In this document: positions 1 to 64,000 of the stretch, piece by piece
Layout of the letters: each line of letters opens with the position of its first letter
Numbering within the stretch: the first letter of the stretch is position 1
Assembly: GCF_001584165.1 (NCBI RefSeq)
Contig: NZ_CP013233.1
Location: 2,612,620-2,676,619, forward strand
Reading direction: 5' to 3'
From: Collimonas arenae
GTDB lineage: Bacteria; Pseudomonadota; Gammaproteobacteria; Burkholderiales; Burkholderiaceae_D
DNA: 64,000 nt
Notes under the pieces: generated by a model
Database searches by the model: none
Told to the model about the DNA's origin: nothing
What the model saw: only the letters and a program-made list of their open reading frames with translations
Program-made: the position numbers and the translations under genes

Positions 1-435
1 GATCATGAATGGTCAACCAGCGTGCTGGGCGCCGACGCCGTCGGCTGGGACTGGCTAGGCGCCAACCTGGACGACGGTTCGGCCTTGATGGCGTTCCAGA
101 TCCGCAACCGCAACGGTGAGCGGATCTGGTCCCATGCAACATTGCGCGACGCCAGCGGCAACGTCACTCAGTTCACCCCGGACCAGGTTGCATTCCAGCC
201 GCAACGCAACTGGCGCTCGCCGCGCACCGATGCCAGCTATCCGGTGCAAGCCATGTTGCGCACCGGGGCTATCGATTGGCAATTGATCCCGTTGCAGGAC
301 GACCAGGAACTGGATTCACGCGGCTCAACCGGCTCGGTATATTGGGAAGGCGCAGTGACCGTCAAGCGCGACGGCAAGCGCACCGGGCGCGGGTATCTGG
401 AATTGACCGGCTATCTAAAGCCGCTGAAATTCTAG
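1..435 (+). CDS. AttH/CrtC-type lipocalin-like protein, 3' part only
   Basis: The reading frame is open from base 1, so the gene starts upstream of the window and only the last 144 codons are present. The first residues are DHEWS, followed by GWDWLGANLDDGSALMAFQIR; the DHEWS...GWDW...L.DG..LM.FQ.R pattern is typical of the AttH/hydroxyneurosporene-synthase (CrtC) lipocalin-like family, and the last strand GYLELTGY fits its C-terminus. Known members are often exported or lipid-anchored and sit next to ABC exporter genes, which would lie outside the window. The enzyme activity is not predictable from this fragment. An internal ATG at 22 exists but would cut off the family motif, so it is not the start. 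Confidence 0.75.
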   Translation, partial: DHEWSTSVLGADAVGWDWLGANLDDGSALMAFQIRNRNGERIWSHATLRDASGNVTQFTPDQVAFQPQRNWRSPRTDASYPVQAMLRTGAIDWQLIPLQDDQELDSRGSTGSVYWEGAVTVKRDGKRTGRGYLELTGYLKPLKF

Positions 436-546
436 GAACTGACGTATCGCGGCCGCATCTAGGCGCACGGAAAGCCGTTGTTGCTTTTCAAAAAACAAGT
501 TATGGGCCACTATGTTGCCACTCTCTTACCTAAATGGAGTTTGACG

Positions 547-1566
547 ATGAATGCACGCAGCATTCTTGATCATTGGCATGACACCGGCGCATTGGATCAA
601 CAAGGCTATCGCCAGGCCTTGCGTGCGCTGCATCTGGCGCCGGACGCTGCGCGCTGGCGTCAGCTTGCGGCACGCCTTCTGCTGATCGGCGGCGTGCTAT
701 GCGTGCTAGCCGGCACCCTGATGTTGTTCGCATCCAACTGGCTCGCCTGGCCGCGATTGGCGCGGGTCGGCGCCGCCGAAACCGGCTGGCTGGCCTTGCT
801 AGTGTGGGCCTTCATGACGCGACCGGACAACCAAGCCCGACGCTGGGCGCTGTTTGCTGTCGCCACCATGACAGGCATCTGGCTAGCGGTAATCGGCCAG
901 GCTTACCAGACTGGCGCAGATGCCTGGCAGTTGTTCGCACTGTGGGCTGCGCTAGCGCTGCCATGGGCGCTGCTCGCCAATTTCGCGCCATTGTGGGGCT
1001 TATGGATCGTCATCGTCTCGCTAGCGCTACAACTTTGGCTGCCGCACGCGCCGTGGCGCTCCGCCCTCTCGGCATGGGATCCGTTCGACAATGCCAACCT
1101 GCCTCTGATCGGCTTCTGGCTGGCCGCGCTGGCCGTTGCAGAATGGCGGCAAAACGCAGCTGCACCATGGACTGCGCGTATCCTGCCGCGCCTGTTGGGA
1201 CTCGGATTGGCGCTGCTGCTGACAATCCAGGCCTGCATGATCCTGGCCGGCGAGCATCTGCATGCATTCGGTGAATATTCTCCGACTACTAACGGCCTGG
1301 TCCTGCTGCTGTGGCTGGCCTGCGTAGGCGCAGCGCTGTATTTCTATTCGCTGCGGCGCGACCTGTTGATGCTAGCCTTGCCGCTGTTTTCAGTGTGGGT
1401 CGCAGTGCTGGCCTGGATCGCCAATTTCACGCATGACAGTGGCTGGCTGTATCCGACAGCCTTGCTGGCCATCGGCGGCCTGGGCGGCATCGCCTGGTGG
1501 CTGCATGCACGGCACCGGCAATGGCAAACCGCATCGCGGTCGGCATTACAGGAGCTGGCGCCATGA
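547..1566 (+). CDS. DUF2157 membrane protein
   Basis: A 339-residue integral membrane protein with a soluble N-terminal segment of about 50 residues (NARSILDHWHDTGALDQQGY...) followed by about nine to ten hydrophobic helices. The N-terminal layout and helix-rich body match the DUF2157 family, whose function is unknown. I start it at the ATG at 547, preceded by GGAG, rather than at an earlier in-frame start at 478. Its TGA overlaps the ATG of the next gene (ATGA at 1563-1566), so it is translationally coupled to the DUF4401 gene. It is the first gene of a three-gene unit. Confidence 0.8.
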   Translation: MNARSILDHWHDTGALDQQGYRQALRALHLAPDAARWRQLAARLLLIGGVLCVLAGTLMLFASNWLAWPRLARVGAAETGWLALLVWAFMTRPDNQARRWALFAVATMTGIWLAVIGQAYQTGADAWQLFALWAALALPWALLANFAPLWGLWIVIVSLALQLWLPHAPWRSALSAWDPFDNANLPLIGFWLAALAVAEWRQNAAAPWTARILPRLLGLGLALLLTIQACMILAGEHLHAFGEYSPTTNGLVLLLWLACVGAALYFYSLRRDLLMLALPLFSVWVAVLAWIANFTHDSGWLYPTALLAIGGLGGIAWWLHARHRQWQTASRSALQELAP

Positions 1567-2651
1567 GCCAATCAATCAATGAGCTTGCGGGCTGGGACAG
1601 CGTGATAGCTGGCTTGCGCGACAGCGGCGCGTTGCGCCAGGATGCCGCGCTGCCTGAGCACGATGACAGTCTGCCCTGGTCCGTGATGATCCTGCAAACC
1701 ATTGCGGCCTGGATTACTGCCGCACTGCTGGTGGCGGCCGTGGTGGTGCCGGCCTTCATCGCCAGCAACGAAAGCGCGTGGCTGGTTTGCGGCGTGGTGC
1801 TGATGGCGCTTGCCATCGCCGTGATGCACTTCAACCAAAAATCGTTTTTCCTGCCGCAGATGGCGGTGCCAGTGGCGATTGCCGGCGCCGTGCTGGCCGG
1901 CTTTGGTCTCAAGCCGGATTCGTGGCAACTGACGACTTTCATACTGGCGCTGATCCTCTTCGCACTGGCCAGCCATCGCTTGCTGCGCTTCATTGCGGCC
2001 GGCGTCATGCTGGCGGTATTGTGGTACTGGATGACGCCATGGCTGGGACGCTATAGCTACAATCTGGAACAACCGACGGCCTGGGTCCGGCAACTTGCGC
2101 CGCTGCGCGACCTGCTGTTTTCGTTTGCGCTATGGTGGCTGTGGACACAGCCGCTGAACCGGCTCGGACTCGGCCCTGCGGTCTGGCAACCGCTGCGCCA
2201 CGCGCTATTATGGTTCTGGCTGGGCGTGCAAGTGTGGCAGGCCATCTTTTGGCACACGCTGTTCGGCGCACCCGCCGACGCCGATCAATGGCTGGCGCCA
2301 AATACGCTCTGGTTGGCCCACCGCTTGCTCGACCTGCTGCCCTTGCTGCTGGCAGTGGCCGCGACACTGCGGCACTCCCCCGGATTGAGTGCCAGAATCT
2401 GGCCGCTGGCGGTGCTGCTACCTCTCTGCGTCTTGTCGCCGGCACTGGCGACTGCGGCGCTGGTGCTATGGATCGGCTTGGCCGAAGGTCGCAGCTACCT
2501 GACCGCGCTTGGCATTGCCGCTGCGCTGGCGGGCTTCGGCGCCTTCTATTACAACCTGAGCTGGCCATTGCTGCATAAAGGATTGCTGCTGATGGCGAGC
2601 GGCGCCCTGCTGTTGCTGGTGTGGCTGTTCATGTCGAGGAGAACACCATGA
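1563..2651 (+). CDS. DUF4401 membrane protein
   Basis: A 362-residue polytopic membrane protein with about ten predicted helices after a short cytoplasmic N-terminus (MSQSINELAGWDSVIAGLRD). Proteins of this type (DUF4401) are regularly encoded between a DUF2157 gene and a GDYXXLXY gene, exactly the order here. Both ends overlap neighbours by four bases (ATGA at 1563 and at 2648), which implies a single mRNA and probably fixed stoichiometry of the three products in the inner membrane. No catalytic motif is visible and no function is established. Confidence 0.8.
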   Translation: MSQSINELAGWDSVIAGLRDSGALRQDAALPEHDDSLPWSVMILQTIAAWITAALLVAAVVVPAFIASNESAWLVCGVVLMALAIAVMHFNQKSFFLPQMAVPVAIAGAVLAGFGLKPDSWQLTTFILALILFALASHRLLRFIAAGVMLAVLWYWMTPWLGRYSYNLEQPTAWVRQLAPLRDLLFSFALWWLWTQPLNRLGLGPAVWQPLRHALLWFWLGVQVWQAIFWHTLFGAPADADQWLAPNTLWLAHRLLDLLPLLLAVAATLRHSPGLSARIWPLAVLLPLCVLSPALATAALVLWIGLAEGRSYLTALGIAAALAGFGAFYYNLSWPLLHKGLLLMASGALLLLVWLFMSRRTP

Positions 2652-3205
2652 AACGCTGGCACCTCCCGGCTTTCGTCATTGCCGCCGTGGCTACGCTGCT
2701 GCTACTCAACGGCATCGTCTGGCAGCACGAGCAAACCCTAAAACATGGCCGCGCAGTTCTGCTGCAGTTGCGCCCGGTCGATCCACGTTCGTTGATGCAA
2801 GGCGATTACATGGCGCTCGACTATCAACTGACACAACAAGTCGGGCAATTGCTGTCGACCACCAATGCCACTGCCGGCGAAGGGCAAGCTTTAGCGGTCA
2901 TGTTGCGCGCTGACGCAGACGGCGTCGCTCAGCTGCAGCGCATCGCCAAAGCCGGCGAACAAGCGCAAAGCGACGAAATCCTGTTACGCCTGAAATGGGA
3001 AAACAGCGGCGCTCGCTTGCCGAGCCAAAGTTACTTCTTCGCTGAAGGAGAAGGCGCACGTTTCGCCAAAGCCCGCTATGCCATATTCCGGGTGGCGAAT
3101 GACGGTACCGCATTGCTATCCGGCCTTGCCGATGAGCAGCACCTGCCGATTGCCGATCGAATCGATAAATCAGGCGTGTCCCAGGCTGGCGCCCGTGGCT
3201 CGTAA
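2648..3205 (+). CDS. GDYXXLXY domain protein
   Basis: A 185-residue protein with one N-terminal membrane anchor (residues 5-25) and an extracytoplasmic domain carrying the signature GDYMALDY at residues 52-59, which names the GDYXXLXY family. It is the last gene of the DUF2157-DUF4401-GDYXXLXY unit, starting inside the stop of the previous gene. The fold places the signature shortly after the anchor, following a VDPRSLMQ segment that is also conserved in the family. The function is unknown; a cell-envelope role together with the two membrane partners is inference. Confidence 0.8.
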   Translation: MKRWHLPAFVIAAVATLLLLNGIVWQHEQTLKHGRAVLLQLRPVDPRSLMQGDYMALDYQLTQQVGQLLSTTNATAGEGQALAVMLRADADGVAQLQRIAKAGEQAQSDEILLRLKWENSGARLPSQSYFFAEGEGARFAKARYAIFRVANDGTALLSGLADEQHLPIADRIDKSGVSQAGARGS

Positions 3206-3282
3206 CCCAAAGAAACGCAGTGAAACATTTACCGCAACGCAATACTTGAGCTATTATTAACATTTCCTCTTTTACAAAAAAT

Positions 3283-4673
3283 ATGAAACGTTCTCAAATA
3301 GCCATCGCCGTCAGCGTCGTCGTACTTGCGTGGGTTGCCGTAGTTCCGGGTCTGGTCGGCATGCGCGCCGAAGCCGAACTAGGCAAAATCGATCAGGACG
3401 GGTTGAGCACCAGTTCCCTGCCGATCAGTGCCAAGCTAGCCTCGTTCCAGCGCGGCTGGTTCTCGTCGACAGCCAAGACCGAGTATGCGATTTCAATGGG
3501 TGCACAGCCAATCCGCCTGGCGGTAACGCATCAGATCAATCAGTTCGCCATTCCGTTTTACCGTTGGGCCAAGATCACGCACACAATTGCGCTGGTCGAT
3601 GACAAGGGAGTGGAAACGCCGTTGCCGGTCAAGCTCGACGCCAGCACCGACAAGCTGTTCTTCGGCGGCCTGTCGACCAATGTTGCTGCGCCGGAAATCA
3701 ATTGGCAAAACCAGGAAGGCCTGCATATCGTTGGCAAAAACCTGAACTTGAACTTCCATGGGAAAAGCGGTGAAACGCAAAATACGAACTCAACCTGCCA
3801 TCCCTCAGCGCCACTACTGCGGCCACTCAGATCAACGTCAATCTGAGCAATCTCAATCTGAGCGGCACCTACAAGGATGAAAAGAGCGCCACCGATACCT
3901 GGAAACAGGACGGCCGCATCAAGCTGGACAGTGTCGAGGCAACCAGAAACGGTAACGCCTTCCTGAAACTGCAAAACCTGGTCTTGGATACCGACCTGAA
4001 AGACCACGGCAACAATTTCGATCTGGTCTACCAGACCAAGATCGACAAGAGCCTGTTCGGCGATGCCAATGGCGTTGTCGCCGACGACATCCACTTCGAC
4101 TTTTCCTACCTCAATCTGAACAAGGATGCGCTGCTGAAAATCCAGGCAGCTTCCAAGGCGTTCTATGAAGATATGGCAAAAACCCAGCCAGCTGCCGGCG
4201 CAGATGCTGCCGCAGTTGCAGCGGCGGGTGACGATAGCACCGACGCCAAGCTGGCCCAGCAAAAGGCGCATATGGCCGTGCTGATGCAGCACGCTGGCGA
4301 ACTGGTCGCCAGCTCGCCAGGCTTCCGCATCGATCGCCTCAGCCTGAAGACACCTAACGGCGACGTAGCCGGCAACTTTGAGGTCAACCTGGATGGTAAA
4401 GGCCTGGCGCCGGACGCGTTGAAGGGCGACAACGTGATGGCGCTGCTGAAGGAAAGAATTTCCGGCAAAGGTTCGCTGACGCTCGCGCGTGACGTGTTCC
4501 TCAATGCATTCGAACAGAAAAATGCCGCAGCGCCCGCCCAGCGGCAAATGAAGGAAAACCAGTTGAAGATGTATGTCGACCAAGGCTATATCAAGGACGA
4601 CGGCAAGCAATTGTCGCTGGAATCGACATTCGGTCCGCAAGGTGTCGCCATCAACGGCAAGCGCATCATGTAA
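3283..4673 (+). CDS. DUF945 (YdgA-like) protein, frameshifted
   Basis: The N-terminal part (signal/anchor MKRSQIAIAVSVVVLAWVAV, then FQRGWFSSTAKTEY) and the C-terminal part (reading from about 3780, KYELNLPSLSATTAATQ..., to the stop at 4673) lie in two frames. Together they make a 463-residue DUF945/YdgA-type periplasmic protein; E. coli YdgA is about 500 residues. The break is repaired by one extra A in the AAAA run at 3779-3782 (ETQNTN becomes ETQKYELNL). The family is exported and membrane-anchored with no settled function. The same type of break occurs in many genes of this window, so a sequence error is more likely than a true pseudogene. Confidence 0.75.
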
Positions 4674-4702
4674 CTCCGACTTGCCGAAGAAAGACGAAAA
4701 TC

Positions 4703-4738
4703 AGCCCTGCCCGGTTATTGCAACCCGGCGGGGCTTTT
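4703..4738 (+). terminator. Intrinsic terminator after the DUF945 gene
   Basis: AGCCCTGCCCGG and CCCGGCGGGGCT form an imperfect GC-rich stem with a short loop, followed by TTTT. It lies 30 bases after the DUF945 stop and overlaps the 3' end of the convergent LysR gene. Confidence 0.6.
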
Positions 4739-5632
4739 CTCAGGTGCGTCGTTTTTTAGGCTTTCATCGTTTTCGGTGTACACCTCGACGATTGCATCCG
4801 CCACCGCACGCACCCGCGCCGTGCGGTTCAGGTCGCCATGCAATACCAACCAGACATCATACGCTTCAGTGCGGTGCGGCCAGATGCGCACAAGTTGCGG
4901 ATCGAGATCGGCCATGTGGATCGGCAACTCGCCAATACCAAGCCCTGCGCGCACTCCCTCAATCAGCATCAGGCCGGAATTGACTTCCAGCGCAACGCGC
5001 GCGTTCCCTATCGACTCGCCGCACAAGGCCTCACTCTGGGATGGCGAAATACTGCTCTGATAGATCACCAAATCGTGTCCAGCCAGCGCCGTATCGGGTT
5101 GCGGTTCGCCGTGCGTCTTCAGATAACTTTTAGAGGCGTACAAACCCACTTCGCGTCGCGTCAGGTGACGCGAAATCAGATCCGGACTGCTGGGACGCAA
5201 GGTGCGTACCGCCAGGTCCGCTTCACGCCGGGTCAGGTTCGATAACTGGGTGGAAGTACTCATTACCACCCGGATATCGGGATGCAATGCGCGCAGGCGC
5301 TGCAACGCAAGGAACAGATAGTGCTTGGCCATAGTGTCGGTGGCCGCTACCCGCACCACGCCGCAGAGGCGATCGTCGATGCCCTGCATCTGCCGCTGCA
5401 GCTGATCGGCCGCCAGCTCCATACGCTCCGCCGCGGTAAAGGCCAATTCCCCGGCCGGGGTCGGCACATAGCCAGCGGGCGTACGCAAGAACAGGCGCGC
5501 ACCGAGCGATTGCTCCATCGCGGCCAGTCGTCGCCCGACGGTAGCCTGGTCGACTTGCAGCAAAGTTGCCGCGCCACGCAGGGTGCCGACGCGATAAATG
5601 CCGAGGAAAATCCTGGCGTTATCCCAATCCAT
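4715..5632 (-). CDS. LysR-family transcriptional regulator
   Basis: A 305-residue LysR regulator. The N-terminal winged helix-turn-helix (MDWDNARIFLGIYRVGTLRG, then QVDQATVGRRLAAMEQSLGARLF) is clear and is followed by a substrate-binding domain of about 210 residues. I start it at the ATG at 5632, behind a GGAAAGA ribosome site, not at the upstream in-frame start at 5701. The MDWDNARIFL opening resembles the subgroup that controls divergent transporter or oxidoreductase genes. It is divergent from an MFS exporter gene, with a palindrome between them that is a likely binding site. The effector is unknown. Confidence 0.85.
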   Translation of the reverse strand: MDWDNARIFLGIYRVGTLRGAATLLQVDQATVGRRLAAMEQSLGARLFLRTPAGYVPTPAGELAFTAAERMELAADQLQRQMQGIDDRLCGVVRVAATDTMAKHYLFLALQRLRALHPDIRVVMSTSTQLSNLTRREADLAVRTLRPSSPDLISRHLTRREVGLYASKSYLKTHGEPQPDTALAGHDLVIYQSSISPSQSEALCGESIGNARVALEVNSGLMLIEGVRAGLGIGELPIHMADLDPQLVRIWPHRTEAYDVWLVLHGDLNRTARVRAVADAIVEVYTENDESLKNDAPEKSPAGLQ

Positions 5633-5714
5633 GTTCTTTCCAGTCTTGCCTGTCAGCGCTTGTCGAAAGTTTCGTAGACGCAGCTGATGTCGGCGATGCA
5701 AACAAAATAAGCAT

Positions 5715-5730
5715 GATGCATTTTTGCATC
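5715..5730. promoter_or_regulatory. Palindromic operator candidate between lysR and MFS gene
   Basis: GATGCA-TTTT-TGCATC is a perfect 6+6 inverted repeat with a 4-base spacer; a third GATGCA half-site lies at 5695-5700. It sits in the 194-base divergent intergenic region, 83 bases from the LysR start and 97 from the MFS start, the expected place for a LysR regulatory site. Confidence 0.5.
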
Positions 5731-5826
5731 TATGCGCCGAAATTATACGGCTTTATTACATCACTGGCGGACACTATGATGCTGGTTTGGCGCACTGCCG
5801 CACCAGCTATCCAGGAGAAATACGTC

Positions 5827-7221
5827 ATGTCCGCCCCCTGCCCCATTCCGGCCAAGCCGTCCGCAGCCACCCATCCCACCACGCCCGGCCTGCTGCCATT
5901 GATCACGCTGGCTATCGGTTTCGTGATGGCGATGCTGGATGTGACGGCCGTCAACGTCGCCCTGTCCGACATTTCGCATAGCCTGTCAACGCCGCTCAGC
6001 GGCTTGGTCTGGGTGGTCGATGGCTACACGTTGACGTTTGCGGCACTATTGCTGGTTGGCGGTGCGCTGGCCGACCGCTACGGCGCCAAGGTGATCTACC
6101 TGACGGGCCTGGCAGTGTTCATGGTTGGTTCCTTGTTTTGCGGCGCCGCCCCTAGCGGTAATGCACTGATCGCCGCCCGCATGCTGCAGGGCGTCGGCTC
6201 GGCGCTCTTCATGCCGAGCTCGCTGAGTTTGCTGACCCACGCTTATGAAGACGATCGCGTCCGCGCCCGCATGCTCGGCACCTGGTCCGCCATCGTAGCG
6301 GTGGCGGCAGCAATGGGGCCGCTGGTGGGTGGCATACTGGTCGACCGCTTCGGCTGGCGCAGCGTATTCCTGATCAACGTTCCGGTCGGGCTGCTCGGCA
6401 TGTTCATGGCGCACATGCTGATTCCCGCCGCCCCTAAACACTGGCGTGCATTGACCATTTTCAGCCATGCGTTGGGCATTACCGCGCTGGCCGCCCTGTG
6501 CTTCGCGCTGATCGAAGGCCCGGTTTATGGGTGGACCTCGGCGCCGATCCTGACGGCGGCAGCTGTGTTGCTGATTGCCGCCGGCGCCCTGGTGCAGCGC
6601 GAACGACGCGGCGCCGAGCCACTGCTACCGCGCGCACTGTTCGCCACGCCGCGCTTTGCCGCTTCCAACCTGATCGGCTTCCTGATCAATTTCGGTGTCT
6701 TCGGCCAGTTGTTCCTGCTCAGCCTGTACCTGCAGCAAGCACGCGGCAGCGATGCGCTGCACACCGGCATGCAGTTGTTGCCGATGATGGCGGTGTTCTC
6801 TTTCGGGAATCTGCTGTCGGGTCGCATCACCGTGCGCTGGGGTACCCGTGTACCGATGCTCGGCGGCTTGCTGCTGGCGACCTTGATGGCTGTCGTGCTG
6901 ACCACCACCACGTCGCACACGCCCTACCCACTGTTCGCGCTGGGCGTAGCCATCGCCAACTGGGGCGTCGGCATCGCGATTCCGGCGATGACGACCACCG
7001 TCATGCAAGTCGCCGGACGCAGTCACGCCAACAGCGCGGCCGCAGCATTGAACGCCAATCGTCAGATCGGCGCGCTGGTCGGCGTCGCCATTGTCGGCAG
7101 TATCCTGCATGCCGTCACGACCTGGGATAGCCGCATGCCATTTGCCTTCAGCGTCATCGGATTATCGTATTGCGCGGCGGCGCTGCTGGTCTGGCGTTTC
7201 ATCAGTGGACCGGCCAAATAA
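5827..7221 (+). CDS. MFS drug-efflux transporter (DHA2, EmrB/QacA type)
   Basis: A 464-residue major facilitator with about 14 hydrophobic segments. Motifs seen: MLDVTAVNVALSDI in helix 1 (typical DHA2 motif), GGALADRYGAK (motif A) and GPLVGGILVDRFGWRSVFLI (motif C, then the loop). The family exports hydrophobic or cationic compounds by proton antiport across the inner membrane. I start it at ATG 5827 behind AGGAG. It is divergent from a LysR regulator that probably controls it. There is no adjacent EmrA-type periplasmic adaptor, so it may act alone. The substrate cannot be predicted. Confidence 0.85.
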   Translation: MSAPCPIPAKPSAATHPTTPGLLPLITLAIGFVMAMLDVTAVNVALSDISHSLSTPLSGLVWVVDGYTLTFAALLLVGGALADRYGAKVIYLTGLAVFMVGSLFCGAAPSGNALIAARMLQGVGSALFMPSSLSLLTHAYEDDRVRARMLGTWSAIVAVAAAMGPLVGGILVDRFGWRSVFLINVPVGLLGMFMAHMLIPAAPKHWRALTIFSHALGITALAALCFALIEGPVYGWTSAPILTAAAVLLIAAGALVQRERRGAEPLLPRALFATPRFAASNLIGFLINFGVFGQLFLLSLYLQQARGSDALHTGMQLLPMMAVFSFGNLLSGRITVRWGTRVPMLGGLLLATLMAVVLTTTTSHTPYPLFALGVAIANWGVGIAIPAMTTTVMQVAGRSHANSAAAALNANRQIGALVGVAIVGSILHAVTTWDSRMPFAFSVIGLSYCAAALLVWRFISGPAK

Positions 7222-7449
7222 GATAGAAAAAGTCCCGGCATGCATTGCGTGCATATCGGTAACTGTGTCCCCGTCACACCAGGATGGACCTTGATTGCGT
7301 TGTTGTCGGCTTGTGGATTTCGTTGACGCCGCCACAGGCCTTTAACTTACAGCGGAATTTGAATAACGTCTGAAAGATGATACATTTGAGATATCACCTT
7401 TCTCACCACGGTCTCGGTCCAACCTGATGTTTTTCTTCTTGGGAGACGC

Positions 7450-7853
7450 ATGAAAATCCACCTCTACGTTCACTTCCATTTCTGGCCCCGTTTTTCGCCA
7501 CAATGATTCTGGCCGGCTGCGTCATGCAACCGCCACAATCCAGCATGCGCAGCAGCTATACCCCGCCTCCGCGCAGCAGCGCACCGGTACAACAGGAAGC
7601 GCCGGTATCGCTGTCTGAATCGCTCGACCCATCCGAACAGATCGTTGACATGCCGCCGCAATCGGGCGGTCGGAAAAACGGCGAGTTATCGGATCTGGTG
7701 GAACGCATGGCGAGGAAAAACGCCTGCACGCCGGCAACTGGCGCGACACTGATCGCCAAGACCAGCGGCGCCGAAACCTACCAAGTCAGTTGCCAGGATG
7801 GCCAGCAGCAGATCTACAAGTGTGAACTGCGGCAATGCCGCATGATGAACTGA
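7450..7853 (+). CDS. Small lipoprotein, frameshifted in the signal peptide
   Basis: From the ATG at 7450 the frame closes after 18 codons, but the next frame carries a perfect continuation. Restoring one C near 7467 gives a lipoprotein signal MKIHLYRSLPFLAPFFATM ending in the lipobox LAGC, then a 110-residue mature part rich in P and S (PPQSSMRSSYTPPPRSS), a middle DLVERMARKNACTP and a C-terminal ISCQDG-like segment with paired cysteines (VSCQDGQQQIYKCELRQC). Full length would be 134 residues. Function unknown; outer-membrane lipoprotein by inference. An alternative is the shorter ATG at 7503, but that leaves no workable signal peptide. Confidence 0.6.
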
Positions 7854-7876
7854 ATCCACATCGACGGGCGGCTTCT

Positions 7877-8020
7877 ATGAAAACAGCATTGGGAATACTT
7901 GCCATCATTTCGCTGCTGACGGGCTGCGCGTTTCCAAACCTGAAGTGCGACGATCCCGATGTCCGGCCAGCATGGTGCGATGATACCGGCGGCATGATTG
8001 GCGGCTCGCATTCCAAATGA
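7877..8020 (+). CDS. Very small lipoprotein
   Basis: A 47-residue product with an N-terminal signal MKTALGILAIISLLTGC whose lipobox LTGC predicts lipidation at Cys17, then a short mature part containing two further cysteines (KCDDPDVRPAWCDD) and a glycine-rich end. It lies 23 bases after the preceding lipoprotein gene and is probably co-transcribed with it. Function unknown. Confidence 0.6.
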   Translation: MKTALGILAIISLLTGCAFPNLKCDDPDVRPAWCDDTGGMIGGSHSK

Positions 8021-8067
8021 GGCGTGAGCCGCCGATTATTTTTGCTAAAACTGGTGTGACCGTAGCC

Positions 8068-8681
8068 TCAAACGGGAGGCGCGGCGACAAACTCCGCCAA
8101 TTGCTCGGCTTGCTCGGAAAATGCCTGCAGCAACGGATGATCTGCAACCTTGACTAAGCCCGGCAGCATCATCTGCGTGAACTGCCACGCCACCGCAACT
8201 GATACACCAGCTTGATTGATGTTGTTGCTGTCCACTGCCAAAGGCTTGCTGCGCAGTTCCTGCTCCAGAGCCTGATAGGCGGCAAACAACTGCCCTGCAC
8301 GCGATCAACCCAAGGTTCGTGTTGTTTCTCGGCCGGCCGCAGGTTGCGCTCATAAACAATCTGCACACTCTTCTCGCAAGCCGCCAGCGACAGGCCGATC
8401 ACGCGCAATACATGCTGGCGCTCGCCAATAGCGGCGGGCATCAGGCTCTTGCGCGGCGCAGCCAGCGCTTCGGCATAATCCAGGATCAGGCTGGATTCCA
8501 TTAACACCTCGCCATCGTCGCATACCAGCGAAGGCGCTTTGACCACAGGATTGATTTGGCGGAATTGTTCGAAGGTGCTGAACACCGAAATAGAACGATG
8601 CTCGAACGGAATGCCAAGCAGTTGCAAAGATATCGCGACACGGCGAACGTAAGGTGAATCGAGCATACCGATGAGCTGCAT
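8068..8681 (-). CDS. Glutathione S-transferase family protein, frameshifted
   Basis: The N-terminal thioredoxin-like domain (MQLIGMLDSPYVRRVAISLQ, with the SPYVRRV active-site region and ESSLILDYAE for glutathione contact) is followed by an alpha-helical domain that continues in another frame from about 8290 (QLFAAYQALEQEL... to VAAPPV). Restoring one base in the CCC run at 8293-8295 gives VQGQLFAAYQALEQEL and a 204-residue GST, the usual length. Glutathione-dependent detoxification or reductase chemistry is the family role; the substrate is unknown. The gene is convergent with the small lipoprotein genes. Confidence 0.75.
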
Positions 8682-8834
8682 GTTTTTCCCTTTGGTTATA
8701 TAGGACCGGTATGCGTCAAACGCTTGTCGGACGCCATCGCCTGGTCAAATTTATCAGAGGGAAATCCTAGCATGAAAATACCAGGATGATTTGGCACCGA
8801 CGTGCATAGATGCACTTTGCTGGCCTTGCGCCGT

Positions 8835-9059
8835 CTAGCTTTGCGAATCGATCCAGATCCGCGCCCATTCATCACCGAGATAGAGCGCCTCGGCTGCGCT
8901 AACCGTCGCAACTGGCGGTTCAAACGTTTGTTCAATTGCCCGATCCGGGCCTGAGTTTGCGACGATGACGATCACCACGCCGAACGTGCCGTTGACGTGC
9001 ACGCTGATTTTCGGCGTGTACCTGAAATTCCCATACTCGCATTGCGCAGCGAACGGCAT
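8835..9059 (-). CDS. Small hypothetical protein
   Basis: A 74-residue ORF (MPFAAQCEYGNFRYTPKISV... ending DEWARIWIDSQS). The composition is balanced and the EALYLGDEWARIWID ending looks like a real small domain, similar in style to short DUF proteins of Burkholderia. The ribosome-binding site is weak. I cannot assign it. Confidence 0.4.
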   Translation of the reverse strand: MPFAAQCEYGNFRYTPKISVHVNGTFGVVIVIVANSGPDRAIEQTFEPPVATVSAAEALYLGDEWARIWIDSQS

Positions 9060-9138
9060 AACTTTAGCAATAAGAATTCAAACTCGATTACTCCACCACG
9101 GTTCGACTCGATACCGTCCGGAACAGCGCGCAATTGCA

Positions 9139-9324
9139 TCATGCTTCTTGCGGCTCGCGCTTGCTGGGAGCGGAGTAGATATCAATGCATTTGAACGTAT
9201 CCGCATACTGCTTCGGATCACCGCCCGCTTCCAGGCATTTCTTGAACTCGACCGCCTCGCCAGTGCTGTCGAACTCGTAAGCCAGTCCTTTAAAAATGAC
9301 GGTCGCATCATTAAGCCTTACCAT
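9139..9324 (-). CDS. Small hypothetical protein
   Basis: A 61-residue ORF starting MVRLNDATVIFKGLAYEFDS, with a strong AGGAG site 6 bases before the ATG. The charged, soluble sequence contains EFKKCLEAGGDPKQYAD. Its ATG shares one base with the stop of a possible upstream frame (TAATG), suggesting coupling. No family recognised. Confidence 0.5.
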   Translation of the reverse strand: MVRLNDATVIFKGLAYEFDSTGEAVEFKKCLEAGGDPKQYADTFKCIDIYSAPSKREPQEA

Positions 9325-9673
9325 TACTGTCTCCTTAATCTAGCGTTGAAAAGGAAGGGCCATCGTCGCATGCCTGAAAGTATTGTTTTCCCCGTTATTG
9401 CAAGGAAAAGTAACCCCACTTGCCGCAGCCGATGCGCGGAAAAAAATGGCATGTCCAAAGCAGTCGCAATAGCAGCAACGACGATGGCACGCCAGTCCAG
9501 CCAGCCCTTATGATCTGATCGATATTACGCTTTTTGGTGGTTCCTGCTGAACTGTCAAATTTGGCAGTTGGTTGCCTGTCCGCAGGATCTTCTTCGGGAC
9601 AGGCAGGCAAGTTGTCGCAAGCTGCCGCGGCACCAGCCTCATTCACTGTTGTCCATCGCTGAGCATCTGTCAA
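9324..9673 (-). CDS. Possible small hypothetical gene, frameshifted
   Basis: Two frames on this strand join sensibly if one A is restored near 9505 (…KKRNIDQII then KGWLDWRAIVVAAIATALDM…). The repaired frame would have 116 codons from a TTG start at 9673 and would end in a TAA that overlaps the ATG of the next gene. The C-terminal part is hydrophobic. Support is only the frame logic and the coupling, so this may not be a gene. Confidence 0.25.
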
Positions 9674-9724
9674 ACCCCGAAATGTTATTTCTTTGTTGCT
9701 GCCTGCCCCCCTTGTAAACGAAAA

Positions 9725-9749
9725 AAAGCCCTGACATGATCAGGGCTTT
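9725..9749. terminator. Intrinsic terminator (bidirectional)
   Basis: AAAGCCCTGA and TCAGGGCTTT form a perfect 10-bp stem around a 5-base loop, flanked by A and T runs. It serves the leftward gene ending at 9796. Confidence 0.7.
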
Positions 9750-9795
9750 GCTTTCATGCGCCAACGCGCGGGATGGTAGCGTTAACAGATCGTGA

Positions 9796-10354
9796 TTACT
9801 GCACTTTTTCCGGTGTCGCTTCAGTTGTTGGCGCCGCTTCGGCTTCCTTCGGCGCAGCTTCTTCGACGATCTGGTAGGACGGATCGCGCACCCAGCGGCT
9901 CAAATCCTTGCCGATCGCGGCAGCGCTGCGGTCGAGGATCGAGCAGGTTCCCTTGAAGCCGCCGAACATGCCGCCCATCGACCAGCGATTGATCTTGGTA
10001 TGCCGAATGACCTTGCCGCTGGCATCCAGCAAATCGGCATTGACGGTAATGGCTTTCGGCCGCTCCAGGCACCGCCGCCGACGCCCAGTACGTGGGTGAT
10101 TTGCAGGCGCAACAGATTTGCCCGGCGGTATCGCTTCCACTTGGAATGGTGCCGTCGCCGGCTTTATTCATTTTCGCCAGCACCGGGCCAACGCGATGCG
10201 ACAACATGCTTTCGATCTGGCACTCTTCCTTCACCTTGGCTACCACGCCGGCATCGGGATGATAGGTGACAGGAACTTCCAGTAGCGTATTGCCACCATC
10301 GGCAAACGCTGCCGCGCCATAACTCAACAGGCCAATCAGGATTAGTTTTTTCAT
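9796..10354 (-). CDS. Secreted hypothetical protein, two frameshifts
   Basis: The start ATG at 10354 opens a signal peptide (KKLILIGLLSYGAAAFADGG). The frame then changes twice: restoring a base in the run at 10121-10123 gives TAGANLLRLQITHVLGVGGG, and one at 10058-10059 gives AWSGPKAITVNADLLDASGK; the rest reads to the stop at 9796. The repaired protein has 186 residues: signal, a domain with one Cys early (KEECQIESMLS) and one late (FKGTCSILDR), and an acidic A/E/P-rich tail. It looks like a small periplasmic or outer-membrane-associated protein. I do not recognise the family with certainty. Confidence 0.6.
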
Positions 10355-10515
10355 CAAAATTTCCAGGTAGTGAGATAAATATCTTGCGATTGATGCGCGG
10401 CACGAATTGTACCTAATTTACAAGATGACACTAGTTCTTCCTGGAAATAAATATTGGTTTTAAGAAAACATTACGACAATCTGCCCTATCGCGCCCTAGA
10501 GGCGGGATGTTTTGC

Positions 10516-11298
10516 TTACTGACGCACCCTCGAGCGTATAGACTCCGCAAAACTCTTCAGGTCGTTGGCGGCCAGGTCGGACACTGTCCAGTACTCCATG
10601 CCATCCCAAGTCCAGCGCACCATGTGATAACCCCGGAAATTCTGCTGCTGAGGAGCGACATCCTTGCCGGTGCTAGGCCAGATGTAGAGATTGATGGGGT
10701 GTTGCTGACGACGGTAGATGAGTGCGGCTACAGGCTTGCCGTCGAGATAATCGAGACGGCCGCCGATCAGCGGAAATCCCTGTTGTGCCAGGTCAACGAC
10801 CGGCGGTGCAAAATTCAGCTTGCCGTTGAACCAAGGCTTCACGGTGTGCTGATCGGTCGATGCCACATCCGACAAATGATCGACCTGCAATGAACGCACA
10901 TGACTTGCAATCACCTCCTCCACCAGCCTGTCATCGGCCGAGGGCACGCTAAGATACATGCCGACGCTCCCGGCCAGCGCCAACACGGTCGCCATTACCG
11001 CGACGGGCATTGACCAGTTGATGGCCCCGTTGAGGCGAAGCCAGTTAAAGCGTCGCGACGGTTGCGGACGATCATCCGGCGGCAAGGCAGCATTGATGCG
11101 CGCAGCCAGATGCGCAGGGGCATCGAAATACGCCACTTCCTTCTTGAAGCGTTCGCTGATGATGCGCTGCGCCGCATATTCCCGGCGGCAATCATCGCAA
11201 CCATCCAGATGGCGTTCCATGGCCAATGTCTCGACGATGCCAAGCTCCATATCGACATAGGCCGGCATCAGCTCCAAGGCTTCCTTGTGGTCCATCAT
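10516..11298 (-). CDS. Anti-sigma factor with zinc-finger (zf-HC2) domain
   Basis: A 260-residue protein starting in the stop codon of the sigma gene (TGATG). Residues 1-45 form the anti-sigma zinc-binding domain with the motif HLDGCDDC (H-x3-C-x2-C). A single membrane helix follows (about residues 95-115, MPVAVMATVLALAGSVGMYL), then a periplasmic domain of about 140 residues containing DYLDGKPVAALIYRRQQHPINLY and ending with a tryptophan-rich segment. The layout is that of a membrane anti-sigma that holds its ECF sigma until an envelope signal arrives. Start chosen at the ATG that overlaps the sigma stop. Confidence 0.9.
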   Translation of the reverse strand: MMDHKEALELMPAYVDMELGIVETLAMERHLDGCDDCRREYAAQRIISERFKKEVAYFDAPAHLAARINAALPPDDRPQPSRRFNWLRLNGAINWSMPVAVMATVLALAGSVGMYLSVPSADDRLVEEVIASHVRSLQVDHLSDVASTDQHTVKPWFNGKLNFAPPVVDLAQQGFPLIGGRLDYLDGKPVAALIYRRQQHPINLYIWPSTGKDVAPQQQNFRGYHMVRWTWDGMEYWTVSDLAANDLKSFAESIRSRVRQ

Positions 11299-11843
11299 CA
11301 CTCCCGATCCGCGGGCGCAAGGATCTGCGCCAGCAATCTGCGTCCGCGCCCAAGGCGCGACATGACCGTGCCGATGGGAATTCCCACGATAGCGGCGATT
11401 TGCTTGTAGGACAGCTCTTCCAGTTCACGCATCACCATCACCTCTCTAAATTCCAGCGGCAACGCCCCAAGCGCTTGCTGCAACAACCGTTCGCTGTCCT
11501 TCTGCATCAGCAGATGCTCCGGATTATCGTCGGCACGCGCCAGCGCAGCGGCACCTGTCTGCTCGAAACTGTGGAACTCCTCGTCGAACAGCGGCCCCCG
11601 GTGCTGAGAATGATTCTCCTGATACCAGTTGTAGAACGTATTGCGCACAATCGTCAGCAGCCAGGCACGGCCATCTTCGCCATGGAAGCCATCGAAAAAC
11701 TTGAAGGCGCGCAAGTAAGCCTCCTGCACAACATCCTCCGCGTCCTGGCGGCTATGCGTGAGCCAGCAGGCCAGGTTGAATGCCGAGTTCAGGTGCGGCA
11801 GCACCACTGCTTGAAAGCGCTTTGTTTTTGTTGATTCGATCAT
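11298..11843 (-). CDS. ECF RNA polymerase sigma factor
   Basis: A 181-residue ECF sigma factor. Region 2 is seen as FNLACWLTHSRQDAEDVVQEAYLRAFKF with the downstream WLLTIVRNTFYNW, and region 4 as ALGALPLEFREVMVMRELEELSYKQIAAIVGIPIGTVMSRLGRGRRLL. It directs polymerase to the promoters of an envelope-stress regulon and is kept inactive by the coupled anti-sigma. It is divergent from the metallophosphoesterase/cupredoxin operon, and both directions carry a GGAATAA-N16-GTMT motif, so autoregulation and control of the divergent operon are likely. The signal is unknown. Confidence 0.9.
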   Translation of the reverse strand: MIESTKTKRFQAVVLPHLNSAFNLACWLTHSRQDAEDVVQEAYLRAFKFFDGFHGEDGRAWLLTIVRNTFYNWYQENHSQHRGPLFDEEFHSFEQTGAAALARADDNPEHLLMQKDSERLLQQALGALPLEFREVMVMRELEELSYKQIAAIVGIPIGTVMSRLGRGRRLLAQILAPADRE

Positions 11844-11871
11844 TCAGGCGTTTCCAGGTTCCATGCACACG

Positions 11872-11898
11872 AGACCGCTACCACGCGAATTTTATTCC
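11872..11898 (-). promoter_or_regulatory. Putative ECF promoter for the sigma/anti-sigma operon
   Basis: On the minus strand GGAATAA (11898-11892) is separated by exactly 16 bases from GTCT (11875-11872), 28 bases before the sigma ATG. The same element occurs in mirror image upstream of the divergent operon. The GGAA-type -35 and GTC/GTA-type -10 fit ECF promoters. Confidence 0.6.
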
Positions 11899-11923
11899 CG
11901 AAAAGCTGCCTTCTCTGAAATCG

Positions 11924-11950
11924 GGAATAAACGACAGGTTACACCGGTAT
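11924..11950 (+). promoter_or_regulatory. Putative ECF promoter for the metallophosphoesterase/cupredoxin operon
   Basis: GGAATAA (11924-11930), 16 bases, GTAT (11947-11950); 47 bases before the ATG at 11998. With the opposing element it creates the inverted repeat TTTATTCCCG/CGGGAATAAA at 11891-11900 and 11922-11931. Confidence 0.6.
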
Positions 11951-11997
11951 GGGATGGTATCGGTCAACTGACCGGTTCAACCTACTATGGAGGGGTC

Positions 11998-12903
11998 ATG
12001 GACAATCACATCAATCGGCGCAGTTTCCTCAGGCTGGCCGGCCTGGGTGGCGCCATCTACGTGTCCGGGCTGAGCGGCTGGGCCAGCGCAGCGGCCAAAC
12101 CGGGAGCGGCCAATGAAGACTTTTTCTTCATTCAGCTATCGGACAGCCACTGGGGATTTGAAGGAGCACCCAATCCCGATGCCCACGGCACCTTGAAAAA
12201 GGCAGTTGCTGCCGTGAACAGCCTGGAGCAGCAACCGGATTTCGTTGTCTTCACCGGCGACCTGACCCACACCACGGACGATCCGCAAGAGCGGCGCAAG
12301 AGGCTGGCTGAATTCAAGGAAATTGTCGGCGCGCTCAAGGTCAAGACTGTCCACTTCATGCCCGGCGAGCACGATGCGTCGCTCGACCATGGTGAAGCCT
12401 ATCAGGAGTTCTTCGGCAAGACGCACTACACCTTCGATCACAAGGGCGTACATTTCATCGTGATCGACAATGTTTCCGATCCGACCGGCGCCATCGGTGA
12501 AGAACAACTCGCTTGGCTCGCCGCCGATCTGGCGCAACAAGCGGCAGACGCCAGGATTGTCGTCTTCACGCACCGACCGCTATTCGACCTCTACCCGCAA
12601 TGGGATTGGGCGACGCGCGATGGCGCCAAGGCAGTCGATCTGCTGATGCCGCATGCCAACGTGACCGTGTTCTACGGCCATATCCATCAAGAAAACCACC
12701 ATATGACCGGCCACATAGCGCATCACGCTGCGAAGTCGCTGATCTTTCCGCTACCGGCGCCCGGTTCGCAACCGAAGCGCACCCCGCTGCCCTGGGACGA
12801 TGCCTATCCATACCGCGGCCTCGGTTTCCGCGAAGTCGTCGCCGAAGTGCCGAAAGCAGAATATGAATTGATTGAATTGCCGGTCAAAAAGGAGGGAGCA
12901 TGA
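11998..12903 (+). CDS. Tat-exported calcineurin-like metallophosphoesterase
   Basis: A 301-residue protein. The N-terminus HINRRSFLRLAGLGGAIYV is a twin-arginine signal. The metallophosphoesterase motifs follow in order: LSDSHWG (D-x-H), FTGDLTH (GD), PGEHDAS (usual GNHD, here with Glu for Asn), FTHRPLF (His) and YGHIH (GH-x-H). A two-metal phosphoesterase acting in the periplasm is therefore likely; the substrate is unknown. I start it at ATG 11998 behind AGGGG. Its TGA overlaps the ATG of the cupredoxin gene (ATGA), so the two are coupled. It is divergent from an ECF sigma gene that probably drives it. Confidence 0.85.
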   Translation: MDNHINRRSFLRLAGLGGAIYVSGLSGWASAAAKPGAANEDFFFIQLSDSHWGFEGAPNPDAHGTLKKAVAAVNSLEQQPDFVVFTGDLTHTTDDPQERRKRLAEFKEIVGALKVKTVHFMPGEHDASLDHGEAYQEFFGKTHYTFDHKGVHFIVIDNVSDPTGAIGEEQLAWLAADLAQQAADARIVVFTHRPLFDLYPQWDWATRDGAKAVDLLMPHANVTVFYGHIHQENHHMTGHIAHHAAKSLIFPLPAPGSQPKRTPLPWDDAYPYRGLGFREVVAEVPKAEYELIELPVKKEGA

Positions 12904-13264
12904 ATACCAATCACAAACGGCGCCTGTTGCTGGCCGGTGCACTCGCAGGCGGGCTGGGCGGTGTCGCTGCTGCCGTGGGCGCGCAATCGCAGGAACGGGT
13001 AATCAAGGTGGTGGCAAAGAAATTTGATTTCACTCCCGGCGAAATCCATCTGAAAAAGAATGTCCCGGTGACATTAGAGTTCACCACGCAAGATGTCGTC
13101 ATGGGTTTCAACCTGCCAGATTTTGCGTTGCGTACCGATATCGTTCCGGGAACCACATCGCGCCTGCGCTTCACGCCCGACAAGGCCGGCGAATTTCCAT
13201 TTCATTGCGATGTATTTTGCGGCTCCGGCATGAAAACATGAGTGGCGTCATCCAGGTTACCTGA
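12900..13264 (+). CDS. CuA-type cupredoxin, frameshifted at the C-terminus
   Basis: A Tat-type or hydrophobic signal (HKRRLLLAGALAGGLGG) is followed by a cupredoxin fold. As given, the frame ends at 13241 just after CDVFCGSGM. Restoring one C at 13229 gives CDVFCGSGHENMSGVIQVT and a stop at 13264, total 121 residues. The restored C-x3-C-x3-H-x2-M matches the CuA site of cytochrome oxidase subunit II and nitrous oxide reductase. The first copper ligand, normally His in DVxHGF, is Met here (DVVMGFNLPDF). It is coupled to the metallophosphoesterase gene. It is probably a periplasmic copper or electron-transfer protein; its partner is unknown. Confidence 0.8.
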
Positions 13265-13276
13265 TAACTAGGACCC

Positions 13277-13304
13277 AAAGCCCTGATTCAACAGGGCTTT
13301 TTTT
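13277..13304 (+). terminator. Intrinsic terminator after the cupredoxin gene
   Basis: AAAGCCCTG and CAGGGCTTT form a 9-bp stem with a 6-base loop, followed by a T run. It begins 12 bases after the repaired cupredoxin stop. Confidence 0.8.
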
Positions 13305-13343
13305 CGTTCGCATTTTCCTTCGGCATTTCTGTTCCGCAGAAAT

Positions 13344-13364
13344 ATATATCATGTTGTGATATAT
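13344..13364. promoter_or_regulatory. Palindromic operator candidate upstream of marR
   Basis: ATATATCA-TGTTG-TGATATAT is a perfect 8+8 inverted repeat, 50 bases before the MarR start. AT-rich palindromes of this length are typical MarR autoregulatory sites. Confidence 0.6.
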
Positions 13365-13414
13365 TTGCGCACCACAGACGTACAACCCGTTTTTTACCGC
13401 AAGCCGATTATCAG

Positions 13415-13828
13415 ATGCCAAAACCATCCTCCGCGCTAACCAAACAGGATTTCGAAGCCCTGTCCGCGTTCCGCTACCAACTCCGAAAATTCCTGAGATT
13501 CAGCGAAGACGCTGCGCAGGCGGAAGGCGTCACACCTCAGCAATACTTGCTGCTGTTGCACGTCAAAGGCTTCCCGGATCGGGACTGGGCCAGCATCGGC
13601 GAGCTGGCCGAACGTTTGCAATCACAGCATCACGGCGTGGTGGCATTGGTGTCGCGCTGCGAGAAGCTGAAGCTGGTCAAGCGCCAGCCCAGCGAGGTCG
13701 ATCGGCGGCAAGTCAACGTCCACCTGTTGCCGGCCGGCGAGCGCTGCTTGGCCAAGCTGGCTGAACTGCATCACGCCGAACTGAACACACTAAGCGACAT
13801 TTTCCGCGTGCCGACCATCAATACCTGA
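13415..13828 (+). CDS. MarR-family transcriptional regulator
   Basis: A 137-residue winged-helix protein. The DNA-binding part is seen in SIGELAERLQSQHHGVVALVSRCEKLKLV with the wing RQPSEVDRRQVNVHLLPAGER, including the family D-x-R motif (DRRQ). The N-terminal helix contains QYLLLLHVKG. It lies 18 bases before a CLC channel gene in the same direction, so it may control that gene and itself through the palindrome at 13344-13364. The ligand is unknown. Confidence 0.85.
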   Translation: MPKPSSALTKQDFEALSAFRYQLRKFLRFSEDAAQAEGVTPQQYLLLLHVKGFPDRDWASIGELAERLQSQHHGVVALVSRCEKLKLVKRQPSEVDRRQVNVHLLPAGERCLAKLAELHHAELNTLSDIFRVPTINT

Positions 13829-13846
13829 ATACCCATCAACCTCGCC

Positions 13847-15601
13847 ATGTCATCCCACCACAATCTGCACAAACGCGACTTCGCTGCCAACACTCGCCTG
13901 CTCAAGATTGCATTGATCGCCGTCATCATCGGCGGCTGCGGCACGCTGGCGGCATTCGTACTGCTCAATCTGATCAGGATGTTCACCAATCTGTTTTTCT
14001 ACCAATCCGTCTCCTTCGCTGCGCATTCGCCGGCCGATAACCATCTCGGCGCCTGGGTCATTGCCCTGCCGGTGCTGGGTGGCCTGATCGTCGGCCTGAT
14101 TGCCCGCTTCGGCTCGGACAAGATCCGCGGACACGGCATCCCGGAAGCGATCGAAGCGATCCTGTTCGGCAAGAGCAAGATGTCGGCCAAGGTCGCTGTG
14201 CTCAAGCCGCTGTCGTCCGGCATCGTGATCGGCAGCGGCGGACCGTTTGGCGCCGAGGGCCCGATCATCATGACCGGCGGCGCCATCGGTTCACTGATTG
14301 CACAGCACTTCCACCTGACCGCAGCTGAGCGCAAGACCTTGCTGGTGGCCGGCGCTGCGGCCGGCATGACCGCGGTGTTCGGCACACCGGTGGCGGCCGT
14401 GCTACTGGCAGTGGAACTGCTGCTATTCGAATTGCGCCCGCGCAGCTTGCTGCCAGTCATCGTGGCCTGCGCGGTCGCAGGTTTTACCCGACCTTTGTTG
14501 CTGGAAAGCGGCCCGCTGTTCCCACTGCAGACATCGGAAGTCGGCGTCAGTGCGCTCTTTTCCTGTGTCATTGCCGGCATTCTCGGTGGCGCGTTGTCGG
14601 CACTAATGTCGACTGCGTTGTACAAAGTCGAAGACATGTTCGGAAAATTGCCGATCCACTGGATGTGGTGGCCGGCGCTGGGCGGCATCGCAGTCGGCAT
14701 CGGCGGTTATCTCGAACCGCGTGCGCTCGGCGTCGGCTACGACGTCATCGGCGATCTGCTCAATGGAAATCTGGCCTTGCAACTGGTCCTGGGGCTGTTG
14801 TTGGTCAAGGCAGTGATCTGGGTCATCGCGCTCGGCTCCGGCACCTCCGGCGGTGTGCTGGCGCCGTTGCTGATCATCGGCGCCGGATTAGGGACGGTGT
14901 TGGCGCCTTGGCTACCGGGCGGCGACGCGCATTTGTGGCCGTTGGTATGTATGGCGGCAGTGTTGGCCGGCGTGCTGGGCGCGCCGCTTACCGCGGCAGT
15001 ATTCGCGTTCGGCTTGACACACGACACCAACGCCCTGCTGCCGCTACTGCTCACCACCGGTGTCGCCTATGGCTTTACCGTGCTCACCATGAAGCGCTCG
15101 ATCATGACCGAGAAAATCGCCCGGCGCGGCTATCACATCTACCGCGAATACGGTGTCGATCCATTGGAGCGCCAGCATGTCGATGAAGTGATGAGCCATA
15201 CCGTAACGGCAATTCCGGCCAACCTGGCTATCGCGGAAGTCCTTGAGCGCTATTTCGGCACGCAGCAAGCGCACCGATGCTATCCGGTAGTTGACGAGGA
15301 ACAGCGCCTGCTGGGCATGGTCGAGCGCAGCAGTTTCGGTCCACGGGTCGACGGTAGCAATCCGTTGACGACCTTGTTCAGTCCCGTACACCAGACGCCA
15401 TCCTCAGCACTGATGGCGCTGCCGTCCGAAACCTGCCGCATCGCAGCGGCAAGGATGGCCAGCCATCATCTGGAACGGCTGCCTGTGGTCAGCGATCTGG
15501 AAAGTCGGCGCCTGATCGGAATTATCAGCCGCAGCGACCTGATCAAGCCGTCACGCTTGTTCTTTGATGAAGAACAGAAGCGTGAGCGGCTGATAAGCTA
15601 G
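13847..15601 (+). CDS. CLC-type chloride channel/antiporter with CBS domains
   Basis: A 584-residue CLC protein. The anion-path motifs are visible: GHGIPEA (in place of GSGIP), GSGGPFGAEGP near residue 129 with the gating Glu, and GTSGGVLAPLLIIGAGLG in the second half. About ten or more membrane helices precede a cytoplasmic C-terminal region of two CBS repeats (VDEVMSHTVTAIPANLAIAE... and LPVVSDLESRRLIGIISRSD), which usually sense nucleotides. The glutamate in GAEGP suggests proton-coupled exchange, but the proton glutamate was not traced. It is co-directional with the preceding marR gene. A role in acid, chloride or fluoride stress is possible. Confidence 0.9.
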   Translation: MSSHHNLHKRDFAANTRLLKIALIAVIIGGCGTLAAFVLLNLIRMFTNLFFYQSVSFAAHSPADNHLGAWVIALPVLGGLIVGLIARFGSDKIRGHGIPEAIEAILFGKSKMSAKVAVLKPLSSGIVIGSGGPFGAEGPIIMTGGAIGSLIAQHFHLTAAERKTLLVAGAAAGMTAVFGTPVAAVLLAVELLLFELRPRSLLPVIVACAVAGFTRPLLLESGPLFPLQTSEVGVSALFSCVIAGILGGALSALMSTALYKVEDMFGKLPIHWMWWPALGGIAVGIGGYLEPRALGVGYDVIGDLLNGNLALQLVLGLLLVKAVIWVIALGSGTSGGVLAPLLIIGAGLGTVLAPWLPGGDAHLWPLVCMAAVLAGVLGAPLTAAVFAFGLTHDTNALLPLLLTTGVAYGFTVLTMKRSIMTEKIARRGYHIYREYGVDPLERQHVDEVMSHTVTAIPANLAIAEVLERYFGTQQAHRCYPVVDEEQRLLGMVERSSFGPRVDGSNPLTTLFSPVHQTPSSALMALPSETCRIAAARMASHHLERLPVVSDLESRRLIGIISRSDLIKPSRLFFDEEQKRERLIS

Positions 15602-15635
15602 ATCGGTTTTCAGGCTTTGCGAGCTAGCTGCGCAG

Positions 15636-17530
15636 CTATTTTTCGTCAGCTAGCTGCGCGCTTGATTGCTGCTTCACATCTTTCGCCGCCAGCGTCGGCT
15701 TCTTCTGCGCCTGCCATTTTTTTAGATAGGCGTCGATCAACGCTCCACGATAGATTTGAGGTTCCGAATGGGTCACTTCTCCGGGTTCCTTGGCATCCTT
15801 GAAATCTTCCGTTTCCCAGGTCGCGACAAGTGCCTTGGCCTTGTCGAAAGCATCACCGAAAGAACGGCTGCCAGGCAAGGAACGCTCGAAGAACGCCTTG
15901 CCGAAGTAAGTGAAATCGCGGTCGTCGGCGCAGCCGAAGGAAGTCCGGTCGCGGCGTGCGGCTGTCATGACCATCGTGTGTTCATCCTTGAGGGGATCGA
16001 TGAAGCCGCCCGCATAGCAGGCCGACACCACCACTACTTTCCAGCGAATCCCCGACTCGGCCAGTATTTTCCCCAGCTCCTTTGCTTCGAGACCGCGTAA
16101 TCCATGCCGTTCTGGTCCAGCTTGAATTCATGATCCTTTGATCCATGGCTGGTAAGGAACAGAAACAGGATGTCGTTTTCCTTGTCCATCCGGGCAGCAA
16201 TGGCAGACACGCTTTCGCGGATGCTGGTCAAGGTCGCCATCGGCACCTCAGATACTGTTTTGCGACTGTTGATCAAGGCCACCGAACGCCCCTCGGTACC
16301 GTAGTCACGGTCGAACTGCTGGCGGACAAAATCGGTCTCGCGATGAAACACCTCTTGCGAACCGTCGCCGCCTATCGCCAGCAAATACAGATTGATCTTG
16401 CCAGGCTCATGCGGCGCCAGCCCAGCCAAAGTCTTGTCGAGCAAAGCCCGCTGACGATAGATGGCTGTTTCGACGTTTTCCTGAATGTTCCGCAAGGCGG
16501 CCTTATCCTCGAACTGTCCATAGCGCCACGTACCACTATCCTTGGTGCGACCATCCTCTTGCGCCTCGGCGTAGGTAAAAACACCCTCACCGTCATACAC
16601 GCCGTACTTGAAACTGCCTACGTATTCGTTGCCCCCGACGTCCCTGTAGGTACCCTGCCCGTGAAACTTGCTGCCTTTGAACTCGCCTTCGTAGCGGCTG
16701 CCATCCTTGCCGATAAAGGTTCCTTTGCCGACCAGTTCGCCTTTGACAAAAGTACCTTGATACATATCCCCTTGTGGACTGGAAAGCGTGCCGGCGCCTT
16801 CTGCTAGCCAATTGACGAAATCACCGGTGTGCAGCACGCCGCTTTTGTAGCCGTGGACGCCATTGCCGGTGAACTTATCCTTGTCAAAGTCGCCTTCATA
16901 GAACTGCCCGTCCGGCAACTCATAACGGCCTCTTCCCTGATACATGCCATCCACGAATTCACCCGTGAATTTACGGCCGTTCTCGTACGTGAGTTCGCCA
17001 TGACCGTTGTACTTTCCCTTGTGAAAAGCCCCGACATATTCTTCGCCATGCCCGCGCCACTTGCCGTTTCCATCGTACAAGCCGTCGACGAAACCGCCTT
17101 CATACACGCTGCCGTCGGCCAGCTGGTATCGTCCCTGACCGTTGAATTGGTCATTGGCGAACTGACCGACATAAACCGCGCCCTCCGGCTCGACCATGCG
17201 CCCCTGGCCGGTCAGCATGCCGTCCTTGAGAGTGCCCTCATAGTAAGTACCGTTAGTCCATCGGTATTTACCTTTTCCGGACAATAACCCTTTGTCGAAC
17301 TCACCTTCGTACCAGGCGCCGTTAGCCCATTCGATCCTGCCTTGTGCCTGCAGCTTTCCATCCACCAGTTGGCCAAAGTACCGGCCACCATCCGGCGTGA
17401 TTGCGTCGGGAACTGTTGCGGCCGCAACTTGAACGGCGAGCGTTGACGATGGAGAACAGGCGAATACGGCTGCAAGCGCTGCAGCAACGAGCACTCTTTC
17501 GCATTTAACTACGGTGACGTTATTGAGCAT
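15636..17530 (-). CDS. MORN-repeat C13 (legumain-like) peptidase, frameshifted
   Basis: Start at ATG 17530 with a GGGGGAT site and a signal-like N-terminus (LVAAALAAVFACS). About twelve MORN repeats follow (pattern YEGEFxDGxxxGxG, residues about 45-335), then a clan-CD peptidase domain: LYLLAIGGDGSQE, the catalytic His in LFLTSHGS (about residue 462), and the catalytic Cys in VVVSACYAGGF (about residue 505). The frame breaks between His and Cys; restoring one base in the TTT run at 16081-16083 gives SKQKELGKILAESG and a 631-residue protein. C13 enzymes cleave after Asn/Asp. It is probably exported and lipid- or wall-associated; the substrate is unknown. The gene is divergent from an NHL lipoprotein gene. 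Confidence 0.8.
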
Positions 17531-17932
17531 ATGCAGCCATCCCCCAGAATCTCGTTGTGATTTAAATGAAACAAGCCGAACAGATTGAGCAAGTGCCCAT
17601 TCCAGAAGACGGCGATACAATTCGATACAAATTGCAGAACGGAAATTTATCACGAACGTTGCAAATCGACATGGAAATTTGAATACCGAAAAACCTCCCC
17701 CCAATCACGCCAGTCAATATTTTGGCTAATCAATATCAACTTTCACTTTCAAGGCGTGGCATCAAACAGCTTTCGCGACTCTGCCGAGCGAATCGCAGAA
17801 TCTTGATGCACGCGCGCATTTCCATCGAGAAATATTCGAAATCCGGTAATATCCCCATATCGATTTGTCATGTTGCATGCACGCTTCGACGCGTGCTGTC
17901 CCACCTCAAGAACCGGACCCATCAGAAATCAA
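17531..17932. other. Divergent intergenic region, 402 bases
   Basis: AT-richer than its surroundings and without a convincing gene. It must hold the promoters of the C13 peptidase (leftward) and the NHL lipoprotein (rightward). A hairpin GCACGC-TTCGAC-GCGTGC lies at 17879-17896, 37 bases before the lipoprotein ATG, in its likely leader. I see no other clear motif. Confidence 0.4.
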
Positions 17933-19057
17933 ATGCAATTGAATAAATTATCCGCCCGACTCTCTTTGTGCCTGTTTGCCTTAATGCTGACTGCATGCTG
18001 CCGCAGCAGCCAGCCAAGTTGCACCACTATCGACAATACCAAGGCGGGGAGCAGCGAAGGTAGTAGCGGTAACGCCAGCTTCAACCAGCCCGCGGGGATC
18101 GCCACCGATCTGGCCGGCAATCTGTTTGTCAGCGATACCGGCAACAACACCGTCCGCAAAATAACAGCCGCCGGCGTAGTGACCACCGTGGCCGGCAGCG
18201 CCGGCAATGCGGGCAACAAGGACGGCACGGCGCAACAGGCGCGGTTCAGCGAGCCCAACGGCATCGCGATCGATCTGGCCGGCAACCTGTACGTGGCCGA
18301 TACGCAAAACAATACGATCCGCAAGATCTCGTCCGCAGGCTTCATCTCGACACTGGCCGGTAGCCCCGGCCAGGCCGGACGCGACGACGGCAGCACAGGG
18401 AACGCACGTTTCAACCAGCCTTGGGGGATTACGCTCGACGCGGCCGGCAATCTGTATGTCGCTGATACTGGTAACAACGCGATCCGCAAGATCACCACTA
18501 CGGGCCTAGTAAGCACCATCGCCGGCACGCCGGGTTTTGCCGGGAACAGCGACGGCAACGGAAGCGGTGCGCAATTCAATCAGCCGCATGGCATCGCAAT
18601 CGACACCTCGGCCAATCTGTACATTGCCGACACGAATAACAACACGATCCGCAAGCTGACCCAGACGGGCGATGTCAGCACCCTGGCAGGTGACGTCGCA
18701 GGTAACAGCGACGGCAGCGGCCAGCGCGCCCGCTTCAACCAGCCGATCGGCATCGCGGTCGACAGTGCCGGCAATATACGGGTGACGGACACCGGCAACC
18801 AGCTGATTCGCAATGTCTCCATGTCCGGCGTGGTCAATACCATCGCCGGTACAGCGGGAATCTCCGGCTATACGGATGGCACCGGCAGCAACGCACGTTT
18901 CGACCAGCCCATGGGCATCGCCACCGATGCGGCAAATAATATGTACGTTGCAGACACCGTCAACAATGTGATCCGCAAAATCACGACCAGCGGGCTGGTG
19001 AGTACCTTGTTGCGAGGCGATGGCTCGTCGCAATGCTTGTGCCTGTTTAACTTCTAA
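17933..19057 (+). CDS. NHL-repeat beta-propeller lipoprotein
   Basis: A 374-residue protein. The signal ends in the lipobox LTAC (ALMLTACC), so the mature protein is lipid-anchored. It then has six near-identical NHL repeats of about 56 residues, each reading approximately FNQPxGIAxDxAGNLYVADTxNNxIRKI followed by a TTVAGxxGxxG linker; these build a six-bladed propeller. I start it at ATG 17933 because it gives a proper lipoprotein signal; an earlier in-frame start at 17870 does not. Propellers of this type bind proteins or polysaccharide in the envelope; no catalytic residues are seen. Confidence 0.85.
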   Translation: MQLNKLSARLSLCLFALMLTACCRSSQPSCTTIDNTKAGSSEGSSGNASFNQPAGIATDLAGNLFVSDTGNNTVRKITAAGVVTTVAGSAGNAGNKDGTAQQARFSEPNGIAIDLAGNLYVADTQNNTIRKISSAGFISTLAGSPGQAGRDDGSTGNARFNQPWGITLDAAGNLYVADTGNNAIRKITTTGLVSTIAGTPGFAGNSDGNGSGAQFNQPHGIAIDTSANLYIADTNNNTIRKLTQTGDVSTLAGDVAGNSDGSGQRARFNQPIGIAVDSAGNIRVTDTGNQLIRNVSMSGVVNTIAGTAGISGYTDGTGSNARFDQPMGIATDAANNMYVADTVNNVIRKITTSGLVSTLLRGDGSSQCLCLFNF

Positions 19058-19101
19058 TGCAATTGCAGCCGCGCGCCCGGGTATTCGACAATGAAAAACA
19101 A

Positions 19102-19136
19102 AAAACCCTTGAATTCATAATGAAATCAAGGGTTTT
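19102..19136 (+). terminator. Intrinsic terminator after the NHL gene
   Basis: AAAACCCTTGA and TCAAGGGTTTT form a perfect 11-bp stem with a 13-base loop. It ends 10 bases from the 3' end of the convergent tRNA-Ser gene and may terminate both. Confidence 0.7.
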
Positions 19137-19145
19137 ATGATGTTC

Positions 19146-19235
19146 TGGCGGAAGGTGTGAGATTCGAACTCACGAAGGCTTTAACACCTCGCCAGTTTTC
19201 AAGACTGGTGCATTCAACCGCTCTGCCAACCTTCC
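19146..19235 (-). tRNA. tRNA-Ser (anticodon UGA)
   Basis: A 90-nt class II tRNA on the minus strand. The acceptor stem is GGAAGGT/ACCTTCC with encoded CCA, the anticodon loop is CTTGAAA (anticodon TGA), there is a long variable arm typical of serine tRNAs, and the T loop is GTTCGAATC. It reads UCA and related serine codons. Confidence 0.95.
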
Positions 19236-19328
19236 GGGAAGGCCGCCATTATACCCAATTTGCAAGAATTTAACGAGATTGGGCGCGGATTTTATTGCGT
19301 TTTCTACTGAAGAGAGCCCGCAAACGGC

Positions 19329-20591
19329 TCAATCCAACAGGAACATTTGCTGCAAATCATTCAGGAAACGCCGTCCCAACTCGGTCGGGCGGATGATTTT
19401 GTGATCGCGATACAGCAGCCCCTTGGCTTCGGCCTGGTTCAGCGATTTCTCGATGACGTTCAGCGCCAGGCCGGTGCGCTCACTGAACTGGTTGACTTCA
19501 AAACCATTATTCAAGCGCAGCGCATTGAGCATGAATTCGAAGCCGAGATCGTCGCGGCCGATTTCTACCTCTTCCTGCACCACATTGCCCAAGCGGCTAT
19601 GTTCCAGGTAAGCCTTGGGCTGCTTGTAGCGCATCTGGCGGATTACGCGATGCGGGAAAGACAGCTTGGAATGGGCGCCGGCGCCGATGCCGAGATAGTC
19701 GCCGAATTGCCAGTAATTGAGGTTGTGGCGCGCCTGGCGGCCAGGCTGGGCGTAGGCTGACACTTCGTAGTGTCCGTAGCCCGCGGCGCCGGTCTGGGCG
19801 CTGATCATGTCCTGCATTTCGGCGCTGGCGTCGTCGTCCGGCACTACTGGCGGGTACTTGGCGAAATAGGTATTCGGCTCCAGCGTCAAATGGTAAAGCG
19901 ACAGGTGCGGCGGCGCGAAACCGATCGCGGTGGCGACATCTTGCCGCGCCTCTTCCAGAGTTTGCGACGGCAGCGCATACATCAGGTCGAGATTGAAATT
20001 GTCGAAAGTCGAATGCGCGATCTCGACCGCGCGACGCGCCTCGCCATCATCGTGGATACGTCCCAGCGCCTGCAGATGGCGGGCGTTGAAACTCTGGATG
20101 CCGATCGACAGGCGGTTGATGCCGCTTTGCCGATACGACTTGAATTTTTCCGCTTCGAAGGTGCCTGGATTGGCTTCCATCGTAATTTCCGCCGCGCCGT
20201 CCAGCGGCAACAACGAGCGTACATCCGACATCAGCCGATCCAGCCCTGCCGCCGACATCAGGCTGGGCGTACCGCCGCCGATGAAGATCGTATAGATCTT
20301 GCGGCCCCAGATCAGCGGCAGCGCCGCTTCCAGGTCGGCTCGCAGCGCAGCCAGGTATTCTTCTTCAGGAAAGCCGCCATCGCCCTTCGCTTCATGCGAA
20401 TTGAAATCGCAATACGGACACTTTTTGACGCACCAAGGAAAGTGGATATATAGCGACAGCGGCGGCAACGCGCTGAGGCTCAATGCGCCTGGTTGCAGAT
20501 AGGCCAGCGCGGCCTGGGCCGCAGCGGATGGCTTGTCTGCTGGCTGGCTCTTGGCTTGGCCCGGCATGCCGATAGGTTTGATAGGAATCAT
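19329..20591 (-). CDS. hemW: Radical SAM heme chaperone HemW
   Basis: A 420-residue HemN-like radical SAM protein. After a 45-residue extension come SLYIHFPWCVKKCPYCDFNSH, with the CxxxCxxC 4Fe-4S cluster motif, FIGGGTPS, ITMEANPGT and RLSIGIQSF. HemW proteins bind heme and deliver it to respiratory enzymes and are not true coproporphyrinogen oxidases, which need an extra N-terminal motif absent here. Its ATG overlaps the stop of rdgB (ATGA at 20588-20591), so the two are coupled, a common order in proteobacteria. Confidence 0.92.
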   Translation of the reverse strand: MIPIKPIGMPGQAKSQPADKPSAAAQAALAYLQPGALSLSALPPLSLYIHFPWCVKKCPYCDFNSHEAKGDGGFPEEEYLAALRADLEAALPLIWGRKIYTIFIGGGTPSLMSAAGLDRLMSDVRSLLPLDGAAEITMEANPGTFEAEKFKSYRQSGINRLSIGIQSFNARHLQALGRIHDDGEARRAVEIAHSTFDNFNLDLMYALPSQTLEEARQDVATAIGFAPPHLSLYHLTLEPNTYFAKYPPVVPDDDASAEMQDMISAQTGAAGYGHYEVSAYAQPGRQARHNLNYWQFGDYLGIGAGAHSKLSFPHRVIRQMRYKQPKAYLEHSRLGNVVQEEVEIGRDDLGFEFMLNALRLNNGFEVNQFSERTGLALNVIEKSLNQAEAKGLLYRDHKIIRPTELGRRFLNDLQQMFLLD

Positions 20592-21172
20592 CGCAACTTT
20601 TCTACCAGTGCACGCAGCGCCTGGCCGCGGTGCGAAATCGCATTCTTTTCGGCGGCGCTGAATTCAGCCGCGGTTTTATTCTGCTCAGGCAGCAGGAAAT
20701 ACGGATCGTAGCCGAACCCGCCCTCACCGCGCGGCGTATCGATGATGACGCCGTTCCAGCGGCCATCGGCAATCACCGGTTGCGGATCATCGGCATGACG
20801 CACAAACACCAGCACACAGTAATAATAGGCCGATTTATCGGCATGCGGCGCCAGATCGGCAACCAGCTTGCGATTGTTCTCAGCGTCAGATTTCGGCTCG
20901 CCGGCATATCGCGCCGACAAGACGCCGGGGGCGCCGCCCAGCGCGTTGACGCACACGCCGGAGTCATCGGCCAGTGCCGGCAGACCGGTCAGGCGCGATG
21001 CGTGGCGCGCCTTGGTCAATGCATTTTCGACAAAGGTCAGATACGGCTCTTCCGCCTCAGGCACCTCGAATTCGCCCTGCGGACGAACGTCGAAATCGAT
21101 CTGCGCCAGCAATTGGCCGAATTCTTTTAATTTACCGGCGTTATTGGAGGCCAGAACCAAGGTGCGTGACAT
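20588..21172 (-). CDS. rdgB: XTP/dITP pyrophosphatase (non-canonical purine NTPase)
   Basis: A 194-residue HAM1-family protein. Motifs: SNNAGKLKEF at the N-terminus (substrate phosphate contacts), TFVENALTKARHAS, ALADDSGVCVNALGGAPGV (metal-binding acidic patch) and GGFGYDPYFLLPE. It hydrolyses ITP, XTP and their deoxy forms to monophosphates, keeping deaminated purines out of DNA and RNA. I start it at MSRTLVLASNN (ATG 21172); the open frame upstream of it is non-conserved. It is followed directly by hemW. Confidence 0.95.
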   Translation of the reverse strand: MSRTLVLASNNAGKLKEFGQLLAQIDFDVRPQGEFEVPEAEEPYLTFVENALTKARHASRLTGLPALADDSGVCVNALGGAPGVLSARYAGEPKSDAENNRKLVADLAPHADKSAYYYCVLVFVRHADDPQPVIADGRWNGVIIDTPRGEGGFGYDPYFLLPEQNKTAAEFSAAEKNAISHRGQALRALVEKLR

Positions 21173-21332
21173 GGGCAACTCGAAGCAAATTGGGGAAAGG
21201 CGGTACTTTAGCACCGGATGGCGATTACCGCCGGATCGGGACGATGTCGACCTGAAGAAACAGCGCCATGGCGCCATAAAGTAATCAAACCAACAACAAA
21301 TGGACGCAAATAGGCAAATTGATTGAAACCGG

Positions 21333-21369
21333 AGGGGAGCCAACGCCGGGTTCGGCGTCAGCCTCCCCG
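21333..21369. terminator. Strong hairpin between the GNAT gene and rdgB
   Basis: GGGGAG...AACGCCG-GGTT-CGGCGT...CTCCCC forms a long GC-rich stem with one internal mismatch region. It begins 22 bases past the stop of the leftward acetyltransferase gene; the T run after it is poor, so efficient termination is uncertain. Confidence 0.5.
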
Positions 21370-21391
21370 TTATTTTGGAGCAGATCGACAG

Positions 21392-21889
21392 TTACGCGAC
21401 GCGCTTGCCGAGGATCACCAGATCGCGCTCAATGCCGTCCAAGGTAGCAACCCGGGGCATATTGGCCCAACGCTCGAAACCGAAGGCATCGAACAATTTC
21501 AGGCTGGGCTGGTTATGGCCGAACACGAAACCAAGCAAGGTATGCACGCCGATGGCCGGTGCATGGTCGATGGCTTGCCCCAGCAGGTAACGACCAAGGC
21601 CTTTACCGCGCGCATCTTCGTGGAGATAGATCGACAACTCGGCAGTGCCCGCATAAGCCGGGCGACCGTAGAAATCGGAATACGACAACCAGCCGAGGAT
21701 GGCGCCATCCTGCTCCACCACCCATAGCGGTCGGCGCTCGGGATTGTGATGATCGAACCAGGCCTGGCGCGATTCGACCGAAACCGGCTCGGTATCGGCG
21801 GTCACTTCGCGCGAAGCGACCGTGCTGTTATAAATGGCGACAATTGCCGGCAGATCCTGCTGGTTTGCCAATCTAAAGCTGTAATCCAT
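21392..21889 (-). CDS. GNAT acetyltransferase (phosphinothricin/methionine sulfoximine type)
   Basis: A 165-residue GNAT protein. It opens with FRLANQQDLPAIVAIYNSTVASREVTADTEPV, the typical start of the PAT/MnaT/YncA group, and carries ELSIYLHEDARGKGLGRYLL, whose RGKGLG is the acetyl-CoA pyrophosphate loop, then HNQPSLKLFDAFGFERWANMPRVA. Members acetylate methionine sulfone/sulfoximine or phosphinothricin. The gene is co-directional with pilZ upstream. Confidence 0.8.
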   Translation of the reverse strand: MDYSFRLANQQDLPAIVAIYNSTVASREVTADTEPVSVESRQAWFDHHNPERRPLWVVEQDGAILGWLSYSDFYGRPAYAGTAELSIYLHEDARGKGLGRYLLGQAIDHAPAIGVHTLLGFVFGHNQPSLKLFDAFGFERWANMPRVATLDGIERDLVILGKRVA

Positions 21890-21922
21890 ATGCTGTGTTC
21901 CGAAACTGGATGAATCTTGGTC

Positions 21923-22303
21923 TTAGTAAGTATGCGTTGGCCGCGCCGATCCCAATGCAGAGCCCAGCACCTCTTCGATACGCTTGCGCAGGCGCTGGCC
22001 GCTGTCGTCGTCAGGGAAATGCACGCCGACACCTTGCGCCTTGTTGTTATTGGCGTTCTTCGGTGTGATCCATGCGACCCGGGCCGCGATCGGATACTTG
22101 GCGGCGTCATCCATCAAGCTCAGGATCAGGTAGATCTCGTCGCCAATGCGATAGGTCTTGTTGGTCGGCACGAAGATACCGCCGTTCGTCAGGAACGGCA
22201 TGTAAGCCGCATACAGCGCCGATTTTTCCTTGATCACCAGGGACAACACCGACGGCCTGGCCAGCTTGACCGGCTCGGGCGTGCTTATCGAGTTTTCTGC
22301 CAT
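21923..22303 (-). CDS. pilZ: Type IV pilus assembly protein PilZ
   Basis: A 126-residue PilZ-domain protein with SALYAAYMPFLTNGGIFVPT, GDEIYLILSLMDDAAKYPIAARVAWITP and a GVGVHFP core, ending PTHTY. This matches the pilus PilZ (PA2960 type), which lacks the arginine-rich c-di-GMP site and instead works with PilB and FimX-type proteins in pilus extension. I start it at ATG 22303, behind GAAAGGA, rather than at a TTG at 22324. It lies 17 bases after holB, the same neighbourhood as in Pseudomonas. Confidence 0.9.
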   Translation of the reverse strand: MAENSISTPEPVKLARPSVLSLVIKEKSALYAAYMPFLTNGGIFVPTNKTYRIGDEIYLILSLMDDAAKYPIAARVAWITPKNANNNKAQGVGVHFPDDDSGQRLRKRIEEVLGSALGSARPTHTY

Positions 22304-22320
22304 CTTGATCCTTTCAATAT

Positions 22321-23364
22321 TCAAGCAAACATAGCGGCGTAATCAAGCAGCATCTCTTCAATGAAGAGCCGCGCCGAGAGCGGATGCTCCGCAATCGCCC
22401 GACGCTCGCCGGTCGCCTTCAAGGCCCGCAGCAAGGCGCCAGTTTCAACCTTGGCGGCCAGCGCTGCAAGCGCTTTCTCATAACGGGGATAATACCGGAT
22501 TGTGCCGGACATTTTGAAAGAAAACAGGTCATACAGCCAGCGCTGCTGCCAGGCCACCAACTCGACAACCGGCGTTTTCTGCAAATGTTCCGCACATTTC
22601 AAGGCGCCATCGATGCCGGGCCGGGTCAAATGCTCCAGGAATTCGTCGATCAGTTCACGACCGTCGCTCTGCGATTGCGCGTAAGCCGTCAACGGCGCGC
22701 CGCCCTGCTCCGCCAGCAAAGCATTCGCATCGGCTTCTTTCAAGCCCTGCTGGCGCAGCCAGGACAGCGCCTCTGCCGGCGAAGGCAGCGGCATGGCAAA
22801 CTTGCGGCAACGCGACAGGATGGTCGGCAGCAAGCGATCCAGGCTGTTGGAACACAACAGGAACACGGTATTCGGCGGCGGCTCTTCCAGCGTTTTCAGC
22901 AAGGCATTGGCAGAGGCCGTATTCAAAGCCTCGGCCGGATACAACAATACCACCCGCTGGCCCTGCCGATGCGTCGAGATATTCATGAAACCGGACAAGG
23001 CCCGGACCTGGTCGATCTTGATTTCCTTGGACGGCGCCTTGGTCGCCTTGGCGCTCTTCTTGCCGTCGCCCGCCTCGCCATCATCACCCTCCCCGGCTTC
23101 GTCGCCATCGAGAATTTCCGGACGCACCCGGCGGTAATCTGGATGGTTGTATTGGACGAACCAGCCGCAGGAACCACAAGTACCACAAGCATGGCCATCG
23201 GCCTGCGGCTGCTCGCACAGCAACGACTGCGCGAACTGTTCCGCAAAAACCGTCTTGCCGATGCCTTCAGCGCCATGAAACAGGATAGCGTGCGGCAGGC
23301 GCGCCCGCATTTGCTGCAGCTGCTGCCAGACGCCTTCCTGCCACGGGAACAAAGAGTTACTCAT
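22321..23364 (-). CDS. holB: DNA polymerase III subunit delta'
   Basis: A 347-residue clamp-loader subunit. Motifs: ILFHGAEGIGKTVFAEQ (P-loop), a zinc cluster (CEQPQADGHACGTCGSC), LLKTLEEPPPNTVFLL (the SRC-module helper region) and TILSRCRKF (sensor SRC motif). Residues about 80-110 are a charged, low-complexity insertion (DGDEAGEGDDGEAGDGKKSA). It is the stator of the replicative clamp loader. It sits between tmk and pilZ in the mltG-tmk-holB-pilZ order. Confidence 0.95.
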   Translation of the reverse strand: MSNSLFPWQEGVWQQLQQMRARLPHAILFHGAEGIGKTVFAEQFAQSLLCEQPQADGHACGTCGSCGWFVQYNHPDYRRVRPEILDGDEAGEGDDGEAGDGKKSAKATKAPSKEIKIDQVRALSGFMNISTHRQGQRVVLLYPAEALNTASANALLKTLEEPPPNTVFLLCSNSLDRLLPTILSRCRKFAMPLPSPAEALSWLRQQGLKEADANALLAEQGGAPLTAYAQSQSDGRELIDEFLEHLTRPGIDGALKCAEHLQKTPVVELVAWQQRWLYDLFSFKMSGTIRYYPRYEKALAALAAKVETGALLRALKATGERRAIAEHPLSARLFIEEMLLDYAAMFA

Positions 23365-23433
23365 TGATGTATGTTTCGCTGATGGACATGGTCGACGTAA
23401 TTGTCATGGCGCAGTAATTGATTCGTCGGCGCA

Positions 23434-24057
23434 TCAGGCCGCCGGTCCTTGTAGTGCGGCGATGATCTGCGCCAGCTCCTGCTGGATCTCGGGAATCGTC
23501 CGGGTGGCATCGATGATGCGGAAACGTTGAGGAAACTGCGCCGCGCGGCGCAAATATTCAGCGCGCGTGGCGGCGAAGAAGTCGGCCTTTTCTTGTTCAA
23601 ACTTGTCCAGTGTGCGCGTCGCATCGAGACGCATGCGCGCCACTTCCAGCGGCACATCAAACAGCAGGGTCAGGTCCGGTTGCAGATGCGGATGCACCCA
23701 CTGCTCCAGTGCCTCCAGTTTTGCCAGCGGCAATTGCCGACCACCGCCCTGGTAGGCAAAGGTGGCGTCGGTGAAACGATCTGAAATCACCCAATCGCCG
23801 CGCGCCAGCGCCGGCTCGATGACTTGCGCCAGATGTTCGCGGCGAGCGGCGAACATCAGCATCGCCTCGGTTTCCAGATGCATCTTCTGATGCAGCAGCA
23901 CTTCGCGCAAGGCCTCGCCTAGCGCCGTCCCGCCGGGTTCGCGCGTGGTGACGACATTCAGCCCGCGCGAGCGCAGCAAGTCTGCGACGAAACCGATATG
24001 GGTCGATTTGCCGGCGCCGTCGATGCCTTCGAATGTAATGAACTTTCCTGATGCCAT
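23434..24057 (-). CDS. tmk: Thymidylate kinase
   Basis: A 207-residue kinase making dTDP from dTMP. Motifs: [14 protein letters not shown] (P-loop), [18 protein letters not shown] (TREPGGT substrate motif), [18 protein letters not shown] (DR(F/Y) motif and lid) and [15 protein letters not shown]. It lies between mltG and holB in a conserved gene order. Confidence 0.97.
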
Positions 24058-24139
24058 TGCGTTGCCTATGTGTTCTTTAAAAAATCAACGGGATGATTCC
24101 GCGATGCAATCTTGCAATTATCGCCCATCATCGGCCGAT

Positions 24140-25119
24140 CTATCGCTGATATTGATTTACCGCCTGGTTATGCTCATCCAGGCTGCTTGAAAAATGACTG
24201 CTGCCATCGCCCTTGGCGACAAAATACAGCGCGTCGGTTTGCGCCGGATGCATGGCCGCCTCTATCGACTCGGCCCCCGGCAGGGCAATCGGGGTCGGCG
24301 GCAAGCCAGCGCGAGTGTAGGTGTTATACGGCGTATCGGTAGTCAGGTCGCGCTTGCGAATGACGCCTTGGTATTGGTCGCCCATGCCGTAGATCACCGT
24401 CGGATCGGTTTGCAGCAGCATGCCAATCTTCAGGCGGTTGACGAACACGCCAGCGATGGTATTGCGATCAGCGCGGCGGCCCGTCTCCTTTTCAACGATG
24501 GACGCCATGATCAAGGCTTCGTATGGGTCTTGTAAGGCACTGAGGCGTCACGCCCTTCCCAGGCCTGGTTGAGGCGCTTGAGCAGCAGGCTATGCGCCTG
24601 CTTGTATACCTGCATATCGCTGGAGCCTTTGGCGAACAGATAGGTGTCCGGGAAAAACAGGCCTTCCGGCATGCTGTAGTCAGGTGAAATCTTTGCCAGC
24701 AGCTCCGCATCGGACAACGCTGCCGTATCGTGCTTCAGCGACGCTTGGGCCGCTATCGCCTGGCGCATCTGGCGGAAAGTCCAGCCTTCGATCACGGTCA
24801 ACGACTCTTGCGCAAATTCGCCGCGCACCAGTTGCGTCAGCAGGCGTAACGGTGTGGCGCCTGGCTTCAATACATAGCTGCCGGCTTTCAGCTTGCCGCC
24901 TTTACCGGTGGCGCGCGCCAGCAGTTCCAGTAACTCGGGATTGACGCCAACGCCTGCTTCAGCAATTTGTTGCACGGAACTGGCCAGGGTGCTGCCAGGC
25001 TTGATCGTAAAAGGACGCGGCTGACCCGCGTCGAAAACCGGCTGTTTGGCCCAGTAAACCATGCCGCCGGCGGCCACGCCACCCAGCAGGATCAAGCTCA
25101 ACAATAGTTTTTTAAACAA
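24140..25119 (-). CDS. mltG: Endolytic murein transglycosylase MltG, frameshifted
   Basis: The N-terminal half (membrane anchor [19 protein letters not shown], LysM-like region, [14 protein letters not shown]) ends at a frame break; the catalytic half ([46 protein letters not shown]) is in the next frame. Restoring a base in the GGG run at 24525-24527 gives [21 protein letters not shown], a perfect family match, and 326 residues. MltG cuts nascent glycan strands in the inner membrane and sets their length. The start is uncertain: the TTG at 25119 has GGAG nine bases upstream; a TTG at 25134 is also in frame. The gene is divergent from ygfZ. Confidence 0.9.
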
Positions 25120-25241
25120 GACTGGTCGCTCCAAACGGGTTCAGTGGATTCGCAAAACCGGGGTAAGGCCAACGCCTTTTTTGCGACATCACTATAATCA
25201 ACCCAATATGATAATCGCTGAAATGAGATTGCCCACAATTT

Positions 25242-26285
25242 ATGAATGAAATAACAAGCACCTGGCTGAATTTCCTGCAGCAACAACAGCTCCCTAGTAC
25301 ACCCGCACCTTTCGATGCGAGCCAGTCTTTTGTTGCGCCTTTGACCGATCTCGGCCTGATTGCACTGACTGGAGAAGATGCGGCCAGCTTCCTGCACACG
25401 CAGTTGACCAATGACGTTCAAGGCCTTTCTGTCGAGCAAGCCCGCCTGGCCGGCTATTGCTCTCCGAAGGGACGTCTGCTGGCAACCTTCCTGATGTGGA
25501 AAACCGGCGACACCATCCTGCTGCAGTTGCCGCGCAACCTGCAGGCAACGCTGCAGAAACGTTTGCAAATGTTTGTCATGCGCGCAAAAGCAAAACTGGC
25601 GGATGTCTCGGACGGCCAGGTCATACTCGGCCTGGCCGGCAATGCCGTGGCCGCGACGCTGGCGCCATGGTTCCCAGCGTTACCGACTAAACCCTACGCC
25701 AAGATCGACAACAGCCACGGCACATTGATCCGCCTCGCCGATGCCGAAAGTGCTCCGCGTTACCAATGGATCACCAGTCCCGACATCGCCATCGCCGCCT
25801 GGCCGCAACTGACGCAGAACCTGCCGGCGACAGACGCCCGGCGCTGGCGGCTGACCGAAATCCTGGCTGGCGTCCCGCAAATCACTACGCTGACACAAGA
25901 ACAGTTCGTGCCGCAAATGATCAACTTTGAAGTCATCGGCGGCGTCAATTTCAAGAAAGGCTGCTATCCAGGGCAGGAAATCGTCGCCCGCAGCCAGTAT
26001 CTAGGCAAATTGAAGCGCCGTGCCGTGCTGGCGCGCGTGGCGGCTATGGATGTTGCCGCTGCAACCGAGGTATTCTCCAGCGCCGATCCAGGACAGCCGT
26101 GCGGCATGATCGTCAACGCCGAGGCCGATAGCGCCAGCCACAGTGTCTGCCTCGTCGAAATCAAACTGGCAGCGCTGGAAGATGGCGGCAGCTTCCACCT
26201 CGGTGCGGCGGATGGGCCGCAACTGACTGTCGGAACATTGCCATATGTGATTACCGATGTCACCGCAAGCGAGCAACCGGCGTAG
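25242..26285 (+). CDS. ygfZ: Folate-binding Fe-S cluster protein YgfZ
   Basis: A 347-residue YgfZ/GcvT-like protein. It contains LIALTGEDAASFLHTQLTNDVQ, GYCSPKGRLLATFLMW and the signature KGCYPGQEIVARSQYLGKLKRR near residue 240, whose Cys is the essential redox residue of YgfZ. It uses tetrahydrofolate to help assemble or repair iron-sulfur clusters, for example in MiaB. The gene is divergent from mltG, a common arrangement in betaproteobacteria, and is followed 7 bases later by the DUF4936 gene. Confidence 0.93.
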   Translation: MNEITSTWLNFLQQQQLPSTPAPFDASQSFVAPLTDLGLIALTGEDAASFLHTQLTNDVQGLSVEQARLAGYCSPKGRLLATFLMWKTGDTILLQLPRNLQATLQKRLQMFVMRAKAKLADVSDGQVILGLAGNAVAATLAPWFPALPTKPYAKIDNSHGTLIRLADAESAPRYQWITSPDIAIAAWPQLTQNLPATDARRWRLTEILAGVPQITTLTQEQFVPQMINFEVIGGVNFKKGCYPGQEIVARSQYLGKLKRRAVLARVAAMDVAAATEVFSSADPGQPCGMIVNAEADSASHSVCLVEIKLAALEDGGSFHLGAADGPQLTVGTLPYVITDVTASEQPA

Positions 26286-26292
26286 GCGCAGC

Positions 26293-26586
26293 ATGAGCAA
26301 CGATCTGTATATCTATTACCGGGTGGCCGCCAGCAATGCCCAACAATTCAACAGTGCCGCTGCGGCGATGCAAGCCGGCCTGTCGCAGCAACACCGGATC
26401 GTCAGCGCCCTCAAGCGTCGGCCCGAGACCGAAGATGATCGCCATACCTGGATGGAAGTGTATGCTTCGGTACCGCCGGATTTTGCGCAAGTTGTTGAAC
26501 AAGCGGCAGCCCAGCATGGGCTCGCCAGGTTTATCGATGGTCCTCGTCATACTGAATTTTTTGTGAATATTTCATCATGTGCTTGA
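26293..26586 (+). CDS. DUF4936 family protein
   Basis: A 97-residue protein (MSNDLYIYYRVAASNAQQF, then RRPETEDDRHTWMEVY and ARFIDGPRHTEFF). The YIYYRV start and the TWMEVY segment match the DUF4936 family, which is regularly encoded directly after ygfZ in Burkholderiales. Alpha/beta ferredoxin-like fold by pattern; function unknown. It overlaps the next gene by 10 bases. Confidence 0.8.
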   Translation: MSNDLYIYYRVAASNAQQFNSAAAAMQAGLSQQHRIVSALKRRPETEDDRHTWMEVYASVPPDFAQVVEQAAAQHGLARFIDGPRHTEFFVNISSCA

Positions 26587-27311
26587 TTGTTTTTGCGTGG
26601 CAAGTGATTCCGGGCTCGCCGCTGATAGCCGCCGCCAACCGCGATGAATTCTATGCGCGCCCCAGCGCTCCGGCCAGCTGGTGGCAAGATCATCCTGACA
26701 TCTACGCCGGCCGCGACCTGCAAGATGGCGGCACCTGGATCGGCATCACCCGCAGCGGCCGTTTTGCCGCCATTACCAATGTGCGAGCGCCGGCGGAACG
26801 CCGCAGCGACGCACCGACGCGCGGCAGACTCGTCGCGGATTTCCTCGGCAGTAAATTGAGCGCGGCGGAATATGTCGCCCAAATCTCGTCGGATGCCGCC
26901 AACTACAACGGCTTCAACCTGCTGATCGGCGACGGCAAGCAATTAATCTGGTATTCGAACAAAGGCGAAGCCGACCCACGCAACGGCCAGCCGTTGACGC
27001 CAGGCATCTACGGCATCTCGAACGCTCTGCTGGACGTATGCTGGCCCAAGGTGGTACGCACCAAGGCGCAATTTGCCAGCCTGCTGTGCCAGGGCGCTCC
27101 TGACGCTTGTTTCTTTGAAATGCTGACCGACACGACCCGCGCCGGTGATTGCCGCCTGCCATCCACTGGCGTTGGCATCGAACGCGAACGCGTGCTGTCG
27201 TCGGTATTCATTGAATCGCCTGATTACGGCACCCGCGCTTCGACCCTGGTCAGGATCCAAGCCAACGGCAGCGCCATGCTGCATGAAAGAATTGTTCCCG
27301 TGCCACAGTAA
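26577..27311 (+). CDS. NRDE family (TANGO2-like) protein
   Basis: A 244-residue protein beginning MCLIVFAWQ and carrying AANRDEFYARPSAPASWW, the NRDE signature, then GGTWIGITRSGRFAAITNVR and RGRLVADFL. Cys2 after Met removal is typical of N-terminal-nucleophile-like members. Human TANGO2 and bacterial relatives have been linked to heme or lipid handling, but the reaction is not settled. The gene overlaps the DUF4936 gene, forming a ygfZ-DUF4936-NRDE unit. Confidence 0.85.
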   Translation: MCLIVFAWQVIPGSPLIAAANRDEFYARPSAPASWWQDHPDIYAGRDLQDGGTWIGITRSGRFAAITNVRAPAERRSDAPTRGRLVADFLGSKLSAAEYVAQISSDAANYNGFNLLIGDGKQLIWYSNKGEADPRNGQPLTPGIYGISNALLDVCWPKVVRTKAQFASLLCQGAPDACFFEMLTDTTRAGDCRLPSTGVGIERERVLSSVFIESPDYGTRASTLVRIQANGSAMLHERIVPVPQ

Positions 27312-27392
27312 CGCCTTTGCGGTACTGGATGCATTTAACAGATCCACGCAAGCAATACGGGCAGCGCAGCCGATCCTTCAGGAGAGCCAAGC

Positions 27393-28820
27393 ATGTCGTC
27401 ATCGTCGATTCCGCATTCTGCGCAAACAACGCCTGATCCGCACGAAGCCTTACGACAGGTCTGGCACGCGCTAGGACAAGCAGATGCCGCCTTGTCCCAG
27501 GTCTCGCTGAGCGGCAGTGATCCGGTCTTGCCTTCATCATTTGCAGTCGGCACCGCTGCCCAGGTCAGCATTGCCGCTGCGGGATTGGCGGCAGCTGAAC
27601 TGTGGCACTTGCGCAGCCAGGTACGCCAACGGGTCAGCGTTGACATGCGCCATGCCGCTGCCGAATTCCGCAGCGAACGCTACTTCCGCGTCAACGGCGC
27701 CAGCAGCGACGAAATCTGGGACAAGATCGCCGGCACCTACTGCTGCGGCGATGGCCGCTGGGTACGCCTGCACACCAATTTCCCGCTTCATCGCGATGGC
27801 GTGTTGAAACTGCTGCAGTGCGAACACGATCGCGCAAGCGTCGGCCAGGCATTGCAAAAATGGGCAGCCGAAGATTTTGAAGATGCCGCCGCCAACGCCG
27901 GGCTGGTGGTGACCGCGATGCGTTCATTCGACGAGTGGGACCGTCATCCGCAAGGCCAGGCGGTACAAACCCTGCCGCTGCTGAGTATCGAAAAAATCGG
28001 CGATGCGCCGCCGCAAACCCTGCCCCCGGCAGTGTTGCAGCGCCCTCTGGATGGGGTACGTGTACTCGACCTGACCCGCATCATCGCCGGACCGGTCTGC
28101 GGCCGCACATTGGCGGCACACGGCGCCGACGTCCTGCTGGTGACGGCGCCGCAATTACCGGCCATCGGTCCCTTGGTGATCGACACCGGACGCGGCAAAC
28201 GCTCTTGCCAGCTTGACTTGCGGCAGGCAGACGACCACCGCACGCTGAGTCATCTGCTGCATGAGACCGACATCTTTGTGCAAGGCTATCGCCCGGGTGG
28301 ATTGGATGCCTTGGGCTTCGGACCGACAGCGGCGGCAAAAAAACGGCCTGGGATCATTTATGTATCGCTATCGGCCTATGGCCATGTCGGTCCGTGGGCC
28401 GGACGGCGCGGTTTCGATTCCCTGGTGCAGACCGCCAGCGGCTTCAACCATGCAGAAGCGCAAGCAGCACATAGCGAACAACCCAAACCACTGCCGATGC
28501 AGGTGCTGGATCACGCGGCCGGCTACCTGATGGCGGCGGGCGCCATGAGTGCGCTGGCAAGGCGGGTAACCGAAGGCGGCAGCTGGCATGTACGGGTATC
28601 GCTGGCGCAAACCGGGAACTGGCTGCGCCAGTTGGGCCGCATCGAAAATGGCCAGGCTACCGCCGATAGCGGTTTCGAACAAGTGCAGGATCTGCTGGAA
28701 CACAGCGATTCGGGTTTCGGCCGCCTGACTGCCGTCACGCATGCTGCGCACCTATCGGCAACGCCGGCTTACTGGGCGCGGCCTTCGGTTCCTCTGGGAA
28801 CCGATGCCGCAAGCTGGTAA
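27393..28820 (+). CDS. CaiB/BaiF family III CoA-transferase with permuted layout
   Basis: A 475-residue protein behind an AGGAG site. The C-terminal 270 residues contain the family's usual N-terminal region: GVRVLDLTRIIAGPVCGRTLAAHGADVLLV, IDTGRGKRSCQLDL, YVSLSAYGHVGPWAGRRGFDSL with the catalytic Asp in GFD. The preceding 200 residues look like the family's small domain that normally comes later (AGTYCCGDGRWVRLHTNFPL, AAEDFEDAAANAGLVVTAMR). The order is thus reversed, as in a circular permutation. Family III enzymes move CoA between carboxylic acids; the substrate is unknown. Confidence 0.8.
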   Translation: MSSSSIPHSAQTTPDPHEALRQVWHALGQADAALSQVSLSGSDPVLPSSFAVGTAAQVSIAAAGLAAAELWHLRSQVRQRVSVDMRHAAAEFRSERYFRVNGASSDEIWDKIAGTYCCGDGRWVRLHTNFPLHRDGVLKLLQCEHDRASVGQALQKWAAEDFEDAAANAGLVVTAMRSFDEWDRHPQGQAVQTLPLLSIEKIGDAPPQTLPPAVLQRPLDGVRVLDLTRIIAGPVCGRTLAAHGADVLLVTAPQLPAIGPLVIDTGRGKRSCQLDLRQADDHRTLSHLLHETDIFVQGYRPGGLDALGFGPTAAAKKRPGIIYVSLSAYGHVGPWAGRRGFDSLVQTASGFNHAEAQAAHSEQPKPLPMQVLDHAAGYLMAAGAMSALARRVTEGGSWHVRVSLAQTGNWLRQLGRIENGQATADSGFEQVQDLLEHSDSGFGRLTAVTHAAHLSATPAYWARPSVPLGTDAASW

Positions 28821-28863
28821 GCGAGCAGATTCATAACCGATCACCGCCTGGGCAGTCCCGCGA

Positions 28864-29289
28864 TCAACCAAATACGTGGCGCATGCAGATGTGCGCAATC
28901 CCGGCTTCGTAGAATTCATCGCCGTCGCGGCTGAAACCATGGCGGCTGTAGAAAGCTTCGGCCTGGGTTTGGGCATTGAGTACGACGGCCGTGTCGCCGC
29001 GTTGCCGCGCTTTTTCCATCAATGCCTGCAAGATCGCCGCGCCGACTCCCTGGCCGCGACCTGCGGCCCTGACCGCCATGCGGCCAATATGACCATCAGG
29101 CAGCAATCGCCCGGTGCCGATGGCGTGCCCGGCCTCGTTGTAGGCAACTGCGTGCAGGCAATGCTCATCCATATCATCCCATTCCAGCTCGACCGGAATT
29201 TTCTGTTCAATCACGAATACGTCGAAGCGTACCGCGCGGGCGTCGGCTTTCTGTACTGCCCAGTTATCTACCGTCAGATGGAGTGTCAT
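28864..29289 (-). CDS. GNAT acetyltransferase (ElaA-like)
   Basis: A 141-residue GNAT protein with VRFDVFVIEQKIPVELEWDDMDEHC, typical of the ElaA/YjcF-type group, the acetyl-CoA motif RMAVRAAGRGQGVGAAILQALM, and the C-terminal AEAFYSRHGFSRDGDEFYEAGIAHICM. The physiological substrate is unknown. The gene is convergent with the CoA-transferase gene. Confidence 0.85.
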   Translation of the reverse strand: MTLHLTVDNWAVQKADARAVRFDVFVIEQKIPVELEWDDMDEHCLHAVAYNEAGHAIGTGRLLPDGHIGRMAVRAAGRGQGVGAAILQALMEKARQRGDTAVVLNAQTQAEAFYSRHGFSRDGDEFYEAGIAHICMRHVFG

Positions 29290-29355
29290 GGTTTAACTCG
29301 TGTATTTATCGCGTATTTAACTCATTTATGTAACCTGCCATGCAGGCATGCCGCG

Positions 29356-29783
29356 TCAACCCGGCTTGATCTTGAGGGCGGCGCGCTGATGCCGGAGGTA
29401 TTTGAATGTACCCATCGCTTTCGCCACCAGGTGCTCGCCGTGCCACAGCTCGGCATCGCAAAAACACATGGTGGTGGATTGATGGAATGCCTTGCCTTTG
29501 GCGACCAGGCGCGCGCCGCTTTGCCCGGCCGGTTGCAGGAAACTGGTTTTCATTTCGACCGTTACCGCCGCTTCGGCTTGCGGGTACAGCGAACGCCGGC
29601 CAGCGCCATGACTACATCCAGCATGGTCATCGACACGCCGCCATGAGTCACTTGCCAGCTGTTCATGTGATGCGGCTGCACAGTCAGCGCTAACTCGGCA
29701 GCGCCGTCGCCCATCGAGACGAACTCGACGCCGAGATGACTCAGGAAAGGGTTGTCGATCGGAAAAATATGCGAAGGAAACAT
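29356..29783 (-). CDS. PaaI-type hotdog thioesterase, frameshifted
   Basis: The first part (NPFLSHLGVEFVSMGDGAAELAL, MNSWQVTHGGVSMTMLDVVMALAG) holds the HGG motif of the hotdog fold active site; the second (AEAAVTVEMKTSFLQPAG to the stop) is in another frame. Restoring one base near 29595 gives VVMALAGRSLYPQAEAAVTVEMK and 142 residues, the usual length. Such enzymes hydrolyse acyl- or aryl-CoA thioesters in the cytoplasm. I start it at ATG 29783; a TTG three codons upstream is also open. Confidence 0.75.
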
Positions 29784-29845
29784 CTGCGGCAATCAACGAA
29801 ATTATTGTGGTCAGGCGGGGCTGGGGAAATTGTGATCGAACCGAT

Positions 29846-30157
29846 TCAGCTCAAATAATCCATGCACTGGCGTGCCTCGCGCACTGCTGCGACGAACGGC
29901 TTGATCGCGACGTGGGTTGGGTGCACCTGGTACGCATCCAACGCTTCGACGGAAACAAATTCGGAATTCAGCAAAACGTCATAAGTCGCTTCCAAGCCAG
30001 GCTGTGCGATCACTGCCTCGAACTTCAGAATGCCAGGTACGATTTCGGCGCAGCTGTCCAGCAGGGCCTTGAGTTTCCGTGCGTTGGTCGCCTTGTCGGC
30101 GCCTTCCGCCTGCTCTTTCAGTTTCCACAATACGATGTGTTTGAGGGTAGCGCTCAT
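29846..30157 (-). CDS. Dabb (stress-responsive A/B barrel) domain protein
   Basis: A 103-residue protein with the Dabb pattern LKHIVLWKLKEQAEG at the start, a central YDVLLNSEFVSVEALDAYQVHPTHVAI and the ending REARQCMDYLS. The ferredoxin-like barrel forms dimers; members act as small enzymes or as stress proteins. It may be co-transcribed with the downstream thioesterase gene 62 bases away. Confidence 0.85.
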   Translation of the reverse strand: MSATLKHIVLWKLKEQAEGADKATNARKLKALLDSCAEIVPGILKFEAVIAQPGLEATYDVLLNSEFVSVEALDAYQVHPTHVAIKPFVAAVREARQCMDYLS

Positions 30158-30273
30158 AAGAATTTCCGCTCTGGTAGGTAGTTAATGGCTATTCAGCCCG
30201 CCATTTTACATTTATCACCAGCCATTGCGTCCGCATGTAGCAATTGTATCGAGGCTAATGGACATAAAGGCAT

Positions 30274-30873
30274 CTATTCGGTCAGTAATTTATAGGCAAT
30301 CGTCCACATCGTGATGCCAACCACAACTTCCAGCACACGCCACGACATCGGCCGCGCGAAAACCGGCCGCAGCCAGCTCGCCGCGTACCCGAGCGAGAAA
30401 AAGAAAACAAACGACGCCAGCATGGCGCCACCGGCAAACATTGTCCTTTCGCCGGGAAATTGGGTTGATATCGAACCGATCAACAGCACCGTATCCAGAT
30501 AGACATGCGGATTGAGCCAGGTCAATGCGGCACAAGTCAGCAGCGTCGGCAGCAACGCCGCCTTCACATGTTCGGATTGCAGTAACACATCTGTCGATTT
30601 CCAGGCTGCCACGAAACTTTTGACGCCGTACAAAATCAGGAATGCCGCACCACCATAGCGCATGACAGTGGTCAACCAAGGCGCCCGCTCGATGAGAATC
30701 GACAAACCCATGACGCCCAACAGTATCAGGATAGCGTCGGATGCGGCGCAGGTCAGACAAACCAGGAATACATGCTCGCGCCTGAGCCCCTGTTTGAGGA
30801 CAAAGGCATTTTGGGCGCCAATGGCAAGGATAAGCGAGAGGCCGAGAGAGAAACCAGAAATTGCTGCGTTCAT
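30274..30873 (-). CDS. argO: LysE/ArgO family amino-acid exporter
   Basis: A 199-residue membrane protein with six hydrophobic segments. The N-terminal SLILAIGAQNAFVLKQGLRREHVF is the family signature of basic amino acid exporters, and LTWLNPHVYLDTVLLIGS follows in the fourth segment. It expels arginine or lysine across the inner membrane. No divergent ArgP regulator lies nearby. Confidence 0.88.
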   Translation of the reverse strand: MNAAISGFSLGLSLILAIGAQNAFVLKQGLRREHVFLVCLTCAASDAILILLGVMGLSILIERAPWLTTVMRYGGAAFLILYGVKSFVAAWKSTDVLLQSEHVKAALLPTLLTCAALTWLNPHVYLDTVLLIGSISTQFPGERTMFAGGAMLASFVFFFSLGYAASWLRPVFARPMSWRVLEVVVGITMWTIAYKLLTE

Positions 30874-30917
30874 GAATACATTGAAAAAGATGCGGTATCG
30901 CTTATCGTCATGTTGAA

Positions 30918-33896
30918 TTAATGCAATCCCGATGACGGGAAATCGTCATCTTCGCCAGCCGCCCAGACAGGCCCGCCAATACGCCTGTCCGCCACGAAGC
31001 GCAGCAATGCCGGATCTGTAATGAAACTGGCGGCCGACTGCGCGGTCAATATGGCGTCAGGCGATTGCGGCATGGCGACGATATAACCTTGCACGTAGTC
31101 GACTCCCAGTTTCGCCAGGGCCTCGATCATCGCACAATCCTCCACCCATTCAGCAATACTTTTCATGCCGAGGTTACGCGCCAGCTCGACGATCGCTTCG
31201 ACGATCGCTTCATTTGCCGGATGCGTACTCATGCTTTGAATGAACGCGCCGTCAATTTTCAAGGCGTCGGCCGACAGGCTCTTCAGATAGGTGAAAGAGG
31301 TATAGCCGGCGCCAAAATCGTCGAGTGCGACTTTGGCGCCGAGAGACTGCAGACGATCGATGAAGCGGCCGGTATGCTCCAGATCGTGCAACGCGACGCT
31401 TTCCGTTATTTCGATACAGAGCAACGGCACGACCTGCGGATGGCGATGCAATATCGTGAAAATGTCCTGGACGAATTTTTCGTCGTTGAGCGAAGCCCCG
31501 CTCAAATTGACGCAAACGAATTTTGTCCGCGTCAATTGAGACTGGTTTTTCGCCAGCCAATCCAGCACCGTCGACATGACCCAGCGGTCAATCGCGCCGA
31601 TATTGCCGTTCTCTTCTGCCGCTGCGACCACCTTGGTCGCCGGCACTACGCGGTTGTCGGCATCGCGCAGCCTCAACAGCACTTCGAAATTGAGCGACTC
31701 TTCCGGCTCACGCAGCGACATGATCGGCTGCATCTCTACAAACAAGCCCGCCGGCAGGAATTCGCCGCCCAGCTTTTCGATCAGGCTGAGTTCTTCCAGC
31801 CGCTCCAGGAATACCGGCGCATTCTTGTGATACACAACGACGTGCTCGTCATGCGCCTTCTTCGCTTCCCGGCAAGCTCGGTCGGCCGCTGAAATGGCAT
31901 CCTGCACGCGCATGCTGCCATCCACTTCGATCAATCCGATCGATCCCTTCACCTGGAATGCGCGGGCGCCGATGTGATACGACTGATAGCTGATCTTCCG
32001 GATGATGGCCGAGCATATCGCCGTCGCATCCTCTATTTTGGTGTCCTGGAACAGGATGATGAATTCGTCGCCGCCGATGCGACCGATATGGCCGTTGCGA
32101 TCCAGCGATTGTTCAACGCGATCGCACAACTGCTTCAAGACTTCGTCGCCGGATTGGTGTCCGAATAGGTCGTTGATCAGTTTGAAACGATCCAGATCGA
32201 GATACGCCAGGGCTAAAGGCCGATCAACGCATTGCCGCTCGATCGCCTGCTCCAGCAAGATCTCTATGCCACGTCGGTTGAGTACACCGGTCAACGGATC
32301 GTGTTCTGCAAGAAAGCGTAGTCGCTCTACCGCCTGCGAACGATCCGTGATGTCCTGCAACGAACCCTCGATCCGGCCGTTGGCAAAGGTCGCCCTGACC
32401 AGATAGAAGCTGGCGTTGCCGTCAGGACCGGTAATCCCACGCAATTCGGCTTCATTACCACCGGTTCCGGACACAATCTTGAGCAGCTTGTCGCGCGCTC
32501 CAGGCTGGAAATAATCGTCCCATTTTTTTAGCTGCTGATCGGCGCCATCCCTTCCCAGGATTTTTTCCAGGGCAAGATTGGTGCGCACAAACCGACCATC
32601 CGCATCCAGCGTAAACAATCCGATTGGAGTGACCTCGTAGGTTGTCCGCAACTCGGCCTGCGCGATCGCCAGTTCACGCTTCCCTGCCCGCATTTGTTCG
32701 GCAAAGGCAAACGATGCCATCAAGCTCGATAACAACGCCGCGATGACATTGTTCGGCACTTCATCCAGGGTCTTGATGCCAAATGCTGCGGCAAAAACTT
32801 CTTCCACCCGCGTAAACAACACCACGAACATGGAGGCGCAATACCAGAGTACCGCACGCGTACGGGCCAACCAAACAATCCGGGCCAGCAAAAACACCAA
32901 TATGACAATCCCTACGACAGTCCAGACCCACAGGATCGGCAGAAACTGCCGGTATGGCAAAACCACTGCCGCCCCCAACAGTATCAAGCCAAGCCAGCGC
33001 AGGATATCCTGCAGGATTGCGAATCCGACCTGTTTTAACTCAGCCTGGAACAATCTTCCAAACAGAGTAAAGGTCACAATGTAATACGTGGCAAAAGTGA
33101 ACTGCCGCAACCAAGGCAGCCACGGATTGGGAATGGTCCAGACAAGCCAATGGGCATCCCATCCCATGGCGTTGGCGCCAAGGCGCAAATTACCCAGTAG
33201 CCAGACTGCAAACAACACGTACATCCATTCGCGGTTGATCAATGCCGCTACCAGCACGAACAAAGTCAACGTCAGCAGGCCCCCTTCCAGCAAACCGATG
33301 CCACGATAAAACTCGTTTTGCGACTGTTCAAACTCTTTGCTCTCCCACTGGCGCACCGAGATCCGTGCCGGTCCGGAGAAGGTTCCTTTGCAAATCACGT
33401 TAGTTGCAGCCGCGAGGTGCCCCAGCATCAGGACGAACCCTGTCTTTTCGGCCCGCATTTGCCCTTCCAGCAGATCGCGGGTGCCGGCGCCCAGCAAGCG
33501 CGCGCCCGGCATTTCCCAGCAACTTACCTGCTGCGCATGCCGGGACGGCAATTCAATTTCGGTTTGCGCATTTCCATCATTCGGCGACACCTGGAAAGAA
33601 AACCAGAATGGCGTCTCCAACAATTGCGTGTCGCGATAGGGCTGCAATGGCGTGTCAGCCAACTGCTGAAATGCCTGCTCGGGCAGCAAGCGCTGCTCTG
33701 AATCACTCAATGCATGAAATAACGACGGACTGGGGTTGCGATGCCCAAAGCGGCTATCGAGCGTGGCGAACGCAACCACGGTCAGCACAATGATCATTAC
33801 CGGCACCAATACAACCGAAAAATAAAAGCCGGCCCAATCTTGAGACTTGAGGGCAGTCATACGGCTTTTCGGTGTATCGGCGTGAAATAACCACAT
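30918..33896 (-). CDS. 7TM-sensor GGDEF-EAL protein (c-di-GMP turnover)
   Basis: A 992-residue protein: N-terminal helix, periplasmic domain (about residues 50-200), seven hydrophobic segments of 7TMR-DISM type (about 205-410), a PAS domain (YEVTPIGLFTLDADGRFVRTN), then GGDEF and EAL domains. The GGDEF site is intact (RIGGDEFIIL). The EAL signature reads FEVLLR (EVL), and the other phosphodiesterase residues are present: NLSGASL, EITES, DDFGAGYTS, KIDGAFI, EWVED and VQGYIVAMP. It could both make and degrade c-di-GMP in response to a periplasmic ligand. It is followed by a leftward amino acid exporter gene. Confidence 0.9.
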   Translation of the reverse strand: MWLFHADTPKSRMTALKSQDWAGFYFSVVLVPVMIIVLTVVAFATLDSRFGHRNPSPSLFHALSDSEQRLLPEQAFQQLADTPLQPYRDTQLLETPFWFSFQVSPNDGNAQTEIELPSRHAQQVSCWEMPGARLLGAGTRDLLEGQMRAEKTGFVLMLGHLAAATNVICKGTFSGPARISVRQWESKEFEQSQNEFYRGIGLLEGGLLTLTLFVLVAALINREWMYVLFAVWLLGNLRLGANAMGWDAHWLVWTIPNPWLPWLRQFTFATYYIVTFTLFGRLFQAELKQVGFAILQDILRWLGLILLGAAVVLPYRQFLPILWVWTVVGIVILVFLLARIVWLARTRAVLWYCASMFVVLFTRVEEVFAAAFGIKTLDEVPNNVIAALLSSLMASFAFAEQMRAGKRELAIAQAELRTTYEVTPIGLFTLDADGRFVRTNLALEKILGRDGADQQLKKWDDYFQPGARDKLLKIVSGTGGNEAELRGITGPDGNASFYLVRATFANGRIEGSLQDITDRSQAVERLRFLAEHDPLTGVLNRRGIEILLEQAIERQCVDRPLALAYLDLDRFKLINDLFGHQSGDEVLKQLCDRVEQSLDRNGHIGRIGGDEFIILFQDTKIEDATAICSAIIRKISYQSYHIGARAFQVKGSIGLIEVDGSMRVQDAISAADRACREAKKAHDEHVVVYHKNAPVFLERLEELSLIEKLGGEFLPAGLFVEMQPIMSLREPEESLNFEVLLRLRDADNRVVPATKVVAAAEENGNIGAIDRWVMSTVLDWLAKNQSQLTRTKFVCVNLSGASLNDEKFVQDIFTILHRHPQVVPLLCIEITESVALHDLEHTGRFIDRLQSLGAKVALDDFGAGYTSFTYLKSLSADALKIDGAFIQSMSTHPANEAIVEAIVELARNLGMKSIAEWVEDCAMIEALAKLGVDYVQGYIVAMPQSPDAILTAQSAASFITDPALLRFVADRRIGGPVWAAGEDDDFPSSGLH

Positions 33897-34026
33897 AAAC
33901 TTCGTATCCAGAGTGAGAGGGTTCTACTGTACTGTAAAAAAAAGACACATTATTTATTTTTAACAATAGTACCCCCTCGGTGAGGACTTTGATAAAGCAG
34001 CCGGTTCGGATGCTTAATCCACCGAT

Positions 34027-34842
34027 TTATCGCGTCCCGATTCCACCATCCCTGGCAATGCGACTGTTGAGCAAGGATTTGATTTCGTCCAGCGTATTGG
34101 GCGGTTGATCGAGCGTCAAATCCGGATGCCGCATCTCGAACATCAAGTCAAACAGCGGATGGGATGCTGCGGCCCAACGCTCCCTGGCCGTCGCCACTTC
34201 AAAAGCCATTACCCGATGCGGCAGGTTGCCTACATGCCGCATCGGAATAAATTCGCGCCCGGAAAACACGTCCTGGAACAGCAGTGCGTCGTATTGACGA
34301 TCCAGAGGAGAACGCGCGGTAATGACCATCCAATCAATGCCATGTTCAACACAGTATTCAAAATATGCCTTGAACAGCAAAGTTTTGACTACCTTGCCGA
34401 CCTGGCCGGACGCTACGCCCAGTCGTGTGGCCTCAGCCAGATGCTGGCCTTGCAGCCAAGCAGGCAGTGTCACCGATTGCTCCAGCCCCAACGGATGATA
34501 ATGGTTGGTCTGAATGCGCATTGTCCCCAATGGCGATCCATCGAGTTTCGATTCCGCCAGTAACACAATCGTATCTTTGGCAAGATCGGCATCTTCGAAT
34601 CGAATCAGATTTTCGGCTAATTTCGGCAGGTGCCGGTTATATGCGGCATAGCGGATGCCAACCGCTTTCTGCAGCGCCTGCTCATCGTTCACTATCTTGA
34701 TCGTAAACGGCAAACGCTGCTCGGGCAGCGCCCTGACAACAGTTTTCCGCATGGGCGCCGATGGCTTGATGACGCTGTCCTCGGCGATTTGGCCTGGCGC
34801 GGCTATTTCGTGGATTTCATTGATTTCGTGGTCGAGTTTCAT
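34027..34842 (-). CDS. FeeM-like N-acyl amino acid synthase (GNAT-related)
   Basis: A 271-residue protein. After a charged leader comes a GNAT-like core: FTIKIVNDEQALQKAVGIRYAAYNRHL, SPLGTMRIQTNHYHPL, LAEATRLGVASGQVGKVVKTLLFKAYFEYCVEHGIDWMVI. The E-x-x-RLGV segment and the overall layout resemble FeeM, which makes long-chain N-acyl amino acids and is structurally akin to LuxI-type synthases. I start it at ATG 34842 behind GGAG. The gene lies upstream of the c-di-GMP gene on the same strand. Another GNAT activity is possible. Confidence 0.65.
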   Translation of the reverse strand: MKLDHEINEIHEIAAPGQIAEDSVIKPSAPMRKTVVRALPEQRLPFTIKIVNDEQALQKAVGIRYAAYNRHLPKLAENLIRFEDADLAKDTIVLLAESKLDGSPLGTMRIQTNHYHPLGLEQSVTLPAWLQGQHLAEATRLGVASGQVGKVVKTLLFKAYFEYCVEHGIDWMVITARSPLDRQYDALLFQDVFSGREFIPMRHVGNLPHRVMAFEVATARERWAAASHPLFDLMFEMRHPDLTLDQPPNTLDEIKSLLNSRIARDGGIGTR

Positions 34843-35200
34843 TTGGAGTGCTCCGAAGTTGAACGTGTGGTTGACCGTTTTATGCATACATTGCATTACG
34901 GTATTGCCAGATTCTCACGTTCCGGACACTCTGGATAAGCTAAACCTCGTTCAGCGTTGTCATTCACAAACACAGGGCTATCAGCGACGTTGGGGTGATT
35001 GTTTTAAGCACTAAAAACAATGAATGCAAGACAACTAAATGCCCCGTTTAATGCTGTAGTCCCCTCAACCATCGGGCAAGCGCTCAAATTACAATGCGCC
35101 GTCACCCCGTCGGGTAAAACAACTTCATAGAAGAGTGCCGCCTGCTGCTGCTCGTCGCCAGTGAACCGCAGCAGCAGAACTACTCGTTAATCGAGATTGA
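34843..35200. other. Intergenic region, 358 bases
   Basis: Lies between the FeeM-like gene start and the livF stop, both on the minus strand. It should hold the promoter of the FeeM-like gene and the end of the liv mRNA. The only structure I see is a weak CTGCTGCTG...CAGCAGCAG hairpin at about 35141-35178 without a T run. No gene is evident. Confidence 0.35.
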
Positions 35201-35926
35201 TCAGTGCTGCCCACCACCCAGATAAGCTGCCTTGACCGCAGGATCGTTTTTCAGCTTTTCTGCCGGACCATGGACCGAAATTCGGCCGTTCTCCAACACG
35301 TAGCCATAATCGGCAACGTGCAAGGCTGCGGCGGCGAATTGCTCGACCAGCAGCATTGTCACCCCTTCCGCCTTGAGTCGCGAAATGATGCGGAAAACTT
35401 CTTCCACCAGGATCGGCGCCAAGCCCATTGAAGGTTCGTCCAGCAGGATCACCTCCGGATTGAGCATGACCGCGCGCGCCATGGCCAACATCTGCTGCTC
35501 GCCACCTGAGAGCGTGCCGGCCAGTTGATGCTGGCGCTCCTTCAAACGCGGAAACAATTCCAGCGCCCGTTCCAGGTCAAGTTTGATGTCGCCGCGCGGA
35601 CGCGACCGGGTAAAGCGCGGAAAGGCGCCAAGCAGCAGATTATCGACCACGCTCATCGTCGCAAATACGCGCCGTCCCTCGGGCGAATGCGCCAGTCCGG
35701 CGCGTGCAATCTTGTGCGAATCCAGGCCGGTAACGTCGACCCCAGCCAGAGTCACGTTACCAGCCTTGGCTTTGATCATTCCGGAAATGGCGCGCATGGT
35801 AGTGGTCTTGCCGGCGCCATTGGAACCGATCAGCGTCACTACCTTGCCTTTCGGCACCTCCAGCGAAATACCGTGCAGCACCTCAACCTTGCCATATGCC
35901 GCATGCAAATTGGAAATTGAAAGCAT
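35201..35926 (-). CDS. livF: Branched-chain amino acid ABC transporter, ATPase LivF
   Basis: A 241-residue ABC ATPase. Motifs: VTLIGSNGAGKTTTMRAISG (Walker A), FATMSVVDNLLLGAF, LSGGEQQMLAMARAVM (signature) and VILLDEPSMGLAP (Walker B). The SPEGRRVFATMSV sequence is characteristic of LivF. I start it at ATG 35926, one base after the stop of the livMG gene, so it is translationally linked. It powers uptake of leucine, isoleucine, valine or related amino acids with LivH, LivM-G and the binding protein encoded upstream. Confidence 0.93.
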   Translation of the reverse strand: MLSISNLHAAYGKVEVLHGISLEVPKGKVVTLIGSNGAGKTTTMRAISGMIKAKAGNVTLAGVDVTGLDSHKIARAGLAHSPEGRRVFATMSVVDNLLLGAFPRFTRSRPRGDIKLDLERALELFPRLKERQHQLAGTLSGGEQQMLAMARAVMLNPEVILLDEPSMGLAPILVEEVFRIISRLKAEGVTMLLVEQFAAAALHVADYGYVLENGRISVHGPAEKLKNDPAVKAAYLGGGQH

Positions 35927-35927
35927 C

Positions 35928-37913
35928 TTATAACCTCGCTGCGCTGGATGGGGATGGCATGCTGTCGACGTCGGCCACTTCTCCGGCGCTGCCGCCAAGA
36001 TAGGCTTCGATGACCTTCGGATCGACTTGCACCGCAGCGGGCCTGCCTTCAGCGATTTTCTGGCCGAAATCCAGCACCGTGACCGTATCGGAAATCGACA
36101 TCACTACGTCCATATGATGTTCAATCAGGATAATCGTGATGCCGTGCTGCCTGATCTTGTGAATGATCGCAATCAGCTCCTTGATATCCGGCGCCGTCAG
36201 GCCGGCCGCCGGCTCATCCAGCAACAGCAGTTCCGGATTGAGGCCAAGCGCACGGCCGATTTCCAGCAGGCGCTGCTTGCCGTAAGGCAGATTGCGGGCC
36301 TCTTCAGTCGCCAGATCGGTCAACCCGACAAATTGCAGGATACTGGCCGCACGCTCCCTGGCGCTTTGCTCCTCGCGGCGATAGCGTGGCGTGTTGAAAA
36401 CCACGTCCAGCATATTGCTGCGGAAGGTATGGTGCAAGCCAACCAGCACGTTTTCGGTGGCCGTCATTTCGCCAAACAACTGCACGTTCTGGAAGGTACG
36501 CGCCACTCCGCCCAATGCAATCGCCGACGGCGTTGTACCGGAAATAGTCCGACCGTTGAACTCGACCTTGCCTGAGGTCGGTTTGTAGATACCGGTAAGC
36601 ACATTCATCATGGTGCTCTTGCCCGAGCCGTTCGGCCCGATCAGGCCATGCACGCTACCCTTGACGATATCGAGATTGACTTCATTGAGCGCTTTGAGCC
36701 CGCCAAACTGCATCAGAATCTGTTTTCCGCTCAGCAGCGTAGTGCCAACCGCGCCGCTGCCGCCAGCCACGGCCCAGGTATTTTCTTGACCGGCCACGAC
36801 AGCTTTGGGCACCTGTTTCGATGCCGCTGTCACCCGTTGTCCGAACAGACCGCGCACGAAACCGACGATGCCGTCCTGCAGGTAATACACGACGAACAGC
36901 GTCATCACGCCAAATATGGTGAGCCGCCAATCGGTAATGTTTTCCAGCCGATAGGCAAAAATCGCCATGCCGAGGGTTGCCGCCAACGGCACCGCCACCT
37001 GGCGCGGCGTGCGACGTTTTTTCCATAGCAGGAAAGCCGTCGCAAGCACAGCGACCACCGCTGCCACGGTAGCGATCTGGCGGAACAGGTCAATGTCAGC
37101 CAGCAGGCTTGGCAGCATGACGACGATGAAGGCGCCGATCAGCGAGCCGATGCGGCTTTTACGCCCACCCATGATCACCGCCAGCAAGAACAGGATCGTC
37201 AGTTCGAAGTTGTAGGTGTTCGGCGAAATATATTCTTCCGAATAAGCATACAAACTCCCGGCCAAACCAGCCAACGCGGCACTGATCACGAACGCATACA
37301 CCTTGTAGCGATACACGGAAACCCCCATGCAATCGGAGGCAATCGGGCTGTCACGCAAGGCCTGGAAGGCGCGCCCGAGATGCGATTTCAGTATCCGGTG
37401 GACCACGATCAACGACAACACCATCAACACAGCAACCAAGTAGAAATAGCCGACATCGCCCAGCTGGTATCCAAAGAATGACGGCTTGTTGAGCTTGATT
37501 CCCATCGGACCATCGGTCAGGAACGTCATTTCATTAATCAGGATCTGGATGATAGTGCCGAACGCCAGAGTGACCATTGCCAGGTACGGTCCAGTCACGC
37601 GCAATGCCGGCAATGCCAGGATGGCGCCGAAAATCGCCGTCACAACGAGGCTGGCCGGTGCCGCAATCAGAAACGGCCAGCCCAGTTTGAACACCAGTAC
37701 GCCAGTCGTATATGAGCCGATGCCGAACAGGCCTGCATGCCCCAGCGACACCTGCCCGGTATACCCGACCACGATATCCAGGCCGAACAAGAGGATCGCA
37801 TAGATCAGAATAGTTTCGGCCAGATGGATGTAATACGGATTCGGAATCACTTGCGGAAACAGCAGCAATAACAGGATGCCGACGACAGATAGTGCGAATA
37901 ATTTTTTATTCAT
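35928..37913 (-). CDS. livMG: Fused LivM permease and LivG ATPase
   Basis: A 661-residue fusion. Residues 1-300 are the LivM permease (eight or more helices; GYTGQVSLGHAGLFGIGSYTTG and SDCMGVSVYRYKVYAFVISAALAGLAGSLYAY). A linker with two or three further helices follows (about 300-370), then a full LivG ATPase from about residue 400: QFGGLKALNEVNLDI, GLIGPNGSGKSTMMNVLTG, ARTFQNVQLFGEMT, RNLPYGKQRLLEIGRAL and LLLLDEPAAGLTAPD. Start at ATG 37913 behind GAAGG; a GTG at 37919 is also possible. In E. coli these are two genes; fusions occur in some proteobacteria. Confidence 0.92.
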   Translation of the reverse strand: MNKKLFALSVVGILLLLLFPQVIPNPYYIHLAETILIYAILLFGLDIVVGYTGQVSLGHAGLFGIGSYTTGVLVFKLGWPFLIAAPASLVVTAIFGAILALPALRVTGPYLAMVTLAFGTIIQILINEMTFLTDGPMGIKLNKPSFFGYQLGDVGYFYLVAVLMVLSLIVVHRILKSHLGRAFQALRDSPIASDCMGVSVYRYKVYAFVISAALAGLAGSLYAYSEEYISPNTYNFELTILFLLAVIMGGRKSRIGSLIGAFIVVMLPSLLADIDLFRQIATVAAVVAVLATAFLLWKKRRTPRQVAVPLAATLGMAIFAYRLENITDWRLTIFGVMTLFVVYYLQDGIVGFVRGLFGQRVTAASKQVPKAVVAGQENTWAVAGGSGAVGTTLLSGKQILMQFGGLKALNEVNLDIVKGSVHGLIGPNGSGKSTMMNVLTGIYKPTSGKVEFNGRTISGTTPSAIALGGVARTFQNVQLFGEMTATENVLVGLHHTFRSNMLDVVFNTPRYRREEQSARERAASILQFVGLTDLATEEARNLPYGKQRLLEIGRALGLNPELLLLDEPAAGLTAPDIKELIAIIHKIRQHGITIILIEHHMDVVMSISDTVTVLDFGQKIAEGRPAAVQVDPKVIEAYLGGSAGEVADVDSMPSPSSAARL

Positions 37914-37915
37914 AT

Positions 37916-38806
37916 TCACACCTTCTTGATGGCTGTCTTGCCGAACAGGCCGGCCGGTTTGATCGCCAGCACCAGCAGCAGCAACAGCAATCCCGGCACT
38001 TCCTTGTAACCGGTCGAGATATAGAAACCAGTCAGTGTTTCGGCGATACCCAGGATCAGGCCGCCAACGATGGCGCCCATGCCCGATGTCAAACCGCCGA
38101 TGATCGCCACGGCAAAGGCTTTCAAGCCGAGCGCGGTGCCCATGGTAGCGCCGGTCAGCGTCAACGGCGCCACCAGCACACCGGCAAAGGCCGCCGTCGC
38201 CGACGATAACGCATACGAGAATGTAATGACCATGCTGGTATTGATGCCCATCAGACCGGCGGCGTCGCGGTCATTCGACGTTGCCACCACGGCCTTGCCG
38301 TAAATCGATTTGCGGTTGAATATTTCAACCGCCAGCATCATCGCCAGCGCTCCCAGCACCACCACCACCTGCATCGGCTGGACATTGGCCCCCAATACCT
38401 GGAATGGCGTCGCCGACAAAGGCGTCGGGAAAGTCAGATCATCCTTGCCCCAGATGTTCTCCGCGACGTTTTTGAAAATGATCGCCAGTGCAATGGTCGA
38501 CATGATCCAGCCAAACTCCGATTTGATCTTGAGCGCCGGCCGCACGCCGATCCACTCGACCACCACGCCCTGCAGTGCGCCGAAGACGATCACCACCGGA
38601 ATCATCAGCCAATAGTTGAGATATGGGCCGCCGTGGATGTTGCCGACCAGGCTGAGGCCGACCAGCGCACCAAGCATCAAGGCTTCGCCCTGACCGAAAT
38701 TGAGGGTGCCGGAAGTAGCAAAGGTAAGTTGGTAACCGAATGCGATGACAGCATAGATCATGCCTAGCGCGATACCGCTAAAGACAAGTTGCAGCAGAAT
38801 TTCCAT
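37916..38806 (-). CDS. livH: Branched-chain amino acid ABC transporter, permease LivH
   Basis: A 296-residue inner-membrane permease with about eight helices. Motifs: GMIYAVIAFGYQLTFATSGTLNFGQGEALMLGAL at the N-terminus, and GLKAFAVAIIGGLTSGMGAIVGGLILGIAETL near the C-terminus, both typical LivH sequences. It pairs with LivM to form the channel. Its stop abuts or overlaps the start of livMG. Confidence 0.94.
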   Translation of the reverse strand: MEILLQLVFSGIALGMIYAVIAFGYQLTFATSGTLNFGQGEALMLGALVGLSLVGNIHGGPYLNYWLMIPVVIVFGALQGVVVEWIGVRPALKIKSEFGWIMSTIALAIIFKNVAENIWGKDDLTFPTPLSATPFQVLGANVQPMQVVVVLGALAMMLAVEIFNRKSIYGKAVVATSNDRDAAGLMGINTSMVITFSYALSSATAAFAGVLVAPLTLTGATMGTALGLKAFAVAIIGGLTSGMGAIVGGLILGIAETLTGFYISTGYKEVPGLLLLLLVLAIKPAGLFGKTAIKKV

Positions 38807-38897
38807 GATAAATATCCAAGAGACTGCGCCAAGAGGGCCCGCCAGGAAACTGCGAAAGGCAGTATGGCAAAAGCAACGATGCTGATTGACGCGATAA

Positions 38898-38929
38898 GAC
38901 CAGCCGCCCGCAAGTAGCGAGGGCTGGCC
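38898..38929 (-). terminator. Hairpin between livJ and livH
   Basis: On the minus strand GGCCAGCC...CGC-TACTT-GCG...GGCTGGTC forms a stem without a strong T run, 107 bases after the livJ stop. It may stabilise or partly end the livJ mRNA so that the binding protein is made in excess over the permease. Confidence 0.35.
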
Positions 38930-39035
38930 TCAATCGCAATATCGATATAACGGATTTCCGGCAGGTGGTTGAAACCGTTTCGGGCTGAACCTGCAGCCGC
39001 GACGGTTTCATTCGAGATCTGCCGGACTTATCCGA

Positions 39036-40199
39036 TCACTTGGCCAATATCACCCGGCCACCCTTGACTTCACCAATCACAACCATATTCGGCTTGATTG
39101 CCTCGTGGTCGTCGTGGGTGTAAGGCTTGTTATAGCTGGTGACAACGCCATCAACGGTGGTACTGAGGTTTTCCAGCGCTTCGCGCACCTTGACACCGTC
39201 GGTCGTGCCGGCCTGCTTGATTGCCGCGGCCAGCAGGTAAATCGAATCGTAGCCCTGAGCAGCCGACACCGGCGATGGAATGCGGTCAATCTTATAGGCC
39301 TTTTGATAGGCTTCTATGAAAGCCTTGCGCTTAGGTGTATTGGGGTCCTGGATGAAAGTTTGCGGCATGCGCGCACCTTCGCCATTTTTTCCGGCGTTAT
39401 CGATGAAATTACCCATCGACAATGTCCAGCTGCCGATAATAGGTACTCTCCAGTTGAGTTTTTCCATGCCGTTGGCAATTTGCGCCAGTTCAGGACCGAT
39501 ACCGTACGTCAGCACCACCTGCGCGCCGCCCTGTTTCGCCTTCAGCAACTGGGCAGTCATGTCGACATCTTTCAGGTTGTACTTTTCTACGGCGACCGGT
39601 TTGATGCCCTTGGTGCCGAGCGCGCGCTCCAGATCTTCACGACCGAGCTGGCCGTAGTTGGTCGAATCGGCCAGAATCGCAACCTTGGTGTGCTTTTGCC
39701 GGATGACGGCTTCGTCAACGATCATCGCCGACTGGATCGTATCGTTGGCGGCATTGCGGAATACGTAGTTATCTTTGAATTCCGGTGCTACAAACTGCTT
39801 GGTGACGACGCTGCCGGTGGCCACATTGTCCATCACCGGAATCTTGGCTTCCTGATAGAAACGCTGCGACGCCAGCGCGACACCGGTATTGATAAAGCCC
39901 ACAGTGCCGACCACTTTTTCCTTGTTGATCAGCTCCTGGGCGATCTGTACTCCGCGTTCGTTCTTGGCTTCGTCGTCGCGTTCGACCAGTTGCAACGGCC
40001 GTCCCAACACGCCACCCTTGGCGTTGATGTCAGCCACCGCCAGCTTGACGCCGTCGCGCATTGACACGCCCATCGGTGCGGAACCGCCGGTGAAAGGGCC
40101 TGTGACGCCGATCTTGATCGGCTCCGCCGCAATCGCAGCGGTCGACAATGACAAGGTAACAAGTGCAGCCGCCACATACGCTTTGGTTGTGTAATTCAT
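39036..40199 (-). CDS. livJ: Branched-chain amino acid ABC transporter, periplasmic binding protein
   Basis: A 387-residue type I periplasmic binding protein. The signal ends at AIAAEPIK; the mature domain shows IGVTGPFTGGSAPMGVSMRDGVKLAVADINAKGGV (family start) and QRFYQEAKIPVMDNVATGS, and closes with YLLAAAIKQAGTTDG and HDDHEAIKPNMVVI. It delivers the substrate to the LivH/LivM channel. The ligand could be a branched-chain amino acid, an amide or an aromatic compound; the family is broad. It is the first gene of the liv unit. Confidence 0.88.
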   Translation of the reverse strand: MNYTTKAYVAAALVTLSLSTAAIAAEPIKIGVTGPFTGGSAPMGVSMRDGVKLAVADINAKGGVLGRPLQLVERDDEAKNERGVQIAQELINKEKVVGTVGFINTGVALASQRFYQEAKIPVMDNVATGSVVTKQFVAPEFKDNYVFRNAANDTIQSAMIVDEAVIRQKHTKVAILADSTNYGQLGREDLERALGTKGIKPVAVEKYNLKDVDMTAQLLKAKQGGAQVVLTYGIGPELAQIANGMEKLNWRVPIIGSWTLSMGNFIDNAGKNGEGARMPQTFIQDPNTPKRKAFIEAYQKAYKIDRIPSPVSAAQGYDSIYLLAAAIKQAGTTDGVKVREALENLSTTVDGVVTSYNKPYTHDDHEAIKPNMVVIGEVKGGRVILAK

Positions 40200-40574
40200 G
40201 TCGTCCTCTTTCCTCTGTATTTTTTCTATTGATTGACGCCAGCTTCCGATGCCAGAGCATCTCCTCGCACCGCGCTACGCGTTCCCGCCTGCCGCAAATT
40301 TGTTGCCGTCTGATATACAGACATCCCCAGCATTTCAGGCCACCCTTACAGGTTCCTGACAGCAGCGAGTCTTTCGCAATAGAAGCTATTGGCCGGCGGG
40401 TGTTTCCATAGCATTTGCGAGGATAGGGAATGACGTCTGAGGGCGCGTGGACGACAAAATCGACATCAATCAAACGGCTGGCCACCACGCAATAAAAACA
40501 GATTCGAAGGGAAACCCTGACGAGAAACTCCGATACGGCACATGTCCAACGCAATCAATACAATTGGTTTGGAC
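40200..40574. other. Promoter/leader region of the liv unit, 375 bases
   Basis: No gene is evident. It contains the livJ promoter and leader. GGAAAGAGGACGAC on the minus strand directly before the livJ ATG is its ribosome site. I see no obvious Lrp-type or riboswitch structure. Confidence 0.35.
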
Positions 40575-40607
40575 AAAAAAAATCCCCGGCGAACCGGGGA
40601 TTTTTTT
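40575..40607 (-). terminator. Intrinsic terminator of the cold-shock gene
   Basis: AAATCCCCGG-CGAA-CCGGGGATTT is a perfect stem with a tetraloop, flanked by A and T runs, 25 bases after the csp stop. Confidence 0.9.
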
Positions 40608-40631
40608 GAAGCTTGTACAGCTAGCTATATA

Positions 40632-40835
40632 TTAGATAGCTTGAATGTTGGAAGCTTGCTTGCCCTTTGGGCCAGCAGTAACTTCGAACGAAACGCGTTG
40701 GTTCTCTTGCAGCGACTTGAAGCCGCTGGAATTGATTGCCGAGAAGTGCGCGAACAGATCTTCGCCGCCTTCGTCAGGAGTAATAAAACCAAAACCCTTC
40801 GAGTCATTGAACCACTTTACGATACCAGTTGCCAT
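40632..40835 (-). CDS. cspA: Cold-shock protein (CspA family)
   Basis: A 67-residue OB-fold protein. It carries both RNA-binding motifs: KGFGFITP (RNP1) and DLFAHFSAI (RNP2), with a [10 protein letters not shown] ending. It binds single-stranded RNA or DNA and keeps mRNA unfolded. The copy number in the genome is unknown, so this may be a constitutive paralogue and not the main cold-induced one. Confidence 0.93.
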
Positions 40836-41296
40836 TACATTTCCTATTTCAGTTAAGTTGGGCTGTCGCCCGTTAGATCGTTTGAAGCAAGAAAGAAATG
40901 ACAGACTAATACTGCACTACTAGCTCGAATCTTAAACGATGGTCTCATTATACTCGATAAATCCATATAAAACACTTCCATGCAAATAAAAGTTGCGCCG
41001 ATGGAAAGAATCCCGGATTTAGTCGAATTATAGGCGCCTATTTTCACACATATATTGCCCGCCGGGATTTTTCATATAACCAAAACACATAATAAAAGGC
41101 AATTATTGTGTTTTGATAATTAAATCCGCAGCCCTAGAATAGCTTCTTGCCTCGCTCTTTGCGCGCTTATTGCCAACCTTGCCACAAGCCGCTTGTTGCG
41201 CACCTTCCGTGCGCCGATTAGCCAGGACTTTTTCAACCCGACGTTGCAGCGACACCCGTCGCCGCCCCTCCGCTTAGCCTTACACTGGGAGAACAC
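40836..41296. other. Divergent intergenic region with csp leader, 461 bases
   Basis: AT-rich near 40900-41120, with no convincing gene. It holds the csp promoter (leftward) and that of the peptide-binding gene (rightward). A small GGGC-TGTC-GCCC hairpin at about 40860-40871 lies in the csp leader close to the ATG. Long csp leaders often act as thermosensors, but I cannot define one here. Confidence 0.35.
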
Positions 41297-42886
41297 ATGC
41301 TTCACCTTTCCAAAAAGAAAATACTCAACGCCGCCTTTGCCAGCCTTAGCGTCCTGGCTTCGTTGTCGCTCGGCATGCAGGCTAGCCAAGCCGCCGACCT
41401 GAAGATCGGCTTGTATGCCGACGTATCCACGCTCGATCCGCATTTCAACAACATCGCCCCTAATATTTCCTTGTCGTCGCATCTGTTCGACGCATTAGTC
41501 AACGTCGATGCCAACGGCCACCTGATTCCTGGCTTGGCCACATCCTGGAAAGCCATCGATCCGCTGACCTGGGAATTCAAGCTGCGCCACGGTGTCAAAT
41601 TCAGCGACGGCTCGGAACTGACGGCTGAAGACGTGGTGTTTTCGCTAGACCGCCCTGCCACCCTGACCAACAGCCCTGGCCCGTTCACCAGCTACACCAA
41701 ACAGATCGTCAGCAAGCAGGTGGTCGATCCGTATACAGTCCACCTCAAGACCGCTACGCCTTATGGACCGCTGGCCCTGGATGTCAGCACGATTTTCATC
41801 GTCTCCAAGAAAGCCGCACAAAACGCCACTACCGACGACTTCAACACCGGCAAGGCGCTGGTCGGCACCGGCCCATTCAAGTTCTCCAGCTTCAAGCGCG
41901 GCGACCGTATTGAACTGGTGCGCAACGATGCTTACTGGGGCGAGAAATCACCTTGGGATAAAGTCACTTTCCGCATCCTGACTTCTGACGGTGCGCGCCT
42001 GGCAGCCCTGCTGGCAGGCGAAGTCGACGCCATCGAGAATGTCCCGCCGGCGGATGTCGCGAAACTCAAGACCAATCCGCAATTCAAGCTGGCGCAAAAG
42101 ATTTCGTGGCGCACCATCTTCTGGACCTTGGACCAGGCGCGCGACAAATCACCGGATATCACCGACAGCAACGGCAAGCCGCTCGACAAGAATCCATTGA
42201 AAGATATCCGCGTGCGGCAGGCGATTTCCAAGGCCATCAACCGTCAGGCGCTGGTTGAGCGCACGCTGGAAGGCTTGGCAGTGCCTGCCTCAAACATCGT
42301 CGCACCGGGCGTCCTGGGCTATGCCGACACCTTGAAGGTGGAAAAGTACGATCCTGAAGGCGCCAAGAAACTGCTGGCCGCCGCCGGTTATCCGAACGGC
42401 TTCGGCATTACGCTGCACGGCCCCAACAACCGCTACATCAACGATGAACGCGTGGTGCAGACTGTCGCCCAATTCCTGAACCGGGTTGGCATCCAGGCCA
42501 AGGTCGAGACGTTGCCGCTGGCAGTCTATTTCGGCAAGGCACGAGCCGGCGAATATAGCGCGGCGCTGCTGGGCTGGGGTACGCTGGCAGGCGACTTCGG
42601 CTTGCGCACGTTACTTGGCACCACCAATCCTGACACCGGTTGGGGTTCGTGGAACTGGGGCAAGTACACTAATCCGAAACTGGATCAGCTGATTCAGTCG
42701 TCGCTGGCGTCGGTCGACCAGAAACAACGTGAGGATTTCGCGCGTCAGGGCGCCACCACCGCCCTCAATGATTACGCGCTGATTCCGTTGTATCATCAGT
42801 ACGCGACCTGGGCTTTGCGCAAAGGCCTGAAGTACACGCCACGTACTGATGAATTCACCTTTGCATTCCAATTCCACCCTGAGTAA
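41297..42886 (+). CDS. ABC transporter substrate-binding protein (peptide/SBP5 family)
   Basis: A 529-residue periplasmic binding protein. The signal ends ASQAADLKI; then YADVSTLDPHFNNIAPN, TWEFKLRHGVKFSDGSELTAEDVVFS and VGTGPFKFSSFKRGDRIELVRNDAYWG, all typical of the DppA/OppA (SBP family 5) group. It has a GGGAGA site 5 bases before ATG. No permease or ATPase genes are adjacent, so it is an orphan binding protein or uses a distant transporter. Peptide, opine or nickel binding are all possible. Confidence 0.88.
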   Translation: MLHLSKKKILNAAFASLSVLASLSLGMQASQAADLKIGLYADVSTLDPHFNNIAPNISLSSHLFDALVNVDANGHLIPGLATSWKAIDPLTWEFKLRHGVKFSDGSELTAEDVVFSLDRPATLTNSPGPFTSYTKQIVSKQVVDPYTVHLKTATPYGPLALDVSTIFIVSKKAAQNATTDDFNTGKALVGTGPFKFSSFKRGDRIELVRNDAYWGEKSPWDKVTFRILTSDGARLAALLAGEVDAIENVPPADVAKLKTNPQFKLAQKISWRTIFWTLDQARDKSPDITDSNGKPLDKNPLKDIRVRQAISKAINRQALVERTLEGLAVPASNIVAPGVLGYADTLKVEKYDPEGAKKLLAAAGYPNGFGITLHGPNNRYINDERVVQTVAQFLNRVGIQAKVETLPLAVYFGKARAGEYSAALLGWGTLAGDFGLRTLLGTTNPDTGWGSWNWGKYTNPKLDQLIQSSLASVDQKQREDFARQGATTALNDYALIPLYHQYATWALRKGLKYTPRTDEFTFAFQFHPE

Positions 42887-42895
42887 TACAAACCG

Positions 42896-42933
42896 CAACA
42901 AAAAAGCCGCTGAAGATAGCGGCTTTTTTGTTG
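42896..42933 (+). terminator. Intrinsic terminator after the binding-protein gene
   Basis: CAACAAAAAAGCCGCT and AGCGGCTTTTTTGTTG form a perfect 16-bp stem with a 6-base loop, 10 bases after the stop codon. Confidence 0.9.
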
Positions 42934-42996
42934 GAAAGGCATATTCTATGTCCTTGGCCTGCTCGCCCCCAATTACGCCTCATCAAGCTCTGTCCA

Positions 42997-44298
42997 ATGA
43001 CTGCCCCTGCACCGTCCAGCATCGAATCCGAATCCGTCTTGCGCCACCGTCCGTTCACCCTGTTCTGGGGTGCCCGCGTTGCCTCGACCATCGCCAACCA
43101 GATGCAGATCGTCGCCGTCGGCTGGCAGGTCTATCAAATCACGCACAGTGCGTTCGACCTCGGTATGGTGGGCTTGGTGCAGTTCCTTCCCGCCTTGTTC
43201 CTGGCGCTGGTGGTCGGTCATGTCGCGGATCGCTACGATCGCCGCAAAATTGCCCGTATCTGCCTGTTCATCGAAGGTTTGGCCGCCGCGGCGCTGGCCA
43301 TCGGCAGTTATAACGGTTGGCTGACCAAGGAAGCCATTTTTGGCATCGTATTTATCATAGGCGCGACGCGTGCCTTCGAATCACCGACCTTGCAGGCGTT
43401 GGTGCCCGGCTTGGTGCCGGCGCGCCTGCTGCCGCGCGCCGTGGCCTGGTCAGCCTCGGCCACGCAAACTGCAGTGATTATCGGTCCGGCGCTGGGCGGC
43501 TTTATTTACGTACTGGGGCCAAGCGCGGTCTACACCAGCAGCAGCGTCCTGTTCATCACCGCTAGCCTGCTAGTGGCGTTGATCCGTATCGAGAGCGTAT
43601 TGCCGCGGCGCGAACCAGCTACCCTTAGTTCGTTGCTGGCCGGGATCGCTTTCATCAAGAGCCGGCCAGCAATCCTCGGTGCAATTTCACTCGATCTGTT
43701 CGCCGTATTACTGGGCGGCGCCACCGCACTGCTGCCGATCTATGCGCACGACATCCTGGCAACCGGCCCGCTGGGACTCGGCCTGCTGCGTTCGGCACCT
43801 GCCGTCGGCGCACTCTCGATGGCGATTCTGCTGGCGCGCCGACCGCTCAGCAGGAAAGTCGGCCGTACCATGTTCACTGCGGTTGCAATCTTTGGCCTGG
43901 CGACCATTGTGTTTGCGTTGTCACGTTCGTTCGTGCTGTCGCTGGCGACATTGGCGGTGCTCGGCGCTTCCGACATGATCAGCGTTGTTGTCCGCTCTTC
44001 ATTCGTACAACTGGAAACGCCGGATCACATGCGTGGCCGAGTCAGCGCCGTCAATTCGGTTTTCATCGGCACCTCCAACCAGTTGGGAGAATTTGAATCC
44101 GGCGTCACCGCGGCCTGGCTTGGGCCGGTGCACGCGGTGCTGCTGGGCGGTGTCGGCACGGTGGTTGTGGTGCTGCTTTGGATACGCCTGTTTCCTGCCC
44201 TGTTCGGCCTCGATCGGCTGGTCAATCCGGCAACCGCAATCAATCCAGCGTCGTCCTCATCATCTGCGGCCGCGCCAGGAACCTCTGGAACTACCTGA
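42997..44298 (+). CDS. MFS transporter (EntS/MFS_3 type)
   Basis: A 433-residue transporter with about 12 hydrophobic segments. Motifs: FTLFWGARVASTIANQMQIVAVGWQVY (helix 1), GHVADRYDRRKIA (motif A), and RSSFVQLETPDHMRGRVSAVNSVFIGTSNQLGEFESG, typical of the MFS_3 group that includes the enterobactin exporter EntS. It ends with an A/S-rich tail. The substrate is unknown; no siderophore genes are nearby. I start it at ATG 42997, after the terminator. Confidence 0.85.
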   Translation: MTAPAPSSIESESVLRHRPFTLFWGARVASTIANQMQIVAVGWQVYQITHSAFDLGMVGLVQFLPALFLALVVGHVADRYDRRKIARICLFIEGLAAAALAIGSYNGWLTKEAIFGIVFIIGATRAFESPTLQALVPGLVPARLLPRAVAWSASATQTAVIIGPALGGFIYVLGPSAVYTSSSVLFITASLLVALIRIESVLPRREPATLSSLLAGIAFIKSRPAILGAISLDLFAVLLGGATALLPIYAHDILATGPLGLGLLRSAPAVGALSMAILLARRPLSRKVGRTMFTAVAIFGLATIVFALSRSFVLSLATLAVLGASDMISVVVRSSFVQLETPDHMRGRVSAVNSVFIGTSNQLGEFESGVTAAWLGPVHAVLLGGVGTVVVVLLWIRLFPALFGLDRLVNPATAINPASSSSSAAAPGTSGTT

Positions 44299-44477
44299 GC
44301 GACGATGCTGCGGGCGCCTCGTGGCCTGCAGCATCACGGCGTTCCAGCTATACTTCAAGACCCAACAGCTTGCCCCAATGACCAGCCGCCTCGGCGCAGG
44401 TTGCAGAATGTTGCGGACCGGCGGCCGATGTCGTCAAATCATCATTTATCTTAAAGCCCGCCGCAAAGGAAGTAACA

Positions 44478-45527
44478 ATGCAATATCGTGAACTCGGACA
44501 GAGCAATCTCAAGGTCAGCCTGATCACACTGGGCACCATGACCTGGGGCGAACAAAATACTGAGACAGAAGCGCATGCGCAAATCGACCTGGCGCTGGCA
44601 CATGGTGTCAACCTGATCGATACCGCTGAAATGTACCCGGTGCCCCCGCGCGCCGAGACGCAGGGATCGACCGAACGTTACGTCGGCAGTTGGCTAAAGA
44701 AATCCGGCAAACGCGATCAGGTGCTGATCGCCACCAAGGCCACCGGACCGGCGCGTAAACCGCACAATCCGCGCCATGTGCGCGGCGGCATCAACAATTT
44801 CGATCGTAAAGGTTTGACTGAAGCACTGCATGGCAGCCTCGAACGCCTGCAAACGGATTACGTCGACTTGTACCAATTGCATTGGCCGGACCGCAGCGTC
44901 AATTGTTTCGGCATGCAAAATTACAGCCACATCGCCGACGAAGATACGGTGCCGATTGAAGAGACGCTGACCATCCTGGCAGATTTCATCAAGGCCGGCA
45001 AAGTCCGCCATATCGGCATTTCAAATGAAACGCCGTGGGGCATTGCCCAGTTCCTGCGCGCTTCGGAGAAATTCGACCTGCCGCGCGTAGTCAGCATCCA
45101 GAATCCATACAGCCTGCTCAACCGCACTTTTGAAATTGGCCACTCGGAATTTTCCTACCGCGAGCAAGTTGGCCTGCTGGCTTATTCACCGCTGGCATTC
45201 GGCGTACTGTCTGGAAAATACCTGGATGGCGCAAAGCCTGCAGATGGTCGCCTGACTTTGTTCGAACGATTTAGCCGTTACACCAATCCACAAGTCAACC
45301 GCGTGATCGGCGATTACGTCGCGCTGGCGCGCAAGCATGGATTGGATCCGGCGCAGATGGCGCTAGCCTTCGTCAATAGCCGCGGCTTCTTGACCAGCAA
45401 CATCATCGGTGCGACCACGCTGCAGCAATTGCAAAGCAACCTCGACAGCGTGAACCTCACACTGGATGAGGAAATCCTGCACGAAATCGAAGCGATCCAT
45501 CAGCGCCAGCCGAATCCAGCGCCTTAA
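44478..45527 (+). CDS. tas: Aldo-keto reductase (Tas-like)
   Basis: A 349-residue TIM-barrel reductase. Motifs: LGTMTWGEQNTETEAHAQIDLALAHGVNLIDTAEMY (catalytic Asp and Tyr), VLIATKATG (catalytic Lys), LYQLHWPDR (catalytic His) and the NADPH site VNSRGFLTSNIIGATTLQQL. The central HVRGGINNFDRKGLTEALHGSL and the NCFG segment are characteristic of Tas/YajO-type proteins. It reduces aldehydes with NADPH; the natural substrate is unknown. Confidence 0.9.
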   Translation: MQYRELGQSNLKVSLITLGTMTWGEQNTETEAHAQIDLALAHGVNLIDTAEMYPVPPRAETQGSTERYVGSWLKKSGKRDQVLIATKATGPARKPHNPRHVRGGINNFDRKGLTEALHGSLERLQTDYVDLYQLHWPDRSVNCFGMQNYSHIADEDTVPIEETLTILADFIKAGKVRHIGISNETPWGIAQFLRASEKFDLPRVVSIQNPYSLLNRTFEIGHSEFSYREQVGLLAYSPLAFGVLSGKYLDGAKPADGRLTLFERFSRYTNPQVNRVIGDYVALARKHGLDPAQMALAFVNSRGFLTSNIIGATTLQQLQSNLDSVNLTLDEEILHEIEAIHQRQPNPAP

Positions 45528-45575
45528 GGACAAGTTGAACGTCGCCTTTCTCCATTGGGAGAAGGCGGCGACGCA

Positions 45576-46594
45576 TCAATCCTCAGGACTGACGTCACTC
45601 CAGACCGAGCGTGGCCCGGCTGGCAATATTTCGACCGGACGATCGGCATAACGCTTCGCCAACACCGCACAGACCATCAGCTGTATTTGATGGAACAACA
45701 TCAGCGGCAGCACAACCATGCCGACGGTGTGTCCGGCGAACAGCACCTTGGCCATCGGCACGCCGCTTGCCAGGCTTTTCTTCGATCCGCAAAACACGAT
45801 CGTGATCTCGTCCTCTTTATTGAAACCAAGACGGCGGCTGACAAGCGTTGCAATGGTCAGCATCACAAACAGCAGCAACGCCACCACCGCAACCAGGCCT
45901 AGCAAGGAAAGAAGCGGCAATTGTTGCCATAGTCCTTGCACAACCGCCTCGCTGAACGCCGTGTAGACCACTAACAGGATAGAGCCCTGATCGACTACCT
46001 TGAGAATTACCTTGTGTTTGTCGAGCCAGGTGCTGATCCAGCGCCGCGCGATCTGGCCCGCGACAAACGGCACCAGCAGCTGCAACACAATATTCATGAT
46101 GGAATCGAACGAACCGTGGCTCTGGCCGTGCGCAACCACCACCAAGCCGACCAGCAGCGGCGTCAGGAAGATGCCGATCAGATTCAACGCCGAAGCACTG
46201 CAGACCGCCGCCGGCACGTTGCCGCGCGCCACCGAAGTGAAGGCAATCGACGACTGCACGGTTGACGGCAGCGTACACAAGAACAGGATGCCAAGATAGA
46301 GGTCCGGCGTCACCAGTGGCAGCAAGACCGGTTTGAGCACCAGCCCAAGCAGCGGAAACAGCGCGAACGTCGCCAGCAGCACTGTCAGGTGCAGACGCCA
46401 ATGCAAGGCCCCTGCACCACCGCTTCCCGCGACAACTTTGCGCCATGCAGGAAAAACAAAAGTCCGATGGCAAGCGTCGTGATCAGATTGAAAGAAACAG
46501 CAACCTGGCCTTTGCAGGGCAGAAGACTGGCGATGAGAACGGTTGTAACCAGCAACAACGTAAAGTTGTCAGGCAAAAAGCGCGGGCGAGCCAT
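45576..46594 (-). CDS. Bile acid:sodium symporter family protein, frameshifted
   Basis: Two frames together form a BASS/YfeH-like transporter: RFLPDNFTLLLVTTVLIASLLP and LLFFLHGAKLSREAVVQG, then LHWRLHLTVLLATFALFP, LCTLPSTVQSSIAFTSVARGNVPAAVCSASALNLIGIFLTP and FCGSKKSLASGVPMAKVLF. The break is repaired by one base in the CCCC run at 46409-46412, giving VQGALHWRLH and 339 residues with about ten helices. The family takes up organic anions such as bile acids or keto acids with sodium. I start it at ATG 46594. It is convergent with the aldo-keto reductase gene. Confidence 0.82.
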
Positions 46595-46724
46595 GATTAA
46601 GGGGGCGTGAGCAATGGTTGGAGAAGCGAGGCCCGGATGTAGACGGGGCAACAACTCGCATTTTACGCACGAACCGCGCAAGTATCGACGAATTGTTGGA
46701 TCCCGCCTCGGGAGTGATGGAATT

Positions 46725-48116
46725 TCACCACAACCAGAACATCAGCAGCCAGGCAAAATTGACGAGCGCCAGGCCGCCTACGACGGCGGCCATGCTCAGC
46801 AGGCGCCGCGGCAGCGACGACGTATGGCGGCCGGTAACGCGCCAGGCCAGCCAGACACTCCACAAGCTGGTACCGATCAGCAGGATGGCGCGCAAGTCGT
46901 TGGCCCAAAATACGGGCAGATGCTCGCCGCGCAACAGACTGATAGTGGTTGCCGACAAGCCGACAAACACGCCACAGCCTGCAAGCGGAATCGTCGCCTG
47001 CACCAGATGGTTGAAACGACTCTGATCCCAGCCGCCCAGAAAACGCGTAGCCAATGCAAACAACAAGCTCAGCGCGGTGCCCAGCACCAGTCCAGTGGTC
47101 AGGATGTACCCAATCACAAGGCCACCATCGAGCCAACTGAACACATCGCTCTGCGCCGGATAATTGGTCAACACCCACCACGGCGCATTGGTGGCGAACG
47201 GCCACATGATATCGCGATCGATGAGCCAGGTCGCCAGCGCCTGCTTGACCTGCACGAACCACGGGCTAGCCGACCAGTGGAAGGCGCCGATCGCAATTCC
47301 CATCAGGCCGTACAGAGCGAGCGCACTTTCCCACAAGCTGTTGTGCTGACGGCCATGCTCGACAATTTCCTCGGTTGGCGCGCGCCAGGTCAGTTCAATG
47401 GCATCGCGATGACCACTGCAACGCCCGCACATATGGCAATCGGAAGCCCCCTTCATGGCGCGCAATGGCACCAACGGCGCGCAATTGATGGCAATCGTCT
47501 TGCGTCCATGAGTATTGTAGGACGCGCGCCATGCGGTCTCGTCGACCTTGTAGTGGAACGGCGCCAGCTTGGCCAGCAGTCCGAACACGCCGTTGACCGG
47601 GCACAGGTATTTGCACCAGACGCGCTTGTCGCGGCCATACAGATAGCCGACGATGATCGCGCCGAGCGTGGAGCCGCCGAGCACCAGCAGCACCGCTTTC
47701 GGATATTGATAGACGCTGACCATCTGGCCATAAATTGTGGTCAGCGCAAACGCCACGAACGGCCAGCCGCCCCAACGCATCCAGTGCGGAATCGCCTTGC
47801 CGCGGCCATGGCGGCTGGCGAATTCGGTCAATGCGCCTTCTGGGCACAGCACGCCGCACCAGACACGCCCCATCAACACCATGCTGATCAACACGAACGG
47901 CCACCAGATACCCCAGAACGCAAACTGCGCAATCAGCGTCAAGTTGGACCAGATATGCGCAGTTTCGTCCGGCAGAGGTAGAAAGATCGGTACCAGTATC
48001 AGGAAACCATACAACAGCACTATTCCCCACTGTATCCAGCGGATCAGCTTGGCATGATCCCGCATCCAGTCGGCGGTGCGGGACAGCCGCGTTTGCGGGA
48101 TGGCGCAAGTATTCAT
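46725..48116 (-). CDS. ftrD: FtrD-type polyferredoxin membrane protein
   Basis: A 463-residue membrane protein of the NapH/NosR-like polyferredoxin group. Two membrane-side cysteine motifs lie between helices (VWCGVLCPEGALTE and VWCKYLCPVNGVFGL), and a cytoplasmic CHMCGRC motif holds further 4Fe-4S cluster ligands. About ten helices. In Bordetella ftrABCD the polyferredoxin passes electrons in ferrous-iron uptake by the FtrC permease. It is the last gene of a four-gene operon, 4 bases after ftrC. Confidence 0.88.
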   Translation of the reverse strand: MNTCAIPQTRLSRTADWMRDHAKLIRWIQWGIVLLYGFLILVPIFLPLPDETAHIWSNLTLIAQFAFWGIWWPFVLISMVLMGRVWCGVLCPEGALTEFASRHGRGKAIPHWMRWGGWPFVAFALTTIYGQMVSVYQYPKAVLLVLGGSTLGAIIVGYLYGRDKRVWCKYLCPVNGVFGLLAKLAPFHYKVDETAWRASYNTHGRKTIAINCAPLVPLRAMKGASDCHMCGRCSGHRDAIELTWRAPTEEIVEHGRQHNSLWESALALYGLMGIAIGAFHWSASPWFVQVKQALATWLIDRDIMWPFATNAPWWVLTNYPAQSDVFSWLDGGLVIGYILTTGLVLGTALSLLFALATRFLGGWDQSRFNHLVQATIPLAGCGVFVGLSATTISLLRGEHLPVFWANDLRAILLIGTSLWSVWLAWRVTGRHTSSLPRRLLSMAAVVGGLALVNFAWLLMFWLW

Positions 48117-48120
48117 CGGC

Positions 48121-48974
48121 TTACTTTACCGACGCGGCCGACGTTGCCGCAGCCTGCGGCGGCGCTGGCTGGGCACGCTTGAGAAACAGCAGCACGCCGA
48201 CCCAGTAGGCAACATAGACCAGCAAGCTCATCAACGCGGGCTGTGCGCGATAGCCGGTCAGTGTCGAAACCAGGCTGCCGAAGGTCGTTGTATCGTCAAG
48301 CAGGCGTGAGCTGTCCCAGATTGGATCGATCAGTGTCGGAATCAGGTCCAGCGACATCAGGCGCTCGATACCGGTCAGCAGCAAGCCTGCAGCAAGAAAC
48401 AGCAGGATGATCTCGGTAACCTGGAAGAAACGGCGCCACGAGAAAATCTTTCCGCCCAGCTGCAGCAGGTAAAAAGTCAGGAACGCCAGCGCGAAGCCCA
48501 CCAGTGCCGCCAGCACCATTGCCCCCGCGCTGTCGCCTTGCTGCGCCAGACCGAGCCCATAAAGGAAGATCACGGTTTCACTGCCTTCGCGCGCAATCGC
48601 CAGCGCCGCCAATGCAAATACGCCCACCAATTGGCGCTTTGCAGGTTCTCGGACAATGAAGTTTCCATTTCGCGCTTGAGCGTACGACCATGCTTGCGCA
48701 TCCAGAACACCATCTGGACGATCAGTATTGCAGCCACGATCACCATGACGATCTGGAAGTAATCCTGCGCATCGCCCGACAGCAATTCGCTGAAACCCAG
48801 CAACGCAGCACCGAGGCCGATCGCCGCCAGCAGGCCGACGCCGACGCCGCCCCACAAATACGGCAAGCCACGTCGCGCAGCTTCGCCGCCATGCTTCAGC
48901 CAGGCATGTAAGATACCCACTACCAGCAACGCCTCGACGCTCTCGCGCCAGACAATAAACAATATCTGCCCCAT
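48121..48974 (-). CDS. ftrC: FTR1-type iron permease FtrC, frameshifted
   Basis: An iron permease with two REXXE motifs: RESVE at residues 10-14 and REGSE near residue 130. The frame breaks between them. Restoring one base in the CCC run at 48623-48625 gives LQSANWWGVFALAALAIAREGSE and a 284-residue protein with seven helices. REXXE glutamates bind ferric iron during transport. In the Ftr/Fet system FtrA and FtrB handle ferrous iron oxidation and delivery in the periplasm, and FtrC moves it inward. Confidence 0.88.
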
Positions 48975-49075
48975 CTCTTCTATCCTCAGTCAGTCGGACA
49001 CTAGATCCCGGTCGCGCCGCGGCGGCAACAGCATCCAGCTCAACTTATATGTATACAGTCGAATTGCACACCCTC

Positions 49076-49410
49076 TTACTTGGCCACAATCACACCCTGC
49101 GCCTGGGTATGGAAATCATCGAAAAATTTATATTCGCCTGGCGACAGCGGTGCAATCACAACAAACGATTCCGCGCCAGGAGCCAACACCTTCTCTTTGC
49201 GCAGCTGCACGCTTTCGAATTCCACCGCAGATTTACCGACGTTATGGATTTCGATCTTGATCTTCTTTCCGGCCGGCACCTCGATGCGAACCGGATTCAA
49301 CACACCGTCTTTCATTTCCAGTTTGAAGGTCGGCAGGTCGGCAGCATTTGCCAGCGTCGCCACCAATAAGATACCGATACCAAAAAAGCCCTCACCTTGC
49401 CTGAAACCAT
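49076..49410 (-). CDS. ftrB: FtrB-type cupredoxin, frameshifted in the signal peptide
   Basis: From the ATG at 49410 (GGAG upstream) the frame is lost in an A run; restoring one base in AAAAAA at 49382-49387 gives the signal MVSGKVRAFFGIGILLVATLANA followed by the mature cupredoxin (TFKLEMKDGVLNPVRIEVPAGKKIKIEI). The full protein has 111 residues. It contains FESVQLRKEKVLAPGAE and the late YKFFDDFHTQAQGVI, as in the cupredoxin-1 domain of FtrB and EfeO. It should oxidise or pass iron in the periplasm. Confidence 0.85.
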
Positions 49411-49463
49411 CGTCACGTTCTCCAAAAAAATCCCGCGATCATTGCAACCGACTGGCAGCGAAA

Positions 49464-50006
49464 TCAATAGCCGCCCTTTTTACCGACGCCGGCGAAGGTG
49501 AATTCATTCGTCACTTCAAACGGTTTGAACCAAGGGCCGACACCGGTTTCCTTGTCCACATGACGGCCGAAGTGCGCACCGACATTGGCCGAAGGCGGTG
49601 AAATGATCATTTTCAATGTGTACTTACCCGGCCCTGCGAGCTTGACGTTATCGCCGTAATGCGGGCCGTCACTGGCCACCATTGGCATCATGTCGCCCTT
49701 GATCACCTGCTTCGAACCTGCCTTCGTGAATTCATAGGAAATCACCAGGTTCGGCATCCAGTCACCTTCGGCAAAACCGTTGGGATTGTTTTTCACTGCA
49801 CGAATATCAGCCTCGACATGAATGTCCGATTCTTCAGCTTTGCGCATCATGCCTTCCGGCTCCATTTTGATCGGCTGCAAGTACACGGCAGCGATTTCAA
49901 GGCCATTCATGATTTGTTGTTTGCCGATCGGATACTCAGCGGCAATCGCCGCGTTCACAAATCCTGCCGACATTAGCGCCACAGCCGCATATAACTTCAC
50001 ATTCAT
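49464..50006 (-). CDS. ftrA: FtrA-type periplasmic iron-binding protein (P19/Tpd family)
   Basis: A 180-residue protein with a signal (VKLYAAVALMSAGFVNAAIA) and a Tpd/P19 iron-transport domain: PIGKQQIMNGLEIAAVYLQPIKMEP, EESDIHVEADIRAVKNNPNGFAEGDWMPNLVISYEF, DGPHYGDNV and AHFGRHVDKETGVGPWF. The paired His/Met/Glu residues form the copper/iron site of P19 and FetP. I start it at ATG 50006 behind AAAGG. It is the first gene of the ftr operon and follows a Fur-like box. Confidence 0.9.
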   Translation of the reverse strand: MNVKLYAAVALMSAGFVNAAIAAEYPIGKQQIMNGLEIAAVYLQPIKMEPEGMMRKAEESDIHVEADIRAVKNNPNGFAEGDWMPNLVISYEFTKAGSKQVIKGDMMPMVASDGPHYGDNVKLAGPGKYTLKMIISPPSANVGAHFGRHVDKETGVGPWFKPFEVTNEFTFAGVGKKGGY

Positions 50007-50027
50007 GTCATCAACCTTTCCCAAGCA

Positions 50028-50052
50028 ATAAATGATAATGATTATTGTTTGA
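50028..50052. promoter_or_regulatory. Fur-box-like site upstream of ftrA
   Basis: The stretch 50028-50046 matches the 19-bp consensus GATAATGATAATCATTATC at 14 of 19 positions, and 50034-50052 at 13 of 19. It ends 22 bases before the ftrA ATG, so Fur with ferrous iron would block the operon. Confidence 0.65.
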
Positions 50053-50272
50053 TTATATCATTGGGACGTTAAGGCCATCGCCGAGCTACCGCAATCGGAA
50101 ACGCGCACCATCTCCAAAACAAAAATCAAAATAAAGCTTCCCAAATAGAAATGTCTATGGCATAGTAGCGGACTTGGTTGAGCGCAAGCAGAAAAAGAGT
50201 TTCACTCTGCAAGCAGCAAGAAAATATAAAGTTTTTTAAATATTTTCTCTTCCAAAATAAACAAAGCTCAGA

Positions 50273-50278
50273 TATAAT
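50273..50278 (+). promoter_or_regulatory. -10 element of the tRNA-Arg promoter
   Basis: TATAAT lies 11 bases before the first base of the tRNA-Arg gene, a perfect sigma-70 -10 hexamer. A matching -35 is weak (about TTCCAA at 50250). Confidence 0.5.
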
Positions 50279-50288
50279 TTTGTTTTTC

Positions 50289-50365
50289 GCGGCTGTAGCT
50301 CAGCTGGATAGAGTACTTGGCTACGAACCAAGGGGTCGTGGGTTCGATTCCTGCCAGCCGCACCA
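50289..50365 (+). tRNA. tRNA-Arg (anticodon ACG)
   Basis: A 77-nt tRNA: acceptor stem GCGGCTG/CAGCCGC with encoded CCA, D arm GCTCAGCTGGATAGAGT, anticodon loop CTACGAA (anticodon ACG) and T loop GGTTCGATTCC. The A34 is normally edited to inosine, reading CGU, CGC and CGA. Confidence 0.96.
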
Positions 50366-50373
50366 GTAATTCG

Positions 50374-50403
50374 AGGGGTTGCAAGAGAAATCTTGCAACC
50401 CCT
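50374..50403 (+). terminator. Intrinsic terminator after tRNA-Arg
   Basis: AGGGGTTGCAAGA-GAAA-TCTTGCAACCCCT is a perfect 13-bp stem with a GAAA tetraloop, then TTCT. It begins 9 bases after the tRNA. Confidence 0.85.
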
Positions 50404-50496
50404 TTCTGGTTTACTGCTTCCGTTTTTAATCTTCCACACATCCACTCTTGCCCAGCCATGCCTGCGAATTTACTCACGCCGGCCGGGCACCAATAA

Positions 50497-50527
50497 AAAA
50501 AACCGGAGATCTTCATCACCGGTTTTT
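50497..50527. terminator. Terminator of the small secreted-protein gene
   Basis: AAAAACCGG and CCGGTTTTT frame a hairpin with a 13-base loop, 37 bases beyond the repaired stop of the leftward gene ending at 50564. Confidence 0.6.
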
Positions 50528-50563
50528 ATCGTCATACCATTTCGTGCTAAATTGTTTTCGACA

Positions 50564-50853
50564 TCAACGTCGCGGCGGATAAATATCGCGCCCGGCCCGA
50601 TCGATCTGCTGACGCAATTCGCGCCGCTCATCCGGCGACATCCTCGGGCGCGCCGGCCCTCGTTTGGCTCACCATTGCGACCGCGATTTTGCCACTGCTC
50701 ATCTGGCGCTCCACCGCGTCGTGCATCATACTGTGAAGGCGGAGGAGAACCGCGCTGCTGACGCTCTTCGGGCATTCGCTCGGAACGTGCAGATGCGCCC
50801 ATCGCCGCCAATAGCAGCAACAAACAAATACTGATTTTCCGAAACATCATCAT
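50564..50853 (-). CDS. Small secreted Arg-rich protein, frameshifted
   Basis: The start opens a signal (MMMFRKISICLLLLLAAMGA), then an Arg/Gly/Pro-rich region. The given frame continues as unconserved sequence, but restoring one base in the GGG run at 50646-50648 gives RMSPDERRELRQQIDRAGRDIYPPRR and a stop at 50564, 96 residues in all. The PDERR-LRQQI-AGRDIYPPRR ending is a conserved short motif in small exported proteins of Burkholderiales. Function unknown. The gene is divergent from ompR. Confidence 0.65.
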
Positions 50854-50954
50854 ATGCACGTCTTCTTTGAATTCAGGGGTAGCGATTAGAATTTCATCAT
50901 CACGAATTAAGTGTAAGCTCCCCTACTACTTGTCATAAGACGTTTTTGGTAAAG

Positions 50955-50971
50955 TTTGTAACACTTTGTAA
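50955..50971 (+). promoter_or_regulatory. Direct repeat, candidate OmpR-type box
   Basis: TTTGTAA occurs at 50955-50961 and again at 50965-50971, exactly 10 bases apart, 54 bases before the ompR ATG. OmpR-family regulators bind such one-turn tandem repeats, and the first copy (TTTGTAACA) resembles known OmpR sites. Autoregulation is likely. Confidence 0.45.
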
Positions 50972-51024
50972 TCCATGGGCATCAACTATATTTTTGTTGC
51001 GCACTCTGAAGTTACCATACGACC

Positions 51025-51780
51025 ATGAATACGATCAACACCCCAACACAAACATCCAACGCCCACCAGCATAAAATCCTGGTGGTTGACGACGACATTC
51101 GATTGCGCGATCTGCTGCGACGTTATCTGACGGAGCAAGGCTTCCAGGTCGTCACGGCCGAGAATGCCCAGGCGATGAACAAGCTATGGATTCGTGAGCG
51201 CTACGATCTGCTAGTGCTCGATCTGATGCTGCCCGGCGAAGATGGCCTGGCAATTTGCCGACGCCTGCGTGGCGCCGGCGACCAGACGCCGATCATCATG
51301 TTGACCGCAAAAGGCGAAGACGTCGACCGCATCGTCGGCCTGGAGATGGGTGCTGACGATTATCTGCCCAAGCCATTCAATCCGCGCGAACTGGTAGCGC
51401 GTATCGGCGCGGTGCTGCGCCGCAAAGGTCCGGAAGAATTGCCGGGAGCGCCATCGGAATCGCCGCAATCTTTCGAGTTCGGCGAATTCGTGCTCGACCT
51501 CGGCACCCGCACCCTGAAGAAAAACGGCGATTCGATTCCACTGACCACAGGTGAGTTCTCGGTGCTCAAGGTATTTGCCCGACATGCACGGCAGCCGTTG
51601 TCTCGCGAAAAACTGATGGAGCTGGCACGTGGCCGAGAATACGAAGTGTTCGACCGCAGCCTGGACGTGCAAATTTCCCGCTTGCGTAAACTGATCGAGC
51701 CAGATCCTGCCAGCCCACTCTACATACAAACGGTGTGGGGACTCGGCTACGTGTTCATTCCGGAAGGTCAGCCGCGTTGA
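51025..51780 (+). CDS. ompR: OmpR-family response regulator (RisA-like)
   Basis: A 251-residue response regulator. The receiver domain shows ILVVDDDIRLRDLLRRYL (acidic pocket), DLLVLDLMLPGEDGLAI (phosphorylated Asp), IIMLTAK and YLPKPFNPREL (Lys); the C-terminal winged helix shows LTTGEFSVLKVFARHARQPLSREKLM and DVQISRLRKLIE. The VFDRSLDVQISRLR-VWGLGYVF sequence is OmpR-like. It pairs with the sensor kinase encoded 51 bases downstream. In Bordetella the homologue RisA affects envelope and stress genes. Confidence 0.93.
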   Translation: MNTINTPTQTSNAHQHKILVVDDDIRLRDLLRRYLTEQGFQVVTAENAQAMNKLWIRERYDLLVLDLMLPGEDGLAICRRLRGAGDQTPIIMLTAKGEDVDRIVGLEMGADDYLPKPFNPRELVARIGAVLRRKGPEELPGAPSESPQSFEFGEFVLDLGTRTLKKNGDSIPLTTGEFSVLKVFARHARQPLSREKLMELARGREYEVFDRSLDVQISRLRKLIEPDPASPLYIQTVWGLGYVFIPEGQPR

Positions 51781-51831
51781 TGCTTGCTTGCGCAGTATCC
51801 ATCGCCCAAAGCCGTTGTATAGTCCTGCTAC

Positions 51832-53171
51832 ATGACAACGGCTAATCGACTGGCCTGGCTAAAAAGTGGTCTGCTTTGGCGGACCTTTTTCATGCTCGCT
51901 TTCCTCATCACGGTCAGCATGGTGGCGTGGGTCGCCAGCTTCAGGATCGTCGAACGTGGCCCGCGGGCGCAGCAGGTCGCCGCTCAGATCATCTCGATCG
52001 TCACCATCACTCGTGCCGCCTTGACCCACTCGGCGCCTGACCTGCGGCGTGAACTGCTGTTCGATCTCGCCAGTAATGAAGGTATCCGCATCTATCCGCT
52101 GGAAGACACCGACCAGATCGATCCGCCGCCAGATTCGACGATCATGCCAGACCTGGAACGCGAAGTCCGCTCCCGCCTCGGCAACCAAACCCGTTTTTCT
52201 TCCAAGGTCAACGATATCGGCGGTTTCTGGGTCAGCTTCAAGATCGATGGCGACGAATACTGGCTGATGCTCGACCGCGATCGCGTCGACCGCAGCTCGG
52301 GCGTTCAGTGGCTACAATGGGCAGGGATTGCATTGGTGCTGTCGTTACTGGGCGCGATGTTCATTTCGACGTTGATCAACCAACCCTTGTCGCGCCTGAC
52401 TGCTGCGACGCGCGCCGTGGCGAAAGGCTTGCGCCGGATCCGTTGCCCGAAACCGGCCCCACCGAAATTGAAGAAGCCAACCGCAGCTTCAATCAGATGG
52501 TCAATGACCTGCAACGCATCGAATCCGATCGCGCGATTATTCTGGCCGGCATTTCACATGATTTGCGTACTCCGCTTGCACGCATGCTGCTTGAAGTGGA
52601 AATGGCAAACCTGTCCGATGATGCACGCACCGGCATGCAATCTGACCTGGCGCAGATGGACGGCATCATCGGCCAGTTCCTGCACTATGCCAAACCGACC
52701 GATACCAGCAGCTTCGAAAAAATCGACATGAGCGAATTGCTCGAAACCGTCATTCAAACGGCGGAACGCCAGGTCGATGTACGGATTCATGCTCACATCG
52801 CCCCCAATTTGCACACCATGGGCGACGTCACCGAACTAAGCCGTGTCTTCAATAACCTGATCGAGAATTCTCGCCGTTATGGCAAGAAGGAAGGCGACGA
52901 TTTCACTGTAATCGACATCGATTGCAGCTCCCGCCAGGACAAGCTGCTCATCAGCATCGCCGATCGCGGCCAGGGCATCCCTGAGGGCGAAATAGATCGC
53001 TTGCTGCGGCCGTTCACACGGCTTGACGTTGCCAGAGGACAGGCAAATGGCTCAGGCCTCGGATTGGCCATTGTCAGCCGCATCGTCAAGCAGCATGGCG
53101 GCAAACTGCGTGTCAGCAATCGCGAAGGTGGCGGTCTGGCGACCCAGATAGAATTGCAGCTGAAAACTTAA
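51832..53171 (+). CDS. envZ: EnvZ-like sensor histidine kinase (RisS-like), frameshifted
   Basis: The N-terminal part (two helices around a periplasmic domain, HAMP start LINQPLSRLTAATRAVAKGL) and the kinase part (IEEANRSFNQMVNDLQRIESDRAIILAGISHDLRTPL with the phosphorylated His in SHDLRTPL, N box NNLIENSRRYG, G boxes ADRGQGIPEGE and GSGLGLAIV) are in different frames. Restoring one G at 52426-52427 gives VAKGLAPDPLPETGPTE and 446 residues. It senses an envelope signal and phosphorylates OmpR. The repaired protein keeps all kinase motifs. Confidence 0.92.
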
Positions 53172-53210
53172 TGCTGTGAGCCCAGCGGGTTCAAGCTCTG
53201 CTGCCTGGCG

Positions 53211-53702
53211 TCATAAAGAATAGAGCAGCGCGACGGCCTCCGCCGCGATGCCCTCTTCCCGCCCCAGATAGCCAAGTTTTTCATTGGTCTTGGCCTTGAC
53301 GTTGACCTGATTCACCGCGATACCGCAATCGGCCGCAATGTGCTGCACCATTTGCGGAATATGCGGCGCCATCTTCGGCGCCTGGGCGATGATGGTCGAA
53401 TCGATATTGCCTACTGCAAATCCAGCCTCGCCAATCAAACGCACCGCCTCGCGCAACAACTTGCGGGAATCAGCGCCGGCAAACTGCGCGTCCGTGTCGG
53501 AAAAATGGCGACCGATATCGCCCAGGGCCGCCGCGCCAAACAAGGCGTCAATCACTGCATGCAGCAATACGTCGGCATCCGAGTGTCCCAGCAAACCCGT
53601 CTTGTGCGCAATCGTCACGCCACCGATGATCAATGGCCTGCCGACCTGCAATGCGTGGCAATCGTAACCTTGGCCAATGCGAAATCCGGGATGCTTGCTC
53701 AT
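53211..53702 (-). CDS. ispF: 2-C-methyl-D-erythritol 2,4-cyclodiphosphate synthase
   Basis: A 163-residue enzyme of the MEP isoprenoid pathway. Motifs: [10 protein letters not shown] (zinc ligands Asp and His), [46 protein letters not shown] and [25 protein letters not shown]. It forms trimers and makes the cyclic diphosphate from the product of IspE. It lies directly downstream of ispD, as in most proteobacteria. Confidence 0.97.
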
Positions 53703-53733
53703 GCCTCTTCCTTTAAAAAAACGTCCTGCAATG

Positions 53734-54435
53734 TCAACTCCTCAAAAACATTTCTGCCAGCGCCACGTCATGCGGCAAAGTCACCTTGAAATTGCGCGGA
53801 CTGCCCTCGACCAGGCACGGCTGCAATCCCAGCATTTCAATCGCTCCCGCCTCATCGGTCAGTGCCGTCGCTTGCGTCAAGGCCTGCAACAATAGGCCGT
53901 ACCGGAACATCTGCGGCGTCTGCGCCGCCCACAGCGCGGTGCGCTCCACAGTCTGCGCCACGCGGCCGTCCTGGTCGCTGCGCTTGAGCGTATCGACCAC
54001 CGGCAACGCCAACAGGCCGCCGACCGCATCATCCCGCAATGCCGCGATCAAGTGTTCAATCAAGCCGCTGGTCAATCCCGGCCGCGCCGCATCGTGCACC
54101 AGCATCCAATCGTCGTCGCTGACCTGTGTGCGGATCGCATTCAAGCCGTTCAACACCGACGCGTGGCGATCAGCGCCACCATGAAACAAGATCGTGATGC
54201 GTCCCTGCCAATGCGGCGCAGCCGCCACCAGGTCGCCGATATAACCGTCATCGGCACTGACCACAACAAAGGTATGAGCGATGACTGCGGTCGCCGCAAA
54301 GGTGTCCAGTACATGCGCCAGCATCGGCTTGCCGGCCAGCGGCATGTATTGCTTGGGAATGCCTGCCCCAAGCCGGGCGCCGATGCCGGCGGCAGGAATC
54401 AGGCCAAAATGACGTGGTTGGCGTGGACCACTCAT
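53734..54435 (-). CDS. ispD: 2-C-methyl-D-erythritol 4-phosphate cytidylyltransferase
   Basis: A 233-residue nucleotidyltransferase. Motifs: [36 protein letters not shown] (CTP site), [22 protein letters not shown] (metal Asp) and [12 protein letters not shown]. It makes CDP-methylerythritol in the MEP pathway. It is followed by ispF. Confidence 0.95.
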
Positions 54436-54733
54436 ACGCAGGCGATCCGCTGGAAATTATGAGGAAATGTCATGGATATTTAACAAAAAATGGAGGATTG
54501 CTTGAGACAATATCCGCTCACCCCTGGCCACGCGCGGCACAAAACGCCGGTCGGGCAGATGAAATTCGGCAATGTGGCCCGTGGTTTATAATGCGGCTCT
54601 GAATTTTAACTGTCAAATCAGGCGTATTGTGGCTTTTTTTAGCCACATCCTGCGTGGCTGGGCCGCTCTTGTACGACGGCCCGCGAGCCGGCGTTCGCTA
54701 TGGTTTGCGCTGTAGTGTGTTAAACAGGCCCTA
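54436..54733. other. Divergent intergenic region ispD/mfd, 298 bases
   Basis: No gene is evident. It holds the promoters of ispD (leftward) and mfd (rightward). A TGTGGCT-TTTTTT-AGCCACA hairpin at 54628-54647 lies about 90 bases before mfd; with its T loop it is not a normal terminator. A -10-like TATAAT is at 54587-54592 (rightward). Confidence 0.4.
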
Positions 54734-57700
54734 ATGTCCTTCGATCTAGAAAAATTGTTGCCAAAGCCGGCCACACGTTTTGCGCTGCCGGCAGCGCATG
54801 GTTCGTCCGATGCATTCGCGTTGGCGCAAGCCGCACTGGCGCTGAAGGCGCAACGCCGGATGCTGGTCGTCGTAGTGGCGGACGCCACCGACGGCCAGCG
54901 GCTGCGCACCGAAATTCCTTGGTTCCAGGCCGCCCAGGCAGAGGACCGGCAGAACGGCCTGCGCTGTCATCTGTTGCCTGACTGGGAAACCCTGCCCTAT
55001 GATGCCTTCTCGCCGCACCAGGATCTGGTGTCGGAACGCCTGGCGACGCTATACGAGGTGCAGAACGGCCAATGCGATGTGCTGCTGGTACCCGCCACCA
55101 CCGCGCTGGTGAAAATGGCGCCACCGTCCTTCCTGGCCGGCTACACGTTCTTTTTCAAGCAAGGCGAGACACTCGACGAGGCGCGCCTGAAGTCACAGCT
55201 GACGCTGGCCGGCTATAGCCATGTCAACCAGGTCATGTCGCCCGGCGAGTATTCGGTGCGCGGCGGCCTGATCGACATTTTCCCGATGGGTTCGGTATTG
55301 CCTTACCGGCTAGACCTGTTTGGCGACACCATCGAAACCATTCGCACCTTCGACGCCGACACCCAGCGCTCGCTGTACCCAGTCAAGGAAGTACGCTTGC
55401 TGCCTGGCCGCGAATTCCCGATGGATGAAGCGGCACGCTCGGCGTTCCGCAGCCGCTGGCGCGAAGTGTTCGAAGGCGATCCGTCGCGCTCGGCAATCTA
55501 CAAGGATATTGGCAGCGGCATCGCCTCGGCCGGCATCGAATATTATCTGCCGCTATTTTTCGAGGAAACCGCAACTCTGTTCGATTATCTGCCGGACAGC
55601 ACGATGTTCGCACTAGTCGGCGACATCGAAGGCGCCATCCAGCGTTTCTGGGGCGATACGCATTCGCGCTACAAATTCCTGAAGTCAGACCGCGAGCGAC
55701 CGTTATTGGCGCCGGAAGCGCTGTTCTTGACCGACGAATTATTCTTCGGCCTGGCCAAACCGTTCGGCCGTTGGGTCATCAAACACAGCGACGCGGCCTC
55801 GGAACTGTCGGCGCCGATACCCAACATTGCCGTCAACCGCCGCATTGACGACCCGCTGACCAATCTGCGTTCCTACCTGCTGCAAACCGATCGCCGCGTG
55901 ATGATTTGCGCCGAATCGAACGGCCGCCGCGAAACCTTGCAGCAGTATTTCAACGAATATAATTTGCCGCTTGCGCTGTGCGAAGGCTATGCCGACTTCA
56001 TCACGTCCAGCGAAAAATTGATGCTGGGCGTGGCGCCGTTGCACGCCGGTTTCGAACTGCCGCAATTCACCTTCATCACCGAAACCGAGTTGTATGCCGG
56101 TTCCGGCCGTCGCATCGGCAAGAAGAAACAAGAAGGCGCGACCCAGGTCGAATCGATGGTGCGCGACCTTTCCGAGCTGAAGATCGGCGATCCGGTAGTA
56201 CACGTCAACCATGGCATTGGTCGCTACATGGGCCTGCTCAGCATGGACCTGGGTGAAGGCGAGACCGAATTCCTGCACCTGGAATACGCCAAGGACACCA
56301 AGCTGTACGTGCCGGTGTCGCAACTGCATGTGATTTCGCGCTATTCCGGCGCCTCGCCGGAAGATGCGCCGCTCCATGCGCTCGGCTCGGGCCAATGGGA
56401 AAAGGCCAAGCGCAAGGCTGCGCAGCAAGTGCGCGACACTGCCGCCGAACTGTTGAACCTGTATGCGCGCCGCGCGGTACGGCAAGGCCATGCATTCGAA
56501 TACTCGGCACACGATTACGAAGCCTTCGCCGAAAGTTTCGGCTTCGAAGAAACCGCCGACCAGGCTGCCGCCATCAACGCCGTGATCCAGGACATGACCA
56601 GCGGCAAACCGATGGACCGCCTGATCTGCGGCGACGTCGGCTTCGGCAAGACCGAAGTGGCGCTGCGCGCCGCCTTCGTCGCGGTACTGGGCGGCAAGCA
56701 GGTTGCGATCCTGGCGCCGACCACCCTGCTGGCGGAACAGCACGCGCAAACCTTTGCTGACCGCTTTGCCGACTGGCCCGTGAAAATCGCCGAGCTGTCA
56801 CGTTTCCGCAGTGGCAAGGAAGTTACGCAAGCGATCAAGGGCATGGCTGACGGCACGCTTGATATCGTCATCGGCACGCATAAATTGCTGTCCGACGACA
56901 TCAAGTTCTCACGTCTCGGATTAGTCATCATCGACGAAGAGCATCGTTTCGGCGTGCGGCAGAAAGAAGCGTTGAAGGCATTGCGCTCAGAAGTGGACGT
57001 CCTGACGCTGACCGCAACGCCGATCCCGCGCACGCTGGGCATGGCGCTGGAAGGCTTGCGCGAATTCTCGATCATCGCCACCGCACCGCAAAAACGTCTG
57101 GCGATCAAGACATTCGTGCGCAGCGAAGGCGAATCGACCATCCGCGAGGCCTGCCTGCGCGAATTGAAGCGCGGCGGCCAAGTCTATTTCCTGCACAACG
57201 AAGTCGAAACCATCCAGAACCGCAAGGCAATGCTGGAAGCGCTGCTGCCGGAAGCGCGCATCGGCATCGCTCACGGCCAGATGCACGAGCGCGACCTGGA
57301 AAAGGTAATGCGCGATTTCGTCGCGCAACGCTTCAACATCCTGCTGTGCACCACGATTATCGAAACCGGTATCGACGTGCCGACCGCCAACACCATCATC
57401 ATGCATCGTGCCGACAAATTCGGCCTGGCCCAATTGCACCAGTTGCGCGGCCGGGTCGGCCGCTCGCATCATCAGGCTTACGCCTATTTGCTGGTGCACG
57501 ACGTGCAAGGCTTGACCAAACTGGCGCAGCGCCGCCTGGATGCGATTCAGCAGATGGAAGAACTCGGCAGCGGCTTTTACCTGGCGATGCACGACCTGGA
57601 AATCCGTGGCGCCGGCGAGGTACTGGGCGACAACCAGTCCGGCGAAATGCACGAGATCGGCTTCCAGCTGTATTCCGACATGCTCAATGAAGCTGTGCGC

Positions 57701-58180
57701 TCGCTGAAGAACGGCAAGGAGCCGGACCTGGCCGCACCGTTGGCGACCACCACCGAAATCAATCTGCATGTGCCGGCCTTGCTGCCGAGCGATTACTGCG
57801 GCGATGTGCACGAGCGGCTGTCGATCTACAAGCGCCTGGCAAATTGCAACGTTCAAGGCAAAATCGATGATCTGCAGGAGGAGTTGATCGATCGCTTCGG
57901 CAAACTACCGGATCCGGCCAAGGCATTGATTGAAACGCACCGGCTGCGGATTGCCGCCAAATCGATCGGCATCGTCAAGATTGATGCGCACACCGATTCG
58001 GCGCTGTTGCAATTCGTACCGAACCCACCGATCGACGCCATGCGCATCATAGAACTGATTCAAAAGAACCGGCACATCAAACTGAATGGTCAGGACAAAT
58101 TGCGCATCACCGCCAACATGCCTGACCTGGCGGCTCGTCTTGTGCAAGTCAAATCGACAATCAAGGCCCTTGCCGGATAA
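54734..58180 (+). CDS. mfd: Transcription-repair coupling factor Mfd
   Basis: A 1148-residue protein of full length. The N-terminal UvrB-like part (CHLLPDWETLPYDAFSPHQDL, MSPGEYSVRGGLIDIFPMG) is followed by the RNA polymerase-binding domain (IGDPVVHVNHGIGRYMGL, LEYAKDTKLYVPVSQLHVISRYSG) and a RecG-like helicase (LICGDVGFGKTEVALRAAF Walker A, IIDEEHRFGVRQKE Walker B, LTATPIPRTLGMAL, LHQLRGRVGRSHHQAYAYL). The last part is the TRCF C-terminal domain. It pushes stalled RNA polymerase off damaged DNA and recruits UvrA. Confidence 0.97.
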   Translation: MSFDLEKLLPKPATRFALPAAHGSSDAFALAQAALALKAQRRMLVVVVADATDGQRLRTEIPWFQAAQAEDRQNGLRCHLLPDWETLPYDAFSPHQDLVSERLATLYEVQNGQCDVLLVPATTALVKMAPPSFLAGYTFFFKQGETLDEARLKSQLTLAGYSHVNQVMSPGEYSVRGGLIDIFPMGSVLPYRLDLFGDTIETIRTFDADTQRSLYPVKEVRLLPGREFPMDEAARSAFRSRWREVFEGDPSRSAIYKDIGSGIASAGIEYYLPLFFEETATLFDYLPDSTMFALVGDIEGAIQRFWGDTHSRYKFLKSDRERPLLAPEALFLTDELFFGLAKPFGRWVIKHSDAASELSAPIPNIAVNRRIDDPLTNLRSYLLQTDRRVMICAESNGRRETLQQYFNEYNLPLALCEGYADFITSSEKLMLGVAPLHAGFELPQFTFITETELYAGSGRRIGKKKQEGATQVESMVRDLSELKIGDPVVHVNHGIGRYMGLLSMDLGEGETEFLHLEYAKDTKLYVPVSQLHVISRYSGASPEDAPLHALGSGQWEKAKRKAAQQVRDTAAELLNLYARRAVRQGHAFEYSAHDYEAFAESFGFEETADQAAAINAVIQDMTSGKPMDRLICGDVGFGKTEVALRAAFVAVLGGKQVAILAPTTLLAEQHAQTFADRFADWPVKIAELSRFRSGKEVTQAIKGMADGTLDIVIGTHKLLSDDIKFSRLGLVIIDEEHRFGVRQKEALKALRSEVDVLTLTATPIPRTLGMALEGLREFSIIATAPQKRLAIKTFVRSEGESTIREACLRELKRGGQVYFLHNEVETIQNRKAMLEALLPEARIGIAHGQMHERDLEKVMRDFVAQRFNILLCTTIIETGIDVPTANTIIMHRADKFGLAQLHQLRGRVGRSHHQAYAYLLVHDVQGLTKLAQRRLDAIQQMEELGSGFYLAMHDLEIRGAGEVLGDNQSGEMHEIGFQLYSDMLNEAVRSLKNGKEPDLAAPLATTTEINLHVPALLPSDYCGDVHERLSIYKRLANCNVQGKIDDLQEELIDRFGKLPDPAKALIETHRLRIAAKSIGIVKIDAHTDSALLQFVPNPPIDAMRIIELIQKNRHIKLNGQDKLRITANMPDLAARLVQVKSTIKALAG

Positions 58181-58234
58181 GCTGAACATGACAGCTATGC
58201 CATTCACCCCCTTACATATAACAAACACTGAAAA

Positions 58235-59082
58235 ATGAAACTGACCCTGCAAAGCTTGCACGCAGAACATGGCGCCATCAAGCAAATTTCCACCTTGATC
58301 GGCGCAAACGCGGTCAACATTAGCGATACCGGCCACCATGCATGGCGCTGCGATAACGTCGCGCTGCCCGATGAGCAGAAGGCGCAGCTCGACGCCACCT
58401 GTTTCAGCGCCGGCATCGACTACGCGCTACAACCGCCGGACGTCAAACTCGGCGATTTCAAATTGCTGGCGATGGACATGGACTCGACCCTGATCACCAT
58501 CGAATGCATCGACGAAATCGCCGATATGCAAGGCCTCAAACCGCAAGTCGCAGCGATCACTGAAGCGGCGATGCGCGGCGAACTGGAGTTCAACGAAAGC
58601 CTGGCCCGCCGCGTAGCTTTGTTAAAGGGGCTGGACGCTTCCGCCTTGCAACGTGTCTATGATGAACGGCTACAACTATCATTGGGGCGGAACCGATGCT
58701 GGCGGCAATCAAGGCGGCAGGCATCAAGACACTACTGGTATCGGGTGGCTTCACCTTCTTCACCGACCGCATGAAAGCCAAGCTTGGACTGGATTACGCC
58801 CATTCCAACGTACTGGAAATCGTCGACGGCAAGCTGACTGGCAAGGTGGCCGGCGGCATCGTCAATGCCGACGAGAAAAGAAACACCGTTGAGCGCGTCT
58901 GCACTGAGCTAGGCATCACCACCAGCCAGGCGATCGTCATGGGCGACGGCGCGAACGACCTCAACATGATGAAGATCGCCGGTCTCTCGGTAGCTTTCCG
59001 CGCCAAGCCGGTGGTGCGCGCGCAAGCCAGCGTGGCCTTGAATTTTGTCGGTTTGGATGGCATCTTGCCTATATTGGCGTGA
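58235..59082 (+). CDS. serB: Phosphoserine phosphatase SerB, frameshifted
   Basis: The N-terminal half carries LLAMDMDSTLITIECIDEIAD with the nucleophile Asp81 and the acid Asp83; the C-terminal half (in another frame) carries TLLVSGGFTFFTDRM (second HAD motif, Ser) and AIVMGDGANDLNMM (metal Asp). Restoring one G in GGGG at 58684-58687 gives LQLSLGAEPMLAAIKAAG and 282 residues. SerB makes serine from phosphoserine. All four HAD motifs are intact in the repaired protein, arguing against decay. Confidence 0.92.
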
Positions 59083-59139
59083 TTTTCAGGGAAATCGGCG
59101 CTGACTATAACGATAAATCCTTAACCTTGAAGGAAAAAC

Positions 59140-59502
59140 ATGGCCAACGAACTGGTTTTCGATAGCAAATTGCACTCAGAGAAAAATCTTGCCTGGTGGC
59201 TCTACCTGTGTCATGCCGCCAGCCTGCTGTTCTCGCTCGGCGCACTGTCCTGGATTCCCTTGATCGTCAATTATGTCAAGCGACAGGATGCGGCGGACTC
59301 CTTTGTATATAGCCACCATAACTGGCAGATCCGCTCATTCTGGTGGTATCTGCTGTGGATGTTCGTCGGCGGCGCCCTGTTCCTGACCGTCATCGGCATT
59401 CCATTGGCGTTCGTGGTGTGGGGACTGGCCTGGTTGTGGAAGGCCTATCGCCTGATCAAGGGCCTGATCGACCTGAATGACAACAAGGCAATGCCTGCCT
59501 GA
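59140..59502 (+). CDS. DUF4870-like small membrane protein
   Basis: A 120-residue protein with three or four hydrophobic segments (LYLCHAASLLFSLGALSWIPLIVNYV; FWWYLLWMFVGGALFLTVIGIPLAFVVWGLAWLW). The pattern resembles DUF4870/Tic20-type membrane proteins. It has a good AAGGA site 5 bases before the ATG. Function unknown. Confidence 0.7.
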   Translation: MANELVFDSKLHSEKNLAWWLYLCHAASLLFSLGALSWIPLIVNYVKRQDAADSFVYSHHNWQIRSFWWYLLWMFVGGALFLTVIGIPLAFVVWGLAWLWKAYRLIKGLIDLNDNKAMPA

Positions 59503-59542
59503 CCGAACTCGCAGCGAGGCTGTAACCAAGCTTGTAACGGCA

Positions 59543-59566
59543 CACTGCCCGCAATCGCGGGCAGTG
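59543..59566. terminator. Hairpin after the DUF4870 gene
   Basis: CACTGCCCGC-AATC-GCGGGCAGTG is a perfect 10-bp stem with a tetraloop, 41 bases past the stop. There is no T run, so it may be a weak terminator or a processing signal. Confidence 0.5.
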
Positions 59567-59598
59567 GCCATATCTTCCAACCGCTCAGTGCTTCGACC

Positions 59599-60134
59599 AT
59601 GCCCAACACCATCCTCTTTCCCGTGGTCCGGGCCATGCTTGCCAGCGACATCCCCGCCGTCATGCGCATCCAGGCCGAGTGCTATCCGCCGTCGATGCTG
59701 GAATCCGAGGACGTATTCCGTGCCCGCCTGGCGCTGACGCCTGCGACCTGCTGGATCTGGTCGCGGGCTCCCGATAGCGCTGATGCCTATTTGTTCAGCT
59801 ACCCCTCAAGCAAAGACCTCGTCACCCGCTCGGCGCCCAATTCAAGTTGGCCGCAACGCCGGACTGCCTGTATCTGCACGACCTGGCCGTAGCGCCGGCA
59901 GCACGCGGCAAACGCGCTGCCAATGTCCTGGTCGCTGCTGCATTGGCGCATGCGCGCAGCGCCGGCCTGAACTGGTCTGCGCTGGTGTCGGTACAACAAT
60001 CACAGTCGTTCTGGGGTACGCTGGGCTATCAGGCAACTGACGGGCTGCCGTCGCAAGCCAGGGAAAATCTGGCCAGCTACCAGGTGTCTGCAGATCAGCC
60101 CGATGCGGTGTATATGCTGCAGCAATTGGGTTAA
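59599..60134 (+). CDS. GNAT acetyltransferase, frameshifted
   Basis: The N-terminal part (VVRAMLASDIPAVMRIQAECYPPSMLESEDVF) and the acetyl-CoA-binding part (CLYLHDLAVAPAARGKRAANVLVAAALAHA, FWGTLGYQ) lie in two frames. Restoring a C near 59829 gives DLVTRLGAQFKLAATPDCLYLHDLAV and 178 residues. It shows the usual RimI-like fold with LAVAPAARGKRAA as the CoA loop. The substrate is unknown. Confidence 0.78.
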
Positions 60135-60222
60135 CCGCCGGCTGGCATTTTTGTGAAAAAAGCGCTGGTAAAAAAATGCTGACCTGTCGAGGCCGGCATT
60201 TTTTCCATCCTAAAAACCGACG

Positions 60223-61386
60223 CTACAAAGTAGCAAGCGCCTGCTCGATATCGGCAATCAGATCTTGCGGATCTTCCAGCCCGATATTGAAGCGCACCAG
60301 GATGCCCGGATCTGTCCAGTCCTGCCGCATGCCCTGGATTCGGTAAGGCACGCACAGGCTATTTGCGCCGCCCCAGCTATAACCGATCTTGAACAGCTTC
60401 AAGCTATCGACGAAACGGTCGGTCTGTTCTTCGCTATAACGCGCATCAAACACCACCGAGAACAAGCCGGCAGCGCCGCTGCAATCGCGCTGCCAGATCT
60501 CATGCCCCGGGCAATCCGGAAACGCAGGATGCAACACCCGGCTGATCTCGGGCCGCTGCTTGAGCCAGGCGGCGACAGTGCGCGCCGCCGCATCATGCGC
60601 TTCAAAGCGCATTTTCATGGTCGGCAGGCTGCGCAACACCAGGTAGACATCATCCATGCCGACACCAAAACCGAGCCGCATATGCGCTGCCTGCATCTGT
60701 CGGTTCAAGGCATCATCGCGCGTAATGACGGCGCCCATCAAGACGTCCGAACCGCCCGACTGGTATTTGGTAAGTGCATGCATGACGATATCGACGCCAA
60801 GGTCGAAAGCGCGCAAGGCCAGGCCAGCTGACCAGGTGTTGTCGATCGCGACCAGCACATTCCTGGCGTGGGCTGCCTGGCAGATCGCAGGAATATCCGG
60901 CATTTCCATCGACACCGAACCCGGCGCCTCGGTCCAGATCAGACGCGTGTTCGGCTGGATCAGATCGGCAATGCCGGCGCCGATCAACGGATCGTAATAG
61001 CGCGCGCTGACACCAAAATCGCGCGCCAGCCAGTTACCCAGCTCACGATTCGGGTTATAGACATTATCCGGCAGCAGCACGTCGTCGCCGCTCTTCAACA
61101 GCGCCATGTCGACCATGGTGATCGCCGCCAACCCGCTAGGGGCCAACAGGCAATGCCGACCGCCTTCGATTTCAGCCAGGCGTGCTTCAAGCGTGAAGGA
61201 AGTCGGAGTGCCGTGCAAGCCGTAGGTATAGCCGTTCTTTTCCTGCCAGTCACGGGCCCGCATCGCGGCGACGTTCTTGAACAGCACCGTGGAAGCGTGA
61301 TGGATACCGACCGGGAAAGCATCAAAGCCGTCCGGCGCCTGGTACTCGCTATGGATCAGCGCGGTCTGAAAATTCTTTTTTGCCAT
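60223..61386 (-). CDS. metC: Cystathionine beta-lyase
   Basis: A 387-residue PLP enzyme of the Cys/Met metabolism family. Motifs: NGYTYGLHGTPTSFTLEARLAEIEGG (PLP phosphate contacts), LAPSGLAAITMVDMALLKSGDDVLLPDNVY, VAIDNTWSAGL and MHALTKYQSGGSDVLMG, where the Lys of LTKY is the Schiff-base residue. C-terminal SWGGANSLCVPY is MetC-like. It cleaves cystathionine to homocysteine, pyruvate and ammonia. Confidence 0.9.
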   Translation of the reverse strand: MAKKNFQTALIHSEYQAPDGFDAFPVGIHHASTVLFKNVAAMRARDWQEKNGYTYGLHGTPTSFTLEARLAEIEGGRHCLLAPSGLAAITMVDMALLKSGDDVLLPDNVYNPNRELGNWLARDFGVSARYYDPLIGAGIADLIQPNTRLIWTEAPGSVSMEMPDIPAICQAAHARNVLVAIDNTWSAGLALRAFDLGVDIVMHALTKYQSGGSDVLMGAVITRDDALNRQMQAAHMRLGFGVGMDDVYLVLRSLPTMKMRFEAHDAAARTVAAWLKQRPEISRVLHPAFPDCPGHEIWQRDCSGAAGLFSVVFDARYSEEQTDRFVDSLKLFKIGYSWGGANSLCVPYRIQGMRQDWTDPGILVRFNIGLEDPQDLIADIEQALATL

Positions 61387-61437
61387 GTGTCCTGGACGAA
61401 TTTCTTGAGGAGTTTCTCGAACAACTACTTATCTGAA

Positions 61438-61875
61438 TTACTTGCCTGAACGCGCAGTCTGCGCCAAGTGCTGCACCACCAGCACAAACGGCTTGGTGAC
61501 GGCATCGTCAGTGGTCGACCAGGTGCCGCTGAAAGTATTGCCAACCAGGGTGCCGGCCCACTCGCCAGAAACATCCTTGCCGTTGACCGATTCTTCCATG
61601 ATGACATCGGTATTTTCCGATTCGCCGGCCAGCAGGATCTTGCCGCTCTGTCCGGCAATCACATAGGTCCCCTGGATGCCCTCAGTTGGATCCGGCTTCA
61701 ATTGCAGATGCATTTCGATCTTGGCATCACCCAAGGTGCCGCGCAAGTCGAGCGGTTTGGCGAACAGGTTGACTGCCGCCGGCGCTGTGGCAGCAGTATC
61801 GCCATCCGCCAGCGCCAGGCCTGAAGTCAGGCCCAGCGACAAAGCCAGTGCAATTACAAACTTCCCTGCCATCAT
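61438..61875 (-). CDS. Secreted hypothetical protein coupled to rimO
   Basis: A 145-residue protein with a signal ([22 protein letters not shown]) and a beta-rich mature part (AKIEMHLQLKPDPTEGIQGTYVIAGQSGKILLAGE, SGEWAGTLVGNTFSGTWST). The GTY/GEWAG/FSGTW pattern suggests a small lipocalin-like or MORN-like barrel. I start it at ATG 61875, which overlaps the repaired rimO stop (ATGA). Function unknown. Confidence 0.6.
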   Translation of the reverse strand: MMAGKFVIALALSLGLTSGLALADGDTAATAPAAVNLFAKPLDLRGTLGDAKIEMHLQLKPDPTEGIQGTYVIAGQSGKILLAGESENTDVIMEESVNGKDVSGEWAGTLVGNTFSGTWSTTDDAVTKPFVLVVQHLAQTARSGK

Positions 61876-63253
61876 GCAGCGGCCCACAGGTCATGCGCAT
61901 CGGATGCCGTGATGGTGACATCGACAAACTCGCCAACCATCAGCTTCTTGTGCGGCTCATAGGCGGCTTGACGTAGACCACGCCATCGATTTCCGGCGCG
62001 TCGGCGCTGGAACGGCCAACGCCACCATTGCGGTCGACCGAATCGATCAGCACGCGCATGGTCTTGCCGACCTTGGCTTGCAGGCGCTTCTTGGAAATCT
62101 CTTCCTGCAACTGCATCACGCGGCCACGGCGCTCTTCACGCAGTTCTTCCGGCACAGGATTGTCCAGCGCGTTGGCAGTTGCGCCTTCGACCGGCGAATA
62201 GGCGAAGCAGCCTAGGCGATCGATTTCAGCTTCTTTCAGGAAATCCAGCAGGTATTCGAATTCCGCTTCAGTCTCGCCCGGGAAACCGGCGATGAAGGTA
62301 GAGCGGATGGTCAGGTCCGGGCACATGGCGCGCCAGGCCTGGATGCGTTCGATATTCTTTTCGCCGCTGGCCGGGCGCTTCATGCGCTTGAGCACGTCCG
62401 GATGGGCGTGCTGCAGCGGCACGTCCAGATAAGGTAGCACCTTGCCTTCGGCCATCAGCGGAATGATCTGGTCAACGTGCGGGTAAGGATAGACATAATG
62501 CAGGCGGACCCAGGCGCCGTATTGCGCCGCCAGTTCGCCCAGTGCGGTCACCAGCTGGGTCATATGGGTCTTGACCGGCTTGCCGTTCCAGAAACCCATA
62601 CGGAACTTGACGTCGACACCGTAGGCGCTAGTATCTTGCGAAATGACCAGCAATTCCTTGACGCCGGCCTTGAACAGGTTTTCAGCTTCCAGCATGACAT
62701 CGGCAATCGGCCGCGAAACCAGGTCGCCGCGCATTGAAGGGATGATACAAAAACTACAACGATGATTGCAGCCTTCCGAAATCTTCAGGTAAGCAAAATG
62801 CTTGGGCGTCAGCTTGATGCCTTGCGGCGGCAGCAGATCGATGAAAGGGGCATGTGGCTTCGGCAGATGCTTGTGCACCGCGAACATGACTTCGCCGACC
62901 GCGTGCGGGCCGGTAACTTCCAGCACTTTCGGATGGATCTTCTGAATGATGTCGTCGCCGTCGGCGTCTTTCTTCGCACCCAGGCAACCGGTGACGATGA
63001 CCTTGCCGTTTTCGCTCAGCGCCTCGCCAATGGCGTCCAGCGACTCTTGCACGGCGGCATCGATAAAGCCGCAAGTGTTGACGATGACCAGGTCGGCGCC
63101 CTCGTAAGACTTGGCAGTTTCATAACCCTCTGCACGTAACTGGGTCAGGATTTGTTCGGAATCGACCAGTGCCTTGGGGCAACCAAGGGAGACGAAACCG
63201 ACTTTAGGGGCTATAGCTGGCGCAGCAGGCGCTGCGGGAATGACGTTGGACAT
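61872..63253 (-). CDS. rimO: Ribosomal protein S12 methylthiotransferase RimO, frameshifted near the C-terminus
   Basis: A MiaB-like radical SAM enzyme. The N-terminal UPF0004 domain has [17 protein letters not shown] and [10 protein letters not shown]; the radical SAM motif is [17 protein letters not shown] (CxxxCxxC). As given, the frame ends at 61940 with an odd tail; restoring one base at 61962-61963 gives [35 protein letters not shown] and a stop at 61872, 460 residues, completing the TRAM domain. It methylthiolates Asp88 of S12. The repaired stop overlaps the next gene's start. Confidence 0.95.
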
Positions 63254-63365
63254 GGCGAAGATGGGGTCAAAGCAAAGTCGCTATTGTACCCCTTCCATTG
63301 CCATGGTTACCTTGAATGAGCGCTAAAAACCTGCAGCGCGGCCGTATACCGAGCGCCGCTGCGAC

Positions 63366-63929
63366 TTATTTTTTGGTCTTGTCGGGCGGCGGCGGAGCAA
63401 ACGGGAAAGTACCGAACATGTTCTTGGTCTGGTTCTGCATCTGTTCCTGCATCTGGATGAACAAGCCCTTGCTCTGCTCGATGTAGTTGCTCATCATGCC
63501 CTGCATCATCGGCCCTTGCACGTTCATGAACTGCGTCCACATTTCAGGACTGAACGGCTTGCCCTCGTAAAAACCCTTCGAGTTTTCTGCGAGCTTGTTC
63601 TGGATATCGATGAAGGCCTGAATATTCTTTTCCAGATAAGAGCCCATCATGCCCTGCATCGCATGGCCGTAGTAGCGAATGATCTGCGACAGCGCAGCGC
63701 TGGAAAACATCGGCGTGCCGTTGGATTCTTCTTCCAGGATAATCTGCAACAAAATACTGCGCGTCAGATCGTCATCGGTCTTGGCATCCAGCACAACGAA
63801 TTCCTCGTTGTCCAATACCAGCTGCTTGACGTCCGTCAATGTGATGTATGAACTGGTTTGCGTATCGTACAAGCGGCGGTTCGGATACTTTTTGATCAAA
63901 CGTTCAGACATTTTTTTTGTAGTAGTCAT
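63366..63929 (-). CDS. phaR: Polyhydroxyalkanoate synthesis repressor PhaR
   Basis: A 187-residue PHB/PHA accumulation regulator. The DNA-binding domain is RLIKKYPNRRLYDTQTSSYITLTDVKQLV at the N-terminus, followed by FVVLDAKTDDDLTRSILLQIILEEE and the M/Q-rich PHB-binding half (MQGMMGSYLEKNIQAF, MMQGMMSNYIEQSKGLF). It senses PHA granules and represses phasin and its own gene. The rest of the PHA genes lie outside the window. Confidence 0.95.
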   Translation of the reverse strand: MTTTKKMSERLIKKYPNRRLYDTQTSSYITLTDVKQLVLDNEEFVVLDAKTDDDLTRSILLQIILEEESNGTPMFSSAALSQIIRYYGHAMQGMMGSYLEKNIQAFIDIQNKLAENSKGFYEGKPFSPEMWTQFMNVQGPMMQGMMSNYIEQSKGLFIQMQEQMQNQTKNMFGTFPFAPPPPDKTKK

Positions 63930-64000
63930 TTCAGTCCCAGGTTACTGCGCCGTAACGCATTTTATATGTTTCGCATTGCAAATCTATGTTTGCTACAGCA

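Follow-up and report, generated by a model that had tools for sequence, protein, structure and literature searches.

Collimonas is a genus of soil bacteria. For the Collimonas arenae DNA analysed here, the original prediction had described seventeen single-base losses, all in the same direction, which break sixteen genes, and had attributed them to homopolymer under-calling. The question raised is whether these genes are really broken, are decoded across two reading frames, or are whole in the cell and were damaged only in the assembled sequence. The window, by which we mean the whole stretch of 64,000 nucleotides, covers positions 2,612,620-2,676,619 of one contig of 4,723,987 bases, with dnaA in forward orientation at contig base 1 and a GC content of 56.8% over 20 stretches of the same genome. 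For one window protein, 14 homologous loci were found, 8 at 75-82% identity, all in Collimonas, and 6 at 44-50%. Collimonas relatives were used as comparison genomes, among them G003, G008, G009 and G012.

Frame breaks in the window

ORFs of the relatives, taken from orthologous stretches, were aligned to the window with a frame-aware aligner which permits one-base losses and gains. Sixteen of the 17 sites were recovered as one-base losses against intact relative ORFs, with 2 to 7 relatives per site, and no stop codon was observed in the assigned-gene alignments once a frame change was permitted. The aligned positions mostly agreed with those predicted and were a few bases off at 16101 (predicted at 16082), 52433 (52426) and 49391 (49385). 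The affected genes are listed below.

3283..4670, plus strand: DUF945-family gene, break aligned near 3779 (2 relatives, 91% and 66% identity; PF06097 in the intact relative)
7450..7853, plus strand: small lipoprotein-like gene, suspected break between 7456 and 7503 (from N-termini only; no Pfam family)
8071..8679, minus strand: glutathione S-transferase-like gene, break aligned near 8296 (7 relatives; PF13417)
9799..10378, minus strand: gene without known family, two breaks aligned near 10060 and 10120 (2 relatives per break)
12897..13261, plus strand: cupredoxin/COX2-like gene, break aligned near 13228, close to the C-terminus (4 relatives; PF13473)
15693..17525, minus strand: MORN-repeat and peptidase C13 gene, break aligned near 16101 (5 relatives, 60-64% identity; PF02493, PF01650)
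24143..25138, minus strand: mltG, break aligned near 24527 (4 relatives; TIGR00247 above cut-off in the intact relative)
29359..29781, minus strand: hotdog thioesterase, break aligned near 29594 (4 relatives; TIGR00369)
45579..46613, minus strand: SBF-like transporter, break aligned near 46407 (4 relatives; PF13593)
48139..48972, minus strand: EfeU/FTR1-type iron permease, break aligned near 48622 (4 relatives; PF03239)
49079..49456, minus strand: cupredoxin-like gene, break aligned near 49391, close to the N-terminus (3 relatives, short N-terminal flank; PF13473)
50567..50851, minus strand: 96-aa gene without known family, break aligned near 50645-50659 (2 relatives, G008 and G003)
51832..53165, plus strand: RisS/EnvZ-like sensor kinase, break aligned near 52433 (3 relatives; PF16524; EnvZ model below cut-off)
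58235..59079, plus strand: serB, break aligned near 58683 (3 relatives; TIGR00338 above cut-off)
59599..60128, plus strand: GNAT acetyltransferase, break aligned near 59828 (3 relatives, in the filtered scan two for and one against; PF00583)
61875..63263, minus strand: rimO, break aligned near 61962, close to the C-terminus (3 relatives, 98% identity; TIGR01125 above cut-off)

As judged by these family models, the predicted names serB, mltG and rimO are right. The name envZ was not upheld: the protein scores 273 bits against an EnvZ cut-off of 415 and has a RisS periplasmic domain, and the gene looks RisS-like from its sequence. Two side observations were made along the window. According to the intact relative, the gene at 15693-17525 pairs MORN repeats with a peptidase C13 (caspase-like) domain. 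ARAGORN reports a tRNA-Arg (ccg) at 32040-32131, within a long gene on the opposite strand; it is absent from Rfam results at the gathering score and is probably false.

The remaining site, at 7467, received no call from the aligner, and one over-long relative ORF even yields a gain at 7463. By eye, an ‘MK’ start leads into a lipoprotein-like signal peptide that is read in the next frame, the shift being that of a loss, and this reading of the N-termini makes a break plausible. Among the recovered sites, the flank or the gene itself is short at 49391 and 50645. The filtered scan gave one relative for and two against at both 50645 and 58683; since the unfiltered listing has the loss in the other relatives, we take these counts to come from shadow ORFs which displaced the true genes in the filter.

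Over the whole window the filtered scan returned 26 events, with 14 losses and 6 gains having more relatives for than against. Gains at 22316, 42984, 50885 and 59118 have a single supporting relative each. Besides the listed sites, two relatives supported gains at 5652 and 33906 and a loss at 51826. The first sits between two conserved blocks of G003 and G009, and the other two lie just outside ORF starts, at 33896 and 51832; from their location we judge all three to be over-extended ORF starts and not breaks within genes. The predicted contrast in density, with more breaks at 3-16 and 46-62 kb than at 16-46 kb, is weak: computed after the fact, the chance of some 30.3-kb stretch holding at most 2 of the 17 sites is 0.025, and a gap of at least the size of 29595-46410 has a chance of 0.08.

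Direction of the calls and breaks elsewhere on the chromosome

When single-base errors were placed in 43 intact genes, the aligner called 150/150 losses as losses and 150/150 gains as gains. Since every placed loss and gain was called correctly, the one-sidedness does not come from a bias of the method. The test genes had been pre-selected as free of frame change and gene ends were avoided, so that the 150/150 clean untouched copies follow by construction and do not measure false calls. False calls were instead measured with relatives as targets, support from two or more relatives being required: there were 0 losses and 2 gains in G003, 3 losses and 1 gain in G012, and none of either in G008 and G009. 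With one supporter being enough, majority-supported losses and gains were 9 and 5 in G003, 6 and 8 in G009, 1 and 4 in G008, and 8 and 1 in G012. At six places matched to the outside stretches described below, with one relative compared, losses and gains were 1 and 2 for G003 and 3 and 4 for G008. Single-relative events thus arise in relatives in both directions, and for this reason trust was placed only in events seen with two relatives. Besides its 3 two-relative losses and 1 gain, G012 (a single contig of 5.6 Mb; loci L119, L122 and L016-L020) carries 2 single-base losses in rRNA copies, and it may share the same fault at a lower rate.

Two homology-free measures were set aside. A coding-frame hidden Markov model was too noisy for counting breaks and was not used as evidence: it reported 67 losses and 19 gains in 400 kb of the present genome (17 and 1 in the window), 13 and 8 in 140 kb of G003, 16 and 9 in 140 kb of G012, and 12 and 9 in 120 kb of G005, the 20-kb stretch L044 (15 losses) being the only one to stand out. 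The genomes cannot be told apart by the fraction of bases that lie in long ORFs, the value for the present genome (0.735) lying within the range of the relatives (G003 0.782, G012 0.707, G005 0.812); the window itself has 0.682.

Elsewhere on the chromosome, six 20-kb stretches (120 kb) out of 20 fetched, chosen along the chromosome before counting, were compared with G003 and G008. They contained 26 losses and 0 gains with two supporting relatives, distributed as 3 in L036, 4 in L040, 16 in L044, 1 in L047, 2 in L050 and 0 in L054; the flanks are weaker at a few of them, such as L050 14192 and L044 13006. The total was 37 events, including 6 losses and 2 gains with one relative and 3 others that were not itemised. 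The densest patch seen, in L044, includes purL (L044:5124-9134), with six apparent one-base losses in one gene, the counterpart of which in a relative is a 1334-aa phosphoribosylformylglycinamidine synthase. The single loss of L047 falls in malate dehydrogenase; both are housekeeping genes. The spread is uneven, with a dispersion index of 8 that is driven by L044 and of 1.25 without it. Break density in gene-covered DNA is about 2.7 per 10 kb in the window and 2.6 in the six stretches, or 1.2 without L044. An error density rising toward the replication terminus was considered and discarded: L047 adjoins the window yet has one break, and no simple gradient is seen.

Losses in rRNA operons and sequence context

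The genome carries three rRNA operons (L111, L112 and L113, with L113 being copy C). They differ among themselves by single-base losses at 9 sites, each in a G or C run of 3-6, which amount to 10 copy-sites: one in copy A, two in copy B and seven in copy C. At 8 of the 9 sites the base is kept in all six operon copies of G003 and G008, while the ninth is variable among relatives. No private extra base was found in any of the three copies. The 16S gene of copy C is without four G, one of which is also absent from copy B. One loss of copy B lies within a tRNA gene, which scores 56.5 bits compared with 63.7 in the other two operons, and the same copy has one two-base loss outside G/C runs. The losses thus also strike untranslated DNA, as a long-read consensus artefact requires, and this comparison outside coding sequence is the deciding one.

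At about 80% identity, gaps in DNA alignments could not be placed precisely enough to identify the run concerned at each coding site, and run context was therefore counted over a distance of 8 bases. This was done for 41 coding breaks, namely 15 window sites (without 7467 and 49391) and the 26 outside, with expectations from 2000 draws. A G/C run of at least 3 was present within 8 bases at 21/41 breaks (51%, expected 22%), leaving 20/41 without one, and runs of at least 4 at 15% (expected 3%), while A/T runs of at least 3 showed no excess (22%, expected 24%). Slippery XXXYYYZ heptamers were not enriched, with 1/41 sites against 0.98 expected. The losses are genome-wide, patchy and biased to short G/C runs. 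Consensus under-calling is supported and agrees with all tests, and the original attribution to homopolymers is refined to short G/C runs, with about half of the coding breaks near one.

Origin of the missing bases

The comparisons make it very highly probable that the seventeen apparent breaks are errors in the consensus of a long-read assembly, in which single bases were dropped at many places of the chromosome. Relatives are intact at the 16 recovered window sites and the 26 outside sites, where all events are single-base losses in one direction, and G/C runs are enriched around them. Because losses of this kind also strike rRNA genes, as well as genes in other parts of the chromosome, a sequencing loss is indicated and not broken genes. 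In the living cells the genes are almost certainly whole. No new biology is needed for any of this, which is an ordinary artefact. The long-read consensus would leave out one base at a time, for the most part a G or a C and in many cases within a short run, and patches of poor local read depth or quality may cause the unevenness. The platform was presumably PacBio RS II, with HGAP3 and Quiver.

Features of the genome are consistent with such a source. The C. arenae genomes Ter10 and Ter282 are of 4.7 Mb with 56.8% GC; each strain was sequenced on a single SMRT cell, and the assemblies, made with HGAP3 and Quiver, were rotated so that dnaA comes first (PMC4690342). The present genome is alike in size, GC content and dnaA start. 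Illumina was used beside PacBio reads and is reported for all five new strains, the sections concerned being silent on whether it corrected the final contig (PMC4690342). Table 1 of that paper gives Ter10 a coding share of 78.4% and a mean CDS of 834 nt, the lowest and shortest among its six strains, compared with 85.4% and 899 nt for Ter282. Because both values are lower in Ter10, the strain is probably Ter10, Ter282 being less likely. The words ‘frameshift’ and ‘pseudogene’ do not occur in the main text of PMC4690342, and literature searches on frameshifts in Collimonas Ter10 and on PacBio indels gave no papers.

Several observations count against an artefact: the 20 coding breaks without a nearby G/C run, the two-base rRNA loss outside such runs, the uneven density, the use of Illumina beside PacBio reads in the published study, and the CDS count of Ter10, which in Table 1 is slightly below that of Ter282 (4436 vs 4473; PMC4690342), where fragmentation alone might add CDSs. 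The preference for G/C runs is also what slippage would produce in a mutator strain, or in genes undergoing real decay into true pseudogenes. This origin is nevertheless very improbable. The lesions are not mixed as far as stops and gains are concerned, with no extra stops in the broken-gene alignments and no two-relative gains inside genes; the 20 run-free sites count against slippage as well; serB, rimO, purL and malate dehydrogenase are all struck; rRNA copies are hit at sites where, with one exception, all six relative copies keep the base; and 16 of the 26 outside breaks are concentrated in one 20-kb stretch. There is similarly only a very slight chance that part of the losses is real, in a strain that stays viable although its short G/C runs lose bases, those in rRNA copies and purine synthesis genes included.

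The single direction of the breaks would also fit programmed or widespread ribosomal frameshifting, building whole proteins from shifted frames. We regard this as close to inconceivable, as slippery heptamers occur at the expected frequency, the relatives hold the same genes in a single open frame, so that the shift is not kept, and equal losses occur in rRNA; rRNA and tRNA not being translated, recoding cannot explain them. Overlapping genes or over-long ORFs could be mistaken for broken genes: the homology-free coding-frame model makes calls of this sort in relatives as well, at 1.0 to 3.5 losses per 20 kb over seven sets, and the three two-relative window calls at 5652, 33906 and 51826 were judged to be of this kind. 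At 16 sites, however, both frames are covered by one intact protein of a relative, and wherever the scan filter was applied, half or more of the aligned residues are identical on each side of the break; it is extremely unlikely that the listed breaks arose in this way.

Taken as consensus errors, the losses make pseudogene calls, gene absences and rRNA copies from this genome unreliable, and 16S comparisons are affected. Scaled up roughly from the densities in gene-covered DNA, 1.2 breaks per 10 kb without the densest stretch and 2.6 with it, the whole genome would have between several hundred and about a thousand breaks. Comparison of a genome's own rRNA operons among themselves offers a cheap test for this artefact that needs no reads. 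The pattern resembles what the Kastor paper describes for long-read assemblies, where errors were likewise mostly false deletions fragmenting genes and tied to homopolymers, and where the Illumina assembly compared had far fewer errors. For the long-read draft Pss508 of that paper, most errors are described as associated with A/T stretches and about half as many with G/C, whereas here the bias is to short G/C runs.
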